This document shows positions 1-64,000 of a stretch of DNA of 64,000 bases, one piece after another. The translations under genes were made by a program, and so were the position numbers. The notes under the pieces are model-generated. The model ran no database searches. It worked only from the letters and a program-made list of their open reading frames with translations, and was not told the DNA's origin. The first letter of the stretch is position 1; the number at the start of each line of letters is the position of its first letter. The stretch comes from Gemmobacter caeruleus (GTDB lineage Bacteria > Pseudomonadota > Alphaproteobacteria > Rhodobacterales > Rhodobacteraceae), in NCBI RefSeq assembly GCF_008271655.1, contig NZ_VKKX01000044.1, forward strand, positions 295,763 to 359,762, read 5' to 3'.

Positions 1-291
1 GGCCTCGGCCTCGGCGGCCTGGATCGCCGTCATGATGGTATTCTGCGCCGAGATCACGATCACCGGCAGGCCGGGCCGCAGGTTGGAAATGCGCGGCAGC
101 GCCTCCAGCCCGTTGCCATCGGGCATGACGACATCGGAGATCACCAGATCGCCCTTGCCCTCTTCGACCCACCGCATCAGCGTGACCAGCGACGAGGTCG
201 CATGCACCTTGCACCCCGCCCGCGTCAGCGCCTGGGTCAGCACCGTGCGGATCGTGCGGTCGTCATCGGCCACCAGAACCGTGCCATCCAT
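1..291 (-). CDS. ntrC: Nitrogen regulation response regulator NtrC (N-terminal part)
   Basis: Only the first 97 codons are in the window; the gene runs off the left edge. They form a CheY-like receiver domain: an acidic cluster VADDD at residues 7-11 and the predicted phospho-acceptor Asp53 in ISDVVMPDG. NtrC is the DNA-binding partner of NtrB; phosphorylated NtrC activates nitrogen-scavenging genes. The ATG shares its A with the ntrB stop (TGATG), so translation is probably coupled. The central AAA+ and HTH domains are off the window, so the NtrC assignment rests on the receiver plus the dusB-ntrB context typical of Rhodobacterales. Confidence 0.9.
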
Positions 292-1390
292 CACTCAGCT
301 TCCTTCTTCTGCAATTCCCTGGGCACGACCGGCAGCGAGACGCGGAACACCGTCCGCCCCGGCACGCTGTCCACCGAGATCCAGCCGTCATGTTCCGTCA
401 CGATCTTCGACACCAGCGCGAGGCCCAGCCCCGTGCCGTTTTCCTTGCCCGAGACGAAGGGTTCGAACACCTCGCCGGCGATGCCGGGCGGCAGGCCGGG
501 GCCGTCGTCGATCACCTCGACCTGCAAGGGCAGCGCCTTGCCGGTGCCATCCTTGCGGCGCAGGCGCAGCGACAGGTCATAGCGGGTGCGCAAGGTGATG
601 GTGCCGCCCTGCGGCCCTGCCGCCTCGGAGGCGTTCTTGATCAGGTTGAGGAAGACCTGCATCAACTGATCGGGATCGGCCATGGTATGCGGCAGCGAGG
701 GGTCGTATTCCTCGACGATCTTCATCCGGGCGGCAAAGCCCATGATCGCGGATTTGCGCGCGCGGTCCAGCGCGTCATGGATGTTCACCGGGCGACGGTC
801 GGGCGGGCGCACATTGCCGAACTGCTCCACCTGTTCCAGCAGTTTCACGATGCGGCGGGTTTCCTCGACGATGAGGTCGGTCAGTTCCCGGTCCTCGGGC
901 GTCAGCCCCATGGACAGCAGTTGCGCCGCGCCCGCGATGCCGGCCAGCGGGTTCTTGATCTCATGCGCCAGCATCTCGGCCATGCCGATCGCGGATTTCG
1001 CCGCCGTCTTGGCGGCCCCCGCGCGGCCCAGCCGGTCCGCGATCTCGCGCGGGGAAATCAGCAGCATGAGCACGTCGGGGTTGTCGGCCATCGGCGCCAC
1101 CTGCACCGTGCATTGCACCGGGGGCTTTTCGCCGCTGGTCACATCGACATCGTTGATGAACAGCGCCGACTGGTTCGCCCGCGCTCGCGCGCAGGCCTCG
1201 TCCATCTCGGCGTCGATATGGACGCGGTCAAAGACCGGCTGGCCCTTGAGGCTGCGCGAGGAGGCATTCAGAAACAGCTCCGCCGCCGGGTTGGTTTCCA
1301 GGATGCGCCCGCCCTCGTCGATCAGCAGCGCCGGAATGGGCAGCGAGGCCCAGATCACCCCCGGCACCGGATAGGGCTGGCGAAAACCCT

Positions 1391-1394
<4 letters not shown>
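291..1394 (-). CDS. ntrB: Two-component sensor histidine kinase NtrB
   Basis: 367-residue soluble kinase that phosphorylates or dephosphorylates NtrC according to nitrogen status (via PII in the family). An N-terminal PAS-like region (about residues 15-115) is followed by the HisKA box [12 protein letters not shown] with phospho-acceptor His144, an N box NLIKNASEA, and the G boxes DDGPGLP and GTGLGLAL. There are no membrane segments, as expected. The start MKGFRQ was chosen over longer versions because it overlaps the dusB stop as ATGA. It is the middle gene of dusB-ntrB-ntrC. Confidence 0.95.
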
Positions 1395-2371
<977 letters not shown>

Positions 2372-2516
2372 GGTCAGGATCCTTGTCTGTTAATCTGGCA
2401 GCTAGACATGCCCCGTGCCTGTGACAACGACAAGACCGGGGCCAAGCGCCGCATATTTGGGCGCAAAGTAGTGATTGCACAAATATTAGGCGATGATGCC
2501 GCTTTTTGCCACCGGA

Positions 2517-2545
2517 TTGTCACGGCAAACGGCTTGGCCTAGGAA
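2517..2545 (+). promoter_or_regulatory. Possible sigma-70 promoter of ispDF
   Basis: TTGTCA (2517-2522) is separated by 17 bp from TAGGAA (2540-2545), 27 bp upstream of the ispDF ATG in the 200-bp divergent dusB/ispDF region. The -10 match is modest; this is a pattern match only. Confidence 0.3.
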
Positions 2546-2572
2546 CGGCAGAACAACAAGGGGGGGCGCCGC

Positions 2573-3694
2573 ATGACCATCGCCGCGATCATCGTCGCCG
2601 CCGGACGCGGCAGCCGCGCCGGGGGCGATGTGCCAAAGCAATGGCAGATGCTGGCGGGCCGTCCGGTGCTGGCGCATACGCTGGCGGCCTTTGCCGGGCT
2701 GCACCGGGTGCTGGTGATCCATCCCGACGACCGCGACCGGGCCGCCGCCCTCGGGGCCGAGCAGTTGGTCGAGGGTGGCGCCGACCGGGCGCAATCGGTG
2801 CGCAACGCGCTGGAGGCGCTGGCGGGCCGCGGCTTTTCCCGCGTCTTGATCCATGATGGCGCGCGCCCGCTGGTCAGTGCCGCCCTGATCGCGCGCATGA
2901 CCGTCGCGCTGGAGCGCAGCCCCGCCGCCGCGCCCGCGCTGCCGGTGACCGATGCGCTGTGGCGCGGGGCCGACGGCATGGTCAGCGGCACGCAATCGCG
3001 CGACGGGCTGTGGCGGGCGCAAACCCCGCAGGCCTTTCACCTTGATGCGATACTGGCCGCGCATCGCGCCCATGGCGGCGGCGCGGCCGATGATGTGGAG
3101 GTCGCCCGCGCCGCCGGATTGCCGGTTGCCATCGTGCCGGGCGAGGATGACAATCTGAAACTGACCTATCCCGGCGATTTCGCCCGGGCCGAAGCAATAT
3201 TGAGGGAGCGCGGCATGGAAATCCGGCTGGGCAACGGCTTTGACGTTCACGCCTTTACCGAGGGCGATCATGTCTGGCTCTGTGGCGTGAAGGTGCCGCA
3301 TGGCAATGGCCTGCTGGGCCATTCCGATGCCGATGTGGGCATGCATGCGCTGACCGACGCGATCTATGGCGCGCTGGCCCAGGGCGATATCGGCCGGCAT
3401 TTCCCGCCCTCCGACCCGCAATGGAAGGGCGCAGAAAGCCACATCTTTCTGCGGCATGCCATTGATCTGGCACGGCAAATGGGGTTTCGCCTGTCGAATG
3501 GCGACGTGACCCTGATTTGCGAACTGCCCAAGATCGGCCCCCATGCCGAGGCGATGCAGACCCGGCTTGCCGCGATCATGGGGGTTGAGGCGCATCGGGT
3601 CAGCGTCAAGGCCACCACATCCGAACGGCTGGGCTTTACCGGGCGCGAGGAAGGCATCGCCGCCATCGCCACCGCCACGCTGGTGCAGGCATGA
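2573..3694 (+). CDS. ispDF: Bifunctional IspD/IspF isoprenoid enzyme
   Basis: 373-residue fusion of two steps of the MEP pathway. Residues 1 to about 213 are 2-C-methyl-D-erythritol 4-phosphate cytidylyltransferase (IspD; nucleotide-binding start [15 protein letters not shown] and VPKQW). Residues from about 215 are MEcPP synthase (IspF; metal-binding DVH in GNGFDVHAF, and [17 protein letters not shown]). Fusion is common in alphaproteobacteria, although the two steps are not consecutive (IspE acts between them). The stop overlaps the pgpA start by ATGA, so this heads ispDF-pgpA-pncC. An internal Met-Glu-Ile-Arg marks the IspF boundary. Confidence 0.97.
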
Positions 3695-4188
3695 TCCGGG
3701 TTCTGACCACCTTCTTCGGGCTGGGCCTGCTGCGCCCGGCACCGGGCACATGGGGTTCGGCGGGCGCGGTCGCGCTTGGTATCGCCATTGACCGTTTCCT
3801 GGGGTTCCCTGCGCTGGTTATCGCAACGTTTCTGGTAACTTGCGTCGGTTTCCTCGCCTGCCGCGTGGCCCTGGCCGACCGCCCCGGCGAAGACCCGTCG
3901 GAAATCGTGATCGACGAGGTGGCGGGGCAATGGCTGGCGCTGCTGTTCCCGGCCTATGCCTTCTGGCAGCGCGGGCTGGAGGATTGGGCCGTGGTCGCCT
4001 ATCCCGGCTGGGTCGCGGCCTTTCTGTTCTTTCGCCTGTTCGACATCTGGAAGCCCTGGCTGGTGGGTCGGGCCGACCGGCGCGGTGACTGGCAGGGGGT
4101 CATGCTCGACGATCTCTGGGCGGGGCTGTTCGCGGGCCTCGCGGTGATCGTCGCGGCCGGGGTCGCGCATGGGGTGATCATGCGATGA
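3691..4188 (+). CDS. pgpA: Phosphatidylglycerophosphatase A
   Basis: 165-residue inner-membrane phosphatase making phosphatidylglycerol from phosphatidylglycerophosphate. Family hallmarks are [15 protein letters not shown] near the N-terminus, the acidic motif [11 protein letters not shown] (about residues 70-80) and RLFDIWKPW. Hydrophobic stretches near residues 25-50 and 140-163 fit membrane segments. The start overlaps the ispDF stop and the stop overlaps the pncC start, both as ATGA. Confidence 0.95.
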
Positions 4189-4667
4189 ACGTCGCGGAAC
4201 TGCTTGATCTTGCCCGAAAATCCGGCGCGGTGATCGCCACTGCCGAAAGCTGCACCGGCGGGATGATCGCAGCTGCGCTGACCGATATTCCCGGATCATC
4301 CGACGTGTTCGACCGCGGCTTTGTCACCTATTCCAACGCCGCCAAGCAAGACATGCTGGGCGTGCGCGCGCCCACGCTCGACGCGTTAGGCGCGGTGTCG
4401 GAACAGGTGGCGCGGGAAATGGCCGAAGGCGCATTGGCGCATTCGCGCGCGACGCTGGCGGTTTCGGTCACCGGGATCGCCGGCCCCGGCGGATCAGAAC
4501 ACAAACCCGAAGGCCGGGTCTGTTTCGGCCTGTCGCAAAAAGGCCGCCCAACCCGCTGTGAAACCGTGGAATTTGGCGCCATCGGGCGCGCCGCGGTGCG
4601 GGCCGCGACGCGCGACCATGCGCTAGGCCTGCTGGCGCTTGCCCTCGCCGATCCGCCCGTCATTTGA
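4185..4667 (+). CDS. pncC: Nicotinamide-nucleotide amidase, CinA C-terminal type (PncC)
   Basis: 160-residue single-domain CinA/PncC protein, lacking the N-terminal COG1058 domain of full CinA. Diagnostic motifs are TAESCTGG (residues 19-26) and SVTGIAGPGG. The family deamidates NMN to nicotinate mononucleotide in pyridine-nucleotide salvage. The last 45 bases overlap the 3' end of the convergent AI-2E-type permease gene, so both C-termini are encoded in the same DNA. Confidence 0.92.
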   Translation: MNVAELLDLARKSGAVIATAESCTGGMIAAALTDIPGSSDVFDRGFVTYSNAAKQDMLGVRAPTLDALGAVSEQVAREMAEGALAHSRATLAVSVTGIAGPGGSEHKPEGRVCFGLSQKGRPTRCETVEFGAIGRAAVRAATRDHALGLLALALADPPVI

Positions 4668-5708
4668 CAACAGGATCGCCGCCGGACGGGTAAAGGGAAT
4701 GGCCCCCAGCACCGCCAGAATGATCACCGTCATCGGCACCGCCAACACCGCCCCCGGCAGGCCCCAAAGCGCATACCAGGAGGCAAGGCTCACCAGCACC
4801 ATCATCGGCGACAGGTTGATGCGCCGGCCCATCACATGCGGCTCGATCAGCGAGCCGATGACGAATTGCAGCGCCGACAGCGCCGCCATGGTCAGGAAAG
4901 TGTGCTTCAGATCGCCGGTCTGCGCCAGCGTCATCAGCGTCGGCGCCACCACCCCGGCGGCCGAGCCGAGATAGGGCGTGTAATTCAGGATGCCGATATA
5001 GATCGCCCAAAAGCCCGCCAGCTCGATCCCCAGGAATTTCAACGCGAAATAGGACAGGAGCCCCAGAACGATGTTGATTACCGTCTTGACCGCCAGAAAG
5101 CCGCCGATCCGGCTGTTGATATCCGACGACAGCGCGATCAGCTGTTCGGCCTTGTCGCCCTGCGGATAGGCCAGATGCAGCTTCTTCACGAAGCCGCCAT
5201 ATTCCACCATCAGGAACGAGGTATAGAGCAGGATCAGCACCAGAAGCCCGCCCAGGCTGCCAAGCGCGGTCAGCGCCTGCCGCGCGACCCCTTGCAGATC
5301 AAGGTTGGAGGTGACGATCTTGGTCAGCCCGCCGGGAATATACTGGTCGATGCGGAACCGCGCATCCAGCCCGTTCACCAGCCCCAGAATGTTGGTGGTA
5401 TATTGCGGCAGGCGCTGCACCAGCACCTCGCCATTGCTGCGCAGGGTGGAAATCGCCAGAAAGATCGCCACAACGAACAGGCCCAGCACAAAGACATGGT
5501 GCAGGAAGGACGGCAAGAGCCGCAGCCCCGGCACCCGGCCCATCCAGTCCACTACCGTCCACAGCACGAAGGCCACGACCAGCGCGAAGGCGATCGGGAT
5601 CAGGATCCCTTGCGCGATATAAAGCGCCAGCACCGTCAGGGCGATGAGGCCCGCCGCCGAAAAGGCGGTGATGATGGCAAGCGGGCGGGTTTCGATCCGG
5701 CGGGACAT
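4623..5708 (-). CDS. AI-2E family (PerM-like) membrane transporter
   Basis: 361-residue polytopic inner-membrane protein of the AI-2E/PerM exporter family: two early membrane segments (about residues 10-55), another near 70-85, a soluble loop, then several closely spaced helices in the C-terminal half. Family-typical segments are YTPYLGSAAGVVAP and the C-terminal GLPGAVLAVPMTVIIL. Members have been linked to AI-2 export, Na+/H+ exchange and osmotic stress, so the substrate cannot be told from sequence. Its stop lies inside the 3' end of pncC. Confidence 0.88.
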   Translation of the reverse strand: MSRRIETRPLAIITAFSAAGLIALTVLALYIAQGILIPIAFALVVAFVLWTVVDWMGRVPGLRLLPSFLHHVFVLGLFVVAIFLAISTLRSNGEVLVQRLPQYTTNILGLVNGLDARFRIDQYIPGGLTKIVTSNLDLQGVARQALTALGSLGGLLVLILLYTSFLMVEYGGFVKKLHLAYPQGDKAEQLIALSSDINSRIGGFLAVKTVINIVLGLLSYFALKFLGIELAGFWAIYIGILNYTPYLGSAAGVVAPTLMTLAQTGDLKHTFLTMAALSALQFVIGSLIEPHVMGRRINLSPMMVLVSLASWYALWGLPGAVLAVPMTVIILAVLGAIPFTRPAAILLSNDGRIGEGKRQQA

Positions 5709-5729
5709 GATGGCCTTTCAAAGCGGGCG

Positions 5730-6185
5730 TCAGGCAAGGCCTGGGCCATAAAGATCCTTGGCGCGCGCCTCGAAGGCGCGGACGACACGTTGCATCGCCT
5801 CATTGAAGACGATGCCGATGATGCCTTGCAATATGGCGTTGCGGAATTCGAAATCCACGAAGAATTCGACCTCGCAGCCGCCCTCGACATCGCGGAACAT
5901 CCAGGCGCTCTTGAGGAATTTGAAAGGCCCGTCCAGATATTCCGTGTCGATCTTCATCTGCTCCGGCCAGAGCGTGACCCGGCTGCCAAAGCGTTCGCGG
6001 AACACCTTGAAGCTGATGACCAGATCGGCCTCCATCACCTCGCCCCCGGGGATCGGACGACGCGAACGGATGCGCGCCGCCGCCGTCCAGGGCAGGAATT
6101 TCGGATAGGAGGCGACATCCGACACGAGGTCATACATCTGCTGGGCCCTGTAGGGCAGAATGCGTTTCTCGTGGTGCGTGGGCAT
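5730..6185 (-). CDS. RatA/COQ10-like START-domain protein
   Basis: 151-residue single-domain protein of the SRPBCC fold. The N-terminal YRAQQMYDLVSDVASYPKFLPW is typical of the RatA/COQ10 group, as is the central VISFKVFRERFGSRVTL. Eukaryotic COQ10 binds ubiquinone; E. coli RatA was reported to block 70S assembly. In alphaproteobacteria a ubiquinone-carrier role is at least as likely. The start MPTHHEKR was chosen because a GGAAG ribosome site precedes it and similarity to the family begins there. Divergent from hpt. Confidence 0.87.
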   Translation of the reverse strand: MPTHHEKRILPYRAQQMYDLVSDVASYPKFLPWTAAARIRSRRPIPGGEVMEADLVISFKVFRERFGSRVTLWPEQMKIDTEYLDGPFKFLKSAWMFRDVEGGCEVEFFVDFEFRNAILQGIIGIVFNEAMQRVVRAFEARAKDLYGPGLA

Positions 6186-6251
6186 CGGTCTTCCAAGCGT
6201 GACTTCCCCTTTGGTAATGTGTAAACGAACGGCAGAAATCAAGGGGCCGCC

Positions 6252-6791
6252 ATGACCGACAGACCTTATGTGATCGAACCCATGATCTCGGCCAAGGCGA
6301 TTGCCGCACGGGTCGAGGCGCTGGCGCGCGACATCACCGCCCATTATGCGGGCTGTGACCGGCTGGTCGTGGTGGGGCTGTTGCGCGGATCCTTCATGTT
6401 CATCGCCGATCTGGTGCGCGAGATCGACCTGCCGGTCGAGGTCGATTTCCTGGAGGCATCAAGCTATGGCGATGCCAGCCATTCATCCAAGGAAGTGCGT
6501 ATCCTCAAGGACTTGCGCGGCGAAATTGCGGGGCGCGACGTGCTGGTGGTGGAGGATATCGTTGATAGTGGCTTTACCCTGTCGCATGTGACGCGGCTGT
6601 TGCAGAGCCGCAACCCCCGCCGGCTGGAGGTCTGTGCCCTGCTCGACAAGCCGTCGCGCCGCGAGGTGGAGATCCGCGCGACCTGGACCGGTTTTGAAAT
6701 TCCCGATGAATTTGTCGTGGGTTACGGGCTGGACTTCGCGCAGCGTAACAGGAACCTTCCCTATATCGGCAAGGTCCGTTTCACCGAATGA
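6252..6791 (+). CDS. hpt: Hypoxanthine phosphoribosyltransferase
   Basis: 179-residue purine salvage enzyme converting hypoxanthine (and often guanine) plus PRPP to IMP/GMP. The PRPP-binding motif [14 protein letters not shown] (about residues 97-110), the flexible-loop SSYGDAS and the C-terminal [17 protein letters not shown] are all intact. AAGGGG lies 5 nt before the ATG. The stop overlaps the mug start (ATGA). Confidence 0.96.
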
Positions 6792-7288
6792 TCCTGCCCG
6801 ACCTGCTGGCGCCCGGCCTGCGCGCGGTGTTTTGCGGCACGGCGGCGGGGGCGGCTTCGGCTCGCAAGGGGCATTATTATGCCGGGCCGGGCAACCGTTT
6901 CTGGCCGCTGCTGGCGGAATGCGGCCTGACGCCGCGCCTGCTGCGCCCGGAGGAAGATCACCTTCTGCCCGGCTTTGGCCTGGGCCTGACCGATCTGGCC
7001 AAGACGGCCAGCGGCGCCGATGCCGATATTCCGGCGGCGGCCTGGGATGCGCCGGGGCTCTTTCCCCGCATCGCTGCCTGTCGGCCCGCGCATCTCGCCT
7101 TTACCAGCCTGACCGCCGCGCGGCTTGCACTACAGCGGCCCGACCTGGGCGCCGGCCCGCTGCCCGAGGATGCGCGGCTGCCGGGGGTGCGGCTCTGGGC
7201 GCTGCCCTCGCCCTCGGGGCGGGCACGCGGGCATTTCGACGCCGCGCCCTGGCAGGCGCTGGCGCAAGCGCTCTCCGATCGGACCTAA
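6788..7288 (+). CDS. mug: Mismatch-specific uracil/thymine DNA glycosylase
   Basis: 166-residue Mug/TDG-family base-excision enzyme removing U or T from G mismatches. The N-terminal [19 protein letters not shown] and GNRFWPLL match the Mug active-site strand and pocket, [11 protein letters not shown] the following segment, and LPSPSGRA the C-terminal PSxSxRA element. It lies downstream of hpt with an ATGA overlap. A second glycosylase of a different family lies at 31329-31928. Confidence 0.92.
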
Positions 7289-7376
7289 GTCGGACGATCG
7301 CGCTGCCAGCGGCGTTATCGGCGTGACGCGGCGGCGCTCTCCGGGTTAGCCTGTCGCAAAAGGACGGAGGTTTTCC

Positions 7377-8261
7377 ATGCGCGTGATCCCGACTGTGCTG
7401 GCCCTGGCGGTGATCGGCGGTGGCCTGGGCTGGTGGCTGACCGCGCCCGCGCCACTGCCCCCCGAGGCGACCGCCGGGCTGACGGGCGATGCGACGCGGG
7501 GCGAACAGGTGTTCTGGGCCTCGGGCTGCGCCTCATGCCACATGGCGCCCGGCGCCACGGGCGAAGCGCAGCTGGTGCTGTCGGGCGGGCAAAAGTTCCC
7601 CTCGCCCTTTGGCACCTTCGTCGCGCCCAATATCTCGCCCTCGGCGCAGGGGATCGGCGGCTGGTCGCTGGCGGATTTCGCCAGTGCCGTGACGCGCGGC
7701 GTGTCGCCCGAGGGGCAGCATTATTACCCCGCCTTTCCCTATGCGTCCTTCATCCGCATGGAGTTGCAGGATGTGGCCGATCTCAAGGCCTATATGGATG
7801 GGCTTCCGCCCAGCGATACCGCAAGCCTGCCGCATGAGATCGGCTTTCCCTTCAACATCCGGCGCAGTCTGGGCGGGTGGAAGCTGCTGTTCCTGCGCGA
7901 CGATTGGGTGATCGACGATCCGCTGACCGATGACGAGGCGCGCGGGCGTTATATCGCCGAGGCGATGGCGCATTGCGGCGAATGCCATACGCCGCGCAAT
8001 GCCCTGGGCGGGCTGGAGACCGGCCGCTGGCTGGCCGGGGCGCCCAATCCCTCGGGTCAGGGCACCATCCCCAATATCACCCCGGCTAAGCTGGGCTGGA
8101 GCGCGGACGAGATCGTCGAATATCTGACCACCGGCTTTACCCCGGAATTCGACAGCGTGGGTGGGCATATGGCGCATGTGGTGGAGAATATGGCCCGCCT
8201 GCCCGAGGCCGATCGTCAGGCCGTCGCCGCCTATCTGAAAAAGGTGCCGCCGTCGCCCTGA
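7377..8261 (+). CDS. Diheme cytochrome c, dehydrogenase-associated type
   Basis: 294-residue periplasmic or membrane-anchored c-type cytochrome. A single hydrophobic segment at residues 4-22 acts as signal or anchor. Two heme c motifs are present, CASCH (51-55) and CGECH (200-204), each with following Met-containing regions. The architecture resembles the cytochrome subunits that pass electrons from quinoprotein or flavin alcohol/sugar dehydrogenases to the respiratory chain, but no dehydrogenase lies beside it. A strong GGAGG precedes the ATG. A CtrA-type box follows 5 nt after its stop. Confidence 0.88.
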   Translation: MRVIPTVLALAVIGGGLGWWLTAPAPLPPEATAGLTGDATRGEQVFWASGCASCHMAPGATGEAQLVLSGGQKFPSPFGTFVAPNISPSAQGIGGWSLADFASAVTRGVSPEGQHYYPAFPYASFIRMELQDVADLKAYMDGLPPSDTASLPHEIGFPFNIRRSLGGWKLLFLRDDWVIDDPLTDDEARGRYIAEAMAHCGECHTPRNALGGLETGRWLAGAPNPSGQGTIPNITPAKLGWSADEIVEYLTTGFTPEFDSVGGHMAHVVENMARLPEADRQAVAAYLKKVPPSP

Positions 8262-8266
8262 AGCGA

Positions 8267-8282
8267 TTAACCACGCCTTAAC
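8267..8282 (+). promoter_or_regulatory. Perfect CtrA-type box TTAA-N7-TTAAC
   Basis: TTAA (8267-8270), seven bases CCACGCC, then TTAAC (8278-8282). This matches the alphaproteobacterial CtrA consensus exactly and lies 22 bp before the ATG of the small gene at 8305. TTAA is rare in this GC-rich sequence, so a chance match is unlikely but not excluded. Confidence 0.55.
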
Positions 8283-8304
8283 CAGGGCGCGGCAGACTGC
8301 GGGG

Positions 8305-8586
8305 ATGAGACAGCAGATGCACCCCGCCCCTTCACCGCTGCCGCTTTCCTTGCGCGCCCTGCCCGCCGGGCCGGATGAGGCGCGCGCAGAACGCTGGTTG
8401 CGCCAGATCTTTTCGGCTCAGGCGGCACAAGGCGGCGTGGTGCGCCGCTCGGTCGGCTGGGTGGACCGCGAGGTCGGCCGTGCCCGCTTTGTCGCCGAGG
8501 TGCGGCGACGCGGTTTCCACCTGATCTCCAGCGGCAACCAATTCATCGTGGTTTGCCATTCCGGCCCGGTAGACCTGCTGTTGTGA
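8305..8586 (+). CDS. Small conserved hypothetical protein
   Basis: 93 residues, basic, no signal peptide or membrane helix. It has an Arg/Ala-rich helix-prone first half and a compact C-terminal part, FHLISSGNQFIVVCHSG, which looks like a small alpha/beta domain. I do not recognise a characterised family; similar short proteins next to lipA in Rhodobacteraceae carry various automatic names. ATG at 8305 and at 8317 are both possible. A perfect CtrA-type box sits just upstream, and a pair of palindromes separates its 3' end from convergent lipA. Confidence 0.7.
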   Translation: MRQQMHPAPSPLPLSLRALPAGPDEARAERWLRQIFSAQAAQGGVVRRSVGWVDREVGRARFVAEVRRRGFHLISSGNQFIVVCHSGPVDLLL

Positions 8587-8588
8587 CG

Positions 8589-8640
8589 CACGGATTTCGT
8601 CGAAAACCCGTGGGGATCCGAGTTTTCGACGAAAACTCGG
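8589..8640. repeat. Pair of TTTCG-N-CGAAAA palindromes between convergent genes
   Basis: Two adjacent inverted repeats. 8618-8640 has perfect 11-bp arms (CCGAGTTTTCG / CGAAAACTCGG) around a single A. 8589-8612 is a less perfect version with outer arms CACGG/CCGTG around TTTCGTCGAAAA. They fill the gap between the stops of the 93-aa gene and lipA and could fold in RNA from either strand as a bidirectional terminator. A third copy with different arms lies at 15657-15677. Confidence 0.75.
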
Positions 8641-8648
8641 GCGCCCCG

Positions 8649-9599
8649 TCAGACCTGGCCGAGCTTTTCCATCCGCGCGGCGCGCAGCCGGGCGAAATCT
8701 TCGCCGGCGTGATAGCTCGACCGCGTCAGCGGCGTCGCCGAGACCATCAGGAACCCCTTGCCGAAGGCCGCCTTTTCATAGGCCGCGAATTCCTCGGGCG
8801 TGACAAAGCGATCCACCCGGTGATGTTTCGGCGTCGGTTGCAGATATTGCCCGATGGTCAGGAAATCGACATCGGCCGAGCGCATGTCGTCCATCACCTG
8901 CCGCACGCCCTGCGCATCCTCACCGAGGCCCACCATGATGCCAGATTTGGTAAAGATCGTGGGATCCATCTCCTTGATCCGCTGCAACAGACGCAGCGAA
9001 TGGAAATAGCGCGCGCCGGGCCGCACGGTGGGGTAAAGCCCGGGCACGGTTTCAAGATTGTGGTTGAACACATCCGGCCGCGCCGCGACCACCGTTTCCA
9101 GCGCGCTGGCATCGCATTTCAGGAAATCCGGCGTCAGGATCTCGATCGTGGTGTCGGGGGCGCGATGGCGCACGGCGCGGATGGTCTGGGCGAAATGCTC
9201 CGCCCCGCCATCGGCCAGATCGTCGCGATCGACGCTGGTGATGACCACATGTTTCAGCCCCAGTTTCTGCACCGCATGGGCCACGCGGCCGGGCTCGAAC
9301 GCGTCAAGCGCCTCGGGCCGGCCGGTCGCCACGTTGCAGAAGCTGCAACCGCGGGTGCAGATATCGCCCATGATCATCATGGTGGCGTGGCCCGCGCTCC
9401 AGCATTCGCCGACATTTGGGCAGCCCGCCTCTTCGCAGACGGTGACCAGCTTGTTGGCCTTCAGCAGGTCGCGCGTGTCCTTGTAGCCCTGCGAGGTCGG
9501 CGCCTTGACGCGGATCCAGGAGGGTTTCTTGGGTTGGTCCTGATCGGGACGATGCGCCTTTTCCGGGTGGCGCTGATCGGGAAGTTTCAGGTCGCGCAT
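8649..9599 (-). CDS. lipA: Lipoyl synthase
   Basis: 316-residue radical-SAM enzyme inserting two sulfurs into octanoyl groups on lipoyl domains of 2-oxoacid dehydrogenases. Both iron-sulfur cluster motifs are present: the auxiliary cluster [12 protein letters not shown] and the radical-SAM [26 protein letters not shown] and the terminal Ser of [12 protein letters not shown], which binds the auxiliary cluster in the family, are conserved. MRDLKLPDQ was chosen as start because it gives the usual length. Confidence 0.96.
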
Positions 9600-9798
9600 C
9601 GGATATTTTTCCCCTGCCGCATGTCTTGGCCCAGACATAGGCTTTTTGCATGGGTCTGGCAACCGCGTGCCGGCGCGCGTGAAAGTTGAACGTCGCACGG
9701 CGCCGGCACGACCCAGAGCCAGCCGGCCCTTTCGGGCAGGGTCGCGCGGGCGGGCTTCCCCGATCCGGGCCACTTAAACAGTAAATGAAGGAGTCAAC

Positions 9799-10485
9799 AT
9801 GCCGAAGAAAATGATTGCCGAGGGGCTGGGAACCGCCATCCTCGTGCTGTTCGGCTGCGGAACCGCGGTGATTGCCGGGGGCGATGTCGGCCATACCGGC
9901 ATCTCGCTGGCCTTTGGCCTTGCGATCGTTGCGGCCGCCTATGGTATCGGGGCGATCTCGGGCGCGCATCTCAACCCGGCGGTGTCGCTGGGCATGATGA
10001 TGGCCGGGCGCATGACGCCGGGCCAGTTCGTGAGCCATGCCGTCGCGCAGGTCGCGGGGGCCATCATCGGTGCCGCGATCCTGCTGGTGATCGCCAGCGG
10101 CAAGGCCGATTATTCGCTGGCCGGCAACGGTCTGGGCCAGAACGGCTATGGCGCCGGCTATCTGGGCGAATACGGGCTGATGTCCGCGCTGACCTTTGAA
10201 TTCGTCGCGACCTTCATCTTTGTCACGGTCATCCTGGGCGTGACGGGGCCGGGCAGCGTGGCGGGGTTCGCGGGGCTGGCCATCGGGCTGACGCTGACGG
10301 CGATTCACCTGCTGGGCATCAATGTCACCGGCGTTTCGGTCAATCCGGCGCGGTCGATCGGGCCGGCGCTGTTCGTCGGCGGCAAGGCGCTTGGCGATCT
10401 GTGGGTGTTCATCGTGGCGCCGCTGGCCGGCGGGGCACTGGCCGGGCTGGTGCATGCCTTGGGCTTCACCCGCGCCAGCGCCTGA
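9799..10485 (+). CDS. aqpZ: Aquaporin Z
   Basis: 228-residue MIP-family water channel with six membrane helices and two NPA half-helices: HLNPAVS (about residue 62) and SVNPARS (about residue 182). The selectivity-filter Arg follows the second NPA, and the His in AIHLLGINVTG fits the aromatic/Arg filter of water-selective aquaporins rather than glycerol facilitators. GAAGGAG lies a few bases before the ATG. It is monocistronic and convergent with the DUF6456 gene. Confidence 0.95.
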   Translation: MPKKMIAEGLGTAILVLFGCGTAVIAGGDVGHTGISLAFGLAIVAAAYGIGAISGAHLNPAVSLGMMMAGRMTPGQFVSHAVAQVAGAIIGAAILLVIASGKADYSLAGNGLGQNGYGAGYLGEYGLMSALTFEFVATFIFVTVILGVTGPGSVAGFAGLAIGLTLTAIHLLGINVTGVSVNPARSIGPALFVGGKALGDLWVFIVAPLAGGALAGLVHALGFTRASA

Positions 10486-10503
10486 GCGCGATTGCCAGAC
10501 CTA

Positions 10504-10521
10504 ACGGCGGCGCGCCGCCGT
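10504..10521. terminator. GC palindrome between convergent aqpZ and DUF6456 gene
   Basis: A perfect 18-bp palindrome (ACGGCGGCG/CGCCGCCGT) sits 18 bp after the aqpZ stop and 10 bp after the stop of the opposite gene. There is no T-tract, so efficient intrinsic termination is uncertain. Confidence 0.4.
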
Positions 10522-10531
10522 CAGGGCCGTT

Positions 10532-11680
10532 TCAGCCGATCAGCGGACCGGCGCGGCCATAGGTTTCGTCATAATGCCGGCGCAGCCGTTGCAGCGCGAT
10601 GCGCAGCACGATCTTGCCCGAACGCGCGGCCCAGCCCATGCGCTTTTCCGCGATCTCCAACCCTTCGAGAAAACAGCAGACCCTGAGCGCCACATCCCCG
10701 AGGCCCGGGCCCAGATCGCGCAGCGCCGCCGCCACGCGGTCACGCGCGGCCGCCGGCCCCTCGGCCCGGCCCGCCTCGCCGCGAAAGCCGCCACGATCGC
10801 CGCCGGTCAGAAAGCGATCCCAGTTCTGCGCCACGCGCGGCCCCATCTGCGCCAGTTCGAAATCCTCGCGCAGGCGTTCGGCGGCCTGCACCAGATCTGG
10901 TTCCAGAAACACCTTGCCATCCTTGTCGCGCCGCCGCGCCAGCACGGCAACCGGGCTTTCGGCCAGGTTGAACCGCGCCCGGCGCAGCCCCTCGCCGCTG
11001 TCGATCTCGCGTTCCGTCCAGTCGGCATGCTGGGCGGCAAAGGGTGTCGCGGCCTCGGCCAGGCCGGAATGATGCGCCATGCGGCGGCGGTCTTCCTCCT
11101 CCACCAGGCGGCGCAGCGCGGCGCGGCCGGGGGCGGTGATCTCGTAGGTGGTCAGCCGGCCTTGCGTCTTGTGGATGACAATCCAGTCCTTGAGCGCGAA
11201 GGCCTGCGCCACGCCGCGTTCCAGCACCGCGGTCTGCACCATGCGCCCGTCACTCGCGGCGCGCAGGACGGCGGCCTTGTCCATGTCGGGGGCGATGGCC
11301 ATCACTGCGCCGGGTTCGGCCATGCGGCGCAGCACGCGGCGACCCTCGCGGGCGATGCCGGCCTCATCGAGGGTGACGGGGGTCGGGCGGATCGGGGCAG
11401 TCATGTCATCGCTCTCCTTGCTGGTCCTGTCGCGATCGAACCCGGGGCCGGCGCGCATGTCCTGCGCACGGGCCAGCGCGGCCAGCGCCTCGTCCACCAG
11501 GGGATCGTCGCGCCGCGCCTCATAGCGCCGCACCTGCCGCATGACGGTCGAGGCCGCGACCCCTTCGCGCCGCGCCAGTTCGCGCAGCGACACCCCGTCT
11601 TCGGTATGATCGAGATAGAGGCGGACGGCATCGGGCAGCCAGGCGGGCAAGGTGAAGTCAGCGCTGAGATTGGGTTCCAT
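10532..11680 (-). CDS. DUF6456 helix-turn-helix protein
   Basis: 382-residue cytoplasmic protein. Residues 10-60 form a helix-turn-helix (SLRELARREGVAASTVMRQV), and the C-terminal half matches the alphaproteobacterial DUF6456 domain (AESPVAVLARRR; VALRVCCFLEGLEIAEKRMGW; ARSGKIVLRIALQRL). Function is unknown; a DNA-binding regulatory role is inferred from the HTH. The start MEPNLSADF was chosen because the HTH follows at normal spacing; an upstream extension to 11809 is open but has no support. A CtrA-like box lies about 70 bp upstream. Confidence 0.78.
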   Translation of the reverse strand: MEPNLSADFTLPAWLPDAVRLYLDHTEDGVSLRELARREGVAASTVMRQVRRYEARRDDPLVDEALAALARAQDMRAGPGFDRDRTSKESDDMTAPIRPTPVTLDEAGIAREGRRVLRRMAEPGAVMAIAPDMDKAAVLRAASDGRMVQTAVLERGVAQAFALKDWIVIHKTQGRLTTYEITAPGRAALRRLVEEEDRRRMAHHSGLAEAATPFAAQHADWTEREIDSGEGLRRARFNLAESPVAVLARRRDKDGKVFLEPDLVQAAERLREDFELAQMGPRVAQNWDRFLTGGDRGGFRGEAGRAEGPAAARDRVAAALRDLGPGLGDVALRVCCFLEGLEIAEKRMGWAARSGKIVLRIALQRLRRHYDETYGRAGPLIG

Positions 11681-11751
11681 CGTCTCGTTTTCCTGCGGCC
11701 CTCCGGTCGCTTTGCCCGGATGAGAGCAAATTCGACCGTCGGGGCCATTGG

Positions 11752-11767
11752 TTACCCATTGGTTAAC
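11752..11767. promoter_or_regulatory. Near-consensus CtrA box TTAC-N7-TTAAC
   Basis: TTAC (11752-11755), seven bases, TTAAC (11763-11767): one mismatch from TTAA-N7-TTAAC. It lies between the divergent DUF6456 and DUF6477 genes and could serve either. The same intergenic region holds ATTGTTTCC twice (11799-11807 and 11879-11887). Confidence 0.35.
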
Positions 11768-11912
11768 AAAACCTGTCACCGCCGGGCTGAGACCCATAAT
11801 TGTTTCCAAAAGCTAAACAAAAGCTGTGGCGCCGCACGCTGAAAACGGGCGCAATGCAACGACAGGTTGTTCCGTGCCATTGTTTCCGCATCGAAAACGG
11901 GAGACCCTGCCA

Positions 11913-12209
11913 ATGACCGATTTCCGCAAAATCCTCGCCGATCTGCGTCGCCCCGCGCTGCTGCTGCGCGCCGCCCGTTGCGGGCTGAGCGACTATCAGC
12001 GTGACCGCGATCTGCGCCGGATCCTGCGTCTGGACAGCGCCGCGGGGCCGGAAAAGACCCTGCCCCGCCTGATCCGCGCCGAGGAGGAAATCGAGGAAAT
12101 CCGCCAGTCGGGCGATGCGAGCTATTCGCTCAACCGCCATATCGAGCTGCTGATCGCGCTGCTGTGCGAGGCCAATCTGCTGCCCCGCGCGCCGCAGGGC
12201 GCCGCCTGA
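11913..12209 (+). CDS. DUF6477 family protein
   Basis: 98-residue protein of a Rhodobacterales-restricted family. Recognisable features are TDFRKILADLRRP at the start, LSDYQRDRDLRRILRLD in the middle, and a glutamate-rich helix followed by SYSLNRHIELLIALLCEA. It is all helical, cytoplasmic and of unknown function. The ATG at 11913 was preferred over a GTG at 11826 because the family begins at MTDFRK. A strong hairpin follows its stop. Confidence 0.78.
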   Translation: MTDFRKILADLRRPALLLRAARCGLSDYQRDRDLRRILRLDSAAGPEKTLPRLIRAEEEIEEIRQSGDASYSLNRHIELLIALLCEANLLPRAPQGAA

Positions 12210-12246
12210 CGAGAGACGGGCAGAACTACGAACGGGCCGACATGCG

Positions 12247-12274
12247 AACGGGCCGGGGGTGACCCCGGCCCGTT
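12247..12274. terminator. Hairpin between DUF6477 gene and convergent mttB-like gene
   Basis: Twelve-base stem AACGGGCCGGGG / CCCCGGCCCGTT around a GTGA loop, followed by TTCC on the plus strand. It lies 38 bp after the DUF6477 stop and 21 bp beyond the end of the opposing gene, so it can serve both. Confidence 0.7.
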
Positions 12275-12294
12275 TCCATTTCCGCCACAATCGC

Positions 12295-13839
12295 TCAGAT
12301 GAAGGCGTCGGGCATCGAGGCCTTTTTCTGCGCGACATAGGCATCGAGCGCCTCGCGCACCCCCTCGTCCATCGCCGGCGCCTGATAATCGGCCAGTTGC
12401 TTTTTCACGCGCTCCGCCGCCAGCACCTGCGTATCGCGGGCGCCTTCCTCGTCCCAGGTCTCGAAGGGTTTGTAATCCAGCAGGTCCGACCGCCAGAAGG
12501 CCGACTTGAAATTGGCCTGGGTATGGGCGCAGCCCAGATAGTGACCGCCGGGGCCGACCTCGCGGATCGCGTCCATCCCCTGCCCGTTCTCGTCCATCAT
12601 CACGCCCTTGGCGAGGTGATGCAGCGTGCCCAGCTGGTCGGCATCCATCACGAATTTCTCGTAGCTGGAGACCAGACCGCCCTCAAGCCAGCCGCAGGCA
12701 TGAAGCATGAAGTTCACGCCGGCCAGAAGCGCCATGTTCAGGCTGTTCGCGGTCTCATAGGCCGCCTGCGCATCGGGCAGTTTCGAGCCGCAGAACGACC
12801 CGCCCGAACGGTAGGGCAGACCCAGCCGCCGCGCCAGTTGCCCGGCGCCATAGGTGATATGCGCGGCCTCGGGCGTGCCAAAGGTCGGCGCGCCGGAATT
12901 CATGTCGATCGAGGTCACGAAGGCGCCAAAGATCACCGGGGCGCCGGGGCGGATCAGCTGGCTGTAGGCCACGCCCGCCAGCACCTCGGCCAGAACCTGC
13001 GTCAGCGTGCCCGCCACGGTCACCGGCGCCATGGCGCCGCCCACGATGAAGGGGCTGATGATCGCGGCCTGCCCGGCCTTGGCATAGACCTCCAGCGCGC
13101 CCATCATTACCGAATCGAAGGTCAGCGGGCTGTTGATGTTGATGAGCGAGGTCATCACCACGTTCTGATCGACGAAATCGGCGCCGAACAGGATCTTCGA
13201 CATCTCGACCGAATCCTCGGCCCGCACCGGCTCGGTCACCGAACCCATATAGGGTTTGTCCGACAGCGTCATATGCGCGTGCAGCATGTCGAGATGGCGC
13301 TTGTTCACCGCCACGTCGGTCGGTTCGCAGACCGTGCCGCCGCTGTGATGCAGCCATTTCGACATATAGCCCAGCTTCACGAAATTCTGGAAATCGGCAA
13401 TGGTGGCATAGCGCCGGCCGCCTTCCAGATCGCGCACGAAGGGCGGGCCATAGACCGGCGCCAGCACCAGATTGCGCCCGCCGATTTCCACATTGCGGGC
13501 CGGGTTGCGGGCGTGCTGGGTAAAGGTCTTCGGCGCCGTGGCGCAGAGCTTGCGGGCCAGGCCGCGCGGAATATGCACCCGCTCGCCGCGCACATCGGCG
13601 CCGGCCGCCTTCCACAGCGCCAGCGCGCCGGGGTTTTCCAGGAAGTTGACGCCGATCTCTTCCAGAACGGTCTCGGCATTCCATTCGATGATCTGAAGCG
13701 CTTCCTCGTTCAGAATCTCGAAATTCGGAATGTTGCGCTCGATGAAGCGCGCGGTGTCAAAGCTGATGCCGGTGCGCTCGGCCCGACGGGCCGCGCCGCC
13801 GCCCCGGGCCCGACGCCCGCCTGCTGTTGCATCATTCAT
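12295..13839 (-). CDS. MttB-superfamily (trimethylamine methyltransferase-like) protein
   Basis: 514-residue TIM-barrel protein of the MttB superfamily, which demethylates quaternary or tertiary amines onto a corrinoid protein. Full length is read without any in-frame TAG, so this is the non-pyrrolysine branch whose characterised members use glycine betaine, proline betaine or carnitine. Conserved stretches include GPPFVRDLEGGRRY, SGGTVCEPTDVAVNKRH and GAPTFGTPEAAHIT. No corrinoid protein or MtaA-like partner is nearby. The start MNDATAGG was preferred; the first 20 residues are a low-complexity Arg/Gly tail. Confidence 0.85.
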   Translation of the reverse strand: MNDATAGGRRARGGGAARRAERTGISFDTARFIERNIPNFEILNEEALQIIEWNAETVLEEIGVNFLENPGALALWKAAGADVRGERVHIPRGLARKLCATAPKTFTQHARNPARNVEIGGRNLVLAPVYGPPFVRDLEGGRRYATIADFQNFVKLGYMSKWLHHSGGTVCEPTDVAVNKRHLDMLHAHMTLSDKPYMGSVTEPVRAEDSVEMSKILFGADFVDQNVVMTSLININSPLTFDSVMMGALEVYAKAGQAAIISPFIVGGAMAPVTVAGTLTQVLAEVLAGVAYSQLIRPGAPVIFGAFVTSIDMNSGAPTFGTPEAAHITYGAGQLARRLGLPYRSGGSFCGSKLPDAQAAYETANSLNMALLAGVNFMLHACGWLEGGLVSSYEKFVMDADQLGTLHHLAKGVMMDENGQGMDAIREVGPGGHYLGCAHTQANFKSAFWRSDLLDYKPFETWDEEGARDTQVLAAERVKKQLADYQAPAMDEGVREALDAYVAQKKASMPDAFI

Positions 13840-14086
13840 CCCGCCATCCTCCATACGCGCCCAAAGGGGCAGTCCTGCGTTGCCCCCTATATGCCGCCGC
13901 GCCCGCGCCGGACAAAAGCCGTTTTCGTCGCATTTGGCGCGAAAGCGACATTCCGCCCTTTCTTCTTTTCGCAAATCTCCCCGGGGGTGAGGGCCACAGG
14001 CCCGAGGGGCCGGGCAGCCCCCCGAACCCGCCCGCCCGGGCCGGTTTCCCCTTGCGATTCCGGCCCGCCAAAGCTATGGCGCGCAC

Positions 14087-15646
14087 ATGACACATCCGCA
14101 TCAACGCCTGCTCATCATCGACTTCGGCTCCCAGGTCACGCAGCTGATTGCGCGGCGCCTGCGCGAACTGAACGTCTATTGCGAAATCCACCCGTTCAAT
14201 CGTGTGGATGACCGCTTTCTCAAGGAATTCGCCCCCCGGGCCGTGATCTTTTCCGGCGGTCCGGCCAGCGTCTATGCCGAAGGCGCGCCGATGCCGCCGG
14301 CCGGCGTCTTCGATCTGGGCGTGCCGATCCTCGGCATCTGCTATGGCCAGCAGGTGATGATGCATTGCCTCGGCGGCACGGTCGAGGGCGGGCATGGCAC
14401 CGCCGAATTCGGCCGCGCCTTCGTGACGCCCAGCCCGGCGCGCCTGCCCCTTCTTGACGGCTGGTTCGCCGGCGGAGACGAGCAGGTCTGGATGAGCCAT
14501 GGCGACCATGTGTCGAAACTGGCCCCCGGATTCGAGGTCTATGGCACCTCGCCCAATGCCCCCTTCGCCATCACCGCCGATCCCGCGCGCCATTTCTATG
14601 CCGTGCAATTCCACCCCGAGGTGCATCACACGCCCAAGGGTGCGAAGCTTTACGAAAATTTCGTGCGCCTTGCAGGCTTTACCGGCGACTGGACGATGTC
14701 TTCCTACCGCGAGGACGCCATCGCGCGCATCCGTGAACAGGTGGGCGACAAGCAGGTGATCTGCGCGCTGTCGGGCGGCGTGGACAGTTCTGTCACCGCG
14801 ATCCTGATCCATGAGGCGATCGGCGACCAGCTGACCTGCGTCTTCGTGGACCATGGCCTTCTGCGCAAGAACGAGGCGCAGCAGGTGGTGGAGATGTTCC
14901 GCCAGAACTACAACCTCAACCTCATCCATGCCGATGAGAGCGAACTGTTCCTCGGCGCGCTTGAAGGGGTGTCCGACCCCGAAACCAAGCGCAAGACCAT
15001 CGGCCGGCTGTTCATCGACGTGTTCCAGAAATACGCGAACGAGATCGAAGGCGCCGAATTCCTGGCCCAGGGCACGCTTTACCCGGATGTGATCGAAAGC
15101 GTCAGCTTCTCGGGCGGGCCTTCGGTCACGATCAAGAGCCATCACAATGTCGGCGGCCTGCCGGAAAAGATGGGGTTGAAACTGGTCGAGCCGCTGCGCG
15201 AGCTGTTCAAGGACGAGGTCCGCGCGCTTGGCCGCGAACTGGGCCTGCCCGCCAGCTTCATCGGCCGCCACCCCTTCCCCGGCCCGGGTCTTGCGATCCG
15301 CTGCCCCGGCGAGATCACCCGCGAAAAGCTGGCGATCCTGCGCGAGGCGGATGCGGTCTATATCGACCAGATCCGCAAGCACGGGCTCTATGACGAGATC
15401 TGGCAGGCCTTTGCCGCGATCCTGCCGATGAAAACGGTGGGCGTGATGGGCGACGGGCGGACCTATGATTACGCGGTCGCGCTGCGGGCGGTGACCTCGG
15501 TCGATGGCATGACGGCGGATACCTATCCGTTCAGCCATGATTTCATGGGCGAGACGATGACCCGGATCATCAACGAGGTGAAGGGCGTGAACCGCGTGTT
15601 CTATGACCTCACGTCGAAACCGCCGGGCACGATCGAGCTGGAATGA
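14087..15646 (+). CDS. guaA: GMP synthase (glutamine-hydrolysing)
   Basis: 519-residue enzyme aminating XMP to GMP with glutamine. The N-terminal class I amidotransferase has the nucleophile Cys in LGICYGQQ and the His/Glu pair in [10 protein letters not shown]. The ATP pyrophosphatase P-loop is [10 protein letters not shown] (about residues 227-236), and the C-terminal dimerisation domain ends [11 protein letters not shown], matching the family terminus. A TTTTCG palindrome follows its stop by 10 bp. Confidence 0.97.
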
Positions 15647-15656
15647 GGCAGAGCGG

Positions 15657-15677
15657 CGATTTTTCGTCGAAAAATCG
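15657..15677. repeat. TTTTCG-T-CGAAAA palindrome after guaA
   Basis: Perfect 10-bp arms CGATTTTTCG / CGAAAAATCG around a single T, 10 bp past the guaA stop and 12 bp before the next gene. It shares the core TTTTCG-N-CGAAAA with 8618-8640, but its outer arms differ in a compensated way (GAT/ATC here, GAG/CTC there). Confidence 0.75.
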
Positions 15678-15689
15678 GGGGGATGCGGC

Positions 15690-15968
15690 ATGGTGAGGTT
15701 GCGCGGACAGTTGATCTGCATGACAGAGGACGACCGCGCGGTCGTCCTGGCGCATGTGGCCGATCACATCGCCCTGACCCGGGCGGAACCCGGTTGCCTG
15801 TCCTTTGACATCGCGGAAACCGACGATCCCATGACCTTCGAAGTGATGGAGAGCTTTCGGGACCGCGCCGCCTTTGACGCGCATCAGGCCCGCACCCGCG
15901 ACAGTGCCTGGTTCGCCGCGACCCGCCATATCCTGCGCGATTTCCGCATCGAGGAGGTGGGCGACTGA
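15690..15968 (+). CDS. Putative quinol monooxygenase (ABM domain)
   Basis: 92-residue dimeric ferredoxin-like fold of the antibiotic biosynthesis monooxygenase family (YgiN-like). Motifs typical of the family are the N-terminal VRLRGQLIC strand, HIALTRAEPGCLSFDI and ESFRDRAAFDAHQAR. Substrates range from quinols to heme, so function is open. The start at 15690 was preferred because longer versions would read through the palindrome at 15657. Confidence 0.82.
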   Translation: MVRLRGQLICMTEDDRAVVLAHVADHIALTRAEPGCLSFDIAETDDPMTFEVMESFRDRAAFDAHQARTRDSAWFAATRHILRDFRIEEVGD

Positions 15969-15989
15969 TCGCCCACCCTGCCACGCTAT

Positions 15990-17145
15990 TTAGGCCGGCG
16001 CCAGTTCGCCGCCGACCGACCGGTGTTCCCAGATCGCCACGATCAGCAGGATCGCCGTCGAGGCGATATTGAGCCCCAGCAGGTTCAGCCAGGGCAGCGC
16101 GGCCAGCAGGCCTAGGCAGGCGCCAGCCCCACCATATGCGACAGCGGATAGTTCCGCCCCGAGATCTGCTTGAACCAGCCATTCCCCGCCAGGAACAGCA
16201 GCACCCCGCCCAGCACGCTGGCCGCTTCGGCCAGGGTCGCGGGGTCGGCCGGATGCGCGATCGACCGCTCCGCGCCGACCGCAGCCAGCACGATGCCGGC
16301 CACGATCGGGATATGGGCATAGGTGAAGGCCAGCCGCGCGAGCCGCCCGGGATCGTCGGAATGTTCGATCTGATGTGTGGCGCGGCGATGGCCGATGTGG
16401 AAATAGACCCACCACAGGCCAATCGCGCCCAGCAGACTGGAGAGGAAGGCCGCCATGGTCGTCGTCGTCCACTCCATCTCGGCGAAAGTGGCACCAGAGA
16501 CGAGCAGCGTCTCGCAAGGCAGATGATGACGAACAGGCCGCAGCGCTCTGCGATATGGCCGCCCCTGACCTCCCAGTTGTGCGTGCCGTCGCGGCCGAGA
16601 CCGGGCACATACATGCCGGTGACCGGCCCGAGATAGTCGATGACCACTGCCGCGATCCAGAGCGGCAGCCGCCCGTGATGCGCATCGGCCAGACCGCCGG
16701 CGATCCAGAACAGCGCGCCGACCGAGAACCAGATGATGATCCGCAGCTAGGTGCTGCGCAAGACCAGATCCTGACGCGAGACGGCGAACATGAAGCCGGT
16801 CCGCCCCAGTTGCATCGCGACATAGGCCAGTGCGAAGACCAGCCCGCGCGACCCGAAGGCCTCGGGGATCGACATCGACAGGAACAGCCCCGCCGTCATC
16901 AGCACAAAGACCAGGGCCCGGACATAGGTCCGCTCCGGATCGAGGCGGTTCAGCACCCAGGTCGTGTAAATCCAGACCCACCAGATCGCCAGAAAGATCA
17001 GCGCGGCCTCGACCGCGCCGAGCAGCGAATAGTGATGCAACAGAAGGTGGCTGACCTGGGTGATCGCAAAGACATAGACAAGATCGTAGAAAAGTTCCGC
17101 AAAACCGACGCGGCTGTCAGTCGCGCGCAAAAGCGTGCGGGCCAT
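15990..17145 (-). pseudogene. Broken low-temperature-requirement A (LtrA) membrane protein gene
   Basis: The pieces together spell a LtrA-family polytopic membrane protein of about 385 residues in three reading frames. It begins at 17145 (MARTLLRATDSRVGFAELF after a GGAGG ribosome site). An in-frame TAG interrupts at 16747-16749, and the reading continues in the same frame to about 16520. There one base is missing (the family's CLGETLL becomes CLARRC), moving to a second frame. A further shift near 16110-16125 leads to a third frame ending WEHRSVGGELAPA at the TAA at 15990. One nonsense and two frameshift lesions make a functional product unlikely; the role of LtrA proteins is unknown. Confidence 0.88.
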
Positions 17146-17232
17146 GATACCTCCAACATGAACGGGCGGTCGAAGGTAAGGGGCTGGACAATCCCGGCAA
17201 GCCTCGCCACCACTGGCGGGAAGGAGACCGCC

Positions 17233-18126
17233 ATGCCCCCATCGCACCCCCTGAAAGCCGCGCTCTGGATGGTCGGATCCATCCTGTCCTTTACCGCCAT
17301 GGCCGTGGCGGGCCGCGCGGTCTCCGGGGTGCATGACACGTTCGAGATCATGCTCTGGCGTTCGGTCACGGGCTTTGGTCTGGTGGTGCTGGTCGCCGGG
17401 GCCATGGGGCGGCTTGGCGATGTGCAGACCGCCCGCCTGCCCCAGCACCTGCTGCGCAACATCATCCATTTCTCGGGGCAGAACCTGTGGTTCTGGGCGC
17501 TGACGGCCATTCCGCTGGCGCAGGTCTTCGCGTTGGAATTCACCTCGCCGATCTGGGTGATCCTGCTGTCGCCGCTCTTGCTGGGCGAGGGGCTGACCGC
17601 GCGCAAGCTGCTGTCGGCTGGGCTGGGTTTTGTCGGGACGATGATCGTGGCGCGGCCCGATTTCGGGCGGTTCGATCCCGGAGTGCTGGCGGCGGCGGCC
17701 TCGGCGCTGTGCTTTGCCGGATCCGTGATCATGACCAAGCGGCTGACCCGGGTAGAAACGCTGGTCTCGATCCTGTTCTGGCTGACGCTGATGCAGACCG
17801 GGCTGGGGCTGCTGGCCAGCGGCTGGGACGGGCGGATCGGCCTGCCGACGCTGGCCACCCTGCCCTGGCTTCTGGTGATCGGCGCGGCGGGGGTGATCGC
17901 GCATCTATGCCTGACCATGGCGCTGAGCCTGGCCTCGGCCTCGGTCGTGGTGCCCATCGACTTTGCCCGCCTGCCGCTGATTGCTCTGGTCGGGATGGCG
18001 CTTTATCACGAGCCGCTGGACGCGGCGGTTCTGCTGGGCGGTGGCATCATCTTTCTGGCGAACTGGATCAATATCCGCGCGCGGACTGTCGCGCCGGCCA
18101 CAGCGCGTAACGTCACGCCACGCTGA
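17233..18126 (+). CDS. DMT-superfamily (EamA) transporter
   Basis: 297-residue inner-membrane protein with ten predicted helices from two EamA repeats. The first repeat begins AALWMVGSILSFTAMAVAGR and contains the family segment HFSGQNLWFWALTAIPLAQV; the second ends with AVLLGGGIIFLANWINI. Such drug/metabolite exporters have unpredictable substrates. AAGGAG precedes the ATG. It is divergent from the ltrA pseudogene by 87 bp. Confidence 0.87.
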   Translation: MPPSHPLKAALWMVGSILSFTAMAVAGRAVSGVHDTFEIMLWRSVTGFGLVVLVAGAMGRLGDVQTARLPQHLLRNIIHFSGQNLWFWALTAIPLAQVFALEFTSPIWVILLSPLLLGEGLTARKLLSAGLGFVGTMIVARPDFGRFDPGVLAAAASALCFAGSVIMTKRLTRVETLVSILFWLTLMQTGLGLLASGWDGRIGLPTLATLPWLLVIGAAGVIAHLCLTMALSLASASVVVPIDFARLPLIALVGMALYHEPLDAAVLLGGGIIFLANWINIRARTVAPATARNVTPR

Positions 18127-18140
18127 CGTCGCGTTATTGA

Positions 18141-18168
18141 TTGACCCAAAGAGAAGCCGCCGCATAGC
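18141..18168 (+). promoter_or_regulatory. Possible promoter of the FadL-type gene
   Basis: TTGACC (18141-18146), 16-bp spacer, CATAGC (18163-18168), 55 bp upstream of the ATG. The -35 match is good and the -10 weak. Confidence 0.3.
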
Positions 18169-18222
18169 CTTTTTCGCAACCGGCGGAGGAGGACACGGCC
18201 GGGTTGGAAGGGATGAGACACC

Positions 18223-19404
18223 ATGAAACAGTTCACCGCATTTTGCGGCGTGCTGGCCGCCACGACCGGGCTGACCGGCACGATGGCACTGGCCGGCGGG
18301 ATCGACCGATCGGGGCAGCCGGTCGGCGTGCTCTTTGAAAAGGGCAACTATGTCGAGTTGAGCTTTGGCCAGATCACGCCCAGCGTGAGCGGCCATGACC
18401 TTGCGGGCTTTGGCGGCGCGGCCACCGGCGGGGTGGCGGGCAAGCACAACCTGCCCGGGCTCGCGATCAAATACGATTTCAGCGACAAGCTGTCGGGCGC
18501 GCTGATCTATGACAATGCCTATGGCGCCGATATCGCCTATCCGGCGGGCAGTTCGTTCATGCTGGGCGGCACCTCCGCCACGGTGGACAGCGAGGGGTTG
18601 ACCGCGCTGCTGCGCTACAAGTTCACCGAGCAATTCTCGGTCCATGGCGGGCTGCGCGCCTCCAAGGCCTCGGGGCATGTGGCGCTGCGCGGCCGTGCCT
18701 ATGGGCCGGCCTTCGATCCGGCGGACCCCGCGACCTATCAGTCGGTCAACGGCTATGAGGCAGATCTCGCGCCCGACTGGGGCACCGGCTATGTGATCGG
18801 CGCGGCCTTTGAAAAGCCCGAGATCGCGCTGCGCGTCGCGCTGACCTATTTCTCCAAGGTGACGCACAAGTTCGACACGGTGGAGACCCTGCCGGGTGGT
18901 GCCGCCGCCGTTCTGGGCGCGGCCACCGTGAACGCGATCACCGAAACCGACACGCCGCAGGCGGTCAACCTCGATTTCCAGACCGGCATCGCCAAGGATA
19001 CGCTGGTCTTCGGCTCGATCCGCTGGGTGGACTGGTCGAATTTCGAGGTGGCGCCGGGCACCTTCTTTGGTCCGCGTCTGGGCAGCCTGACCGAGCTTGA
19101 GGATACCACGACCTATACGCTGGGTCTGGGCCGCAAGTTCAACGACAACTGGTCGGGTTCGGTCTTTGTCACCTATGAGCCGGGCGGCGATCGTCTGGTC
19201 TCGCCGCTGGCCCCGACCAATGGCTATCGCGGCTTGGGCGTGGCGGCGGTCTATACGCAGGACAACATGAAGGTCACCTTCGGCGCCCGCTATCTGGACC
19301 TGGGCAATGCCTCGCCCGAGACCGGCACGCCCGACAACGCGGTGGCCGAGATGCGCGACAACCATGCCGTCGCCGTGGGTGTGAAGGTCGGCTTCACCTT
19401 CTGA
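18223..19404 (+). CDS. Outer-membrane transport protein, OmpP1/FadL/TodX family
   Basis: 393-residue beta-barrel for uptake of hydrophobic molecules such as long-chain fatty acids or aromatics. A signal peptide ends near residue 25 (MALAGG). The mature part has alternating aromatic strands (YVELSFGQITP, LSGALIYDNAYGADIAYP, TYTLGLGRKFNDNWSGSVFVTYEPGG) and ends VGVKVGFTF, the terminal aromatic expected for BAM-dependent insertion. It lies alone, followed by a repeated terminator. Confidence 0.88.
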   Translation: MKQFTAFCGVLAATTGLTGTMALAGGIDRSGQPVGVLFEKGNYVELSFGQITPSVSGHDLAGFGGAATGGVAGKHNLPGLAIKYDFSDKLSGALIYDNAYGADIAYPAGSSFMLGGTSATVDSEGLTALLRYKFTEQFSVHGGLRASKASGHVALRGRAYGPAFDPADPATYQSVNGYEADLAPDWGTGYVIGAAFEKPEIALRVALTYFSKVTHKFDTVETLPGGAAAVLGAATVNAITETDTPQAVNLDFQTGIAKDTLVFGSIRWVDWSNFEVAPGTFFGPRLGSLTELEDTTTYTLGLGRKFNDNWSGSVFVTYEPGGDRLVSPLAPTNGYRGLGVAAVYTQDNMKVTFGARYLDLGNASPETGTPDNAVAEMRDNHAVAVGVKVGFTF

Positions 19405-19425
19405 TCCGGCCCCCTGCCGGCGATG

Positions 19426-19452
19426 AAAGGCCCCGCCCGGCGCGGGGCCTTT
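19426..19452 (+). terminator. Intrinsic terminator of the FadL-type gene
   Basis: Ten-base stem AAAGGCCCCG (19426-19435) / CGGGGCCTTT (19443-19452), 7-nt loop, followed by GTTTTTG, 21 bp after the stop. The descending arm and T-tract are then repeated twice downstream. Confidence 0.8.
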
Positions 19453-19540
19453 GTTTTTGCACCGGGGCCATTCCCCGGCGCGGGGCCTTTGTTTTTGCAC
19501 CGGGGCCATGCCCCGGCGCGGGGCCTTTGCTTTTGCGGCC
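19441..19540 (+). repeat. Tandem 38-bp repeat of a terminator arm
   Basis: Unit 19441-19478 (starts CGCGGGGCCTTTGTTTTTGC) recurs at 19479-19516 with one change (ATT to ATG) and begins a third time at 19517-19540 (CTTTTGC instead of TTTTTGC). Each unit contains the GC-rich arm and T-tract of the terminator and a CCGGGG/CCCCGG hairpin. Confidence 0.85.
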
Positions 19541-19580
19541 AGCCGCGCTAGGAACAGGCCGAAGAATGGGGAAACAGGCG

Positions 19581-20441
19581 ATGATCTACGCTTCGGCAGC
19601 AGACTGGCGCGCGGCGCCGCGCAAGCGGGTGCTGCTGTTCGGCATGTCGGGCCTGGGCAAGACGCATCTCGCCTCGATGCTGCGGGCGGCGGGCGGCTGG
19701 TTTCATTATTCGGTCGATTACCGCATCGGCACGCGCTACATGGGCGAACATATCGCCGACAATTTCAAGCGCGAGGCGATGAAGGTGCCGTTCCTGCGGG
19801 AATTGCTGATGACCGACAGCGTCTATATCGCCTCGAACATCACCTTCGACAATCTGGCGCCGCTTTCGACCTATCTGGGCAAGCCCGGCGATCCGGCCAA
19901 GGGCGGCGTGCCCTTTGACGAATACATGCGCCGGCAGGCGCAGCACCGCGAGGCCGAGATGGCCTCGCTGCTCGATACCACGCGCTTCATTTCCCGCGCC
20001 GAACAGCTTTATGGCTATCCGCATTTCCTGTGCGACAGCGGCGGGTCGATCTGCGAGGTGGTGGAGCCGGAAAACCCCGCCGATCCGGTGATGACCGCCT
20101 TGTCGCAGAACCTGCTGATGGTCTGGATCAAGGGGTCCGAGGCCCATACCGCCGAACTGGTGCGCCGCTTTGATCGCGCGCCCAAGCCCATGTATTACCA
20201 GCCGCATTTCCTGGAACGGATGTGGGCCGATTACCGAATGCAAAAGGGCGTGTCGCCCGAGTCCGTGGACCCCGACGATTTCGTCCGCTGGACCTATGCG
20301 CGCGCCCTTGCCCATCGTCAGCCGCGCTATGCCGCCATGGCGGAATGGGGCGTGACGGTCACCGTCGAAGAGGTCGCGCAGGTGCGTGACATTGGCGGCT
20401 TCGAAGACCTGATCGCCGACGCCCTCGATCGCCGCCCTTGA
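19581..20441 (+). CDS. P-loop ATPase of unknown role
   Basis: 286-residue cytoplasmic protein with a clear Walker A GMSGLGKTH at about residues 20-28, directly after the strand KRVLLF. The rest shows an ordered alpha/beta protein (VDYRIGTRYMGEHIADNFK; HFLCDSGGSICEVVEP), and the late LMVWIKGSEAHTAELVRRFD resembles a nucleotide-kinase-like half. I do not recognise a named family. ATG at 19566 (MGKQAM) or 19581 (MIYASA) can be the start; I chose 19581 because a GGGGAAACAGG stretch precedes it. Confidence 0.75.
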   Translation: MIYASAADWRAAPRKRVLLFGMSGLGKTHLASMLRAAGGWFHYSVDYRIGTRYMGEHIADNFKREAMKVPFLRELLMTDSVYIASNITFDNLAPLSTYLGKPGDPAKGGVPFDEYMRRQAQHREAEMASLLDTTRFISRAEQLYGYPHFLCDSGGSICEVVEPENPADPVMTALSQNLLMVWIKGSEAHTAELVRRFDRAPKPMYYQPHFLERMWADYRMQKGVSPESVDPDDFVRWTYARALAHRQPRYAAMAEWGVTVTVEEVAQVRDIGGFEDLIADALDRRP

Positions 20442-20465
20442 TCGCGCCACAGCGTATCCCATCTT

Positions 20466-20480
20466 CTCCGCCGAACGGAG
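20466..20480 (+). promoter_or_regulatory. Small hairpin covering the metA ribosome-binding site
   Basis: CTCCG (20466-20470) / CGGAG (20476-20480) with a 5-nt loop; the right arm is the likely Shine-Dalgarno sequence for the ATG at 20487. It is a short stem, with no other riboswitch hallmarks seen. Confidence 0.3.
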
Positions 20481-20486
20481 TGTGAC

Positions 20487-21410
20487 ATGCCGATTACCCT
20501 GCCCGAAACCCTGCCCGCCTTCGACGTTCTCAACCGCGAGGGCGTGATGGTGATGACGCCCGAACGCGCCGCGCGCCAGGACATCCGGCCGCTGCGCTTT
20601 GCGCTGCTGAACCTGATGCCGAAAAAGATCCAGACCGAGAACCAGTTTGCCCGGCTGATCGGCGCCACGCCCTTGCAGATCGACCTGCACCTGATCCGCA
20701 TGAGCGAGCATCAGACCCGCAACACCGCCGCCGAACATATGGAAACCTTCTACCGCCCCTTTGACGAGGTCGAGGCCAGCGGCGAAAAGTTCGACGGCCT
20801 GATCATCACCGGCGCCCCCATCGAACACCTGCCCTTCGAGGAGGTGACCTATTGGGAGGAACTGACCCGCGTCTTCAACTGGACGCAAAGCCATGTCCAT
20901 TCCACCTTCGGCGTCTGCTGGGGTGGCATGGCGATGATCAACCATTTCCATGGCGTGAAGAAATACATGCTGGATCACAAGGCCTTTGGCTGTTTCCGGC
21001 ATCGCAACCTCTGCCCGACCTCGCCCTATCTGCGCGGTTTTTCGGATGATTTCGTGATTCCGGTCAGCCGCTGGACCGAGATGAAACAGGCCGAGATCGA
21101 CATGAGGCCCGGGCTGCGCACGCTGCTCGGGTCGGACGAGGTCGGCCCCTGTCTGGTCGAGGATGCCGGGCATCGCGCGCTCTATATCTTCAACCATTTT
21201 GAATATGACAGCGACACGCTGAAGCAGGAATATGATCGCGACGTGGCGCAGGGCACGCCGATCAACGTGCCGATGAACTATTACCCCGAGGACGACCCGT
21301 CGCGCCCGCCGCTGAACCGTTGGCGCAGCCATGCCCATCTGCTCTATGGCAACTGGGTGAACGAGGTCTATCAGACCACGCCCTTCCGGGTGGAAGATAT
21401 CGGTGCTTGA
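20487..21410 (+). CDS. metA: Homoserine O-acyltransferase MetA, predicted acetyl-CoA-specific
   Basis: 307-residue enzyme activating homoserine in methionine synthesis. The nucleophile is Cys144 in [15 protein letters not shown]; the family's His/Glu triad partners lie in [11 protein letters not shown]. Residue 113, the position equivalent to 111 in E. coli MetA (31 residues before the Cys in both), is Glu ([10 protein letters not shown]). Glu there is linked to acetyl-CoA use and Gly to succinyl-CoA. It overlaps the next gene by 8 bases. Confidence 0.94.
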
Positions 21411-22359
21411 GACGGTCGCGCTGGTCGGGCTTGGGCTGGCCGGGCTGACCGGCTGGCGCGCCCGGGGGCGCGAGGCGCGGATTGCCGCGCGCTTTCCCGC
21501 CCTGGGCCCGGTTGTGACGGTCGAGGGGCGGCGGCTGCATCTGTGGCAGACCGGCGCCGGGCCGGATCTGGTGATGATCCATGGCGCCTCGGCCAATCTG
21601 CGGGAATTGCAGGCACTGGCCGAAGCGCTGGCCGCGCAGTTCCGGGTCACGCTGATCGACCGGCCGGGGCTGGGCTGGTCGGCGCCGGGCGTCGATGATC
21701 CGCGCGAACAGGCCCGGTTGATGCGTCTGGCGGCCGAAGGGCTGGGGGTGCGGCACCCGCTGCTGCTGGGGCATTCCTATGGCGGGGCGGTGGCACTGGC
21801 CTGGGCGATGCAGGCGCCGGTCGCGGGGCTGGCGCTGATCTCGGGCGTGGCGATGCCCTGGCCCGGCGGTCTGGGCGCCTGGTATGCCGCCACGAAACCC
21901 GCGCCGCTGCGGGCGCTGCTGGTGCCGCTGGTCGCGGCCCATGTGCCGCGCCGCCGGATCGAGGCCGCGATGACCGAGGTCTTTGCCCCCCAGCCCTGCC
22001 CGCCCGGCTATGGGCAGGCGGCCGGGGTGCCGCTGATCCTGCGCCGCGCTGCGCTGGCCGCCAATGCCCGGCAGATCAACAGCCTCTTGCCGGTGGTGCG
22101 CGTCATGGCGGGGCAATATGATACAATCCAGAGCCCGGTCGAGATTGTTCACGGCACCAGCGATACAATCGTGCCCGCCGCGATCCATGCCCTGCCGCTG
22201 TCACAGCGCCTGCCCGATGCCAGGCTGACCCTGATCGAGGGCGCCGGCCATATGCCGCATCGCACGCATGAGGCCGAGATCCGCGCCGCCGTGATCCGCC
22301 TTGCGGGCCGCGCGGGGCTGCGCCTAGACTGCCGCCAGGATGATGAGGGGAGTCAGTGA
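21403..22359 (+). CDS. Alpha/beta hydrolase
   Basis: 318-residue alpha/beta-hydrolase fold protein. An N-terminal hydrophobic segment (residues 4-18) may anchor it. The oxyanion HGASAN, nucleophile elbow GHSYGG (Ser about residue 126), the acidic region HGTSDTIVP and the catalytic His of GAGHMPHR are all present. It starts with GTG inside the end of metA, with GGAAG upstream, suggesting co-transcription; the substrate is unknown. Its stop abuts ppk2. Confidence 0.87.
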
Positions 22360-23240
22360 TGGACCTGCCATTTGACGGCGCGATCAGCCGCTATTTCAAG
22401 GATGAAGCGCCCAAGGCGGTGCGCAAGCGCATTGAAAACGCCGGCAAGGACGAGATCCTCTCCAAGGGCTATGCCTATCGGGAGGAAATCGGCAAGAAGG
22501 AATATGAGGCCGATATGGCGGTGCTTCAGGCCCAGCTTGTCCGGCTTCAGGCCGATGTGAAGGCCACTGGCAAGCGCATGATCGTGGTGTTCGAGGGGCG
22601 CGACGCCGCCGGCAAGGGCGGCACGATCAAGGCGCTGACCGAAAACCTCAACCCGCGCGGCGCGCAGGTGGTGGCGCTGTCCAAACCCTCGGACCGCGAG
22701 GCGACACAATGGTATTTCCAGCGCTATATCGACTGGTTCCCCGCCGCCGGCGAAATGGTGTTCTTTGACCGCAGTTGGTACAATCGCGGCATCGTGGAGC
22801 CGGTCTTCGGCTTTTGCACCGAAAACCAGAAGGACGCCTTCTTTCGCCAGCTTCCCGATTTCGAGGACATGATCGTGCGCGAGGGGATCACCTTCCTGAA
22901 ATTCTGGCTCGATGTCAGCCGGCCGGAACAATTGCGCCGCATGCTCGCCCGCGAGAAAGACCCGCTCAAGCAATGGAAGCTGTCACCCATCGACGTGGAG
23001 GGGCTGACCCGGTGGGAGCCCTATTGCGAGGCCATCGCCGAGACGCTGGAACGCAGCCATACCGGCCATGCGCCCTGGACCATCGTGCGCTCTGACGACA
23101 AGAAACGCGCGCGGCTGGCGGTGATCCGGGCGATCCTGCAATCGGTGGAATTCAAGGGCAAGGATGGCAAGGCCATCGGCCAGCCCGACCCCGCGATCTG
23201 CGGCGGACCGGAATTGTGGTCAGACGGCGAGAATGACTAA
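22359..23240 (+). CDS. ppk2: Polyphosphate kinase 2
   Basis: 293-residue PPK2-family enzyme transferring phosphate between polyphosphate and nucleotides. The Walker A-like [11 protein letters not shown] (about residues 81-91), lid motif [13 protein letters not shown] and Walker [11 protein letters not shown] are intact. The length and single domain fit class I PPK2 (nucleoside diphosphate phosphorylation), but the class cannot be fixed by eye. ATG 22359 was preferred to the adjoining GTG at 22356 because of AGGGGAG upstream. It overlaps the tetR start by 8 bases. Confidence 0.93.
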
Positions 23241-23847
23241 ACGCGGCTATCATCACGGCAATCTGCGGCAGGCGCTGGTCGAGGCCGCGCTCGATCTGAT
23301 CGCCGAGAAAAGCCCGCAGGGCTTTACCCTGTCCGAGGCGGCGAAGGCGGCAGAGGTCACCCCTGCCGCCGTCTACCGCCATTTCGCCGGGCGCGAAGAC
23401 CTGCTGGCCGAGGTGGCCCGTCAGGGCTACGAGATTTTCGGCGCGCTGATGGAATACGCCTATGATGACGGCCGCCCGACCGCGCTGGCCGCGTTCGAGG
23501 CGACGGGCCGCGCCTATCTGGCTTTCGCGCGCAAATATCCCGGTCATTACATGGCGATGTTTGAAAGCGGCATCAGCGCCCAGGCCTTTCCCGATCTGGC
23601 GCCGGTGGCGGCGCGGGCGCGGGCGGTGCTGGAACGTGCGGCCGATGGGCTGTCACAGCACCTGCCCGCCAATCGCCGCCCGCCGCCCAGCATGGTCTCG
23701 GCCCATATCTGGGCCATGAGCCATGGTGTCGTGGAACTTTACATGCGGGGCAATGGCGCCAAAAGCCCGTTCCCGCCCGAGGATCTGCTGGAAACCGGGA
23801 TCGGCATCTATCTGCGCGGCCTGGGTCTGTTGCCGCCCGACAGCTGA
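23233..23847 (+). CDS. TetR/AcrR family transcriptional regulator
   Basis: 204-residue regulator. The N-terminal TetR HTH spans residues 5-50 ([36 protein letters not shown]), followed by an all-helical ligand-binding region with the TetR_C motif [19 protein letters not shown]. Its start lies inside the end of ppk2, so it may control ppk2 or its own operon; the ligand is unknown. Confidence 0.9.
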
Positions 23848-23848
23848 C

Positions 23849-23867
23849 AAAAAAGGCCGGGACGGCC
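23849..23867 (-). terminator. Intrinsic terminator of the DUF1127 gene
   Basis: Read on the minus strand: GGCCG-TCC-CGGCC followed by TTTTTT, 63 bp beyond the DUF1127 stop. A neighbouring GGCCGGA/TCCGGCC hairpin at 23864-23881 could serve the plus-strand tetR. Confidence 0.65.
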
Positions 23868-23929
23868 GGATGGCTCCGGCCCCCGGCCAGTCAGGGGTAC
23901 GCCCATTTGACCCGCTGGGCAGGGATGGC

Positions 23930-24157
23930 TCACGCCTGCCAGAACGCCTTGGCGCATTCGGCCTCGGCCGCGCCGGGGGTCAGGCCGATATCCTTGAGCA
24001 GATGCGCATCGAGCGACTTCAGGGCATGGCGGCCATTGCGGCGCAGCTCCCAGGCCAGAACCGTCTGGGCCAGCGCGACAATGAGGCGCGAGACCGGCGG
24101 CAAGGCTTGCGGCAGGGAGAGTTGCAGCGTCGGGGCGGTCATCGTTGACCGGGCCAT
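23930..24157 (-). CDS. DUF1127 (YjiS-like) small protein
   Basis: 75-residue basic protein. The C-terminal half carries the DUF1127 signature (LKSLDAHLLKDIGLTPGAAEAE). In other alphaproteobacteria such proteins have been linked to RNA binding, phosphate and stress responses. The start MARSTMTAP is preceded by AAAGGTGAT. It is divergently transcribed from the MocR regulator, with direct repeats in the shared 86-bp gap, so it is the likely target gene. Confidence 0.85.
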   Translation of the reverse strand: MARSTMTAPTLQLSLPQALPPVSRLIVALAQTVLAWELRRNGRHALKSLDAHLLKDIGLTPGAAEAECAKAFWQA

Positions 24158-24173
24158 GATATCACCTTTTGTG

Positions 24174-24217
24174 TTGATACAATGCGCGAGATTGCGTAGT
24201 ATGATTGATACAATGCG
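24174..24217. promoter_or_regulatory. Two exact 13-bp direct repeats, likely MocR operators
   Basis: TTGATACAATGCG occurs at 24174-24186 and again at 24205-24217, 31 bp start to start (close to three helical turns), between the divergent DUF1127 and MocR genes. MocR-type regulators (GabR, PdxR, TauR) are known to bind direct repeats on one DNA face. Confidence 0.65.
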
Positions 24218-24243
24218 ATTCCCGACAGCACCAGAGGAACATT

Positions 24244-25650
24244 GTGACTGACACAAACTGGATCCCCGACCTGTCACAATTTCCCGGGCCGAAATATCTG
24301 TCGCTGACCCGCGCCCTGCGCGAGGCGATCCGCTCGGGCGCGCTGCCGCCGGGCACGCAATTGCCCACGGTGCGCGATCTGGCCTGGGATCTGCATGTCA
24401 CGCCCGGCACCGTCAGCCGCGCCTATCAGATGGCGACGCAAGAGGGGCTGCTGGCCGCCACGGTGGGGCGGGGCACCTTTGTCGCCGCCCGCGCCCCGCG
24501 CCTTGGGCCGACACAATCGCTGTTTCAGGAACGCGACCTGGCCAGCGAACCCTGGCTGGTCGATTTCCGCTCGCCGCAATTGCCCGATGTCGGCCAGGGC
24601 GCGGCCTTCGCGCAGGCGCTGCAACGGATCGCCGCCGATCTGGGCCATTCCTGGGATGACTACCCCACGCAGCGCGGCGAGGCGCCCCTGCGCGCGGCGA
24701 TCGTCGATTGGCTGTCGGATCGGCAGATGGGCCAGATCCGCCCCGAGGATATCGCGCTGACCCATGGCGGGCAGAACGCGCTTTTGCTGATCTTCCTGTG
24801 TTGCCTGCGCGGTGACCGTCCGGTGATCCTGGCCGAGGATCTGGCCTATCCGGGCATCCGCCACGCGGCGCGGCTAGTGCGGGCCGAGGTGGTCGGGATC
24901 GAACTGGATGACGAGGGCATGGTGCCCGACGCGCTGGAGGCCGCCTGCCGCCGCCATAGCGCGCAGGTGCTGGTCCTGACCCCCGAGGCACAGAACCCGA
25001 CCGCCTGCCGCATGTCCGCCGCCCGCCGCGCCGCCATCATCGAGATCGCCCGGCGCTATGATTTGCAGGTGGTCGAGGACGATTGCTATTCCGTCGCCGA
25101 AAGCGACCTGCCCTGCCTGCGCGCGCTGGCGCCGGAACGCTGCTGGTATGTAGGATCGCTGTCCAAGTCGATCTCGGCGGCGCTGCGTTTCGGTTTTGTC
25201 GTCTGCCCCCCGGGCATGGGCGAGGCCGGACGGCTGACCGCACAACATGGCTTCTTTGCGCTGGCGCGGCCGGTGTCGGATCTGTGTCTCGATCTGCTGC
25301 GGTCAGGCGCGGCACATGAGATCCGGCGCGGAGTGCAGGCCGAATTTTCGGCCCGGCTCACGCATATGGTTTCGGCGCTCGACGGGTATCGGCTGTCCTG
25401 GCAACCCGGCCTGCCCTTCATCTGGGTGCCGCTGCCGACGGGCTGGCGCGGATCGACCTTCACGCGCATGGCCGAATCCGAAGGGGTGCTGGTGCGGCAG
25501 GCCGATGAATATGCGCTGATCCATGGTCGCGCGCCACATGCGCTGCGCATCGCGGTGGCCGGCGCCATTCCGCGCCCGCGCTTTGACGCGGCGGTGGCCA
25601 AGATCGCACGTCTGCTGGCCTCGCCCCCGGCCGACATGATGGCGGTGTGA
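24244..25650 (+). CDS. MocR-family PLP-dependent transcriptional regulator
   Basis: 468 residues. An N-terminal GntR winged helix (residues 15-80; SGALPPGTQLPTVRDLAWDL and VTPGTVSRAYQMA) is fused to an aminotransferase fold-type I domain. The PLP lysine is in VGSLSKSISAALRFGF, with LTHGGQNALLLIF and TPEAQNPT around the cofactor. The effector is unknown. It starts with GTG behind AGAGGAAC; the ATG at 24205 would lie inside the operator repeat and was rejected. Confidence 0.9.
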   Translation: MTDTNWIPDLSQFPGPKYLSLTRALREAIRSGALPPGTQLPTVRDLAWDLHVTPGTVSRAYQMATQEGLLAATVGRGTFVAARAPRLGPTQSLFQERDLASEPWLVDFRSPQLPDVGQGAAFAQALQRIAADLGHSWDDYPTQRGEAPLRAAIVDWLSDRQMGQIRPEDIALTHGGQNALLLIFLCCLRGDRPVILAEDLAYPGIRHAARLVRAEVVGIELDDEGMVPDALEAACRRHSAQVLVLTPEAQNPTACRMSAARRAAIIEIARRYDLQVVEDDCYSVAESDLPCLRALAPERCWYVGSLSKSISAALRFGFVVCPPGMGEAGRLTAQHGFFALARPVSDLCLDLLRSGAAHEIRRGVQAEFSARLTHMVSALDGYRLSWQPGLPFIWVPLPTGWRGSTFTRMAESEGVLVRQADEYALIHGRAPHALRIAVAGAIPRPRFDAAVAKIARLLASPPADMMAV

Positions 25651-25749
25651 CCGGCCTGCCGCGTTCACGCCCTTGTGCTGCGCGGCGCATCTTGGCCGGC
25701 TTGACCCGCCACGCGCCCGGTTTCATATTGAAATCAGAGCAGTAACATA

Positions 25750-26019
25750 ATGGACCCGAAAATGGGACAGGCGATTTCCTTTCACGCCCCGCATGGGGGC
25801 GCCGATTTTCTTGCGCTGCGCAAGGGCCGCAGCGGCCAGCGCGAGATTGTCTATGACGATGGCGTCAGCCGCCGTATCGTCTGGCAGGTCGAGGCCGCGG
25901 TGCCCGAGGGTCGGCTGACCGATGCGCTGCGCCTGGCCGCGCGCAGCCTGCGGATTGTGCCCGCCCTGCTGGACGAGCTGAAGAAACGGGCAATCCCTGT
26001 GGCCCGCGTGGCGGGCTGA
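25750..26019 (+). CDS. Small conserved hypothetical protein
   Basis: 89 residues, basic, without signal peptide or membrane helix. A beta-rich first half (GADFLALRKGRSGQREIVYDDG) is followed by a helical tail (LAARSLRIVPALLDELKKR). I recognise no family. The start may be 25750 or the ATG at 25762. The A/T-rich bases after its stop and the hairpin at 26092 separate it from the ABC operon. Confidence 0.65.
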   Translation: MDPKMGQAISFHAPHGGADFLALRKGRSGQREIVYDDGVSRRIVWQVEAAVPEGRLTDALRLAARSLRIVPALLDELKKRAIPVARVAG

Positions 26020-26091
26020 AAAAATGATCAAATTATTTTTCTATGCCTGACAAGGCCTTGTGCAAATCCGTTCCCGGTTCGCCCCCGCCCC

Positions 26092-26110
26092 TGGCGGGGG
26101 TTTCGCATTT
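26092..26110 (+). terminator. Hairpin between the 89-aa gene and the ABC operon
   Basis: Eight-base stem CCCCCGCC / GGCGGGGG with a 3-nt loop, then TTTCGCATTTTGG. It could end the upstream unit or lie in the leader of the transporter operon starting at 26197. Confidence 0.6.
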
Positions 26111-26196
26111 TGGCCCCTTTTCAGACCCGCTTCCCTGTGCCAGAAAATCAGGAAAAATCCTGCGTCCCATAGACGCGGAGAAACCGAACAGGGGGC

Positions 26197-27090
26197 ATGA
26201 TGAACCGGGGTTCCTCATCCGGGCGCTTCAGGAATACCGAAGCTGCCAACGGCTTGATGATGGTGTCACCCACCGCGATCTATGCGGTGCTGCTGCTGGC
26301 CGCGCCGCTGATCGCGGTCGTGCTGTATTCGCTGATGGTGGACAGCAAGGTGGGCCTGTCGGCGGGCCTGACCTTTGACAATTACATCAAGGTCTGGACC
26401 GGCAGGATCGACCAGGCGCTGATGCTGCGGTCGCTGACCGTATCGGCCATGGTGACGCTGGTGACCGTGGCGCTGGCCTATCCGGTCGCCTATTTCGTCA
26501 GTTTTCATGTGCGGCCCGAACGCAAGTCGATGTGGATCTTCCTGATCACCATCCCGTTCTGGACCTCGTATCTGATCCGGGTTTTCCTGTGGAAGGTGAT
26601 CCTGGGCTATAATGGCGTGATCAATTCGGGGCTGATGAACCTGGGCATCATCGACGAGCCGCTGACGGTCATCAACTATTCGCTCGGCTCGATGATCATG
26701 ACGCTGGCCCATGCCTATGCGGCCTTCGCGATCCTGCCGATCTTCGTGAGCCTGGAAAAGATCGACCGCTCCTTCCTGGAGGCCGGGCAGGATCTGGGGG
26801 AATCGAAGCTGATGACCTTTTTCCGCGTCACCCTGCCCCTGTCGATGCCGGGCGTGATCGCGGCGGTGCTGATCGTCTTCATCCCGACCATCGGCGATTA
26901 CGTCACGCCAGAGCTGATCGGCGGCGGCAAGCTTCCGATGATTGCCAACCGGATCGAGGCGATCATGCTCAAGCAGAATGACAAGGCGCTAGGCTCGGCC
27001 ATCGCGATGACGGCGATGCTGATCGTGGCCGCGGTGGCGGTGGTGTTCCTGCTGCTGAACCGGCGCTTCCTCAAGGGGCAGAGCAAATGA
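26197..27090 (+). CDS. ABC transporter permease, PotB/PotH type
   Basis: 297-residue inner-membrane permease of the spermidine/putrescine-type family with six helices. The first is near residues 25-50; the EAA cytoplasmic loop reads LEAGQDLGESKLMTFFRVTLPLS. It resembles PotB/PotH, with the extended periplasmic region after helix 1. It is the first gene of a three-gene operon; the stop overlaps the next start (ATGATG). ATG 26197 or 26200 may be used. Substrate specificity cannot be assigned because no binding protein is present. Confidence 0.9.
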   Translation: MMNRGSSSGRFRNTEAANGLMMVSPTAIYAVLLLAAPLIAVVLYSLMVDSKVGLSAGLTFDNYIKVWTGRIDQALMLRSLTVSAMVTLVTVALAYPVAYFVSFHVRPERKSMWIFLITIPFWTSYLIRVFLWKVILGYNGVINSGLMNLGIIDEPLTVINYSLGSMIMTLAHAYAAFAILPIFVSLEKIDRSFLEAGQDLGESKLMTFFRVTLPLSMPGVIAAVLIVFIPTIGDYVTPELIGGGKLPMIANRIEAIMLKQNDKALGSAIAMTAMLIVAAVAVVFLLLNRRFLKGQSK

Positions 27091-27896
27091 TGAAGAACCC
27101 CTCTCTCAAGCTCTATGCCGTCGCCTATCTGATCTTTCTCTACGCGCCGATCGCGCTTTTGCCGCTGTTTGCCTTCAATGACAGCAAGGTGATCGCCTTT
27201 CCGCTGGCCGGGTTCACGACCAACTGGTTCGCGGAAATGTGGGCCGACCAGCAATTGTTCAAGGCCTTCGGCAATTCGCTCTTGATCGCGGTCTGTGCCT
27301 CGGTGCTGGCGACCACGCTGGGCATCTTTGCCGCCCGCGCCTCGACCCGCTACAAGTTTCCGGGCAAGGCGGGCATCCTTGGCCTGATCATGCTGCCGAT
27401 GGTGCTGCCTGAAATGATCGTGTCGATGGCGCTCCTGGTGGTGCTGATCGCGATCGGGGTGCCGTTGTCGATCTTTACCATCATCCTGGGCCATGTGCTG
27501 ATCTGCACGCCCTTTGCGGTTGCGATCCTGACCTCGGCCTTTCAGTCGCTGGACCGCTCGCTCGAGGAAGCCGCCTATGACCTGGGCGAGACGCCGGCCT
27601 CCACCTTCCGGCTGATCATCCTGCCGCTGGTGATGCCGGGCATCATCTCGTCGCTGCTGATCTGCTTCACCATCAGCCTGGACGAATTCATCATCGCCTA
27701 CTTCCTGGGCGGCAACCAGACCGTGCTGTCGGTCTATATCTTTGGCCAGTTCCGCTTTCCGGCCAAGGTGCCCGCCGTCATGGCGCTTGGCTTCGTGCTG
27801 GTCTGCATCTCGATCTGCCTTCTCACCATCGCTGAATATTTCCGTCGCCGCGGCATCGCCAAGACCGGCGGCAAGGATACCGGAGGTTTCCTGTGA
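27087..27896 (+). CDS. ABC transporter permease, PotC/PotI type
   Basis: 269-residue partner permease with six helices; the EAA loop is LEEAAYDLGETPASTFRLIILP. The opening LYAVAYLIFLYAPIALLPLFAFNDS is typical of PotC/PotI. It overlaps the upstream permease stop by 4 bases and the ATP-binding gene start by 4 (GTGA), suggesting coupled translation of the complex. Confidence 0.91.
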   Translation: MMKNPSLKLYAVAYLIFLYAPIALLPLFAFNDSKVIAFPLAGFTTNWFAEMWADQQLFKAFGNSLLIAVCASVLATTLGIFAARASTRYKFPGKAGILGLIMLPMVLPEMIVSMALLVVLIAIGVPLSIFTIILGHVLICTPFAVAILTSAFQSLDRSLEEAAYDLGETPASTFRLIILPLVMPGIISSLLICFTISLDEFIIAYFLGGNQTVLSVYIFGQFRFPAKVPAVMALGFVLVCISICLLTIAEYFRRRGIAKTGGKDTGGFL

Positions 27897-28996
27897 CATT
27901 CTCTGCCGAAAAGACGAACATGATCGAGTTCCGGGATGTTCACAAATATTACGGCGATTACCATGCGCTGCGCGGGATCAATGCCACGATCAAGGCGGGG
28001 GAGTTCTTTTCGCTGCTCGGGCCTTCGGGCTGCGGCAAGACCACGCTCCTGCGCACCATCGCGGGGTTCGAGGATATCTCCTCGGGCGCGGTGCTGATCG
28101 ACGGCAAGGACATGGCCAATGTGCCGGCCAATATCCGCCCCACCAACATGGTGTTCCAGTCCTACGCGATCTTCCCGCATCTGACGGTGGAGGAAAACGT
28201 GGGTTTCGGCCTGCGCAAGGATCCGCGCAGCAAGGACGAAAAGGCCCGCGCCGTGGCCGAGGCGCTGGAGATGGTGGGCCTCAAGGGCTATGGCAAGCGC
28301 GCCGCCCATGCGCTTTCGGGCGGGCAGCGGCAGCGCGTCGCGCTGGCCCGGGCGCTGATCCTCAAGCCCAAGGTGCTGCTGCTTGACGAGCCGCTCTCGG
28401 CGCTTGACAAGAAGATGCGCGAACAGATGCAGGTGGAGCTGATCAAGCTGCAACGCCAGGTCGGCATCACCTTCATCCTGGTGACGCATGACCAGGAAGA
28501 GGCGCTGGTCATGTCCGACCGGATCGCCGTGATGTTCGAGGGGCAGATCGCCCAGCTGGCTGATCCCGAGACGCTCTATCGCCGCCCGGCCAGCAAGAAG
28601 GTCGCCGATTTCATCGGCACGATGAACTTCCTGCCGGCGCAGGTGATTTCCGACAGCGGCGCCACGGTGGAGATCGACGCCGCCGGCTTTGGCCGCATGA
28701 GCCTTTCCCCCGATCAGGTGATGCGCGGCGACAGCGAGGGCGGCCCTACCATCGGCCTGCGCCCCGAGACGCTGACCATCCTGTTCGACGGCCAGACCGC
28801 CTCTGACCGCGAGGTGTTCGGCACGGTGGAGGAGGTCGTCTATTACGGCGACATGACCTATTATGATGTCAGCCTGCCCGGCGCGCCCGAACCCATGCGG
28901 CTGTCGATGCGCAACGTGCCCGGCCGCCCGGTGCTGGACCGCGGCGCCCAGGCCCGGCTGGGCTGGAGCCCCGGCGCCGTGGTGCTGTTCCGCTGA
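27893..28996 (+). CDS. ABC transporter ATP-binding protein, PotA/PotG type
   Basis: 367-residue ATPase. Walker A GPSGCGKTT (about residues 43-51), Q-loop VFQSYAIFPH, signature LSGGQRQRVALARAL, Walker B VLLLDEP and H-loop VTHDQEEAL are followed by a C-terminal TOBE domain (about 285-367), typical of polyamine/iron/thiamine importers. The start is GTG overlapping the permease stop. A strong terminator follows. Confidence 0.94.
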   Translation: MTFSAEKTNMIEFRDVHKYYGDYHALRGINATIKAGEFFSLLGPSGCGKTTLLRTIAGFEDISSGAVLIDGKDMANVPANIRPTNMVFQSYAIFPHLTVEENVGFGLRKDPRSKDEKARAVAEALEMVGLKGYGKRAAHALSGGQRQRVALARALILKPKVLLLDEPLSALDKKMREQMQVELIKLQRQVGITFILVTHDQEEALVMSDRIAVMFEGQIAQLADPETLYRRPASKKVADFIGTMNFLPAQVISDSGATVEIDAAGFGRMSLSPDQVMRGDSEGGPTIGLRPETLTILFDGQTASDREVFGTVEEVVYYGDMTYYDVSLPGAPEPMRLSMRNVPGRPVLDRGAQARLGWSPGAVVLFR

Positions 28997-29003
28997 TCCA
29001 TCC

Positions 29004-29029
29004 AAACCCCGCGCCCCGGCGCGGGGTTT
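29004..29029 (+). terminator. Terminator of the ABC transporter operon
   Basis: Twelve-base stem AAACCCCGCGCC / GGCGCGGGGTTT with a CC loop and trailing TTT, 8 bp after the stop. Confidence 0.8.
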
Positions 29030-29263
29030 CGCTTTGGCCCGGTTGCATCGACAATCGGGGCCAGCCGGCCCGAGATGGCGCCGACGGTCTACCCCTCCTC
29101 CTTTCGCCCGATGCTCCCGCGCCGCACCGATCATGGCGGCGCGCATTCGCGCCGTTGTCGAAAGGTTCAGACCTCGCTCGCGTCGATCTTCGCACACGAA
29201 GCGACAGCACGGCCGCAGCGCGGCCAGCAATACCTCGGCGGCGCCGACCGGCGTCCGGAAAGC
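29030..29263. other. Intergenic stretch without identifiable content
   Basis: Between the terminators of the ABC operon and of rpsI, within a 316-base gene-free gap. Open frames here have Arg/Ser-rich, non-protein-like translations, and I see no tRNA, repeat or conserved motif. Confidence 0.5.
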
Positions 29264-29287
29264 AAAAAGGCCCGCACGACGCGGGCC
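29264..29287 (-). terminator. Terminator of rplM-rpsI
   Basis: On the minus strand: GGCCCGC / GCGGGCC stem with a short loop, followed by TTTTT, 25 bp beyond the rpsI stop. Confidence 0.8.
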
Positions 29288-29312
29288 CTTTCGATGTTGG
29301 ACAGAAAGCGGA

Positions 29313-29804
29313 TCAGCGCTTCGAGAACTGGAAGGACCGACGGGCCTTGGCCTTGCCGTATTTCTTCCGTTCCACCACGCGGCTGTCGCGGGTCAGGAAG
29401 CCGGCGGCCTTCAGCGCACCGCGCAGCGAGGGTTCATAAAGTTGCAGCGCCTTGGAGATGCCGTGCTTCACCGCACCGGCCTGACCCGACAGGCCACCAC
29501 CGGCCACGGTCGCGTAAACGTCGAACTGGCCTTCGACATTCGCCACCTGGAAGGGCTGCTTCAGGATCATCTGAAGCACCGGACGGGCGAAATATTCCGC
29601 CATCGTCTTGCCGTTCACTACAACCTTGCCCGAACCGGGCTTGACCCAGACGCGGGCCACGGCGTCCTTGCGCTTGCCGGTCGCATAGGAGCGGCCAAGC
29701 GCGTCACGCTTGGGTTCACGCGCCACGGCTTCAGCCACGGCCGGAGCCGCAGCGGCGCCCGAGACGGCCGATTTCAGATCGTCGAGGGATTTGATGTCAG
29801 CCAT
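29313..29804 (-). CDS. rpsI: 30S ribosomal protein S9
   Basis: 163 residues: an alphaproteobacterial N-terminal extension of about 35 residues rich in Ala/Asp, then the conserved S9 core from [17 protein letters not shown] to the terminal [17 protein letters not shown], whose basic tail reaches the P-site tRNA. It lies 2 bp downstream of rplM, the universal L13-S9 pair. Confidence 0.98.
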
Positions 29805-29806
29805 GA

Positions 29807-30271
29807 TCAGGCGCTCCGGGTGTTCTTGGGATTCAGCACCTTCACGTCCAGGACGGTCGGCTGCTGCGCTTCATGGGGATGCTCGGCCCCGGCATAGACG
29901 CGCAGATTGGTCATCTGCTTGGCGCCCAGCGAGTTGCGGGTGATCATGCGCTCGACGGCCTTGATCACGACGCGCTCCGGGTGCTTGCCTTCCAGGATGT
30001 CACGCGCGGTGCGCGACTTGATCCCGCCCGGGTGGTTGGTGTGCCAGTAGTACACCTTGTCGGTGCGCTTCTTGCCGGTCATCTGCACCTTGTCGGCGTT
30101 GATGACGATGACATTGTCACCCATGTCCATATGGGGGGTGAAGGTCGGCTTGTTCTTGCCGCGCAGGATATTGGCGACGATCGTGGCGAGGCGGCCCAGA
30201 ACGACGCCCTCGGCGTCGATCAGGATCCACTTCTTCTCGATATCCGCCGGCGTAGCGGTAAAGGTTTTCAT
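29807..30271 (-). CDS. rplM: 50S ribosomal protein L13
   Basis: 154-residue early-assembly large-subunit protein; [21 protein letters not shown] and [20 protein letters not shown] are diagnostic. [10 protein letters not shown] was chosen as start (family length). The leader upstream contains a hairpin (AGGGGC/GCCCCT, 30291-30309) 20 bp before the ATG, which might take part in autogenous control; that is inference. It heads rplM-rpsI. Confidence 0.98.
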
Positions 30272-30546
30272 GTCAGACCCATGGAATTGAAGGGGCAGCA
30301 ACCGCCCCTGAATCTCGGATGGCGGCTTTTCCCGCATTTCCCCGCGCAGGTCAAGCACCACCATCACATTTTAATGACGCCAAAACAATGGCTTACAAAA
30401 ACGGTATCAATTTACCCCACAATTCTGCCTTGCTCCTTGCCCAAATACTCCCGCCGGAGGCAGACCGGAGACCAGCGGGCCGCCCGGCCCGCGCAGGCGA
30501 CGCCAAAGCCGTGCCGCCGCAGGCGGCTCCGCAAGACAAGCCCGGC

Positions 30547-31332
30547 TCAGCGCAGCTTCGGCGGCCGCTCCGGGTCCATGCCGGGGGGCTGGGGCGCGGG
30601 CGGCGCCTCCGCGACCGGCACGGGCAGGTCAAAGCGCAGCGCTACCGCCGCCATGGCACGCACCGCCGGCTCGGTGCCGGCGAGGAAGGCCACATCCATT
30701 TCGCCCGCCTCGATCCCCGAAAAGGTCAACGCCTCGGCCGCGGCGCGCGCCAGCGCCGCTTCGGCCCCCGCCACCGCATCGACAAAGGCCAGCATATGCC
30801 CGCGCCGCCCGCCGCGATAGACAACCGCCGCCAGCAGCGCCTGCCCCGCCAGCCCGCCCGCGCGCGCCAGTTTCGCGTCCAGCCCGGTGACCAGCGTCTC
30901 GGGCAGGCCCTTCGGCGGCTCGAACCGCTCCGGCACCGCCTCGGCCTCCTCGGGTTCATGGTCCAGCGTCTCGGCCAGCCAGTCCACCGCGAAAGCCGGC
31001 AGCAAGAGCGACGAGGGCGCGACGCCGAGGTTCACCCCCAGCCCGATGCCCTGCCCCGCCAGCTGCCGCGCGATCACCCGCCCGGGCAGCGCGGCATAGG
31101 GTGCGGGCACGCCGGTAAAGGCGCCCAGCCGTTCCTCGGTGTCAAAGACCAGCACGACCGGCCCGTCCTTCAGCTCAAAGATGCGCGGCGCCAGCACCTC
31201 GCCCTCGGCCTCGCGTTCCAGAAGCAGGATCATCTCGCCATCGGCCAGACGTTCATAGAATCGCAGGCGCGGGGCGTCCTCGCCCTCGGGCGCGGCGGCC
31301 ATGGCCTCATAGGCCAGATCAAGCGGCGTCAT
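30547..31332 (-). CDS. SseB-family protein
   Basis: 261-residue protein with the SseB N-terminal domain (LARLRFYERLADGEMILLL-like region, then VLVFDTEERLGAF) common in bacterial housekeeping contexts without secretion systems. The C-terminal half is Ala/Val rich (GQALLAAVVYRGGRRGHMLAFV) and ends in a Pro-rich tail. No signal peptide. Function unknown. It starts by overlapping the stop of the glycosylase gene (ATGA). Confidence 0.8.
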   Translation of the reverse strand: MTPLDLAYEAMAAAPEGEDAPRLRFYERLADGEMILLLEREAEGEVLAPRIFELKDGPVVLVFDTEERLGAFTGVPAPYAALPGRVIARQLAGQGIGLGVNLGVAPSSLLLPAFAVDWLAETLDHEPEEAEAVPERFEPPKGLPETLVTGLDAKLARAGGLAGQALLAAVVYRGGRRGHMLAFVDAVAGAEAALARAAAEALTFSGIEAGEMDVAFLAGTEPAVRAMAAVALRFDLPVPVAEAPPAPQPPGMDPERPPKLR

Positions 31333-31928
31333 CGGTCGTCGTCCTCCATCAGCGCCGCGACGCGCGCCCGCAATTCGGGCAGCAGTTCGGCGGCGAACCA
31401 GGGATTGCGCTTCAGCCACCCGGTATTCCGCCAGGACGGATGCGGCAAGGGGATAATCCCCCGCGCCGCCGGGCCGCGCCACTCGGTCACGACCTGGGTG
31501 ACCGGCCGCCGGTCGCCCAGATGCCAGCGGATCGCCGCCGCCCCGACCGCCAGCACCAGCCGCACCGCACGGTGTTCGGCCATCAGCCGCGCGCGCCAGG
31601 TGGCGGCGCAAATCAGCGGCGGCGGCAGATCGGCGCCGCGCGCATCATAGCCGGGAAAGCAAAATGCCATCGGCAGGATCGCCACCCGGCTGCGATCATA
31701 AAAGGCGGCCGGCTCCAGCCCCAGCCAGTCGCGCAGCCGGTCGCCCGAGGGGTCGGTAAAGGGCTGGCCCGAGCGATGCACCCGCAGCCCCGGCGCCTGC
31801 CCCGCGATCAGCAGCCGCGCCGCCGGCCCATGCCACAGAACCGGGCGCGGCTCATGCGCGGTCGCGGTCGCGGCAAAGCGCGCGGCACAAAGGCGGCAGG
31901 CGGCGATCTCGGAGGCAAGCTGGTCCAT
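31329..31928 (-). CDS. Uracil-DNA glycosylase family protein
   Basis: 199-residue member of the uracil-DNA glycosylase superfamily of the short YcjA-like group. CRLCAARF at the N-terminus holds a CxxC, GQAPGLRVHRSGQPFTDPSG is the active-site strand, and LPHPSWRNTGWLKRNPWF the C-terminal HPS-type motif. The missing N-terminal Cys pattern of the four-cluster UDGs makes the iron-sulfur status uncertain. Co-transcribed with the SseB-like gene. Confidence 0.82.
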   Translation of the reverse strand: MDQLASEIAACRLCAARFAATATAHEPRPVLWHGPAARLLIAGQAPGLRVHRSGQPFTDPSGDRLRDWLGLEPAAFYDRSRVAILPMAFCFPGYDARGADLPPPLICAATWRARLMAEHRAVRLVLAVGAAAIRWHLGDRRPVTQVVTEWRGPAARGIIPLPHPSWRNTGWLKRNPWFAAELLPELRARVAALMEDDDR

Positions 31929-32076
31929 CCTGCCAGCATGGCCCGGCCGATGCGGGGCTGCAACACCCTGCCGCCGCGCCCCGTCCCGGCATTGCCCCCC
32001 GTGCGCGGGACGGCTATCCCGGCGCAACCCCGACACCCGCTTGACGGGTGGCCCCACAGGACGGAAGCTGCGCCTG

Positions 32077-33276
32077 ATGTATCGCGTCTCGACCTTCATC
32101 CGCCATTTCGCCCATGCGCTGCTTCTGGGCGCGCTGATCGCGACGATCTGGGTCAATCTTTCCCCGGCCAGCTATTATGACGTGATGGAGCGGCGGCTGT
32201 TCCCATTGCCGCTGCCGGCGGGGCTGATCTCGGATCACGTTGTCGTGACGCTGATCACGCTGACCTCTGACGCGCTGATGGCGCTGTTCTTCTTTCTGCT
32301 CGGCAAGGAGCTTTGGGAAGCCAACATGCTGGAACGCGGCGCGCTGCATGGCCGGCGCGGCGCCCTGCCCTTTCTGGCCACACTGGGCGCGATTGCCGGG
32401 GCGGTGCTGGTCTGGCTGCTGGTTTCTGCGCTGATCGAAACCGCCGAGGAGGCCGCCTTTGGCACCGGCTGGGCGGTGCCCGTGGGTGGCGACGCGGTGC
32501 TGAGCTATGTGATCGGGCGCCATGTCTTTGGCAAGGGCAGCCCGGCGCTGCATCTTCTGCTGCTGATCGCCATCGGCGCCGATCTGGCGGGGCTGCTGGC
32601 GCTGACGCTGGTCGCGCCGCTCGATCCTGCGCGGCTTGTCTGGCTGGCGCTGCCGCTGGGCGCGGTGCTGGCGGTCTGGCTGATGTTCGGCCGCCATGCC
32701 CGCGCGCGGTCCGAGCGCGAAAGGCAAGAGGCGCGGCATCTGTGGCCCTATATCATCGCGGGACTGGCGAGCTGGGTCGGCGTGACCGCCGCGGGCCTGC
32801 CGGGGGCGCTTGGCCTTTTGCCGGTGATCCCGGCCATTCCGCATGCGCGCCGGGCCTTCGGCCTGTTCGCCGAGGCGGAGGAGCTGTTGCACGATCCGCT
32901 GAACCGCATCGCGCATATGGTGGTCAAGCCGCTGGTCGCGGTGCTGTTCCTGTTCGGGCTGACCCGGGGCGGCATCGACCTGCGCGCCTTTGCGCCCACC
33001 ACGATCACGGTGCTGGCGGCCTTCTGGATCGGCAAGCCGCTGGGCCTCATGCTGGGCGTCACACTGGCACGACGGCTGAGCGGTCTGCCGCTGCCCGCCG
33101 ATCTTGCCATGGCCGATATCGTCCGCATCGCCGCCCTGATGGGCCTGGGCTTCACCGTGCCGCTGGTCGCGCTCGAGACCGCGCTGCCCGGCGGCGCCAT
33201 GGCCGAGGCCGCGCGGCTGGGCCTCGCGCTCAGCCTGCTGATCGGGCCGCTTCTGATCGTCACACATCGCCGCTGA
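32077..33276 (+). CDS. NhaA-family Na+/H+ antiporter homologue
   Basis: 399-residue polytopic membrane protein related to NhaA: ALFFFLLGKELWEANMLERG matches the NhaA helix II region, and WIGKPLGLMLGV carries the conserved Lys of helix X. Of the cation-binding Asp pair in helix V, the first is replaced: IAIGADLAGL has Ala168-Asp169 where E. coli NhaA has Asp163-Asp164. Asp139 in VGGDAV fits the helix IV Asp. Transport activity is therefore uncertain. The ATG at 32077 is preferred (GGAAG upstream). Confidence 0.82.
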   Translation: MYRVSTFIRHFAHALLLGALIATIWVNLSPASYYDVMERRLFPLPLPAGLISDHVVVTLITLTSDALMALFFFLLGKELWEANMLERGALHGRRGALPFLATLGAIAGAVLVWLLVSALIETAEEAAFGTGWAVPVGGDAVLSYVIGRHVFGKGSPALHLLLLIAIGADLAGLLALTLVAPLDPARLVWLALPLGAVLAVWLMFGRHARARSERERQEARHLWPYIIAGLASWVGVTAAGLPGALGLLPVIPAIPHARRAFGLFAEAEELLHDPLNRIAHMVVKPLVAVLFLFGLTRGGIDLRAFAPTTITVLAAFWIGKPLGLMLGVTLARRLSGLPLPADLAMADIVRIAALMGLGFTVPLVALETALPGGAMAEAARLGLALSLLIGPLLIVTHRR

Positions 33277-33322
33277 CAGGCCCGTGGCGGTGGACAGCCC
33301 GCGCCGCTGCCGACATAATGCA

Positions 33323-33336
33323 GCCCCAATTGGGGC
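33323..33336. repeat. Short perfect palindrome
   Basis: GCCCCAATTGGGGC, 14 bp, in the gap between the nhaA-like gene and kpsT. It could be an operator or a weak terminator; nothing decides. Confidence 0.3.
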
Positions 33337-33446
33337 CTATCCTGCCCCCCGACGGAAACGAGTGACCGAGTATTAACGAAGATGTCCTATCCGGGGAAAC
33401 AACCGGGCGGACAGGGGCGCCGGGCAGCTGGCGCAATGAGGCGCGG

Positions 33447-34106
33447 ATGATCGAGTTCGAAAATGTCAGCAAGTCCTTCTGGACGGGCAAGCAGCGCAAG
33501 GTGATCCTTGACCGCGCCTCGTTCCGGGTGGAGCTGGGCAATTCGCTGGGTATCCTTGCCAGGAACGGCACCGGCAAGACCACGATCATCAACATGATGG
33601 CCGGGCTGGAAAAGGCCGATGAAGGGCGGATCACCCGCACCTCGCGCATTTCCTTTCCGCTGGGCTTCATGGGCGGGCTGATCAACAAGCACAGCGCGAC
33701 CGAGAATGTGCGCTATATCGCGCGGCTCTACGCGCTCGACCCCGACTATATCGAAAGCTTCTGCCGCTGGCTTTGCGGGCTGGACGAATATTTCGACATG
33801 CCAGTCGGCACCTATTCGGCGGGGATGCGGTCGCGCCTGTCCTTTGCACTGATGCTGGCGCTGGAATTCGACATCTACCTGATCGACGAGGGCATGCCCT
33901 CCACCACCGATGTCGAATTCAACCGCAAGGCCGGCTCGATCCTGAAACAGCGGCTGGAGAATACGACCATGGTCGTCGTCTCGCACCAGGCCGCCACGCT
34001 GGAAAAATTCTGCCGCTCGGCGGCGGTGCTGCGCAACGGGCAGCTTTACATGTTCGACACCCTCGAAGAGGCGAAGCGTCTTTATGACTACGAAGCTCAA
34101 AGTTAA
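33447..34106 (+). CDS. Capsule polysaccharide export ATP-binding protein (KpsT-like)
   Basis: 219-residue ABC ATPase of the KpsT/Wzt type. The P-loop reads GILARNGTGKTT, with Ala at the first Gly position of GxxxxGK[ST]. The signature is YSAGMRSRLSFAL and Walker B is IYLIDEG. In the family it powers export of lipid-linked capsular polysaccharide with a KpsM permease, which is not adjacent here. The next gene starts inside its last codons. Confidence 0.87.
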   Translation: MIEFENVSKSFWTGKQRKVILDRASFRVELGNSLGILARNGTGKTTIINMMAGLEKADEGRITRTSRISFPLGFMGGLINKHSATENVRYIARLYALDPDYIESFCRWLCGLDEYFDMPVGTYSAGMRSRLSFALMLALEFDIYLIDEGMPSTTDVEFNRKAGSILKQRLENTTMVVVSHQAATLEKFCRSAAVLRNGQLYMFDTLEEAKRLYDYEAQS

Positions 34107-35745
34107 GCGGTTCCGCATTCGCCGCCCCGAGCCGGTGACCCCGCTTCCCCCGCGTGAGGCGGTCGCGCAAGAGGGCATGCTGTTCGCGCCCACGGCCGAT
34201 GATGACGGCTTTGCCGGGCAATCCTTCGTCAAGCCCGAGGCCGCTGCCAATGCCGGCCCCCGCGCCGCCGGCACCGAGATGGACGAGATCCGGCGCGAGG
34301 GGCTGACCGGGCGCCAGCTGCGGCTGGCCCGGCGGCTGGCGCAAAAGCACAACCTGCCCGCCACCTCGGATTTCGATGCGGTCCGGCTGCTGCGGCAGGC
34401 CGGGCTTGACCCGTTCCAGCGCACCAACCTGCTGGATCTGCTGCCCGGTGGCGATGGCGATGGCGGCGCCCCGCCCTCCGCAGGCCCGCCCGGCCGCGCC
34501 CTGGCGCCGGTGCCGGGCGACGGGGTGCAACTGCCCCAGACCATCCGCCCCGCCGCCCTGCCCTCGACCGAGGTGCAAGCCGAACGCAGCCATGCCGATG
34601 ACATCATGCGCATCCAGCGCGATCTGGCGCGGCGGCGGCGGCGGCGCTCGGCGCTGCTGGCGGTGCGGATGTTCTTTTTCGTGGGCCTGCCCACGCTGCT
34701 GACCGCCTTCTACTATTACTTCGTCGCCTCGCCGCTTTATGCCACCAATACCGAATTCGTCATCCAGCAGGCGGGCAGTTCCGGCCGGGGCGGCGCCAGC
34801 GGTCTGGGCGGGCTGTTGCAGGGCACGAGCCTGGCCAATTCGCAGGATTCGATCACCGTCCAGGGCTATCTGCAATCGCGCGACGCGATGATCCGGCTCG
34901 ACAAGGATCACGGTTTCCGCGCCCATTTCGAAGACCCGTCCATCGACCCGATCCAGCGGCTTGACCCCGATGCAACGCTGGAAAAGGCCTATCGCACCTA
35001 TACCCGGAACATCCATATCAGCTACGACCCGTCCGAGGGGCTGATCAAGATGGAGGTGATCGCCGCCGATCCCGCCAAATCCGAGGAATTCGCCCGCGCT
35101 CTGGTCGGCTATGCCGAGGAACAGGTCGATCAGCTGACGCAACGCCTGCGCGAAGACCAGATGGCCGGCGCGCGCGATGCCTATGCCGATGCCGAAAAGG
35201 CCATGACCGACGCACAGCGCCGCGTCGTCGAATTGCAGGAGAAATACAAGGTTCTCAGCTCCGAGGTGGAGGTGCAGCTGATCACCGCCCAGATCGGCAA
35301 TCTGGATACGCAGCTCACCGCCGACCGGCTGTCGCTGCAACAGATGGAAAGCAACGCCCGCCCCAACTCTGCCCGGCTGGAACCGCTCAAGCGCCGCATC
35401 GCCGCGCTTGAAGGCCAGATCGCCGATCTGCGCGCCAGGCTGACCGAGGCGGGCGGCGGCGAACAGAGCCTGGCCGTCGTGCAGGGCGATCTGCACATGG
35501 CGCAGGCCGATGTGGAAACCCGCCGCCTGCTGCTGGCCCAGTCGCTTGAGGCCCTGGAGGGCGCAAGGCTGGAGGCCAACCGCCAGGTGCGCTACCTGTC
35601 GCTTTCCGTCAGCCCCGTCGCCCCCGACGAGGCCACCTATCCCAAGGCCTTTGAATATACGGTGGTTGCGCTTCTGATCTTTGGCGGTATCTACCTGATG
35701 ATCTCGATGACCGTGGCAATCCTGCGCGAACAGGTCTCGGGCTGA
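34084..35745 (+). CDS. Capsule export inner-membrane protein (KpsE/BexC-like)
   Basis: 553-residue polysaccharide co-polymerase type protein. It has a long, low-complexity cytoplasmic N-terminus (1 to about 190) not usual in KpsE, a first membrane helix near 197-217, a periplasmic coiled-coil region (about 330-480, with QLTQRLREDQMAGARDAYADA), and a second helix near 520-543 close to the C-terminus. It links the inner-membrane ABC exporter to the outer-membrane channel. The start lies 23 bases inside the kpsT end. Confidence 0.85.
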   Translation: MTTKLKVKRFRIRRPEPVTPLPPREAVAQEGMLFAPTADDDGFAGQSFVKPEAAANAGPRAAGTEMDEIRREGLTGRQLRLARRLAQKHNLPATSDFDAVRLLRQAGLDPFQRTNLLDLLPGGDGDGGAPPSAGPPGRALAPVPGDGVQLPQTIRPAALPSTEVQAERSHADDIMRIQRDLARRRRRRSALLAVRMFFFVGLPTLLTAFYYYFVASPLYATNTEFVIQQAGSSGRGGASGLGGLLQGTSLANSQDSITVQGYLQSRDAMIRLDKDHGFRAHFEDPSIDPIQRLDPDATLEKAYRTYTRNIHISYDPSEGLIKMEVIAADPAKSEEFARALVGYAEEQVDQLTQRLREDQMAGARDAYADAEKAMTDAQRRVVELQEKYKVLSSEVEVQLITAQIGNLDTQLTADRLSLQQMESNARPNSARLEPLKRRIAALEGQIADLRARLTEAGGGEQSLAVVQGDLHMAQADVETRRLLLAQSLEALEGARLEANRQVRYLSLSVSPVAPDEATYPKAFEYTVVALLIFGGIYLMISMTVAILREQVSG

Positions 35746-35755
35746 GGAGAAGGCG

Positions 35756-36586
35756 ATGAAGAATGTGCAGATCGGCGGGCTGACCGCCGGCAATGACCAG
35801 CCGCTGCTGGTGATCGCGGGCCCGTGCCAGCTGGAAAGCCTGGACCACGCCCAGATGATCGCGGGCCGCATGGCCGAGGCCTGCGCGGCGGCGGGCGCGC
35901 AATATGTGTTCAAGGCCAGCTTCGACAAGGCCAACCGCACCAGCCTCAAGGGCAAGCGCGGCCTGGGCATCGACGCGGGCCTCAAGGTGCTGGAGGCCGT
36001 GCGCGCCATGGGCATGCCGGTGCTGACCGACATCCATGACGCCGATCAGGCCCGCGCCGCGGCGCAGGTGGTGGATGTGATCCAGATCCCCGCCTTTCTC
36101 TGCCGCCAGACCGACCTTCTGCTGGCCGCAGGCGAAACCGGGGCCGTGGTGAACATCAAGAAGGGTCAGTTCCTTGCGCCCTGGGACATGGCAAATGTCG
36201 CCGAAAAGGTCGCCTCGACCGGGAATGAGCGTATCCTGCTCACCGAGCGCGGGGTCAGCTTCGGCTATAATACCCTGGTCGCCGACATGCGCAGCCTGCC
36301 GATCATGGCGCGCACCGGCTGGCCGATCATCATGGACGCCACCCATTCGGTGCAGCAACCAGGCGGCCAGGGCGGCAGCTCTGGCGGCCAGCGCGAATTC
36401 GCCCCGGTCATGGCGCGCTGCGCGGTCGCGATCGGGATTGCGGGCGTCTTCATCGAAACGCATGAGGCGCCGGATACCGCGCCGTCAGACGGGCCGAACA
36501 TGATCCCGCTGGATCAGATGCCGGCGCTGATCGACAGCCTGATGGCTTTCGACAGGCTGGCCAAAGCCAACCCGCTTCATGTGTAA
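35756..36586 (+). CDS. kdsA: 3-deoxy-D-manno-octulosonate 8-phosphate synthase
   Basis: 276-residue TIM-barrel enzyme condensing PEP and arabinose 5-phosphate to Kdo-8-P. VIAGPCQLES, YVFKASFDKANRTS, DVIQIPAFLCRQTDL, MDATHSVQQPGG and GVFIETHE are family motifs. Asn rather than the metal-binding Cys is expected at the N-terminal loop in metal-independent forms; AGPCQ has the Cys, so a metal-dependent type is possible. It lies 10 bp after kpsE; Kdo is used in LPS and in the lipid linker of ABC-type capsules. Confidence 0.95.
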   Translation: MKNVQIGGLTAGNDQPLLVIAGPCQLESLDHAQMIAGRMAEACAAAGAQYVFKASFDKANRTSLKGKRGLGIDAGLKVLEAVRAMGMPVLTDIHDADQARAAAQVVDVIQIPAFLCRQTDLLLAAGETGAVVNIKKGQFLAPWDMANVAEKVASTGNERILLTERGVSFGYNTLVADMRSLPIMARTGWPIIMDATHSVQQPGGQGGSSGGQREFAPVMARCAVAIGIAGVFIETHEAPDTAPSDGPNMIPLDQMPALIDSLMAFDRLAKANPLHV

Positions 36587-36606
36587 GCCGATGACTTGAA
36601 ACAAGA

Positions 36607-36632
36607 AAGCCGCCCCGAGGGGCGGCTTTTTT
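36607..36632 (+). terminator. Terminator after kdsA
   Basis: GCCGCCC...GGGCGGC stem around CGAG followed by TTTTTT, 20 bp after the kdsA stop. Confidence 0.88.
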
Positions 36633-36634
36633 CC

Positions 36635-36711
36635 TGGCGCACCCAGCACGATTCGAACGTGCGACCTTTGCCTTCGGAGGGCAACGCTCTATCCAGCTGA
36701 GCTATGGGTGC
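36635..36711 (-). tRNA. tRNA-Arg (CCG)
   Basis: 77 nt including an encoded CCA. Acceptor GCACCCA pairs with TGGGTGC; D-arm AGCTCAGCTGGATAGAGC; anticodon stem TTGCC/GGCAA around loop CTCCGAA, giving anticodon CCG (reads CGG). The T-arm has the TTCGAAT loop. It lies between kdsA and sufS, head-on to kdsA. Confidence 0.97.
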
Positions 36712-36756
36712 GTTGCGGCTTGCATAGACCAAGCCGCAGAGGGGTGCAACCGGAAA

Positions 36757-37977
36757 TCAGGCGAAAAGATCGTGGCACAGCTCCAGTGCCTCGACCAGTT
36801 TGTCGATCTCGGCTTCGGTATTATACAGCGCAAGCGAGGCACGGCAGGTCGCCGTCACCCCCAGATGCTGCATCAGCGGCATGGCGCAATGGGTGCCCGC
36901 GCGCACGGCGATGCCCTTCTTGTCCAGCACGGTGGAAATGTCATGCGCATGGGCCGGCCCCTGCATGGTGAAGGAAAAGATCGCGCCCTTCTCGACAGAA
37001 TTTCCCTGAATGTTCAGCCAGTTGAGCCCGGACAGCCGCGCATTTGCATAGTCGCGCAGCGCCCGTTCGCGCGCGGCGACCTGCGCCATGCCCAGACCCA
37101 TCAGGTAATTCAGCGCGACCCCCATGCCGATCTGCTGCACGATGCCGGGGGTGCCCGCCTCGAACCGCATCGGTGGCGCGGCATAGCTGACCGCGTCGCG
37201 GGTGACCTCGCGGATCATGTCGCCACCGCCGAGGAAGGGGCGCATCTCCTCCATCCGCTCGCTACGGATATAGATCGCCCCCGAACCTGAGGGGCCATAG
37301 AGCTTGTGCCCGGTGATGGCGTAGAAATCACAGCCAATCGCCTGCACATCGACCGGCATATGCACCGCGCCCTGGCTGCCATCGACCAGCACCGGCACGC
37401 CCCGCGCCCGCGCCGCCCGGCAGATCGCGGCGACATCGACCACGGTGCCGGTCACGTTCGACATCTGGGTGATCGCCACCAGCCGCGTCTTCGGGCCGAT
37501 TGCGTCGATCACCGCCTGCGGGTCCAGGTCGCCATTCTGGTCACATTCGACCCATTTCAGCACCACGCCCTGCCGTTCACGCAGGAAATGCCAGGGCACG
37601 ATATTGGCGTGATGTTCCAGGATCGACAGCACGATCTCATCGCCGGGTTGCAGCCGCGGGGCGGCCCAGGCGTAGGAAATCAGGTTGATCCCCTCGGTCG
37701 CACCGGTGGTAAAGACGATCTCCTCCTCCGACCCGGCATTGAGGAAGCGCGCGACGATGCCGCGCACCGCCTCGTATTTCTCGGTCGCGAGATTCGACAG
37801 GTAATGCAGCCCGCGATGCACATTTGCATATTCATGCGAGTAGCTTTGCAAAATCGAGTCGATCACCACCTGCGGCTTTTGCGCCGAGGCGCCGTTGTCC
37901 AGATAGACCAGCGGCTTGCCATTCACTTCCCGCGCGAGAATCGGGAAATCGGCCCGGACCTTGGCAATATCCAGCAT
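36757..37977 (-). CDS. sufS: Cysteine desulfurase SufS
   Basis: 406-residue PLP enzyme releasing cysteine sulfur as an enzyme persulfide for Fe-S assembly. The PLP lysine is in AITGHKLYGPSG; the catalytic loop Cys364 is in RAGTHCAMPLM (same number as E. coli SufS); LDNGASAQKP and HRGLHYLS mark the SufS group. The ATG at 37977 shares its A with the YIP1 stop (TGATG). Last gene of the suf unit. Its coding DNA contains TTTGCA motifs at 37043, 37823 and 37845. Confidence 0.96.
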   Translation of the reverse strand: MLDIAKVRADFPILAREVNGKPLVYLDNGASAQKPQVVIDSILQSYSHEYANVHRGLHYLSNLATEKYEAVRGIVARFLNAGSEEEIVFTTGATEGINLISYAWAAPRLQPGDEIVLSILEHHANIVPWHFLRERQGVVLKWVECDQNGDLDPQAVIDAIGPKTRLVAITQMSNVTGTVVDVAAICRAARARGVPVLVDGSQGAVHMPVDVQAIGCDFYAITGHKLYGPSGSGAIYIRSERMEEMRPFLGGGDMIREVTRDAVSYAAPPMRFEAGTPGIVQQIGMGVALNYLMGLGMAQVAARERALRDYANARLSGLNWLNIQGNSVEKGAIFSFTMQGPAHAHDISTVLDKKGIAVRAGTHCAMPLMQHLGVTATCRASLALYNTEAEIDKLVEALELCHDLFA

Positions 37978-38474
37978 CACTGCCCCCCTTGCGCGACCCG
38001 CCGCGCCCCGCGCAGATTGCGCATCCACAGATACAGGAACCCGGCAAAGGTCAGCGCGCCGATCAAGGTCTTGGCCGGCCCCGGCCCCATGAAGCCCGCC
38101 ACCAGCCCGTTCAGCAGCAGCAAGGGCGCGATGGCCAGCAGCGCCCAGAACAGCGCCATTCGCGCCCCGAAACCGCTGACCGGGGCACCGAACAGCCGCA
38201 TTGCAAATTGCGAAGCCAGCGCCAGCAAATATGCAAAAAGCGGCCAGATGAAAATCGTCGCCAGCAGCGCCGCACCAAAGCGCGCATCCAGCGGCCGGGA
38301 CGGATCCAGAAAGGCATCACGCGACAGTTGCGGCCATTGCGCGACAAAGCTGACAAGGCTTGCACCCATCAGCGTGGCCAGCGCACGATCCTCGCGCGGG
38401 CCGCCCGCCAGCCGGCGCGCCATCACCGTTTCGGGCGCGCGCCAACTGGCCAGCATGTCACGCAGCACCGACAT
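37977..38474 (-). CDS. YIP1-family membrane protein
   Basis: 165-residue inner-membrane protein with four to five hydrophobic segments (around residues 33-47, 67-90, 105-125 and 132-150). It fits the YIP1 domain family and is regularly found between sufD and sufS in Rhodobacterales, though no Fe-S role is established. Start and stop both overlap neighbours by one base (TGATG). It carries TGCAAA motifs at 38202 and 38232. Confidence 0.82.
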   Translation of the reverse strand: MSVLRDMLASWRAPETVMARRLAGGPREDRALATLMGASLVSFVAQWPQLSRDAFLDPSRPLDARFGAALLATIFIWPLFAYLLALASQFAMRLFGAPVSGFGARMALFWALLAIAPLLLLNGLVAGFMGPGPAKTLIGALTFAGFLYLWMRNLRGARRVAQGGQ

Positions 38475-39748
38475 CAGCCACCGTGCCGCCCGAGCCAGGC
38501 TTCCAGCCGTGCACGGATATCCTCGGCGATCGCCTCATCCTCGATCTCGCCGATGGCCTCGGCCAGGAAGGCCAGCACGAGCAGCGATTGCGCCTGCCGT
38601 AGCGGCACACCGCGCGACCGCAGGTAGTAAAGTGCCGTTTCGTCAATCGCGCCCGAGGTCGATCCATGCGAACATTTCACGTCATCGGCATAGATCTCAA
38701 GCTCCGGCTTGGCCAGGAACTGCGAGGTTTCGTCGAGCAGCAGGCTCTGGCTGATCTGATAACCATCGGTCTTTTGCGCGCCCGGCTGCACCAGAATCTT
38801 GCCCTGGAACACGCCGACCGCGCCGTTCTTCAGCACCTTCTTGAACACCTGGCGGCTTTCGCAACGCTCGGCGGCATGGGTCACGAAAACCGTATCGTCA
38901 TGGTGGAAATCGCCGTCGCCGACCGCAGCGCCTGCCACATGCGCCACCGCATCGTCGCCGGTCAGTTCCAGCACCGCCTCATTGCGGGTCAGAACGCCAT
39001 TCGCAGTCAGAGTGAAGCTCTTGAACAGCGAACCGGCGCCCAGACGGGCAAAGATATGCGTCACCGCGCGGCGTTCGTGATCACGCCCCTGCGCACGGAT
39101 GTGATGGAAACGCGCGCCATCGGCGACCTCGACCTCCAGCACCTTGTTGAAGCGCGCGGCGGCCGGACCGTTTTCCAGCAGCGTCAGTTCCGCCCCCGGT
39201 GCCAGCTTCACGCAATGATGGAGGATCGCATCAGAAGACTCTGATTTATGAAGATAAATCAGATTGATCGGCCGCGCCGCCCTGCCGGTTACATGGATCA
39301 GCACACCTTCGGTCGCCGCGGCGGTATTCAAGGCCGCCAGCGGGCGCGCGACGGGGGTCTGGCCCCGCGCCTCCAGCACACCATAAAGACCCTGCGCCCA
39401 ATGGATATCGGCGCCCGCACTGAGGAATTCCACCCCCGCCGCGGCGGGATCGTCGGATTGCGTCGGGTCGAAAACCCCATCGACAAAGACCAGCCGCACC
39501 CGGTCGATCCCGTCGAAAAGCGGCGTCTCGTCGCCCGCGTCGAACAGCGCGGCCGGCGTCGGTTGCGCCGCAGTCAGCGTCGTCGGGTCGGTGTAGCGCC
39601 AATATTCATCGCGCTTGCCCGGCAGGCCCATGGAGGCCAGACGCGCCTGCGCATCGGCCCGGGCCGGCGCCGACCAGCCGCCCTGCGGAAGGCTCAGCCC
39701 CGCCAGACGCGCGGCCAGCGCATCCTGTTTCGCCTGCGCCACCGCCAT
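38474..39748 (-). CDS. sufD: Fe-S cluster assembly protein SufD
   Basis: 424-residue subunit of the SufBC2D scaffold. The N-terminal helical part (GLPGKRDEYWRYTDP) is followed by the right-handed beta-helix (FHHIRAQGRDHERRAV) and the conserved C-terminal ADDVKCSHGSTSGAID and YYLRSRGV, holding the His/Cys cluster-binding region. The ATG overlaps the sufC stop; a GTG codon just before it is the alternative. Confidence 0.95.
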   Translation of the reverse strand: MAVAQAKQDALAARLAGLSLPQGGWSAPARADAQARLASMGLPGKRDEYWRYTDPTTLTAAQPTPAALFDAGDETPLFDGIDRVRLVFVDGVFDPTQSDDPAAAGVEFLSAGADIHWAQGLYGVLEARGQTPVARPLAALNTAAATEGVLIHVTGRAARPINLIYLHKSESSDAILHHCVKLAPGAELTLLENGPAAARFNKVLEVEVADGARFHHIRAQGRDHERRAVTHIFARLGAGSLFKSFTLTANGVLTRNEAVLELTGDDAVAHVAGAAVGDGDFHHDDTVFVTHAAERCESRQVFKKVLKNGAVGVFQGKILVQPGAQKTDGYQISQSLLLDETSQFLAKPELEIYADDVKCSHGSTSGAIDETALYYLRSRGVPLRQAQSLLVLAFLAEAIGEIEDEAIAEDIRARLEAWLGRHGG

Positions 39749-40503
39749 CACAGCACCTCGGCCAGAATGTCGGCATACCCGTTGTTCTCGACCTCGAGCG
39801 CCAGTTCCGGCCCGCCGGTCTTCACGATGCGGCCATCGGCCATGATATGCACCACATCAGGTTTGATATGGTCCAGAAGCCTTTGATAATGCGTGATGAC
39901 CAGGAATGCCCGGCCCGCATCGCGCAGCGCGTTCACCCCATCGGCCACCAGCTTCATCGCGTCCACATCGAGCCCCGAATCCGTCTCGTCAAGGATGCAC
40001 ATCTTGGGTTCCAGCATCGCCATCTGAAGGATTTCGTTGCGCTTCTTCTCACCGCCCGAAAAGCCCACATTGACCGGGCGCTTCATCATCTCGGCGTCGA
40101 TTTTCAGCGCCTTGGCCTTTTCCCGCACGACCTTGAGGAATTCGCCCGCGCTCATTTCCTCTTGCCCGCGCGCCTTGCGTTGCGCGTTCACGGCGGTCCG
40201 CAGAAAGGTCATGTTGCCGACGCCCGGAATTTCGACCGGATATTGGAAGGCTAGGAACAGGCCAGCGGCGGCGCGTTCCTCGGGCTCCATCTCCAACAGC
40301 TCAACGCCGTCCAGCGTTGCGGAACCGTCGGTCACCTCATAGCCGTCGCGCCCCGACAGCACGTAGCTCAGCGTCGATTTGCCCGACCCGTTCGGCCCCA
40401 TGATCGCATGCACCTTGCCGGCCTCGACCGTCAGGTTCACACCCTTGAGGATCACCTTGTCGTCTTCTTCAAGCTTGACGTGCAGGTTGTTGATTTCCAG
40501 CAT
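39748..40503 (-). CDS. sufC: Fe-S cluster assembly ATPase SufC
   Basis: 251-residue ABC-type ATPase. Walker A IMGPNGSGKST, Q-loop AFQYPVEIPG, signature NVGFSGGEKKRNEILQ and Walker B CILDETDSGLDVDA are all SufC-specific. It drives conformational change in SufBC2D. It starts 17 bp after sufB ends. Confidence 0.97.
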   Translation of the reverse strand: MLEINNLHVKLEEDDKVILKGVNLTVEAGKVHAIMGPNGSGKSTLSYVLSGRDGYEVTDGSATLDGVELLEMEPEERAAAGLFLAFQYPVEIPGVGNMTFLRTAVNAQRKARGQEEMSAGEFLKVVREKAKALKIDAEMMKRPVNVGFSGGEKKRNEILQMAMLEPKMCILDETDSGLDVDAMKLVADGVNALRDAGRAFLVITHYQRLLDHIKPDVVHIMADGRIVKTGGPELALEVENNGYADILAEVL

Positions 40504-40520
40504 TTTTCTGATCCAGTATC

Positions 40521-42038
<1,518 letters not shown>

Positions 42039-42048
42039 GCGTCCCTCC

Positions 42049-43092
42049 TCAGACCCGCGCGCGGGCCTTGCGATAAAGTGCGGTCCAGGCTTCGGCAAAG
42101 CGCAGCGCCTGGTCCTTCGTCGTGTCCGGCCCGATCGAGACCCGCAGCGCCGAGGCGGCGGCGGTGTCATCGAAGCCCATGGCGCGCAGAACCCGGCTGG
42201 CCTTGACCTTGCCCGAGGAACAGGCCGAGCCCGCCGAAACGGCGAAACCCGCCAGATCCATCTGCATCACCTGCGTCTCGCCCTTCCAGCCCGGCGTCAC
42301 CAGACACAGGGTATTCGGAAGCCGCGCGGCGCCTTTTCCGACTGAAATAGTCTCATTTGCTTCGGCTGACAATGCTGACTCTAGAATATTTCTAATTTCA
42401 GCCACCTGATCCCAGATGCCATTGGCCAGATCGCGCGCCGCCGCCTCGGCCGCAGCGGCGAAACCGGCGATGCCGATCAGGTTTTCGGTGCCGGCGCGGC
42501 GGCCCATTTCCTGCCCGCCGCCGCGGATCTGCGCGGTGATGTCCAGCCCGCGCCGGATCACCAACGCCCCGATTCCCTTGGGCCCGCCCAGCTTGTGCGC
42601 CGAAACCAGCCCCATATCGGCGCCCAGCCAGTTGAAGGCCAGCGGCACCTTGCCAAAGGCCTGGGTCAGGTCGCTGACGGCCAGCCCTTCAGGCAGTGTT
42701 TGCAATATGCCGGTCTCAGAGTTTGCATATTGCAGCGCGCTGCGCGGCGGGTCCGACACCGCCACCTGCCCCGCGCGATCGGCCGCCAGATCAGCTGCGC
42801 ACCAGGCGCTGACCGCCTCATGCTCCACCTCGGCACAGCGCAGCCCGCGCCCGGCACAGGCCAGCGCCGCCGCCTCGGTGGCGCCCGAGGTGAAGACAAG
42901 ATCGGCGCCATCGGCCCCGAGCGCCGCCGCGATCTGACCGCGCGCATGTTCCATCAACGCCTTGGCCGCGCGCCCCTCGGCATGGACAGAGGAAGGGTTG
43001 CCCACGACCTCCATCGCCGCGACCATCGCCGCCTTCGCCTCGGGGCGCAGCGGGGCAGTGGCGTTCCAGTCGAGATAGCTGCGCGGCGTCAT
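42049..43092 (-). CDS. IscS/NifS-like cysteine desulfurase
   Basis: 347-residue class V aminotransferase. Opening [18 protein letters not shown] lysine in [27 protein letters not shown], and active-site Cys in [17 protein letters not shown] with the longer group I loop. It is shorter than E. coli IscS (404). It lies upstream of sufB, so the operon has two different desulfurases (this one and SufS). The ATG overlaps the cysS stop (ATGA). Confidence 0.93.
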
Positions 43093-44447
43093 GCGAGAAC
43101 CGGCAGTTTCGCAGGGTCGAATCCCGCCGCCGGCAGCAGTTCGACCCCGGCCTTCGACATGCGCACCTCTACCCCCGCCGCCATCAGCGCGGATTTCATC
43201 GCATCGACGGCAGAGAAATCCTTGCTTTCCATGGCCTTGTCCCGCAACGCCCCGAGCTGCGCCGCATAGGGGGCAAGGTCGATCGTCACTTCGGCCCAGG
43301 CCCCCATCTCCGGCTCCAGCAGCCCCAGCAGCTGTGCCGAGGCCAGCAGCCCGGCCGCGTCCCCCGCCCCGGCCAGGCGATGCAGTTCCGCCAGGGCGCC
43401 CGCGGTATTGAGATCTTGCGACAGCGCCGCAACCACCGCCTCCGCCACCGCGCCCGGCGCGGCACCCGCCGTCAGCATCCGCCATTTGCGCAGCGTCGCC
43501 TCGGCCTGCGCAGCCTTTTCCGCCGTCCAGTCCATCGGCTTTGCATAATGGGTTTGCAAATATACCAGACGGATCACCTCGCCCGGATAGCCCTGATCCA
43601 GCAGATCGCGCACGGTGAAGAAGTTGCCGAGCGATTTCGACATCTTCTTGCCCTCGACCTGGAGCATCTCATTATGCATCCAGATATTTGCAAATTTGCC
43701 AGACGGGTTTGCACAGCAGCTCTGCGCCACCTCATTCTCATGATGCGGGAATTGCAGGTCGATGCCGCCGCCATGAATATCGAAGGTCTCGCCCAGCAGT
43801 TCGCGACTCATAGCCGAGCATTCGATATGCCAGCCCGGCCGCCCCCGCCCCCAGGGGCTGTCCCAGCCCGGCAGGTCGTCGGAGGAGGGTTTCCACAGCA
43901 CGAAATCCATCGGATCGCGCTTGTAAGGCGCGACCTCGACCCGGGCGCCGGCGATCATGTCATCGACCGACCGGCCCGACAGCGCGCCATAGGCCGGAAA
44001 ACTGCGCACATCGAACAGCACATGCCCCTCGGCCGCATAGGCGTGCCCGCGCGCGATCAGCGCCTCGATCATGGCGATCATCGGACCGATGTAATCGGTC
44101 GCGCGCGGCTCATGCGTCGGGCGCAGCGCGCCGAGCGCGTCCATATCGGCGTGATACCAGCCGATCGTCTCGTCCGTGATGGCGCGGATCGGGCGGCGGG
44201 TCTCGGCCGCGCGAGCGTTGATCTTGTCATCGACATCGGTGAAATTGCGCACATATGTCACGTTTTCAAGGCCATAGACATGGCGCAGCAGCCGGAACAA
44301 CGTGTCGAAGACTACGACGGGCCGGGCATTGCCGATATGCGCGCGGTCATAGACGGTCGGGCCGCAGACATACATGCGCACCTTGCCGGGTTGCAGCGGC
44401 TGCAACGCCTCATCCTGACGGGTGCGGGTATTCCAGAGCCTGATCAT
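43089..44447 (-). CDS. cysS: Cysteinyl-tRNA synthetase
   Basis: 452-residue class I synthetase. HIGH-type motif [13 protein letters not shown] with the zinc Cys in [17 protein letters not shown] and [15 protein letters not shown] for zinc and cysteine, and KMSKS in [14 protein letters not shown]. It is the first gene of the operon that goes on to cysteine desulfurase and suf genes, which groups two cysteine-consuming functions. TTTGCAAA occurs at 43553 and 43687 inside it. Confidence 0.97.
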
Positions 44448-44505
44448 GCGGGCCTCCTTGCGGTCTGGCCTGCGGGATAGCGGTTTCGCGCCGATTTGGA
44501 AAGGC

Positions 44506-46314
44506 TCAGGCCTTTTCGGCCAGGATAAGCCATTCCTCCTCGGCAGCGCCGAGCGCGGCCTGGCGTTCGGCCAACATTTCGGTCGCTTTGCGAAACTTCA
44601 CCGGCTCCTTTGCAAACAGGTCCGGATCGGCCAGCAAATCCCCCAGCTTTGCAATTTCATGTTCCAGCTTTGCAATCACATCCGGCAGCGCATCCAGCCG
44701 CTTGCGTTCGGTAAAGCTCAGCCCTTCGGCCTTGCGCGGTGCGGCGGCCACGGGTTCAGCCGGTTTCGGCGGGGCGGACCGGGCGGCGGCGGCGGCCTCG
44801 ACCGGCGCGGGGCGCTGCGCGAGGTAATCGGTCCAGCCGCCGGCATAGACCGTGGCGCGGCCTTCGCCCTCCAACGCGATGGTGGTGGTGGCAACGCGGT
44901 CGATGAAATCGCGGTCATGGCTGACCAGCAGCACCGTGCCATCATATTCACCCAGCAGATCTTGCAAGAGATCGAGCGTCTCCACATCCAGATCGTTGGT
45001 CGGTTCGTCCAGAATCAGCAGGTTGCTTTCCTGCGCCATCAGCCGCGCCAGCAGAAGCCGCGCCTTTTCGCCGCCCGAAAGCGACCGCACCGGCGCCCGG
45101 GCCTGCTGTTCGCTGAACAGGAAATCCTTGAGATAGGCGACCACATGTTTGGGCACGCCGCGTACCATGACCTGATCCGAAGCGCCCGACACCGCCATCA
45201 GCGGATCGCCGGTCAGGTTTTCCCACAGGGTCGCATCGGCATCGAGCTGGGCGCGGGTCTGGTCAAATACCGCGATTTGCAAATTGGTGCCCAGCGTCAC
45301 CGTGCCGGCATCGGGCGCCTCTTGCCCGACCAGCATCTTGAGCAGCGTGGTCTTGCCGATACCATTCGGCCCGACAAAGGCGACCCGGTCGCCGCGCAGC
45401 ACGCGCAAGTCGAAATTGCGAATGATGCATTTTGCATCATAGGCTTTGCAAAGTCCGGTCGCCTCGATCACCTTCTTGCCCGAGGTCGGGCCGCTGTCGA
45501 GCTCCAGGGCCGCCGTGCCCTGGCGGCGGATCATCGCTGCCCGTTGCGCGCGCAGATCCTGCAAGGCCCGCACGCGCCCCATATTGCGCTTGCGCCGGGC
45601 CGAGATGCCCTCGACCGCCCATTTCGCCTCATGCTTGATCTTGCGTTCCAGCTTGTGCCGGGCGTCATCTTCCTCGGTCCAGATCTGCTCGCGCCACTCC
45701 TCGAATCCGTCAAAGCCCGTCTCGCGGCGGCGCACCTGGCCGCGATCGACCCAAAGCGTCGCGCGGCTCAGCGCCTTGAGAAAGGCGCGGTCGTGGCTGA
45801 TCAGCACAAAGGCCGTGCGGGTTTCGGACAGTTCACGTTCAAGCCACTGAATTGCCTGGATATCCAGATGGTTCGTGGGTTCGTCCAGCAGCATCAGCTC
45901 TGGCGCTTCGGCCATCAGCTTGGCCAGAGCCGCCCGCCGGCGTTCCCCGCCCGAGGCGGCGGAGACAAGCGTTTCGGGGCGGAATTTCAGCCCCTCGGCC
46001 ACCACGGCCACGCGATAGGCCTCATCCTCGGGCAGATGCGCGGCGGCGTAATCGCCCAGCGTCGCATAAGAAGACAGATCGGGATCCTGCTCCATATAGC
46101 CGACGGTCACACCGGGGGGCACGGTGCGCGTGCCGGCATCGGGTTCGACCAGCCCCGCCATGATCTTCATCAGGGTGGATTTGCCCGATCCGTTGCGCCC
46201 GACCAGCGCCACGCGATCGCCGGGCTGGACCGTCAGGTCGAGCCCCTCGAACAGGGGGTTTCCACCGAAGGTGAGCGAGATGCCGGAAAGCTGGAGAAGG
46301 GGTGCGCGTGCCAT
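44506..46314 (-). CDS. ABC-F family ATPase (Uup-like)
   Basis: 602-residue soluble protein with two ABC domains. Walker [10 protein letters not shown] (about residue 40) and GPNGIGKTT (about residue 330), signatures [12 protein letters not shown] and [12 protein letters not shown], and Walker [11 protein letters not shown] and [10 protein letters not shown]. The charged linker between them contacts the ribosome in ABC-F proteins. The C-terminal coiled-coil tail (from about 520) fits Uup, whose tail binds DNA. Several TTTGCAAA motifs fall in the tail and middle. Confidence 0.92.
45422..45440. repeat. Inverted repeat inside the ABC-F gene
   Basis: ATGATGCA-TTT-TGCATCAT, perfect 8-bp arms, with a TTTGCAAA 5 bp further on (45445-45452). 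It is part of the TTTGCA-rich pattern of this region. Confidence 0.55.
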
Positions 46315-46379
46315 GCCGCCGAGGTAGCCGCGCGAATGAGAACCGTCAAGCCGGGCGCTTGCGGCTGCAAATTGCAAAC

Positions 46380-47090
46380 TCAGGCCTTTGCAATCATCCG
46401 CAGCGCTGCCACCCGGGCAGGCGGGATGCGCGCGACCTCGAGCGCGGTAAAGACATGCAGCGTATCCAGCCCGCCGTCGATCACCGCATGATCCGACACC
46501 CAGCCCCCCATGCCGAGATAGCTGCGCAACAGCGGCGGCAGCGCCGCGATGGCGGGGGCGGCGGTGATGCCCGCCAGATCGACCGTCTCGGGCGCCTTGC
46601 GGCCAGGCCGCCAGGCCGGGGGCGCGATGCGACCCGCCAGACAGGCGAGGCCCGGCAGATGCGGCGCGGGATCGGCGCCCGCAAAGGAAGTGCAGCCGAA
46701 CAGCAGCGTGACGCCCCGCGCCTCGACCAGCCGCGCGAGCCCGCCCCAGGCTAGGCGCAAGAGATCGGCATCGGGCGCCCCCGGGGCAAGACAGAAACGC
46801 CCGATTTCCAGCACCGGGCCGGGATGCGCCGCCAGGCGCGACAGATCGTAGAATTGCGCCGAATAGCCCTCGGTCATCGCGGCGGCGCGGGGCAGCAGCG
46901 CCAGCCGGCAACAGCCGCGCAGCACCTCGCCCTCTTCGATCAGCAGATGATCGCAGCGCGGATCAAAGGGATCGGCGTCGCGGCCGGGCCGGCCATGGAA
47001 ACACAGGTGCCGCAGTGCCTGGGCGCGCGCCAGATCGGCATCGCCCGTGCCGAGGCGCACCCGGTAGCGGCCCTTTTCCAGCGGCTGCAT
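46380..47090 (-). CDS. olsB: Ornithine N-acyltransferase OlsB-like
   Basis: 236-residue GNAT-fold enzyme of the L-ornithine N-alpha-acyltransferase family making lyso-ornithine lipid from 3-hydroxyacyl-ACP. Features: YRVRLGTGDADLARAQALRHLCF at the start, CDHLLIEE, LEIGRFCL and the end YLGMGGWVSDHAVID. The partner OlsA is not adjacent. Its 3' end carries clustered TGCAAA motifs (46366-46392). Confidence 0.88.
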   Translation of the reverse strand: MQPLEKGRYRVRLGTGDADLARAQALRHLCFHGRPGRDADPFDPRCDHLLIEEGEVLRGCCRLALLPRAAAMTEGYSAQFYDLSRLAAHPGPVLEIGRFCLAPGAPDADLLRLAWGGLARLVEARGVTLLFGCTSFAGADPAPHLPGLACLAGRIAPPAWRPGRKAPETVDLAGITAAPAIAALPPLLRSYLGMGGWVSDHAVIDGGLDTLHVFTALEVARIPPARVAALRMIAKA

Positions 47091-47123
47091 GGCGCGACCC
47101 CCTGCCCGGCGGCGCGGCCCGCC

Positions 47124-47594
47124 TCAGTCCACGATCTGATCGGCGCGCAACCGCCCGATCGAGCCGAACAGCTGCTTGAGGAAACCGACGCCCTTGATAT
47201 TGCTGTCGGTCACCCGACGCGACAGCGCGATGACGCGGCCGCGTTCCAGGCCAAAGCGCTCGACATTCGCCACGGTGCCGGCCTCGGTGAAGGTCACCGC
47301 GACGACCTGGCGGTCGATCTCCTGCGGGGCGCGGGCGCCCAGCTGTTTCCAGCGGCTTTGCACATAGAACCAGCCGACATCGTTGAGCAGCCCCGAGGCC
47401 GAGGGACGGCCGATCTTTTCCGCCACCTGTTCGCGCGTATCGCCGACCTGGACCAGCGAAAGCTCGTCCTCGACCGGGATATAGCCGTGGTTGCGATAGA
47501 TCGGCGTGCAGCCCAGCAGTGAAACCGAGAGAAGACCGCCCGCGAGCCAGGGCGCAACGCGCCGTCCCACTCGCACCAACCGTGCCGCTGCCAT
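47124..47594 (-). CDS. bamE: Outer membrane protein assembly factor BamE
   Basis: 156-residue lipoprotein. The signal ends with lipobox LLGC (Cys29), then the SmpA/OmlA domain (SLVQVGDTREQVAEKIGRPS; DVGWFYVQSRWKQLG). It is part of the BAM complex that inserts beta-barrels. A GGGAGAG ribosome site precedes the ATG. It is divergent from the DUF177 gene. Confidence 0.92.
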   Translation of the reverse strand: MAAARLVRVGRRVAPWLAGGLLSVSLLGCTPIYRNHGYIPVEDELSLVQVGDTREQVAEKIGRPSASGLLNDVGWFYVQSRWKQLGARAPQEIDRQVVAVTFTEAGTVANVERFGLERGRVIALSRRVTDSNIKGVGFLKQLFGSIGRLRADQIVD

Positions 47595-47760
47595 GATCTC
47601 TCCCGTCGTTGCCGGGATCAGGGCCTTGCCAAGCCCGGCCTGGCCCCCTATCCCGGTAGCATCTTCCGTCCGGGCTGTGCCGGTTCCCCTCCGGCTTACA
47701 GCAAGGTCGGGGGCTTGTTCAAGAAAGGAACGCGCGCCTTGCCGCGCCGGGAGCATGCCG

Positions 47761-48330
47761 ATGTCCGCCTCAGAGCCCGAACTGCCGCTCAGCCAGCCCC
47801 TGCGCGTGGCCGCGCTGGCCAGCCGCAAACCCACCCGATTCAAGCTGATCCCCGATGCGGCGCAGCGTGCGGCGATCGCGGCCGTGCTGGATATCAGCGC
47901 CGTGCATGCGCTGCGCTTTCAGGGGGAGCTGCGCCCGCGCGGCCGCAATGACTGGGATCTGGAGGGCGATCTGGAGGCCGAGGTCGAACAGCCCTGCTCG
48001 GTCACCCTCGCCCCGGTGGTGACCGCGATCCGCGAAAAGGTGGAGCGGCGCTATCTGGCCGAGATGCCCGACCCCGAGGGCGATGAGATCGAAATGCCCG
48101 AGGATGACCGGCAGGAGCCGCTGCCCGCCGTGATCGACCCCGGCGCCGTCGCGCTGGAGGCGCTGGCGCTGGCGTTGCCGGCCTATCCGCGCGCGCCGGG
48201 GGTGGAACTGGGCGAGGCGGTCTTTGCCGCCCCCGGCATCGCGCCGATACGCGATGAAGATCTTCGGCCCTTTGCCGGTCTGGCAACCCTTGCGCAACAG
48301 CTCGACAAAGGGCAAAAGGGCGACGGTTGA
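47761..48330 (+). CDS. DUF177 (YceD) family protein
   Basis: 189-residue protein of the YceD/DUF177 family, usually encoded just upstream of rpmF as here. Features: LRFQGELRPRGRNDWDLEGDL, then EQPCSVTLAPV (the conserved Cys strand), and an acidic loop PDPEGDEIEMPEDD. In plants and bacteria the family has been linked to 23S rRNA accumulation. ATG 47761 was chosen over 47755 because GGGAG then has a normal 7-nt spacing. Confidence 0.88.
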   Translation: MSASEPELPLSQPLRVAALASRKPTRFKLIPDAAQRAAIAAVLDISAVHALRFQGELRPRGRNDWDLEGDLEAEVEQPCSVTLAPVVTAIREKVERRYLAEMPDPEGDEIEMPEDDRQEPLPAVIDPGAVALEALALALPAYPRAPGVELGEAVFAAPGIAPIRDEDLRPFAGLATLAQQLDKGQKGDG

Positions 48331-48372
48331 GCGCGCGGCGCAGGCCGATGACAGGCAGGGGCAACAAAACAC

Positions 48373-48400
48373 TTGCACCTGTCCGGAATCCGGCTATGTT
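48373..48400 (+). promoter_or_regulatory. Likely promoter of rpmF-plsX-fabH
   Basis: TTGCAC (48373-48378), 16-bp spacer, TATGTT (48395-48400), leaving a leader of about 100 nt before rpmF that contains a small AGGGG/CCCCT hairpin (48473-48487). Confidence 0.45.
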
Positions 48401-48508
48401 CCGCGCCTCGCAAACACTGTGCAAACCGGTGGGGCCGCATTCGCGGAAATCGCCGTTTCACGTAGGAAAATCAGGGGCTTGTCCCCTCTACTGCCCCGAG
48501 GTTGAGAC

Positions 48509-48715
48509 ATGGCCGTCCCTCAGAACCGAGTCACCCGTTCGCGTCGCAACATGCGCCGTTCGCATGATGCTCTTGTTGCCGGCAATCCGGCGGAATGCCC
48601 GAATTGCGGCGAACTGAAGCGTCCGCACCACGTTTGCGGCGCCTGCGGTCACTATGACCAGCGCGAAGTCGTCGCCGTCAGCAAGGAAGTGGACGTGGAC
48701 GAGGACGCGGCGTAA
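48509..48715 (+). CDS. rpmF: 50S ribosomal protein L32
   Basis: 68 residues. [20 protein letters not shown] is the typical L32 start; a zinc ribbon is formed by CPNCGE and CGACGHY (the second half has the full CxxC). It precedes plsX and fabH, the widespread rpmF-plsX-fabH linkage of translation and lipid synthesis. Confidence 0.98.
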
Positions 48716-48740
48716 GCCGCTTCCCCTGCCTGCTGCCCGC

Positions 48741-49841
48741 ATGTCGAACGGAACCGATCTTCCGCAAGAGAGCGCGCTGCGCACCGTCATTTCACTGGAC
48801 GCCATGGGCGGGGATCGGGGGCCGGCAGCGGTTGTTGCCGGTCTTGTCGATTCCGCGCGTCGCGATGCCGCGCTCGATTTCGTGCTTCATGGCGATGAGG
48901 CGATGCTGAAGCCGCTGCTGGCGCCGCATGGCGATCTGGCGCCGCGCATCACGCTGCGTCATGCGCCGCGCGTGGTGACGATGGAGGACAAGCCCAGCCA
49001 GGTGATGCGCCATGGCGAGGGCACCTCCATGTGGTCCTGCATCGACAGCGTGAAACAGGGCGAGGCCCGCGTCGCGGTCAGTTGCGGCAATACCGGCGCG
49101 CTGATGGCGGTCAGCATGATCCGCCTGCGCAAGCTGCCCGGGGTGAATCGCCCCGCCATCGCCTGCCTCTGGCCCTCGCGCAATCCCGGCGGCTTCAACG
49201 TGATGCTGGACGTGGGCGCCGATATCAAGGCCGAGCCGGAAGACCTGCTGCAATATGCGACCATGGGCGCGGCCTATGCGCGCAACGGGCTTGATCTCAA
49301 GCGGCCCCGGGTGGGCCTGCTGAATGTCGGCACCGAGGAACACAAGGGCCGGGCCGAGCTGAAGATCGCCCATGACCGGATGCTGGCGGCGCAGGATGCC
49401 GCGGGGTTCGACTTTGTCGGCTTTGTCGAGGGCGGCGATATCCCCTCGGCCCGCGTCGATGTGATCGTGACCGACGGCTTTACCGGCAATATCGCGCTCA
49501 AGACCGGCGAAGGCACGGCCAAGCTGGTGTCGGATTTCGTGCGCCAGGTATTCACCGGCGGCGTGATCGCGAAATTCGCGGCGCTGCTGGTGCTGAAATC
49601 GCTGCGCGCCATGGGCGAACGGGTCGATCCGCGCCGGGTGAATGGCGGGGTGTTCCTGGGCCTGAACGGGACCGTGGTGAAAAGCCATGGTTCGGCCGAT
49701 GCGACCGGGGTCTCTGCCGCGATCCGGCTGGCGGCGCAACTGGCGCGGTCGGGCTTCAATGACCGGCTGGCGGCACGTCTTGCATCTGCCGAAGCGGCGG
49801 GGCAGGATGCGACCGAGCAGAAAAGCGGTGAAAAACAATGA
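48741..49841 (+). CDS. plsX: Phosphate acyltransferase PlsX
   Basis: 366-residue enzyme forming acyl-phosphate from acyl-ACP for phospholipid synthesis. [40 protein letters not shown] and [18 protein letters not shown] are family motifs. The ATG at 48741 lies 25 bp after rpmF; the end overlaps the fabH start by ATGA. Confidence 0.96.
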
Positions 49842-50809
49842 CAGTGCGCGCCGTCGTCCGGGGTGTTGGCCATTACCTGCCCGAACGGGTCGTTCCGAAC
49901 AGCGAGTTCGAGGCGACCATCGACACCTCCGACGAATGGATCAAGTCCCGCTCCGGGATCGAGCGGCGCCATTTCGCGGCCGAGGGGCAGACCACCTCTG
50001 ATCTGGGCGCCCGCGCGGCCGAGGCGGCGCTGGCCCATGCCGGGCTTGGCGCCGAGGAGATCGACGCGATCATCGTCGCCACCTCGACCGCCGATCTGAC
50101 CTTTCCCTCTGCCGCCACGATGATTCAGGCGCGCCTTGGCATGACCCGGGGCTTTGCCTTTGACGTGCAGGCGGTCTGTGCGGGCTTTGTCTTTGCGCTG
50201 GCCAATGCCAATGCGCTGATCGTTTCGGGCCAGGCGCGGCGGGTGCTGGTGATCGGCGCCGAGACCTTTTCGCGCCTGATGGACTGGACCGACCGCGGCA
50301 CCTGCGTGCTGTTCGGCGATGGCGCCGGCGCCCTGGTGCTGGAGGCGCAGGAAGGCGCCGGCACCCCAGAGGATCGCGGCATCCTCGCGACCGATCTCAA
50401 TTCCGACGGGCGCCAGAAGGACATTCTTTATGTCGATGGCGGCGTTTCGACCGGCACCACCGGCCATCTGCGCATGCAGGGCAAGGAAGTGTTCCGCCAC
50501 GCGGTCGAGAAACTGGCCGAAACCGCCCATGCCGCGCTCGACAAGGTCGGGCTGAGCGGCGCCGACGTGGACTGGATCGTGCCGCATCAGGCCAATATCC
50601 GCATCATCGAGGGCACCGCCAAACGTATGCAGGTGCCGATGGAGCGCGTTGTGGTGACCGTGCAGGATCACGGCAATACCTCGGCCGCGTCGATTCCCCT
50701 GGCGCTGTCGGTGGGGGTCGCGCGCGGGCAGATCAAGCCCGGTGATCTGGTCGTGACCGAGGCCATCGGCGGCGGTCTGGCCTGGGGCGCGGTGGTTCTG
50801 CGCTGGTGA
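49838..50809 (+). CDS. fabH: 3-oxoacyl-ACP synthase III (FabH)
   Basis: 323-residue thiolase-fold enzyme starting fatty-acid chains from acetyl-CoA and malonyl-ACP. The catalytic triad Cys/His/Asn lies in [23 protein letters not shown] and [31 protein letters not shown] is typical at the N-terminus. Start coupled to plsX. Confidence 0.97.
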
Positions 50810-50894
50810 CGTTTCCAGAATGCTGACAATCCGGGCAGGCGGTGGCAGATAGTTCACCGCGCCTGTTTGAACAATCGCGCGCAAGTGGTTGATA

Positions 50895-50923
50895 TTGACT
50901 CGAAAACCCAAAGGCCTCAATCT
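50895..50923 (+). promoter_or_regulatory. Possible promoter of ihfA
   Basis: TTGACT (50895-50900), 17-bp spacer, CAATCT (50918-50923), 24 bp before the ihfA ATG in a 138-bp gap after fabH. The -35 is strong and the -10 weak. Confidence 0.4.
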
Positions 50924-50947
50924 GGATGAAAATCCCGGGGGGGACCG

Positions 50948-51250
50948 ATGAGTGAAAAGACGCTGACCCGTATGGATCTGAGCGAGGCCGTGTTCCGCGA
51001 GGTCGGGCTGTCGCGCAACGAATCCGCCGATCTGGTCGAATCCGTGCTGCAACATGTCTCCGACGCGCTGGTCGAGGGCGAGACGGTCAAGATCTCGTCC
51101 TTTGGCACCTTTTCGGTGCGCGACAAGTCGGCCCGGGTCGGGCGCAACCCCAAGACCGGGGACGAGGTGCCGATCAGCCCGCGCCGCGTGCTGACCTTCC
51201 GCCCCTCGCATCTGATGAAAGAGCGGGTCGCCAACGGCAAGAAGGGCTGA
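50948..51250 (+). CDS. ihfA: Integration host factor subunit alpha
   Basis: 100-residue DNA-bending HU/IHF-fold protein. [19 protein letters not shown] at the start, [22 protein letters not shown] for the beta-arm with the DNA-intercalating Pro, and [11 protein letters not shown]. It pairs with IhfB elsewhere. It is followed 8 bp later by a merR-type gene, the usual ihfA-merR order. Confidence 0.96.
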
Positions 51251-51258
51251 CCGGGGGC

Positions 51259-52152
51259 ATGAGCGGGGCCATGGAAAAATCGCCCGACGCCTTTCGCACC
51301 ATCAGTGAAGTCGCGGAGCTTCTGGACACGCCGGCCCATGTGCTGCGGTTCTGGGAAAGCCGTTTTCCACAGATCAAGCCGGTGAAGCGGGCGGGCGGGC
51401 GGCGCTATTACCGCCCCGCCGATGTTGCGTTGCTGTCGGGCATCCGCAAGCTGTTGCATGATGAGGGGATGACGATCCGTGGCGTGCAGAAAATCCTGCG
51501 CGATCAAGGGATTCGCCATGTCGCCCAGTTGGGCGGCGAGGACAGCCCGCCCGAGATCGAGGCGCTGGCCGAAAGCCTGGACCAGACGGTGATCGACGAG
51601 TCGCCGATCGACAATATCGTGGCGCTGACCGATTGGCGAAGCGGGACCGAGGCCGATGAAAGCCCCGCGGCGCTGCGGGCGCAACTGCGCGCCGCCCCGC
51701 CGCCGCCCGGCCCCGAGGAGCGGCGGCAATGGTCGCTGTTCGACCTGGACCCGCCCGAGGACATCGCCGCCCCCGAGCCGGCCCCCCTGCCCGATCCCGT
51801 GCCCCAACCCGAGATGGAGGCGCAGCCTGATGCGGCCTTTGTGCCCGAGCCGGAGCCCCCGCGCGCCGCAGAGATCGAGCTGCCCGCCATGCCCGAGGCA
51901 ATGGGGGAAGCCGCACCTGCACCGGCGATCGAGTCACCGACCGAATCCCCCCAGCCCCAGGCCGCCTCCGTCGATGATTCGTCGCCGCTCGCCGCGCCAG
52001 CCCCTGCTGATCGCCCCTGGATCGCCACACGGTTGCGCGACCTCTCCGCGCCGCTGCTGCCGGAAAGTCGGCACGGATTGCAACGCCTGTTGGCGCGGGC
52101 GCGCCAGCTGCATGGCCGGATCGCGCCGCTGAACCAGCCGCGACGCGGATAA
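51259..52152 (+). CDS. MerR-family transcriptional regulator
   Basis: 297 residues. The N-terminal MerR winged HTH (residues 12-80; [33 protein letters not shown]) is of the group without metal-binding cysteines, commonly encoded next to ihfA. The rest (about 120-270) is a low-complexity Pro/Glu/Ala-rich linker ending in a short basic helix ([15 protein letters not shown]). No effector domain is visible. Confidence 0.88.
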
Positions 52153-52215
52153 TGTGGCGAGATGCGTTTTGCCGCTTGCCCCCGCCGGAATTATCGTTAT
52201 GTATCCGCGCAGTGT

Positions 52216-52293
52216 CGGGCCGTGGCGCAGCCTGGTTAGCGCGTCCGTCTGGGGGGCGGAAGGCCGCGAGTTCGAATCTCGCCGGCCCGACCA
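52216..52293 (+). tRNA. tRNA-Pro (GGG)
   Basis: 78 nt with encoded CCA. Acceptor CGGGCCG / CGGCCCG followed by A and CCA; D-arm GGCGCAGCCTGGTTAGCGC; anticodon stem TCCGT/GCGGA around loop CTGGGGG gives anticodon GGG; T-loop TTCGAAT. It begins 63 bp after merR. Confidence 0.97.
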
Positions 52294-52297
52294 TCGA

Positions 52298-52332
52298 AAA
52301 AGACCCGCCTCTGGCAACAGGGCGGGTCTTTT
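52298..52332 (+). terminator. Terminator after tRNA-Pro
   Basis: Twelve-base stem AAAAGACCCGCC / GGCGGGTCTTTT with an 11-nt loop, directly behind the tRNA and 20 bp before the next ATG. Confidence 0.9.
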
Positions 52333-52352
52333 CATAGGCTTAGGAGACGCGC

Positions 52353-53432
52353 ATGACCGCGACCGGAGTTCTGCCCGCACAAGAGCTGCGCCAGTTGATC
52401 GACGCCGGCGTGATCGCTGCCGATCCGGCGATCCTGCCCGCCCAGATCCAGCCTGCAAGCCTTGACCTGCGGCTGGGCCATGTCGCCTATCGCGTGCGCG
52501 CCTCGTTCCTGGCTGGCAAGGATCGCAGCGTCGCCGACCGCATCGCCGAATTCGAGATGCACCGCATCGACCTGACCGAGGGGGCGGTGCTGGAAAAGGG
52601 CTGCGTCTATGTGGTGCCACTGATGGAGCGGCTGGCTTTGCCGCCCGGCATCACCGCCGTCGCCAATGCCAAGAGCTCCACCGGGCGGCTCGATCTGCTG
52701 ACGCGCACGATCACCGATGGCGGCGTCGAATTCGACCGCATCGCCGAGGGCTATCACGGCCCGCTTTACGCCGAAGTCTGCCCGCGCAGCTTTTCGGTGC
52801 TGGCGCGGGCGGGGCAACGGCTCAATCAGATCCGGTTCCGGCGCGGTCAGGCGGTGCTGTCGGATGCCGATCTCCTGGCGCTGCATGCACAGGAACCGCT
52901 GGTGGACGGGTCGGCGGTGATTTCCGATGGTCTGGGCTTTTCGGTCGATCTGCGGCCCGAAAGCGGCGATCTGGTCGGTTATCGCGCCAAGCCGCATACC
53001 GGGGTGATCGACCTCGACCGTATCGGCCATTACCCCGCGGCCGAGTTCTGGGAGGATGTGCGCGCCCGCGATGGCAGGATCATCCTGGATCCCGGGGCGT
53101 TCTACATTCTGGTCAGCCGCGAGGCAGTGACGATCCCCCCGGATTATGCCGCCGAAATGGCGCCCTATCTGGCAATGGTGGGCGAATTTCGCGTGCATTA
53201 TGCCGGCTTCTTTGACCCCGGCTTCGGCCATGCCGCGGCAGGCGGGCGCGGCTCACGCGGCGTGCTGGAGGTGCGCTGCCACGAGGCGCCCTTCGTGCTG
53301 GAACATGGGCAGGTGGTCGGCCGGCTGGTCTATGAACGCATGGCGGCGCGGCCCGAGACACTCTATGGCGCCGGGATCGCGTCAAACTATCAGGGCCAGG
53401 GCCTCAAGCTCGCCAAGCATTTCCGCGATTAA
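52353..53432 (+). CDS. dcd: Two-domain 2'-deoxycytidine 5'-triphosphate deaminase
   Basis: 359-residue protein, about twice the length of E. coli Dcd, as usual for the alphaproteobacterial form with two dUTPase-like halves. ILPAQIQPASLDLRLG opens the first half, VANAKSSTGRLDLLTRTITDGG carries the Dcd active-site Ser/Arg segment, and HTGVIDLDRIGHY and YAGFFDPGFGHA lie in the second. It makes dUTP for thymidylate synthesis. Its start lies just after the tRNA terminator. Confidence 0.92.
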   Translation: MTATGVLPAQELRQLIDAGVIAADPAILPAQIQPASLDLRLGHVAYRVRASFLAGKDRSVADRIAEFEMHRIDLTEGAVLEKGCVYVVPLMERLALPPGITAVANAKSSTGRLDLLTRTITDGGVEFDRIAEGYHGPLYAEVCPRSFSVLARAGQRLNQIRFRRGQAVLSDADLLALHAQEPLVDGSAVISDGLGFSVDLRPESGDLVGYRAKPHTGVIDLDRIGHYPAAEFWEDVRARDGRIILDPGAFYILVSREAVTIPPDYAAEMAPYLAMVGEFRVHYAGFFDPGFGHAAAGGRGSRGVLEVRCHEAPFVLEHGQVVGRLVYERMAARPETLYGAGIASNYQGQGLKLAKHFRD

Positions 53433-53611
53433 CGCCCGATCCGCCGCAACAGCCGGGCCGCCTGCCGCGCCTTGCGCTGCATGGCATTGACCTGACGCGG
53501 ATCGGCACCGGCGCCCTTGGCCATCCGGTTCATGCCCTGCCGCATCACCCGGTTGGTCGCCCGGCGAAAGAGCATATTCGCAATTTGCTGAACCAGTTTT
53601 GCAAAATCCAT
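53429..53611 (-). CDS. Small basic hypothetical protein
   Basis: 60 residues, strongly basic, predicted helical: VQQIANMLFRRATNRVMRQG and MQRKARQAARLLRRIGR. It is a pattern seen in small Rhodobacterales proteins of unknown role next to scpB. It overlaps the dcd stop by 4 bases in convergent orientation, and its ATG lies 9 bp beyond the scpB stop. A TTTGCAAA sits in its first codons (53598-53605). Confidence 0.7.
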   Translation of the reverse strand: MDFAKLVQQIANMLFRRATNRVMRQGMNRMAKGAGADPRQVNAMQRKARQAARLLRRIGR

Positions 53612-53620
53612 CCGCGCGCC

Positions 53621-54253
53621 TCAATCCTCGAACAATTCGGTCTGACCGCTCGCCTCGTCTTCGTCGCCCGGCGTGGCCAGCGCCCCCGGCAAAGGCCGGC
53701 TGTCCAGCAGCCCCGCCGCGCGCAGATCCTTGAGCCCCGGCAGATCGCGCGCCGATTCGAGGCCGAAATGATCGAGAAAGGATTCCGTCACCACAAAGGT
53801 CACCGGGCGGCCCGGGGTCATGCGGCGGCGGCCAAAGCGGATCCATTCCATTTCCAGCAGCTGATCAATAGTGCCGCGGCTGACCGCGACGCCGCGAATC
53901 TCCTCGATCTCGGCGCGGGTGACCGGCTGGTGATAGGCAATGATCGCCAGCGTCTCGATCGCGGCGCGGCTGAGCTTGCGCTGCTCGATCACCTCTTTCT
54001 GCATCAGATAGCCCAGATCGGGCGCGGTGCGGATCGCCCAGGCATCGCCCACCCGCACGATGCGCACGCCGCGCCCCTCATAGCGGCGGCGCAGATAGGC
54101 CAGGGCCTCGGCCGGGTCGCAGCCATGCGGCATCCGGCGTTCCAGTTCGGCCACGGTCACCGGCTCGGCGGCGGCGAACAGGATCGCCTCCACCATGCGT
54201 TCCTGCTCCGCGATCGGGGGGGCGTCGAACAGGCTTTGTTCGGTCTCGCTCAT
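53621..54253 (-). CDS. scpB: Segregation and condensation protein ScpB
   Basis: 210-residue winged-helix kleisin-associated subunit of the SMC-ScpAB condensin. MVEAILFAAAEPVTVAELERR and LSRAAIETLAIIAYHQPVTR with IEEIRGVAVSRGTIDQLLE are diagnostic. The ATG overlaps the scpA stop. Confidence 0.95.
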   Translation of the reverse strand: MSETEQSLFDAPPIAEQERMVEAILFAAAEPVTVAELERRMPHGCDPAEALAYLRRRYEGRGVRIVRVGDAWAIRTAPDLGYLMQKEVIEQRKLSRAAIETLAIIAYHQPVTRAEIEEIRGVAVSRGTIDQLLEMEWIRFGRRRMTPGRPVTFVVTESFLDHFGLESARDLPGLKDLRAAGLLDSRPLPGALATPGDEDEASGQTELFED

Positions 54254-55044
54254 TCACCCTCCTTGCGACGGATCTGGATCGGGGCAAAGGTTTCGCCCTG
54301 GCGGATCTGGATCTGTCCGCGCTTGGCCATTTCCAGCACCGCCGCGAAATGCGCCGCCAGCGAGGAGCGCCGGCGCATCGGATGGGCATCCCAGCCCTCG
54401 GGCATCCAGCTTTCCAGATCGGACCAGTCGCCGACATAGCCGATCAGCCCGCGCATCCGGTCCAGCGCCTGTTCCATGGTGAACACGTCGTGACGATCCA
54501 TCACGAAGGGGCGGAATTCGTCCTTGGTGCGGATGCGGGCATAGGCGCGCATCAGGTCGATCAGCGCGGCGGAATAGACCACCTTGCGGCTGCGCGCGAC
54601 CTCTTCGGTCTGACCGCGCACAAAGAAATCGCGCCCGCGCTGGTCCCGCGCCATCAGCCGCGCCGCCACTTCGCGCATGGCTTGCAGGCGTTCGAGCTGA
54701 AAGGCCAGATGGGCGGCCAGATCCTCGGCGCTCGGCCCGTCTTCGGTCGGGTCGGGTGGCAGCAACAGGCGCGATTTCAGATAGGCGAGCCAGGCCGCCA
54801 TCACCAGATAATCCGCGGCAAGTTCGATCCGCAACGCCTTGGCCTTGTTGACGAAACCCAGATACTGCTCGGCCAGTTGAAGGACCGAGATGCGCCGCAG
54901 GTCAACCTTTTGACTGCGCGACAGCGACAAGAGCAGATCGAGCGGCCCCTCGAACCCGTCCACATCGACGATCAGCGCCTCGGCGGCCAGCCTGTCGCTG
55001 ACGCTCTGGTCCTTCTGTTCGTCGATCCAGTCGCGGTCAGACAT
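54250..55044 (-). CDS. scpA: Segregation and condensation protein ScpA
   Basis: 264-residue kleisin. FEGPLDLLLSLSRSQKVDLR at the N-terminal SMC-neck binding part, DYLVMAAWLAYLKSRLLLP, and a C-terminal winged helix (HFAAVLEMAKRGQIQIRQGETF) binding the SMC cap. MSDRDW was chosen as start; it overlaps the nagZ stop by 8 bases. Confidence 0.95.
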   Translation of the reverse strand: MSDRDWIDEQKDQSVSDRLAAEALIVDVDGFEGPLDLLLSLSRSQKVDLRRISVLQLAEQYLGFVNKAKALRIELAADYLVMAAWLAYLKSRLLLPPDPTEDGPSAEDLAAHLAFQLERLQAMREVAARLMARDQRGRDFFVRGQTEEVARSRKVVYSAALIDLMRAYARIRTKDEFRPFVMDRHDVFTMEQALDRMRGLIGYVGDWSDLESWMPEGWDAHPMRRRSSLAAHFAAVLEMAKRGQIQIRQGETFAPIQIRRKEGE

Positions 55045-56053
55045 GGGGCATGTCCGCCCCCAGCAGCGCGTCATGTTCGGCCCGGAAGGCGGCCAGATCG
55101 GCCGGTTCGGGCGGCAGGCGGCGCGCCAGCGCGGCCTCTGCGCGGCGGCTGGCAGCGGGCGTCATGCGGCCGGCAGCGGCGACCACGGCCTGCATCTCGG
55201 CCAGGTCGCCCTTGCAATGCAGCGCCAGATCGCAGCCCGCGCCGATTGCCCGCGCCGCGCGTTCGCCCAAGCTGCCCGAAAGCGCCTGCATGTTCAGATC
55301 ATCCGACATGATCAGCCCGTCAAAGCCGATTTCCTGCCGCATGACCTGCATCATGCGCGGCGAACAGGTGGCCGGCGCCTCGTCATAGGCGGAAAAGACG
55401 ATATGCGCGGTCATCGCCATCGGCAGATCGGCCAGGGCATGGAAGGGCGCGAAATCAATGGCTTGCAGGGTTTCGCGCGGCGCGGTGACGCGCGGCAGGT
55501 CGTGATGCGTGTCGCCGCTGGCGCGGCCATGGCCGGGCATATGCTTCATCACCGGCAGCACGCCGCCCGCCAGATGCCCCTCGGCCAGCGCGCGGCCCAG
55601 TTGGGCCACGGGGCCGGCCTCGGTGCCATAGCAGCGGTTCAACAGAAAGGGATGGGTGACCCCGGTCGCGATATCGAGGCAGGGCGCACAATTGCTGTCG
55701 ATGCCGACAGCGCGCAGTTCGGCCGCGATCAGCCTGCCGCGCAGCCACATCATGCGCGCAGCCCCCGCCCCCGCAGCCCTCACCGCCTCCAGCGGCGGCA
55801 GCCATTCCGACCAATGCGGCGCGCGCAGGCGCTGCACCCGGCCGCCTTCCTGATCCACCAGCACCGGCGCGTCGCGCCCGACCGCGTCGCGCAGATCGGC
55901 GGTCAGCCGAGCGACCTGGGCCGGGGTTTCGACATTGCGGGCAAAGAGGATGAAACCCCAGGGATCGGCCTCGCGGAAAAAGGCGCGTTCCTCGGGGCCG
56001 AGGGTCAGGCCGGCGCATCCCAGTATCGTGGCGCCATGGGGGGCGGCACTCAT
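55037..56053 (-). CDS. nagZ: Beta-N-acetylhexosaminidase NagZ
   Basis: 338-residue GH3 enzyme of cytoplasmic muropeptide recycling. FILFARNVETPAQV, VDQEGGRVQRL, the His-bearing loop KHMPGHGRASGDTHHDLP, and the nucleophile Asp in FDGLIMSDDLNMQAL are all present. The ATG overlaps the SPOR gene stop. Its linkage with scpAB is typical of Rhodobacterales. Confidence 0.95.
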   Translation of the reverse strand: MSAAPHGATILGCAGLTLGPEERAFFREADPWGFILFARNVETPAQVARLTADLRDAVGRDAPVLVDQEGGRVQRLRAPHWSEWLPPLEAVRAAGAGAARMMWLRGRLIAAELRAVGIDSNCAPCLDIATGVTHPFLLNRCYGTEAGPVAQLGRALAEGHLAGGVLPVMKHMPGHGRASGDTHHDLPRVTAPRETLQAIDFAPFHALADLPMAMTAHIVFSAYDEAPATCSPRMMQVMRQEIGFDGLIMSDDLNMQALSGSLGERAARAIGAGCDLALHCKGDLAEMQAVVAAAGRMTPAASRRAEAALARRLPPEPADLAAFRAEHDALLGADMPHV

Positions 56054-57102
56054 CGCAGGGTGACCGGGATGCAATCGGTGCTTTCGGCGGTCAGCGCGGC
56101 GCAGAAGCGGCGGGCATCGGCCTCATCGGCAAAGCCTTCGGCGCGCAGGCGATAGAAGGTGCGCCCGCCGCTTTCGGCGGCCTGCACCACGCGGCCCTTG
56201 CCCGCCATCAATTCGCCAAAGCGGCCCGCGATGCGATCCCAGGCGGCGCGGGCCTCATCCTCGCTGTCAAAGGCGCCGAACTGCACCAGCCGGGTGCCAA
56301 GCGCCAGCGCCGCCGGATCGACCTCCCGCGCTGCGATGCCAAGGGCCGCGGCCACGGCGGCATCGGTGGCAGAGGGCGCGGCAGCGCCGGCCAGCGCGCC
56401 GGGCCGGGCCAGCGGCCGGATCGAGCGGCCCAACCCGCCCGCCACCACAGGCGCGGACTCAGACCCCACTTCGGGCGCGCTCAGCGGCGCCGCCCCGGCG
56501 GCAAGACTATCGGCCAAAGCCAGAACATCGGCCGGGGCGCCGGCCCCAGCCTCATCGCCCAGAGGTGCGACGGTGGTCAGCGGATCCAGCGGCAGGTCGG
56601 TGATCGCGGCCTCAGCCACGCCATCGGCCGCAGGCAGCGCGACCGGCTCTTGCGCGACGGGGGCCAGCAGTTCGGCCGGTGGTTCGGGCGCAAGGCCCGG
56701 CCCGTCCTCGGCCGCCAGATCGACCGGACGCGGCGCCAGCACGATTTCATCGGGCAAGGGCGTCGCCACCCCGACCGCCGCAACATCGTTGACCGAAAGC
56801 CCCTGATGCGCCGTCACCTCGCCGCCGGGATTTTCCGGCGCGACGCGCATCGGCCCTTCGACCGCCTTGATGACGGGAATGCCCAGAACATTGCGCACGG
56901 CGATCTTGTAGCCCCAGACGCCCGCGCCCAGCAGCAGCGCCAGCGATGCCGCCGCGCCCAGCAGGTTCAGCATACGCCGCCCCTGGGCGCCACCGCGACC
57001 CGGCCCGCCCTGACGACGACCGCCCTGCCCCTGCGCCCGCCCGCCCTGACGGGGCCGCGGCGCGGCCTCCCCGGCGTAACGGTCATAATTCACATCAGCC
57101 AT
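56050..57102 (-). CDS. SPOR-domain membrane protein
   Basis: 350 residues. A Gly/Arg/Gln-rich cytoplasmic tail (1-43), one membrane helix (45-67), a long Pro/Ala-rich periplasmic linker (80-265) and a C-terminal SPOR domain (about 270-350; VQFGAFDSEDEARAAWDRI; RFCAALTAESTDCIPV). SPOR domains bind denuded peptidoglycan at the division site, so a cell-division role is inferred. It lies between argS and nagZ. Confidence 0.9.
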   Translation of the reverse strand: MADVNYDRYAGEAAPRPRQGGRAQGQGGRRQGGPGRGGAQGRRMLNLLGAAASLALLLGAGVWGYKIAVRNVLGIPVIKAVEGPMRVAPENPGGEVTAHQGLSVNDVAAVGVATPLPDEIVLAPRPVDLAAEDGPGLAPEPPAELLAPVAQEPVALPAADGVAEAAITDLPLDPLTTVAPLGDEAGAGAPADVLALADSLAAGAAPLSAPEVGSESAPVVAGGLGRSIRPLARPGALAGAAAPSATDAAVAAALGIAAREVDPAALALGTRLVQFGAFDSEDEARAAWDRIAGRFGELMAGKGRVVQAAESGGRTFYRLRAEGFADEADARRFCAALTAESTDCIPVTLR

Positions 57103-57172
57103 GCTCTGCCCCAAGCGTGCAGGGCCCGCGGGCCCTGACGGTTTGCCTGTTCCCCGGGCCGGGGCGCCATTC

Positions 57173-58915
57173 TCAGCGCATTTCCTCGACCGGAGTGACG
57201 CCCAGAATAGCAAGACCGGCGCAAATCACAACGCCCGCCGCCCGGGCGAGGCCGATTTTCGCCTGAGTCGTGGTCACATCCGCTTGCACAAAGCGCAGCG
57301 AAGGCTCGTCATTGCCACGGTTCCACAGCCCATGCAGGTCAGAGGCCAGCTCATAAAGGTAGAAGGCCACGCGATGCGGCTCGTTCCCCTTGGCGGCGAT
57401 TTCCACCAGACGCGGCCATTCGGCCAGCTTGGCGATCAGCGCCAGCTCCGCCGGATGGTTCAGCAGCGCCAGGTCTGCCGCCGCCAGCGTGGCGTCATCG
57501 ACCGCAACCCCGGCCTCACGCGCCTTGCGCAGCACGGAATTGATCCGCGCATTGGCGTATTGCACATAAAAAACGGGGTTGTCCTTCGACTGTTCCAGCA
57601 CCTTGTCGAAGTCGAAATCCAGCGCCATGTCGTTCTTTCGGGTCAGCATGACAAAGCGGGTCACGTCGGCGCCCACTTCCTCCACCACATCGCGCAGCGT
57701 GACAAAGGTGCCGGCGCGTTTGGACATCTTGAAGGGCTCGCCGTTCTTGTAAAGCTTGACCAGCTGGATCAGCTTGATGTCCAGCGGCACCCGGCCATCG
57801 GACAAGGCCGAGACGGCGGCCTTCATCCGCTTGACATAACCGCCATGGTCGGCGCCGAAAATGTCGATCAGCTGATCGAAGCCGCGCCGGACCTTGTTGT
57901 AGTGATAGGCGATATCGGGGGCGAAATAGGTCCACGACCCATCCGATTTCTTCACCGGGCGATCCACGTCATCGCCATGCGCGGTCGAACGGAACAGCGT
58001 CTGTTCACGCGGCTCCCAATCCTCGGGGGTCTTGCCCTTCGGGGGTTCCAGCACGCCCTCATAGATCAGGCCCATATTGCGCAGCGTGTCGATCGCGGCC
58101 TCGATCTCGCCGGTGCCATACAGCGCCTTTTCGCTGGAATAGACATCCATCCGCACGCCAAGCGCGGCCAGATCCTCGCGGATCATCTGCATCATGCGTT
58201 CGGTGGCGAATTCGCGCACATCGTCCAGCCAGACGGATTCCGGCTGGTCGATCAGGCTGGTGCCGTATTTGTCCTTCAGCGCCTCGCCCACCGGGATCAG
58301 GTAATCGCCGGGATACAGCCCCTCGCGGATTTCAGGCTCCAGCCCATTGGCCTCGCGGTAGCGTTCATAGGCCGAGCGGGCCAGCACGTTGACCTGCGCG
58401 CCGCCGTCGTTGATGTAATATTCGCGCGTCACGTTCCAGCCGGCAAAGGCCAGCAGGTTTGACAGCGCATCGCCCACCACCGCGCCGCGCACATGGCCCA
58501 CATGCATCGGCCCGGTCGGGTTGGCGGAGACGAATTCGACATTCACCTTCTGCCCGGCCCCCAGATCGGAGCGCCCGTAATCGGCGCCCGTTTCCAGGAT
58601 CGCCCTGGCCAGACCCTGCCAGACCACGGGTTGCAGGCGCAGGTTCAGAAAGCCAGGCCCCGCCACCTCGGCGCTGGCGATGCGCGGATCGGTGGCCAGT
58701 CGGGCGGCCAGCGCCTCGGCGATCACGCGGGGTTGCTGGCCCGCGGGTTTGGCCAGCACCATCGCGGCATTGGTGGCCATGTCGCCATGCGCCGCATCGC
58801 GCGGCGGCTCGACCGCGACGGCCCCCATGTCCAGACCGGCGGGCAGCAGCCCGGCCTCGGTCATCGCGCCCAGTTCGGTGATCACGGCTTTGCGCAATTC
58901 GGTGAAAAGGTTCAT
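57173..58915 (-). CDS. argS: Arginyl-tRNA synthetase
   Basis: 580-residue class I synthetase. HIGH-type motif [20 protein letters not shown], the [16 protein letters not shown] region in place of a canonical KMSKS, and a C-terminal anticodon-binding domain with the N-terminal Add1 domain present. [11 protein letters not shown] is the start. Confidence 0.97.
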
Positions 58916-58965
58916 CTCGTCCGTCCTTCCTGACCCCCGGCTCTTGCCAGAGGGCGGAAGGCGGG

Positions 58966-59259
58966 TCAAGTTCGCGCCGCAGCCGGGCCGGGTTTCGTCA
59001 GGAAATGCAGACCCAGGATCAGCGCGCTGAGGCCCCAGACCGCCAGCGGCGTGGTGCGCAGCGCGGCCATGCCGGCGGCATAGCGCGGCGGATCGACAAA
59101 GGCGAGGCCGATGAGGGCCAGAACCGCCAGCACCGTCGCGGGCCGGATCGCGCGGTTCAGCAGTTCCAGCGCGGCCGGCAAGGCGGGGCTATCAGCCTCT
59201 TGCAGCAGTTCCGCGATGCGTTTGAGCCGCGCCGCGTCGGACAGAAAGCTCAGCCCCAT
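58966..59259 (-). CDS. GTA-type 3TM holin
   Basis: 97-residue protein with two clear hydrophobic segments (about residues 40-58 and 72-88) and a short amphipathic N-terminus ([14 protein letters not shown]). It matches the family described as the holin for gene-transfer-agent release (Pfam GTA_holin_3TM), by pattern and by linkage: its ATG lies 10 bases inside the end of the endolysin gene. It is predicted to permeabilise the inner membrane so the endolysin reaches the wall. Confidence 0.78.
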
Positions 59260-59858
59260 GCCGCCACCCGCGCGCGATGCTGTGCCTCGGTCAGGTGCAG
59301 GGCTGGCGTGATAAAGCTTTCGGCCCGGGTGATCCAGCCGCCCTTGCCGCCATCGCGGCGGCGACAATATTTGCGGCTGGCGGGGCGGGCATCGCCAAGC
59401 GCATAGTAATAGTCGCGCCGTGCCACGCCATAGGCATCGGCCAGATGCGCGACATTGGCCGCCGCGCGCTCGGCCGCCGCGATGGTCTTTGGCCCGATCG
59501 CACCATCCACCAACAGCGGAAAGCCCAGCCGGATCAGCAGCCGTTGCAGGATGCGCACCGCATTGGCGCCGGCATTCACATACATGTCAAAGAGTGCGGG
59601 CTGCAAAACCACAGGCAAATTTGCAATACCGGGCTTTGCAAAGTAGTGGCGCAGGTAAATCTCCACCGCCTGTTCGCGGCTCAGCCGGCGCACATCGGCG
59701 GGGGTGACGCGGCCATCGCCATTCAGATCGAGGCCCAGCCCGCGCAGTGTATGGATCGTCACCCCGTGATTGGTGGCGCCGCCCGGATCGTCGGGGTCGT
59801 TCACATACCCGCCTTCGCGCGCGACGATTTCCTCTGCCAGTTCCCGCACCGTCTTCAT
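59250..59858 (-). CDS. Holin-associated N-acetylmuramidase (GH108 endolysin)
   Basis: 202-residue muramidase without signal peptide, consistent with holin-dependent export. The GH108 signature AREGGYVNDPDDPGGATNHG carries the catalytic Glu15. A calcium-loop-like DLNGDGRVTPAD sits near residues 44-55. The C-terminal peptidoglycan-binding half follows (VDGAIGPKTIAAAE; GGWITRAESF). It pairs with the downstream holin as a lysis module of the type used for GTA release in Rhodobacter. TTTGCA motifs occur at 59602-59642. Confidence 0.87.
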   Translation of the reverse strand: MKTVRELAEEIVAREGGYVNDPDDPGGATNHGVTIHTLRGLGLDLNGDGRVTPADVRRLSREQAVEIYLRHYFAKPGIANLPVVLQPALFDMYVNAGANAVRILQRLLIRLGFPLLVDGAIGPKTIAAAERAAANVAHLADAYGVARRDYYYALGDARPASRKYCRRRDGGKGGWITRAESFITPALHLTEAQHRARVAAWG

Positions 59859-59902
59859 GCCAGCCCCCGTTCTTGCCGGGTGACAGCATGGTCATGGCGC
59901 GA

Positions 59903-59917
59903 TTAAGCGCCCGGTAA
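59903..59917 (-). promoter_or_regulatory. CtrA-like box upstream of the lysis genes
   Basis: On the minus strand: TTAC, seven bases, TTAA (one mismatch from TTAA-N7-TTAA), 44 bp upstream of the endolysin ATG. GTA release genes in Rhodobacter capsulatus depend on CtrA, which makes the site plausible. Confidence 0.4.
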
Positions 59918-59928
59918 GGCAGCGCGCG

Positions 59929-60384
59929 TTACGATCCGCTCTGTTCGTTCGGATCGTGATAGACGCCTTGCTCCTTCAACGCCTCCATCACCTCTTTCGG
60001 CATATAGCTCTCGTCATGCTTGGCGAGGATTTCGGTCGCCTCGAAAGTGTCGCCAACCATCTGGCCGGTGCCGATCATGCCCTGCCCTTCCTTGAACAGG
60101 TCGGGCAGCACGCCGGTAAAGGTGACGGGCACGATCTCGGCCCCGTCGGTCACGTTGAAGCGGATGGTTTCACCCTGCCCGCGCACCAGGCTGCCGGGTT
60201 CGACCAGCCCGCCCAGGCGGAACACCTCGCCCGCCTCGGGCGGCTCGGCGATGACCTGCGCCGGCGCGCGGAAAAAGTTGATCCCGTCGCGCATCGCATA
60301 GCCGATCAGCGCCGTCGATCCCGCCAGCGCCACGAAGGCCAGCGCGAGGATCTGGATCCGCCGGGTTTTCTTCAACCCCTTCAT
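59929..60384 (-). CDS. ccmE: Cytochrome c maturation protein CcmE
   Basis: 151-residue periplasmic heme chaperone anchored by one N-terminal helix (about residues 10-30). The heme-binding His123 lies in LAKHDESYMP, followed by a flexible tail. OB-fold strands include VTFTGVLPDLFKEGQG. It starts 10 bp after argC ends; no other ccm gene is adjacent. Confidence 0.96.
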   Translation of the reverse strand: MKGLKKTRRIQILALAFVALAGSTALIGYAMRDGINFFRAPAQVIAEPPEAGEVFRLGGLVEPGSLVRGQGETIRFNVTDGAEIVPVTFTGVLPDLFKEGQGMIGTGQMVGDTFEATEILAKHDESYMPKEVMEALKEQGVYHDPNEQSGS

Positions 60385-60394
60385 CTTGGTCTCC

Positions 60395-61423
60395 TTACGG
60401 GAAGACGGGGGCCAGCATCAGGCCCGCGGTCTCCTCCAGCCCCAGCATCAGGTTGGCATTCTGGATCGCCTGCCCCGAAGAGCCCTTGGTCAGGTTGTCC
60501 AGCACCGCCACGATCAGCGTGCGGCCGGGAATCCGGTCCGCCACCACACCGATATGACAGTAATTGGACCCACGAATGTCGCGTGTCGAGGGGACTGCGC
60601 CGAAAGGTAGCACCTCGATGAACGGCTCCAGCGCATAGCGCGCCTCCAGCGCGGTCCAGCAGGCCCTGGCGTCGCCCTTCACATAGACCGAGGCCAGAAT
60701 GCCGCGATTCATCGGCGCCAGATGCGGGGTGAACTGCACCAGCACCGGGCGCCCGGCGATCTTGCTGAATTCCTGGTCGAATTCCCCCAGATGCCGGTGC
60801 TTGCCACCGGCGGAATAGGCATGCGTGCCCTCCGACAGTTCGGCATGCAGGAGGTTTTCCTTGAGCGACCGCCCCGCCCCCGACACGCCGCATTTCAGAT
60901 CCAGCAAGATGTCATCCAGATCGATGCAACCGGCCTCGATCAGCGGGCGCAGCGCATATTGCCCGGTGGCGGCATTGCAGCCGGTGCCGGCGCAAAGCCG
61001 CGCGGCCCGGATATCGTCGCGGTAGAATTCGGTCAGGCCATAGACCGCCTCGGCCTGCAATTCCGGCGCGGCATGGGGCTGGCCATACCATTTCTCGTAT
61101 TCCGCCACGTCGCGCAGCCGGAAATCCGCCGACAGATCGACCACCCGCAAATCGCGCGGCAGCGCCTTGATCACCGCCTGACTGGTGGCATGCGGCAGGG
61201 CGCAAAATGCCAGATCCACTTTTGCAAAATCAATCTCGTCGATTTTGCAAAGCTTGGGCAGGTTCAGATGACGCAGAAAGGGAAACACCTCGGCCATCTC
61301 CAGCCCCGCCTTGCGGTCGGCCGACAGGGCCACGATTTCCATCTGCGGATGGCTGGCGATCAGGCGCACCAGCTCGGCGCCGGTATAGCCCGATGCCCCA
61401 AGGATTGCGATGCGCTTCTTCAT
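60395..61423 (-). CDS. argC: N-acetyl-gamma-glutamyl-phosphate reductase
   Basis: 342-residue arginine-biosynthesis dehydrogenase. The Rossmann start is [39 protein letters not shown] and [15 protein letters not shown] are conserved. The catalytic Cys lies in [12 protein letters not shown], where the usual family form is NPGCYPTA. TTTGCAAA occurs twice in the 5' third (61221 and 61244). Confidence 0.93.
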
Positions 61424-61486
61424 GGTTCGCCCCCTCTTGTCGCGGTCGGTTTCTCTTTGCGGCGCTGGGGCGCGCGATGCAAGAGC

Positions 61487-62251
61487 CTAATGGTCGCGCG
61501 GCGTCAACTCTCCGGCACGGATCGCAAAGGCCAGCCGGTTTTCCGGCGGCGGCAGCGGGCAGATCGCAAAGGGCGTATAGGCGCAAGGCGGGTTGTGCAG
61601 GCGGTTGAAATCCAGCCGCACCCGATGGCCCGCCACCTCGCCAATCAGAAAGCGCGAGGCGCCATAGGTCTCGTGACCGGAGGTCGCGTCGCGGATGACG
61701 AACATCGGCCGGCCCGCCTTGATATGGGTCGGGACCAGCGCAACCTGTTGCCCCGCATGGGAAAACCGCGCGACATGGGTCTGGCGCACGCTGTCGCTGC
61801 GCCCCGCAACCATCGCGATGTCGCGCAAGACCGGCACCGGCAGTTCGTGCCATTCCGCGTCGATCACCCAGTCCGGGTCAAAGGGAAAGCTGTCGATGCC
61901 GGCAAAATCGCACCGCGCCGGATGGTCGATCTGGCGCAGCCGCAGCGCCGCCGCCCCTTCGACAATGTGAATTTCCAGGATCAGACCGGCGATGCGCAGC
62001 GTGTCGAACCCGCCCGGGCCGGGCGCAAAATCCAGCACCTGCCCCTCGGGCATTTCCAGCCGCGCGGTCAGGTCCGGCGCAAGGACCAGCGTGCCCAGCA
62101 GGTCCGGCCCCACCGAGAGCCGCAGATCGTGATCGCCCCGCCCCAGCGTCAGGCGCCCCGGCGCGATCTCGATCCGGTCGGTCAGGTTCAGCCATCCGTC
62201 CTCGGCGGTCAGCGCCGCCAGACGCGCGGCCTGCCAGTCCTCATGGGTCAT
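61487..62251 (-). CDS. DUF1684 domain protein
   Basis: 254-residue cytoplasmic protein of the DUF1684 family, with the diagnostic C-terminal [20 protein letters not shown] and [16 protein letters not shown]. The family is widespread and its biochemical function unestablished. The ATG overlaps the murI stop, so it is co-transcribed with murI. Confidence 0.88.
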
Positions 62252-63060
62252 GCCGCCTCAAAACTGATGCGGCGGCGCAGGAATTGCGTCGCCTTGGAGG
62301 ACACATTGGCCGGGTCGCCGGTCGTCAGGAACTTCGACACCTTGCCCGCGCCCAGGAATTCCGGACGCCGCACCAGGTAATCGGCCAGGCTGTCCGCCAC
62401 CAGATTGGCCTGGCTGAACACCTTGACATCGGCCCCGAGCGCCTCTTGAAAAGCGTTTTGCATCAAGGGGTAATGGGTGCATCCCAGAATGGCGGCCTGC
62501 GGATGCGGCATGCGCCGCTTCAACGCCTCAACATGGCTGCGCACCAGCGCCTCGGCCAGAATTTCGTCGCCCTGTTCGATCGCATCGACCACGCCGCCGC
62601 AGGGCTGCGCCTCGACATCCACGCCGATGGCGCGGAAGGCCAGTTCGCGCTGAAAGGCGCGGCTGGCCACGGTGGCAGGCGTTGCAAACAGCGCCACATG
62701 CTTGACCGCGACCTCGCGCGGGGGGCTGTTGTCGCCCCATTGCCGTTCGGTCAGCGCCTCGATCAGCGGCACGAACACCCCCAGCACGCGCTTGCCCGGC
62801 GGCAGCCAGCTTTCCTGCATCCGTTTCAGCGCGGCGGCCGAAGCGGTGTTGCAGGCGAGGATCACCAGATCGCAGCCCTCGGCCCAGAGCCGTTCGGTCG
62901 CGGCGCAGGTCAGGTTGAAGATGTCATCATGCGTGCGCACCCCATAGGGTGCATGGGCATTGTCGCCGAAATAGACGAAGGGCACATCGGGCAAGCGCTT
63001 GCTGACGGCATCCAGCACCGTCAAGCCCCCGAGACCTGAATCGAAAACGCCCACGGCCAT
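62248..63060 (-). CDS. murI: Glutamate racemase
   Basis: 270-residue enzyme giving D-glutamate for peptidoglycan. [11 protein letters not shown], the catalytic Cys motifs [10 protein letters not shown] and GCTHYPLM, and [11 protein letters not shown] are all present. The start MAVGVFDSG was chosen from family similarity. The stop overlaps the DUF1684 start. Confidence 0.95.
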
Positions 63061-63187
63061 GACTGCCCTCCCTCTGACGGGGTGATTTGGCGCAGCATAG
63101 GCGCAGGGCGCAGCCGGGAAAAGAGCGAAGGCGCGGGCCCGTGCGTTTCGCACCGATTTTGCAGAACACGGCAGGACGGTTTGCAAA

Positions 63188-63218
63188 GGCCCGGCGGTTT
63201 TGCAAACCCCGCCGGGCC
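63188..63218 (-). terminator. Terminator after the indolepyruvate oxidoreductase gene
   Basis: Ten-base stem GGCCCGGCGG / CCGCCGGGCC with an 11-nt loop that itself contains TTTTGCAAA; on the minus strand it is followed by TTTGC. It is 10 bp beyond the stop of the gene that ends at 63229. Confidence 0.65.
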
Positions 63219-63228
63219 ATTTTGCAGA

Positions 63229-64000
63229 TTACGCCGCGAGGCGCGGGGCATCGCCCCCGGCGCGGATCGTGGCCAGCAGTTCGGACCGCCGCTCGGCGGC
63301 CTTGGCGGCATTGGCCTCCTTCACCGGACCATAGCCGCGGATCGACAGCGGCAATTCCAGCAATTCGACGATCGCCGTCTCGGTCGCGGGGCGCCAGAGC
63401 GGCAGAACCTCTGCCAGATCGGCCTCATATTGCGTGATCAGCGCGCGCTCCATGCGGCGTTCGGGGTGGCGCCCGAAGGGATCGAACGCCGTGCCGCGCA
63501 AGCCCTTCATCCGGGCCAGCAACCGGAACACCGGCAGGATCCACGGCCCGAAGGCTCGTTTCTTCGGCCGACCGTCCGACGCCTTGCCCGGCAGGATCGG
63601 CGGCGCCAGATGGAAGGTCGGGCGCAGATCGCCGGTCAGGCTTTCGCGCGCCTTGGCAAGCGTTTCCAGATGCAGGCGCGCAACTTCGTATTCATCCTTG
63701 TAGGCCAGAAGCTTGTGATAGCCCTTGGCCAAGGACGGGCGCAGCGCCTCGGGCGCGGCATGGACGCGGGCGACGAACCGGTCGGCCAGCGCGTTATCCT
63801 GATAGGCGCGCAGGTGATCGGCGCGGAAGGCCACGGGATCGACCGTCGGCTTTTCCTCGGGCCGCATCAGCGCGCGGGCCTGATCGGGATGAGCCTGCGC
63901 AAAGCGGCCCAGATCGAAGGCGCGCAAATTGGCCTCGACGCCCGCCCCGTTCAGCTCCACCGCGCGGCGCAGCGCCGCCAGCGACAGCGGCACCAGCCCG
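63229..64000 (-). CDS. Indolepyruvate ferredoxin oxidoreductase, C-terminal part
   Basis: The 3' end, about 256 codons, of a gene running off the right edge. FHLAPPILPG, RAFGPWILPVFRLLARMKGL and TAFDPFGRHPERRMERALI match the C-terminal DUF6537 region of the large fused IorA/IorB-type 2-oxoacid:ferredoxin oxidoreductase, which oxidises arylpyruvates from aromatic amino acids. No start is in the window; the cluster-binding and TPP domains are off the edge. Confidence 0.88.
   Translation of the reverse strand, partial: GLVPLSLAALRRAVELNGAGVEANLRAFDLGRFAQAHPDQARALMRPEEKPTVDPVAFRADHLRAYQDNALADRFVARVHAAPEALRPSLAKGYHKLLAYKDEYEVARLHLETLAKARESLTGDLRPTFHLAPPILPGKASDGRPKKRAFGPWILPVFRLLARMKGLRGTAFDPFGRHPERRMERALITQYEADLAEVLPLWRPATETAIVELLELPLSIRGYGPVKEANAAKAAERRSELLATIRAGGDAPRLAA

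What the first reader, a model, noticed from the sequence alone, without database searches (positions are those of the whole stretch)
36800..63230. Iterated palindrome TTTGCAAA confined to the right part of the window
By reading every line, the self-complementary octamer TTTGCAAA starts at 37845, 40605, 43553, 43687, 44609, 45276, 45445, 53598, 59635, 61221, 61244, 63180 and 63199: 13 times in about 27 kb, none in the first 36.6 kb. With roughly 17% each of A and T, well under one is expected. The six-base relatives TTTGCA/TGCAAA number about 37 here and 6 to the left (2 of those in one tandem repeat). They cluster in twos to fours, often 13-23 bp apart. In sufB the core falls in different codon phases (TTT TGC AAA; TTG CAA; GAA TTT GCA) with normal protein sequence, and other copies lie in intergenic DNA, so the constraint looks DNA-level. 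A protein-binding, uptake/recombination or HIP1-like iterated palindrome are possibilities.
Basis: partly seen in the sequence, partly recalled or inferred. Interest (0 to 1): 0.75.

Follow-up and report, generated by a model that had tools for sequence, protein, structure and literature searches.

The report
Terminus-linked array of palindromic DNA boxes
A short mirror-symmetric DNA word has been written by point mutations again and again into ordinary housekeeping genes in one 25-kb stretch near the place where chromosome copying ends, probably as a landing array for a protein that holds or positions that part of the chromosome.

Summary
In detail: 13 TTTGCAAA within 25.4 kb, none to their left in the window. 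The own genome (4.0 Mb) has 46, 13 of them here; synonymous-codon shuffling gives 0.2 in these genes against 10 seen. So it is no genome-wide HIP1-like or uptake word. The genes are syntenic housekeeping genes. Seven congeners at 80-83% DNA identity keep 1 of 62 aligned octamers; G008, as diverged, keeps 10 of 12: the word itself is selected. 10 of 13 have a partner box 13-16 or 19-25 bp away, against 2 of 18 non-array octamers. The array lies 153-178 kb from a dif-like site at the GC-skew maximum. In some other genera, boxes paired at about 22 bp lie around the terminus, some beside the same genes. Best reading: sites of a terminus-organising protein, working like matS/MatP with an unrelated sequence. 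The binder is unknown; ScfR regulators (same octamer at promoters) and ZapT are candidates, neither shown. G005, inside the clade, lacks the half of the array that could be read.

The parts
37845..63206 (.). whole array: 13 octamers TTTGCAAA; 24 further half-box centres lie in 36-64 kb
37823..37852 (.). pair: TTTGCA 37823 + octamer 37845 (centre spacing 22), in sufS; octamer identical in G008
40570..40612 (.). triple: ATTGCAAA 40570 (also in G005, G009), CTTGCAAA 40592, octamer 40605 (spacing 22, 13), 3' part of sufB; identical in G008
42699..42729 (.). near-octamers TTTGCAAT 42699 (TTTGCACA in G008) and TTTGCATA 42722, in the iscS-like gene
43540..43560 (.). TTTGCATA 43540 + octamer 43553 (spacing 13), in cysS; octamer identical in G008
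43687..43715 (.). octamer 43687 + TTTGCACA 43708 (spacing 21), in cysS; octamer identical in G008 and in G003
44609..44676 (.). octamer 44609 (TTTGCTAA in G008) and near-octamer pair 44648/44669 (spacing 21; both TTTGCAAT in G008), in uup
45276..45283 (.). single octamer in uup, not conserved in G008 (TTTGCAGG)
45431..45452 (.). TTTGCA 45431 + octamer 45445 (spacing 14), in uup; octamer identical in G008
46366..46394 (.). half box 46366, ATTGCAAA 46371, TTTGCAAT 46387, uup/olsB junction; not conserved in G008
53598..53605 (.). octamer between dcd and scpB; unaligned in G008, which has two octamers 17 bp apart in the corresponding stretch (C324:10546/10563)
59602..59642 (.). TGCAAA 59602, TTTGCAAT 59620, octamer 59635 (spacing 15 between the last two), in the GH108 gene; 59620 and 59635 identical in G008
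61221..61251 (.). octamer pair, centre spacing 23, in argC; identical in G008; a pair also lies in argC of another genus (G284)
63158..63228 (.). quartet: TTTGCA 63158, octamers 63180 and 63199, TTTGCA 63221 (spacing 22, 19, 22), probably intergenic between the racemase gene (whose frame is open to 63186, true start not known) and the DUF6537 oxidoreductase gene; both octamers identical in G008
51259..52152 (+). MerR-family gene directly after ihfA (ZapT homologue by the ihfA-neighbour criterion of PMC7188993; ihfA recognised by eye); candidate binder near the array midpoint, not shown to bind

Best explanation
The region is an array of binding sites (box TTTGCAAA, often paired about 22 bp apart, that is two helical turns, or 13-16 bp) for a sequence-specific protein that binds as a dimer or higher oligomer and marks or anchors the terminus-proximal part of the chromosome, working like matS sites with MatP. 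Shown: the clustering, the selection on the DNA word, its origin by base substitution in place, the position near a dif-like site, the spacing preference, and terminus-linked pairs in some other genera. Inferred: that one protein binds all these sites, that it bridges or positions terminus DNA, and which protein it is.
For: 13 octamers in 25.4 kb; codon shuffle expects 0.22 in genes against 10. G008 keeps 10 of 12 aligned octamers; seven other congeners at similar overall identity (80-83%) keep 1 of 62, Fisher P about 1e-9, cells not independent. Where the stretch aligns, the boxes differ from other species by base changes in place, and some change residues in both G000 and G008: sufS Thr to Leu, cysS Gly to Gln (Gln also in G002). 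G008 has 21 octamers on four contigs of this stretch and its continuation. GC-skew maximum at C34:170-210 kb with a dif-like 28-mer at 180.8 kb, so the array is 153-178 kb away; similar dif-like sites in G003 and G010; the parS cluster of G003 lies opposite. G152: 13 of its 14 pairs are on the 1.34-Mb contig with its dif-like site, at -128 to +375 kb from it; 8 of 14 have spacing 21-24 (P 0.04). G206, 4.08-Mb chromosome: 12 of 12 pairs within 1.06 Mb of the skew switch, the 11 at spacing 21-24 within 0.73 Mb; P 1e-5 to 3e-3 by statistic and merging. Spacing exactly 22 in 11 of 20 pairs of G206+G284 (P 5e-8 against uniform 13-25). In G205, G206 and G284 a pair lies in argC or the DUF6537 gene, beside which the window has its pairs at 61.2 and 63.2 kb; two G206 pairs lie 2.5 and 8.4 kb from zapA. 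26 of 32 pairs examined in G152 (10 of 14), G205 and G206 lie inside an ORF of 100 codons or more, so no promoter preference; such ORFs cover most of this DNA anyway.
Against: No binder is shown. G005, sister to G008 in the tree (UFBoot 98; AU P 0.027 against G000+G008, with a warning of few replicates), has no octamer in the left half of the array (7 aligned sites); its contig ends before the right half, so a loss must be assumed. Most congeners examined and most family genomes lack the pattern although they too have termini. The array is one-sided and compact, not spread around dif as matS is. In G003 the 48 octamers show no cluster near its terminus. G152, G205, G206 and G284 were picked as outliers; the other 4 of the 8 genomes (G074, G387, G242, G104) show nothing comparable, and further high counts (such as G133, G138, G289) were not followed. 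In G205 the terminus bias of all ten pairs is weak (P 0.03-0.07). No clear dif was found in 80 kb at the G206 skew switch nor in the 100 kb read of G006 and G009. Conserved peptides (argC, DUF6537 protein) could help the same word to recur at the same place.
Confidence: 0.5

Rival explanations
1. The sites are bound by an ScfR-family acyl-CoA regulator (PccR/MccR/RamB type), which uses this very octamer at its promoters; the array is a regulatory or titrating (decoy) array. (ScfR co-opted as the terminus architect would join this to the best explanation.)
For: PrpR of M. tuberculosis is reported to recognise TTTGCAAA + TTTGCgAA (passages of PMC6765138). In 5 of 5 congeners whose octamer places were listed (G000, G003, G008, G009, G010) an octamer lies about 1 kb from a ScfRs (PF09856) gene. 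G205 has a pair just upstream of a carboxyl-transferase gene and 1.4 kb from a ScfRs gene. Near the ScfR gene of G000 (C1:607126) partner boxes lie 25 and 23 bp away, so such spacings also occur at ScfR-type promoters; I had first held spacing against this rival and raise it from 0.27 to 0.30.
Against: 10 of 13 array octamers lie inside genes of unrelated housekeeping function. The PF09856 gene number is the same in G000 and G008 (2) as in G005, G006, G009, G010 (2 each). Terminus linkage and the clade-specific gain are unexplained.
Confidence: 0.3
2. The binder is ZapT, the MerR-family terminus-binding protein that links terminus DNA to ZapA/ZauP and the Z-ring; TTTGCAAA pairs would be its unknown recognition sequence.
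For: Caulobacter ZapT binds 10 loci, mostly in ORFs, all but one terminus-proximal, with no consensus found (passages of PMC7188993). A MerR gene next to ihfA (the zapT criterion of that paper) sits at window 51259-52152, at the array midpoint, with zapA (PF05164) and a coiled-coil gene at 71842-72853. Number of pairs in G206 and G152 resembles the number of ZapT peaks.
Against: The HTH of this protein is nearly identical in congeners without the array, and G003 has no octamer cluster near its terminus. The gene neighbours are the same in species without the array, so the proximity is not informative by itself.
Confidence: 0.13
3. A genome-wide iterated palindrome (HIP1-like), uptake signal or methylation/restriction word.
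For: Short perfect palindrome, many copies, in different codon phases.
Against: 46 copies in 4 Mb, 13 in 25 kb; absent at the locus in most congeners examined.
Confidence: 0.03
4. Chance, base composition, foreign DNA or a mutational hot spot.
For: The boxes are rich in A+T in DNA of about 66% G+C; new sites arise by substitution.
Against: Shuffles; synteny with congeners; octamers retained in G008 at 10 of 12 against 260 of 661 other A+T-rich 8-mers, binomial P 0.002.
Confidence: 0.04

Closest known systems
matS sites / MatP (enterobacteria, Vibrio)
   Same: A short word repeated in the terminus region and thought to tie it together (as told in PMC7188993, passages)
   Different: Other sequence (8-bp box, paired at about 22 bp, against the 13-mer matS); one compact 25-kb array here instead of an 800-kb spread; MatP is stated in PMC7188993 to be restricted to Enterobacteriaceae and Vibrionaceae
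ZapT binding loci (Caulobacter crescentus)
   Same: Alphaproteobacterial, terminus-biased, 10 loci, mostly in ORFs
ScfR-family operators (PrpR, RamB, PccR)
   Same: The same octamer TTTGCAAA; boxes in twos, also at 23-25 bp near the ScfR gene of this genome
   Different: Operators lie at promoters of CoA-metabolism genes; here many boxes inside unrelated genes
RacA ram sites and chromosomal parS clusters (recalled)
   Same: Clusters of palindromes that anchor one chromosome region
   Different: Those lie near the origin; the parS sites of this genome are on another contig (C23) and have another sequence
HIP1 of cyanobacteria (recalled)
   Same: Iterated palindromic octamer
   Different: HIP1 is genome-wide; this is local

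Membership tests
matS/MatP system | sites confined to the terminus region | tested here: inconclusive
   array 153-178 kb from the dif-like site and pairs around the terminus in G206 and G152, but weak in G205 and 33 single octamers elsewhere in G000
matS/MatP system | sites spread on both sides of dif over hundreds of kb | tested here: inconclusive
   not in G000 (one-sided, 25 kb); yes in G152 and G206
matS/MatP system | 13-bp matS consensus | tested here: not met
   the enriched word is TTTGCAAA with little information in the flanks
matS/MatP system | matP gene present | not tested
   no search for MatP was run; PMC7188993 states it is restricted to Enterobacteriaceae and Vibrionaceae
ScfR operator | octamer TTTGCAAA | tested here: met
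ScfR operator | lies in promoters of acetate/propionate-CoA genes | tested here: not met
   10 of 13 octamers are inside housekeeping genes
ScfR operator | bound by ScfR | not testable with these tools
   needs EMSA or ChIP
ZapT site | bound by ZapT | not testable with these tools
   needs ChIP or EMSA
ZapT site | array presence follows changes in the ZapT HTH | tested here: not met
   HTH near-identical with and without array
HIP1-like / uptake word | genome-wide over-representation | tested here: not met
   33 copies outside the array in 3.96 Mb

The most novel reading that the evidence does not exclude
A chromosome-anchoring array of a new sequence class that was built de novo by base substitutions in housekeeping genes of one small clade, has been conserved in two species and appears to be lost in a third, with related terminus-linked paired boxes in other genera; possibly read by a co-opted metabolic (ScfR) regulator. 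It would be a terminus organiser caught while arising and decaying.
Probability: 0.35. Interest if true: 0.9.

Novelty: new variant of a known kind. Interest (0 to 1): 0.72.

Why it matters
How bacteria outside the enterics mark and position the replication terminus is largely open: in Caulobacter the terminus binder ZapT is known but no DNA consensus was found (PMC7188993, passages). A defined box, its spacing preference, species with and without it, and a set of genomes make the question directly testable. It also gives a view of a multi-site chromosomal element that differs between close species while gene order is kept.

Tried and rejected
HIP1-like, uptake and restriction words: rejected by confinement. 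Foreign island at the tRNA-Arg at 36635: rejected by synteny across the genus. A clade-specific extra ScfR gene: PF09856 counts are not raised in G000 or G008. Clade-specific change in the ZapT HTH: none seen. Standard parS: on another contig in G000, none found in the fragmented G008. A dif pattern built on the recalled enterobacterial consensus gave no match in 3 of 6 genomes and, in G000, only places on contigs C8 and C55; the C34 dif-like site was found through G010. No consensus promoter or terminator at the quartet. Named relatives: 80 loci around cysS, up to 21 kb each, have at most 3 octamers; one, L177, has many half-boxes and was not followed. Two of my notes are superseded: G008 as the sister of G000 (favours G005+G008), and 11 of 13 octamers conserved (10 of 12). 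I first held partner spacing against ScfR; one search does not bear that out, and the ScfR odds went from 0.27 to 0.30. Low-completeness congeners G004 and G007 were not compared at the locus. Literature: 7 searches; in their listings I saw no report of a terminus-linked TTTGCAAA element. Papers seen as passages only: PMC10370305, PMC6765138, PMC7188993, PMC7858052; PMC4560284 was not held.
Full report
What was checked. The own genome has 46 TTTGCAAA (5 of the reversed control), of which 13 lie in C34:333607-358968, the window's right part. Contig C34 was read whole: TTTGCA/TGCAAA rises from 0-6 per 10 kb to 16-18 in three neighbouring bins, 330-360 kb, and falls back. Of the 6-mers and 8-mers compared between the region and 117 kb of surroundings, this word and its parts are the most enriched. 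In 23 genes of the region, synonymous shuffling leaves 0.22 octamers against 10.

What carries the array. The genes are the suf operon, an iscS-like gene, cysS, uup, olsB, bamE, plsX, fabH, ihfA, a MerR gene, dcd, scpB, scpA, nagZ, a SPOR gene, argS, a GH108 gene, ccmE, argC, a DUF1684 gene and a racemase gene (ihfA recognised by eye). Gene order is kept in the congeners at roughly 80% DNA identity where contigs reach, apart from a break in G010 and small gene differences such as a missing DUF1684 gene in G003 and G006. This is vertical DNA, not an island.

Comparison with relatives. In ten relatives (seven congeners G005, G009, G001, G010, G002, G006, G003; G011 and G012 of the family; G016 of the class) the 25-40 kb around sufB hold 0, 0, 0, 0, 0, 0, 1, 2, 0, 0 octamers. 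For G005 this is only the left half of the array, because its contig ends there. G010 is split after cysS; its other part has no octamer at C1:1030-1050 kb. G008 is different: 21 octamers on four contigs that cover the same region and its continuation. Aligned base by base, 10 of 12 of the window's octamers are identical in G008, at 82.7% overall identity; seven other congeners, 80-83% identical overall, keep 1 of 62. Where aligned, the boxes differ from the other species mainly by one to six substitutions in place; three sites (53598, 63180, 63199) do not align outside G008 or G003. Most changes are synonymous; some change residues in both G000 and G008. Outside the motif, the tree places G005 with G008, and G000 next to them (FastTree 1.0; UFBoot 98 and AU P 0.027 for G000+G008, few replicates). 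The simplest history is gain in the common ancestor and loss in G005; I cannot exclude a wrong tree at these short branches.

Anatomy. 10 of 13 array octamers in G000 and 17 of 21 in G008 have a second box TTTGCA/TGCAAA at a centre distance of 13-16 or 19-25 bp, against 2 of 18 non-array octamers of G000 (18 of the 33 were given). The commonest distances are 21-23 bp. Flanking bases carry little information. The densest place is the quartet 63158-63228 with spacings 22, 19, 22.

Place on the chromosome. The cumulative GC skew of C34 peaks at 170-210 kb, and a 28-bp sequence there (180.8 kb) resembles dif-like sites of G010 and G003; none was found in the 100 kb read of G006 and of G009. In the near-complete G003 the parS cluster is at 1.89-1.92 Mb of 3.38 Mb and sufB at 0.29 Mb, close to the opposite point. 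The array is thus terminus-proximal, 153-178 kb to one side of dif. An inversion with ends at C34:43.9 and 370.8 kb in G000 relative to G008 and G003 also spans the terminus.

Other genera. A survey of 394 family genomes, nearly all of different genera, with TTTGCAAA-N5..35-TTTGCA found matches in 294; most have 0-4 per strand, a few many more with 0 or 1 in the control. I listed places for eight: G152, G205, G206, G284, G074, G387, G242 and the less striking G104; other high counts (such as G133, G138, G289) were not followed. G152: 14 pairs, 13 of them on the contig with its dif-like site, at -128 to +375 kb from it. G206: the skew changes sign between 1.77 and 1.91 Mb of its 4.08-Mb chromosome, without a clear dif in the 80 kb read there, and its 12 pairs lie at 1.22-2.90 Mb; 11 of the 12 have spacing 21-24. 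G284: 6 of 8 pairs at 21-24, 5 at exactly 22; its terminus was not located. G205 is weaker: 3 of 10 at 21-24, those three within 0.33 Mb of the skew switch; the bias of all ten is marginal, and one of its pairs is an ScfR-type promoter site. G074, G387, G242 and G104 show nothing comparable; in G387 the pairs look like another repeated element. In G205, G206 and G284 a pair lies in the DUF6537 oxidoreductase gene, and in G284 also in argC, beside racemase and purL, the neighbourhood of the window's sites at 61.2-63.2 kb. Two G206 pairs lie 2.5 and 8.4 kb from zapA. The outliers were chosen for their pair counts, so only position and spacing, not number, are independent evidence, and shared peptides may favour recurrence at one place.

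Mechanism. The facts ask for a protein that reads the octamer in pairs on one face of the helix, is tolerant of gene context, acts near the terminus and is not needed at that site in every species. A terminus-organising, DNA-bridging protein fits best; this is inference. Two named candidates were weighed. ScfR regulators use this octamer and an octamer lies about 1 kb from a ScfR gene in 5 of 5 genomes examined, with partner boxes at 23 and 25 bp near one of them; but the array is neither promoter-bound nor linked to ScfR gene number. ZapT binds terminus ORFs in Caulobacter without a known consensus, and its likely gene lies at the array's midpoint with zapA 20 kb away, but its HTH is the same in species without the array. 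An unidentified protein of patchy distribution is at least as likely.

Confidence. That the array is real and selected at DNA level: about 0.95. That it serves terminus organisation: about 0.5. ScfR regulatory or decoy array 0.30 (raised from 0.27 after rechecking), ZapT 0.13, as separate readings.

Noticed in passing
window 47837-52274: 16 of the window's 56 GANTC (CcrM-type) sites fall in 4.4 kb around plsX-fabH-ihfA-MerR.
   Followed up: no
C34:43900 and C34:370800 (window about 75070): Inversion of G000 relative to G008 and G003 that spans the terminus.
   Followed up: partly
L016:7842-8853 (window scale 71842-72853): zapA (PF05164) and a coiled-coil gene (ZauP-like by position and look only, no Pfam match) beside tkt; with the ZapT-like gene and scpAB all near the terminus here.
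   Followed up: partly
window 51259-52152: The C-terminal part of the MerR protein is low in complexity and varies strongly between species, with EA repeats in G005 and G009.
   Followed up: no
L177 (uncultured Rhodobiaceae, around cysS): 37 half-boxes TTTGCA/TGCAAA in 21 kb against 9.0 expected from base composition, and 3 octamers: a possible distant parallel.
   Followed up: no
window 19456-19494: Repeat of TTTGCACCGGGGCC 38 bp apart.
   Followed up: no
G387, contigs C51, C111, C148, C156, C159: A recurrent element of about 31 bp beginning with TTTGCAAA and ending with TTTGCA, apparently a dispersed repeat unlike the array.
   Followed up: no
G010:C1: The syntenic block is split: suf to cysS near 0.70 Mb, uup onwards near 1.04 Mb.
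   Followed up: no
G152:C1:625850-625964: Two octamer pairs next to sufB in a gene that looks like sufD in another genus; the window's array also begins in the suf operon.
   Followed up: partly
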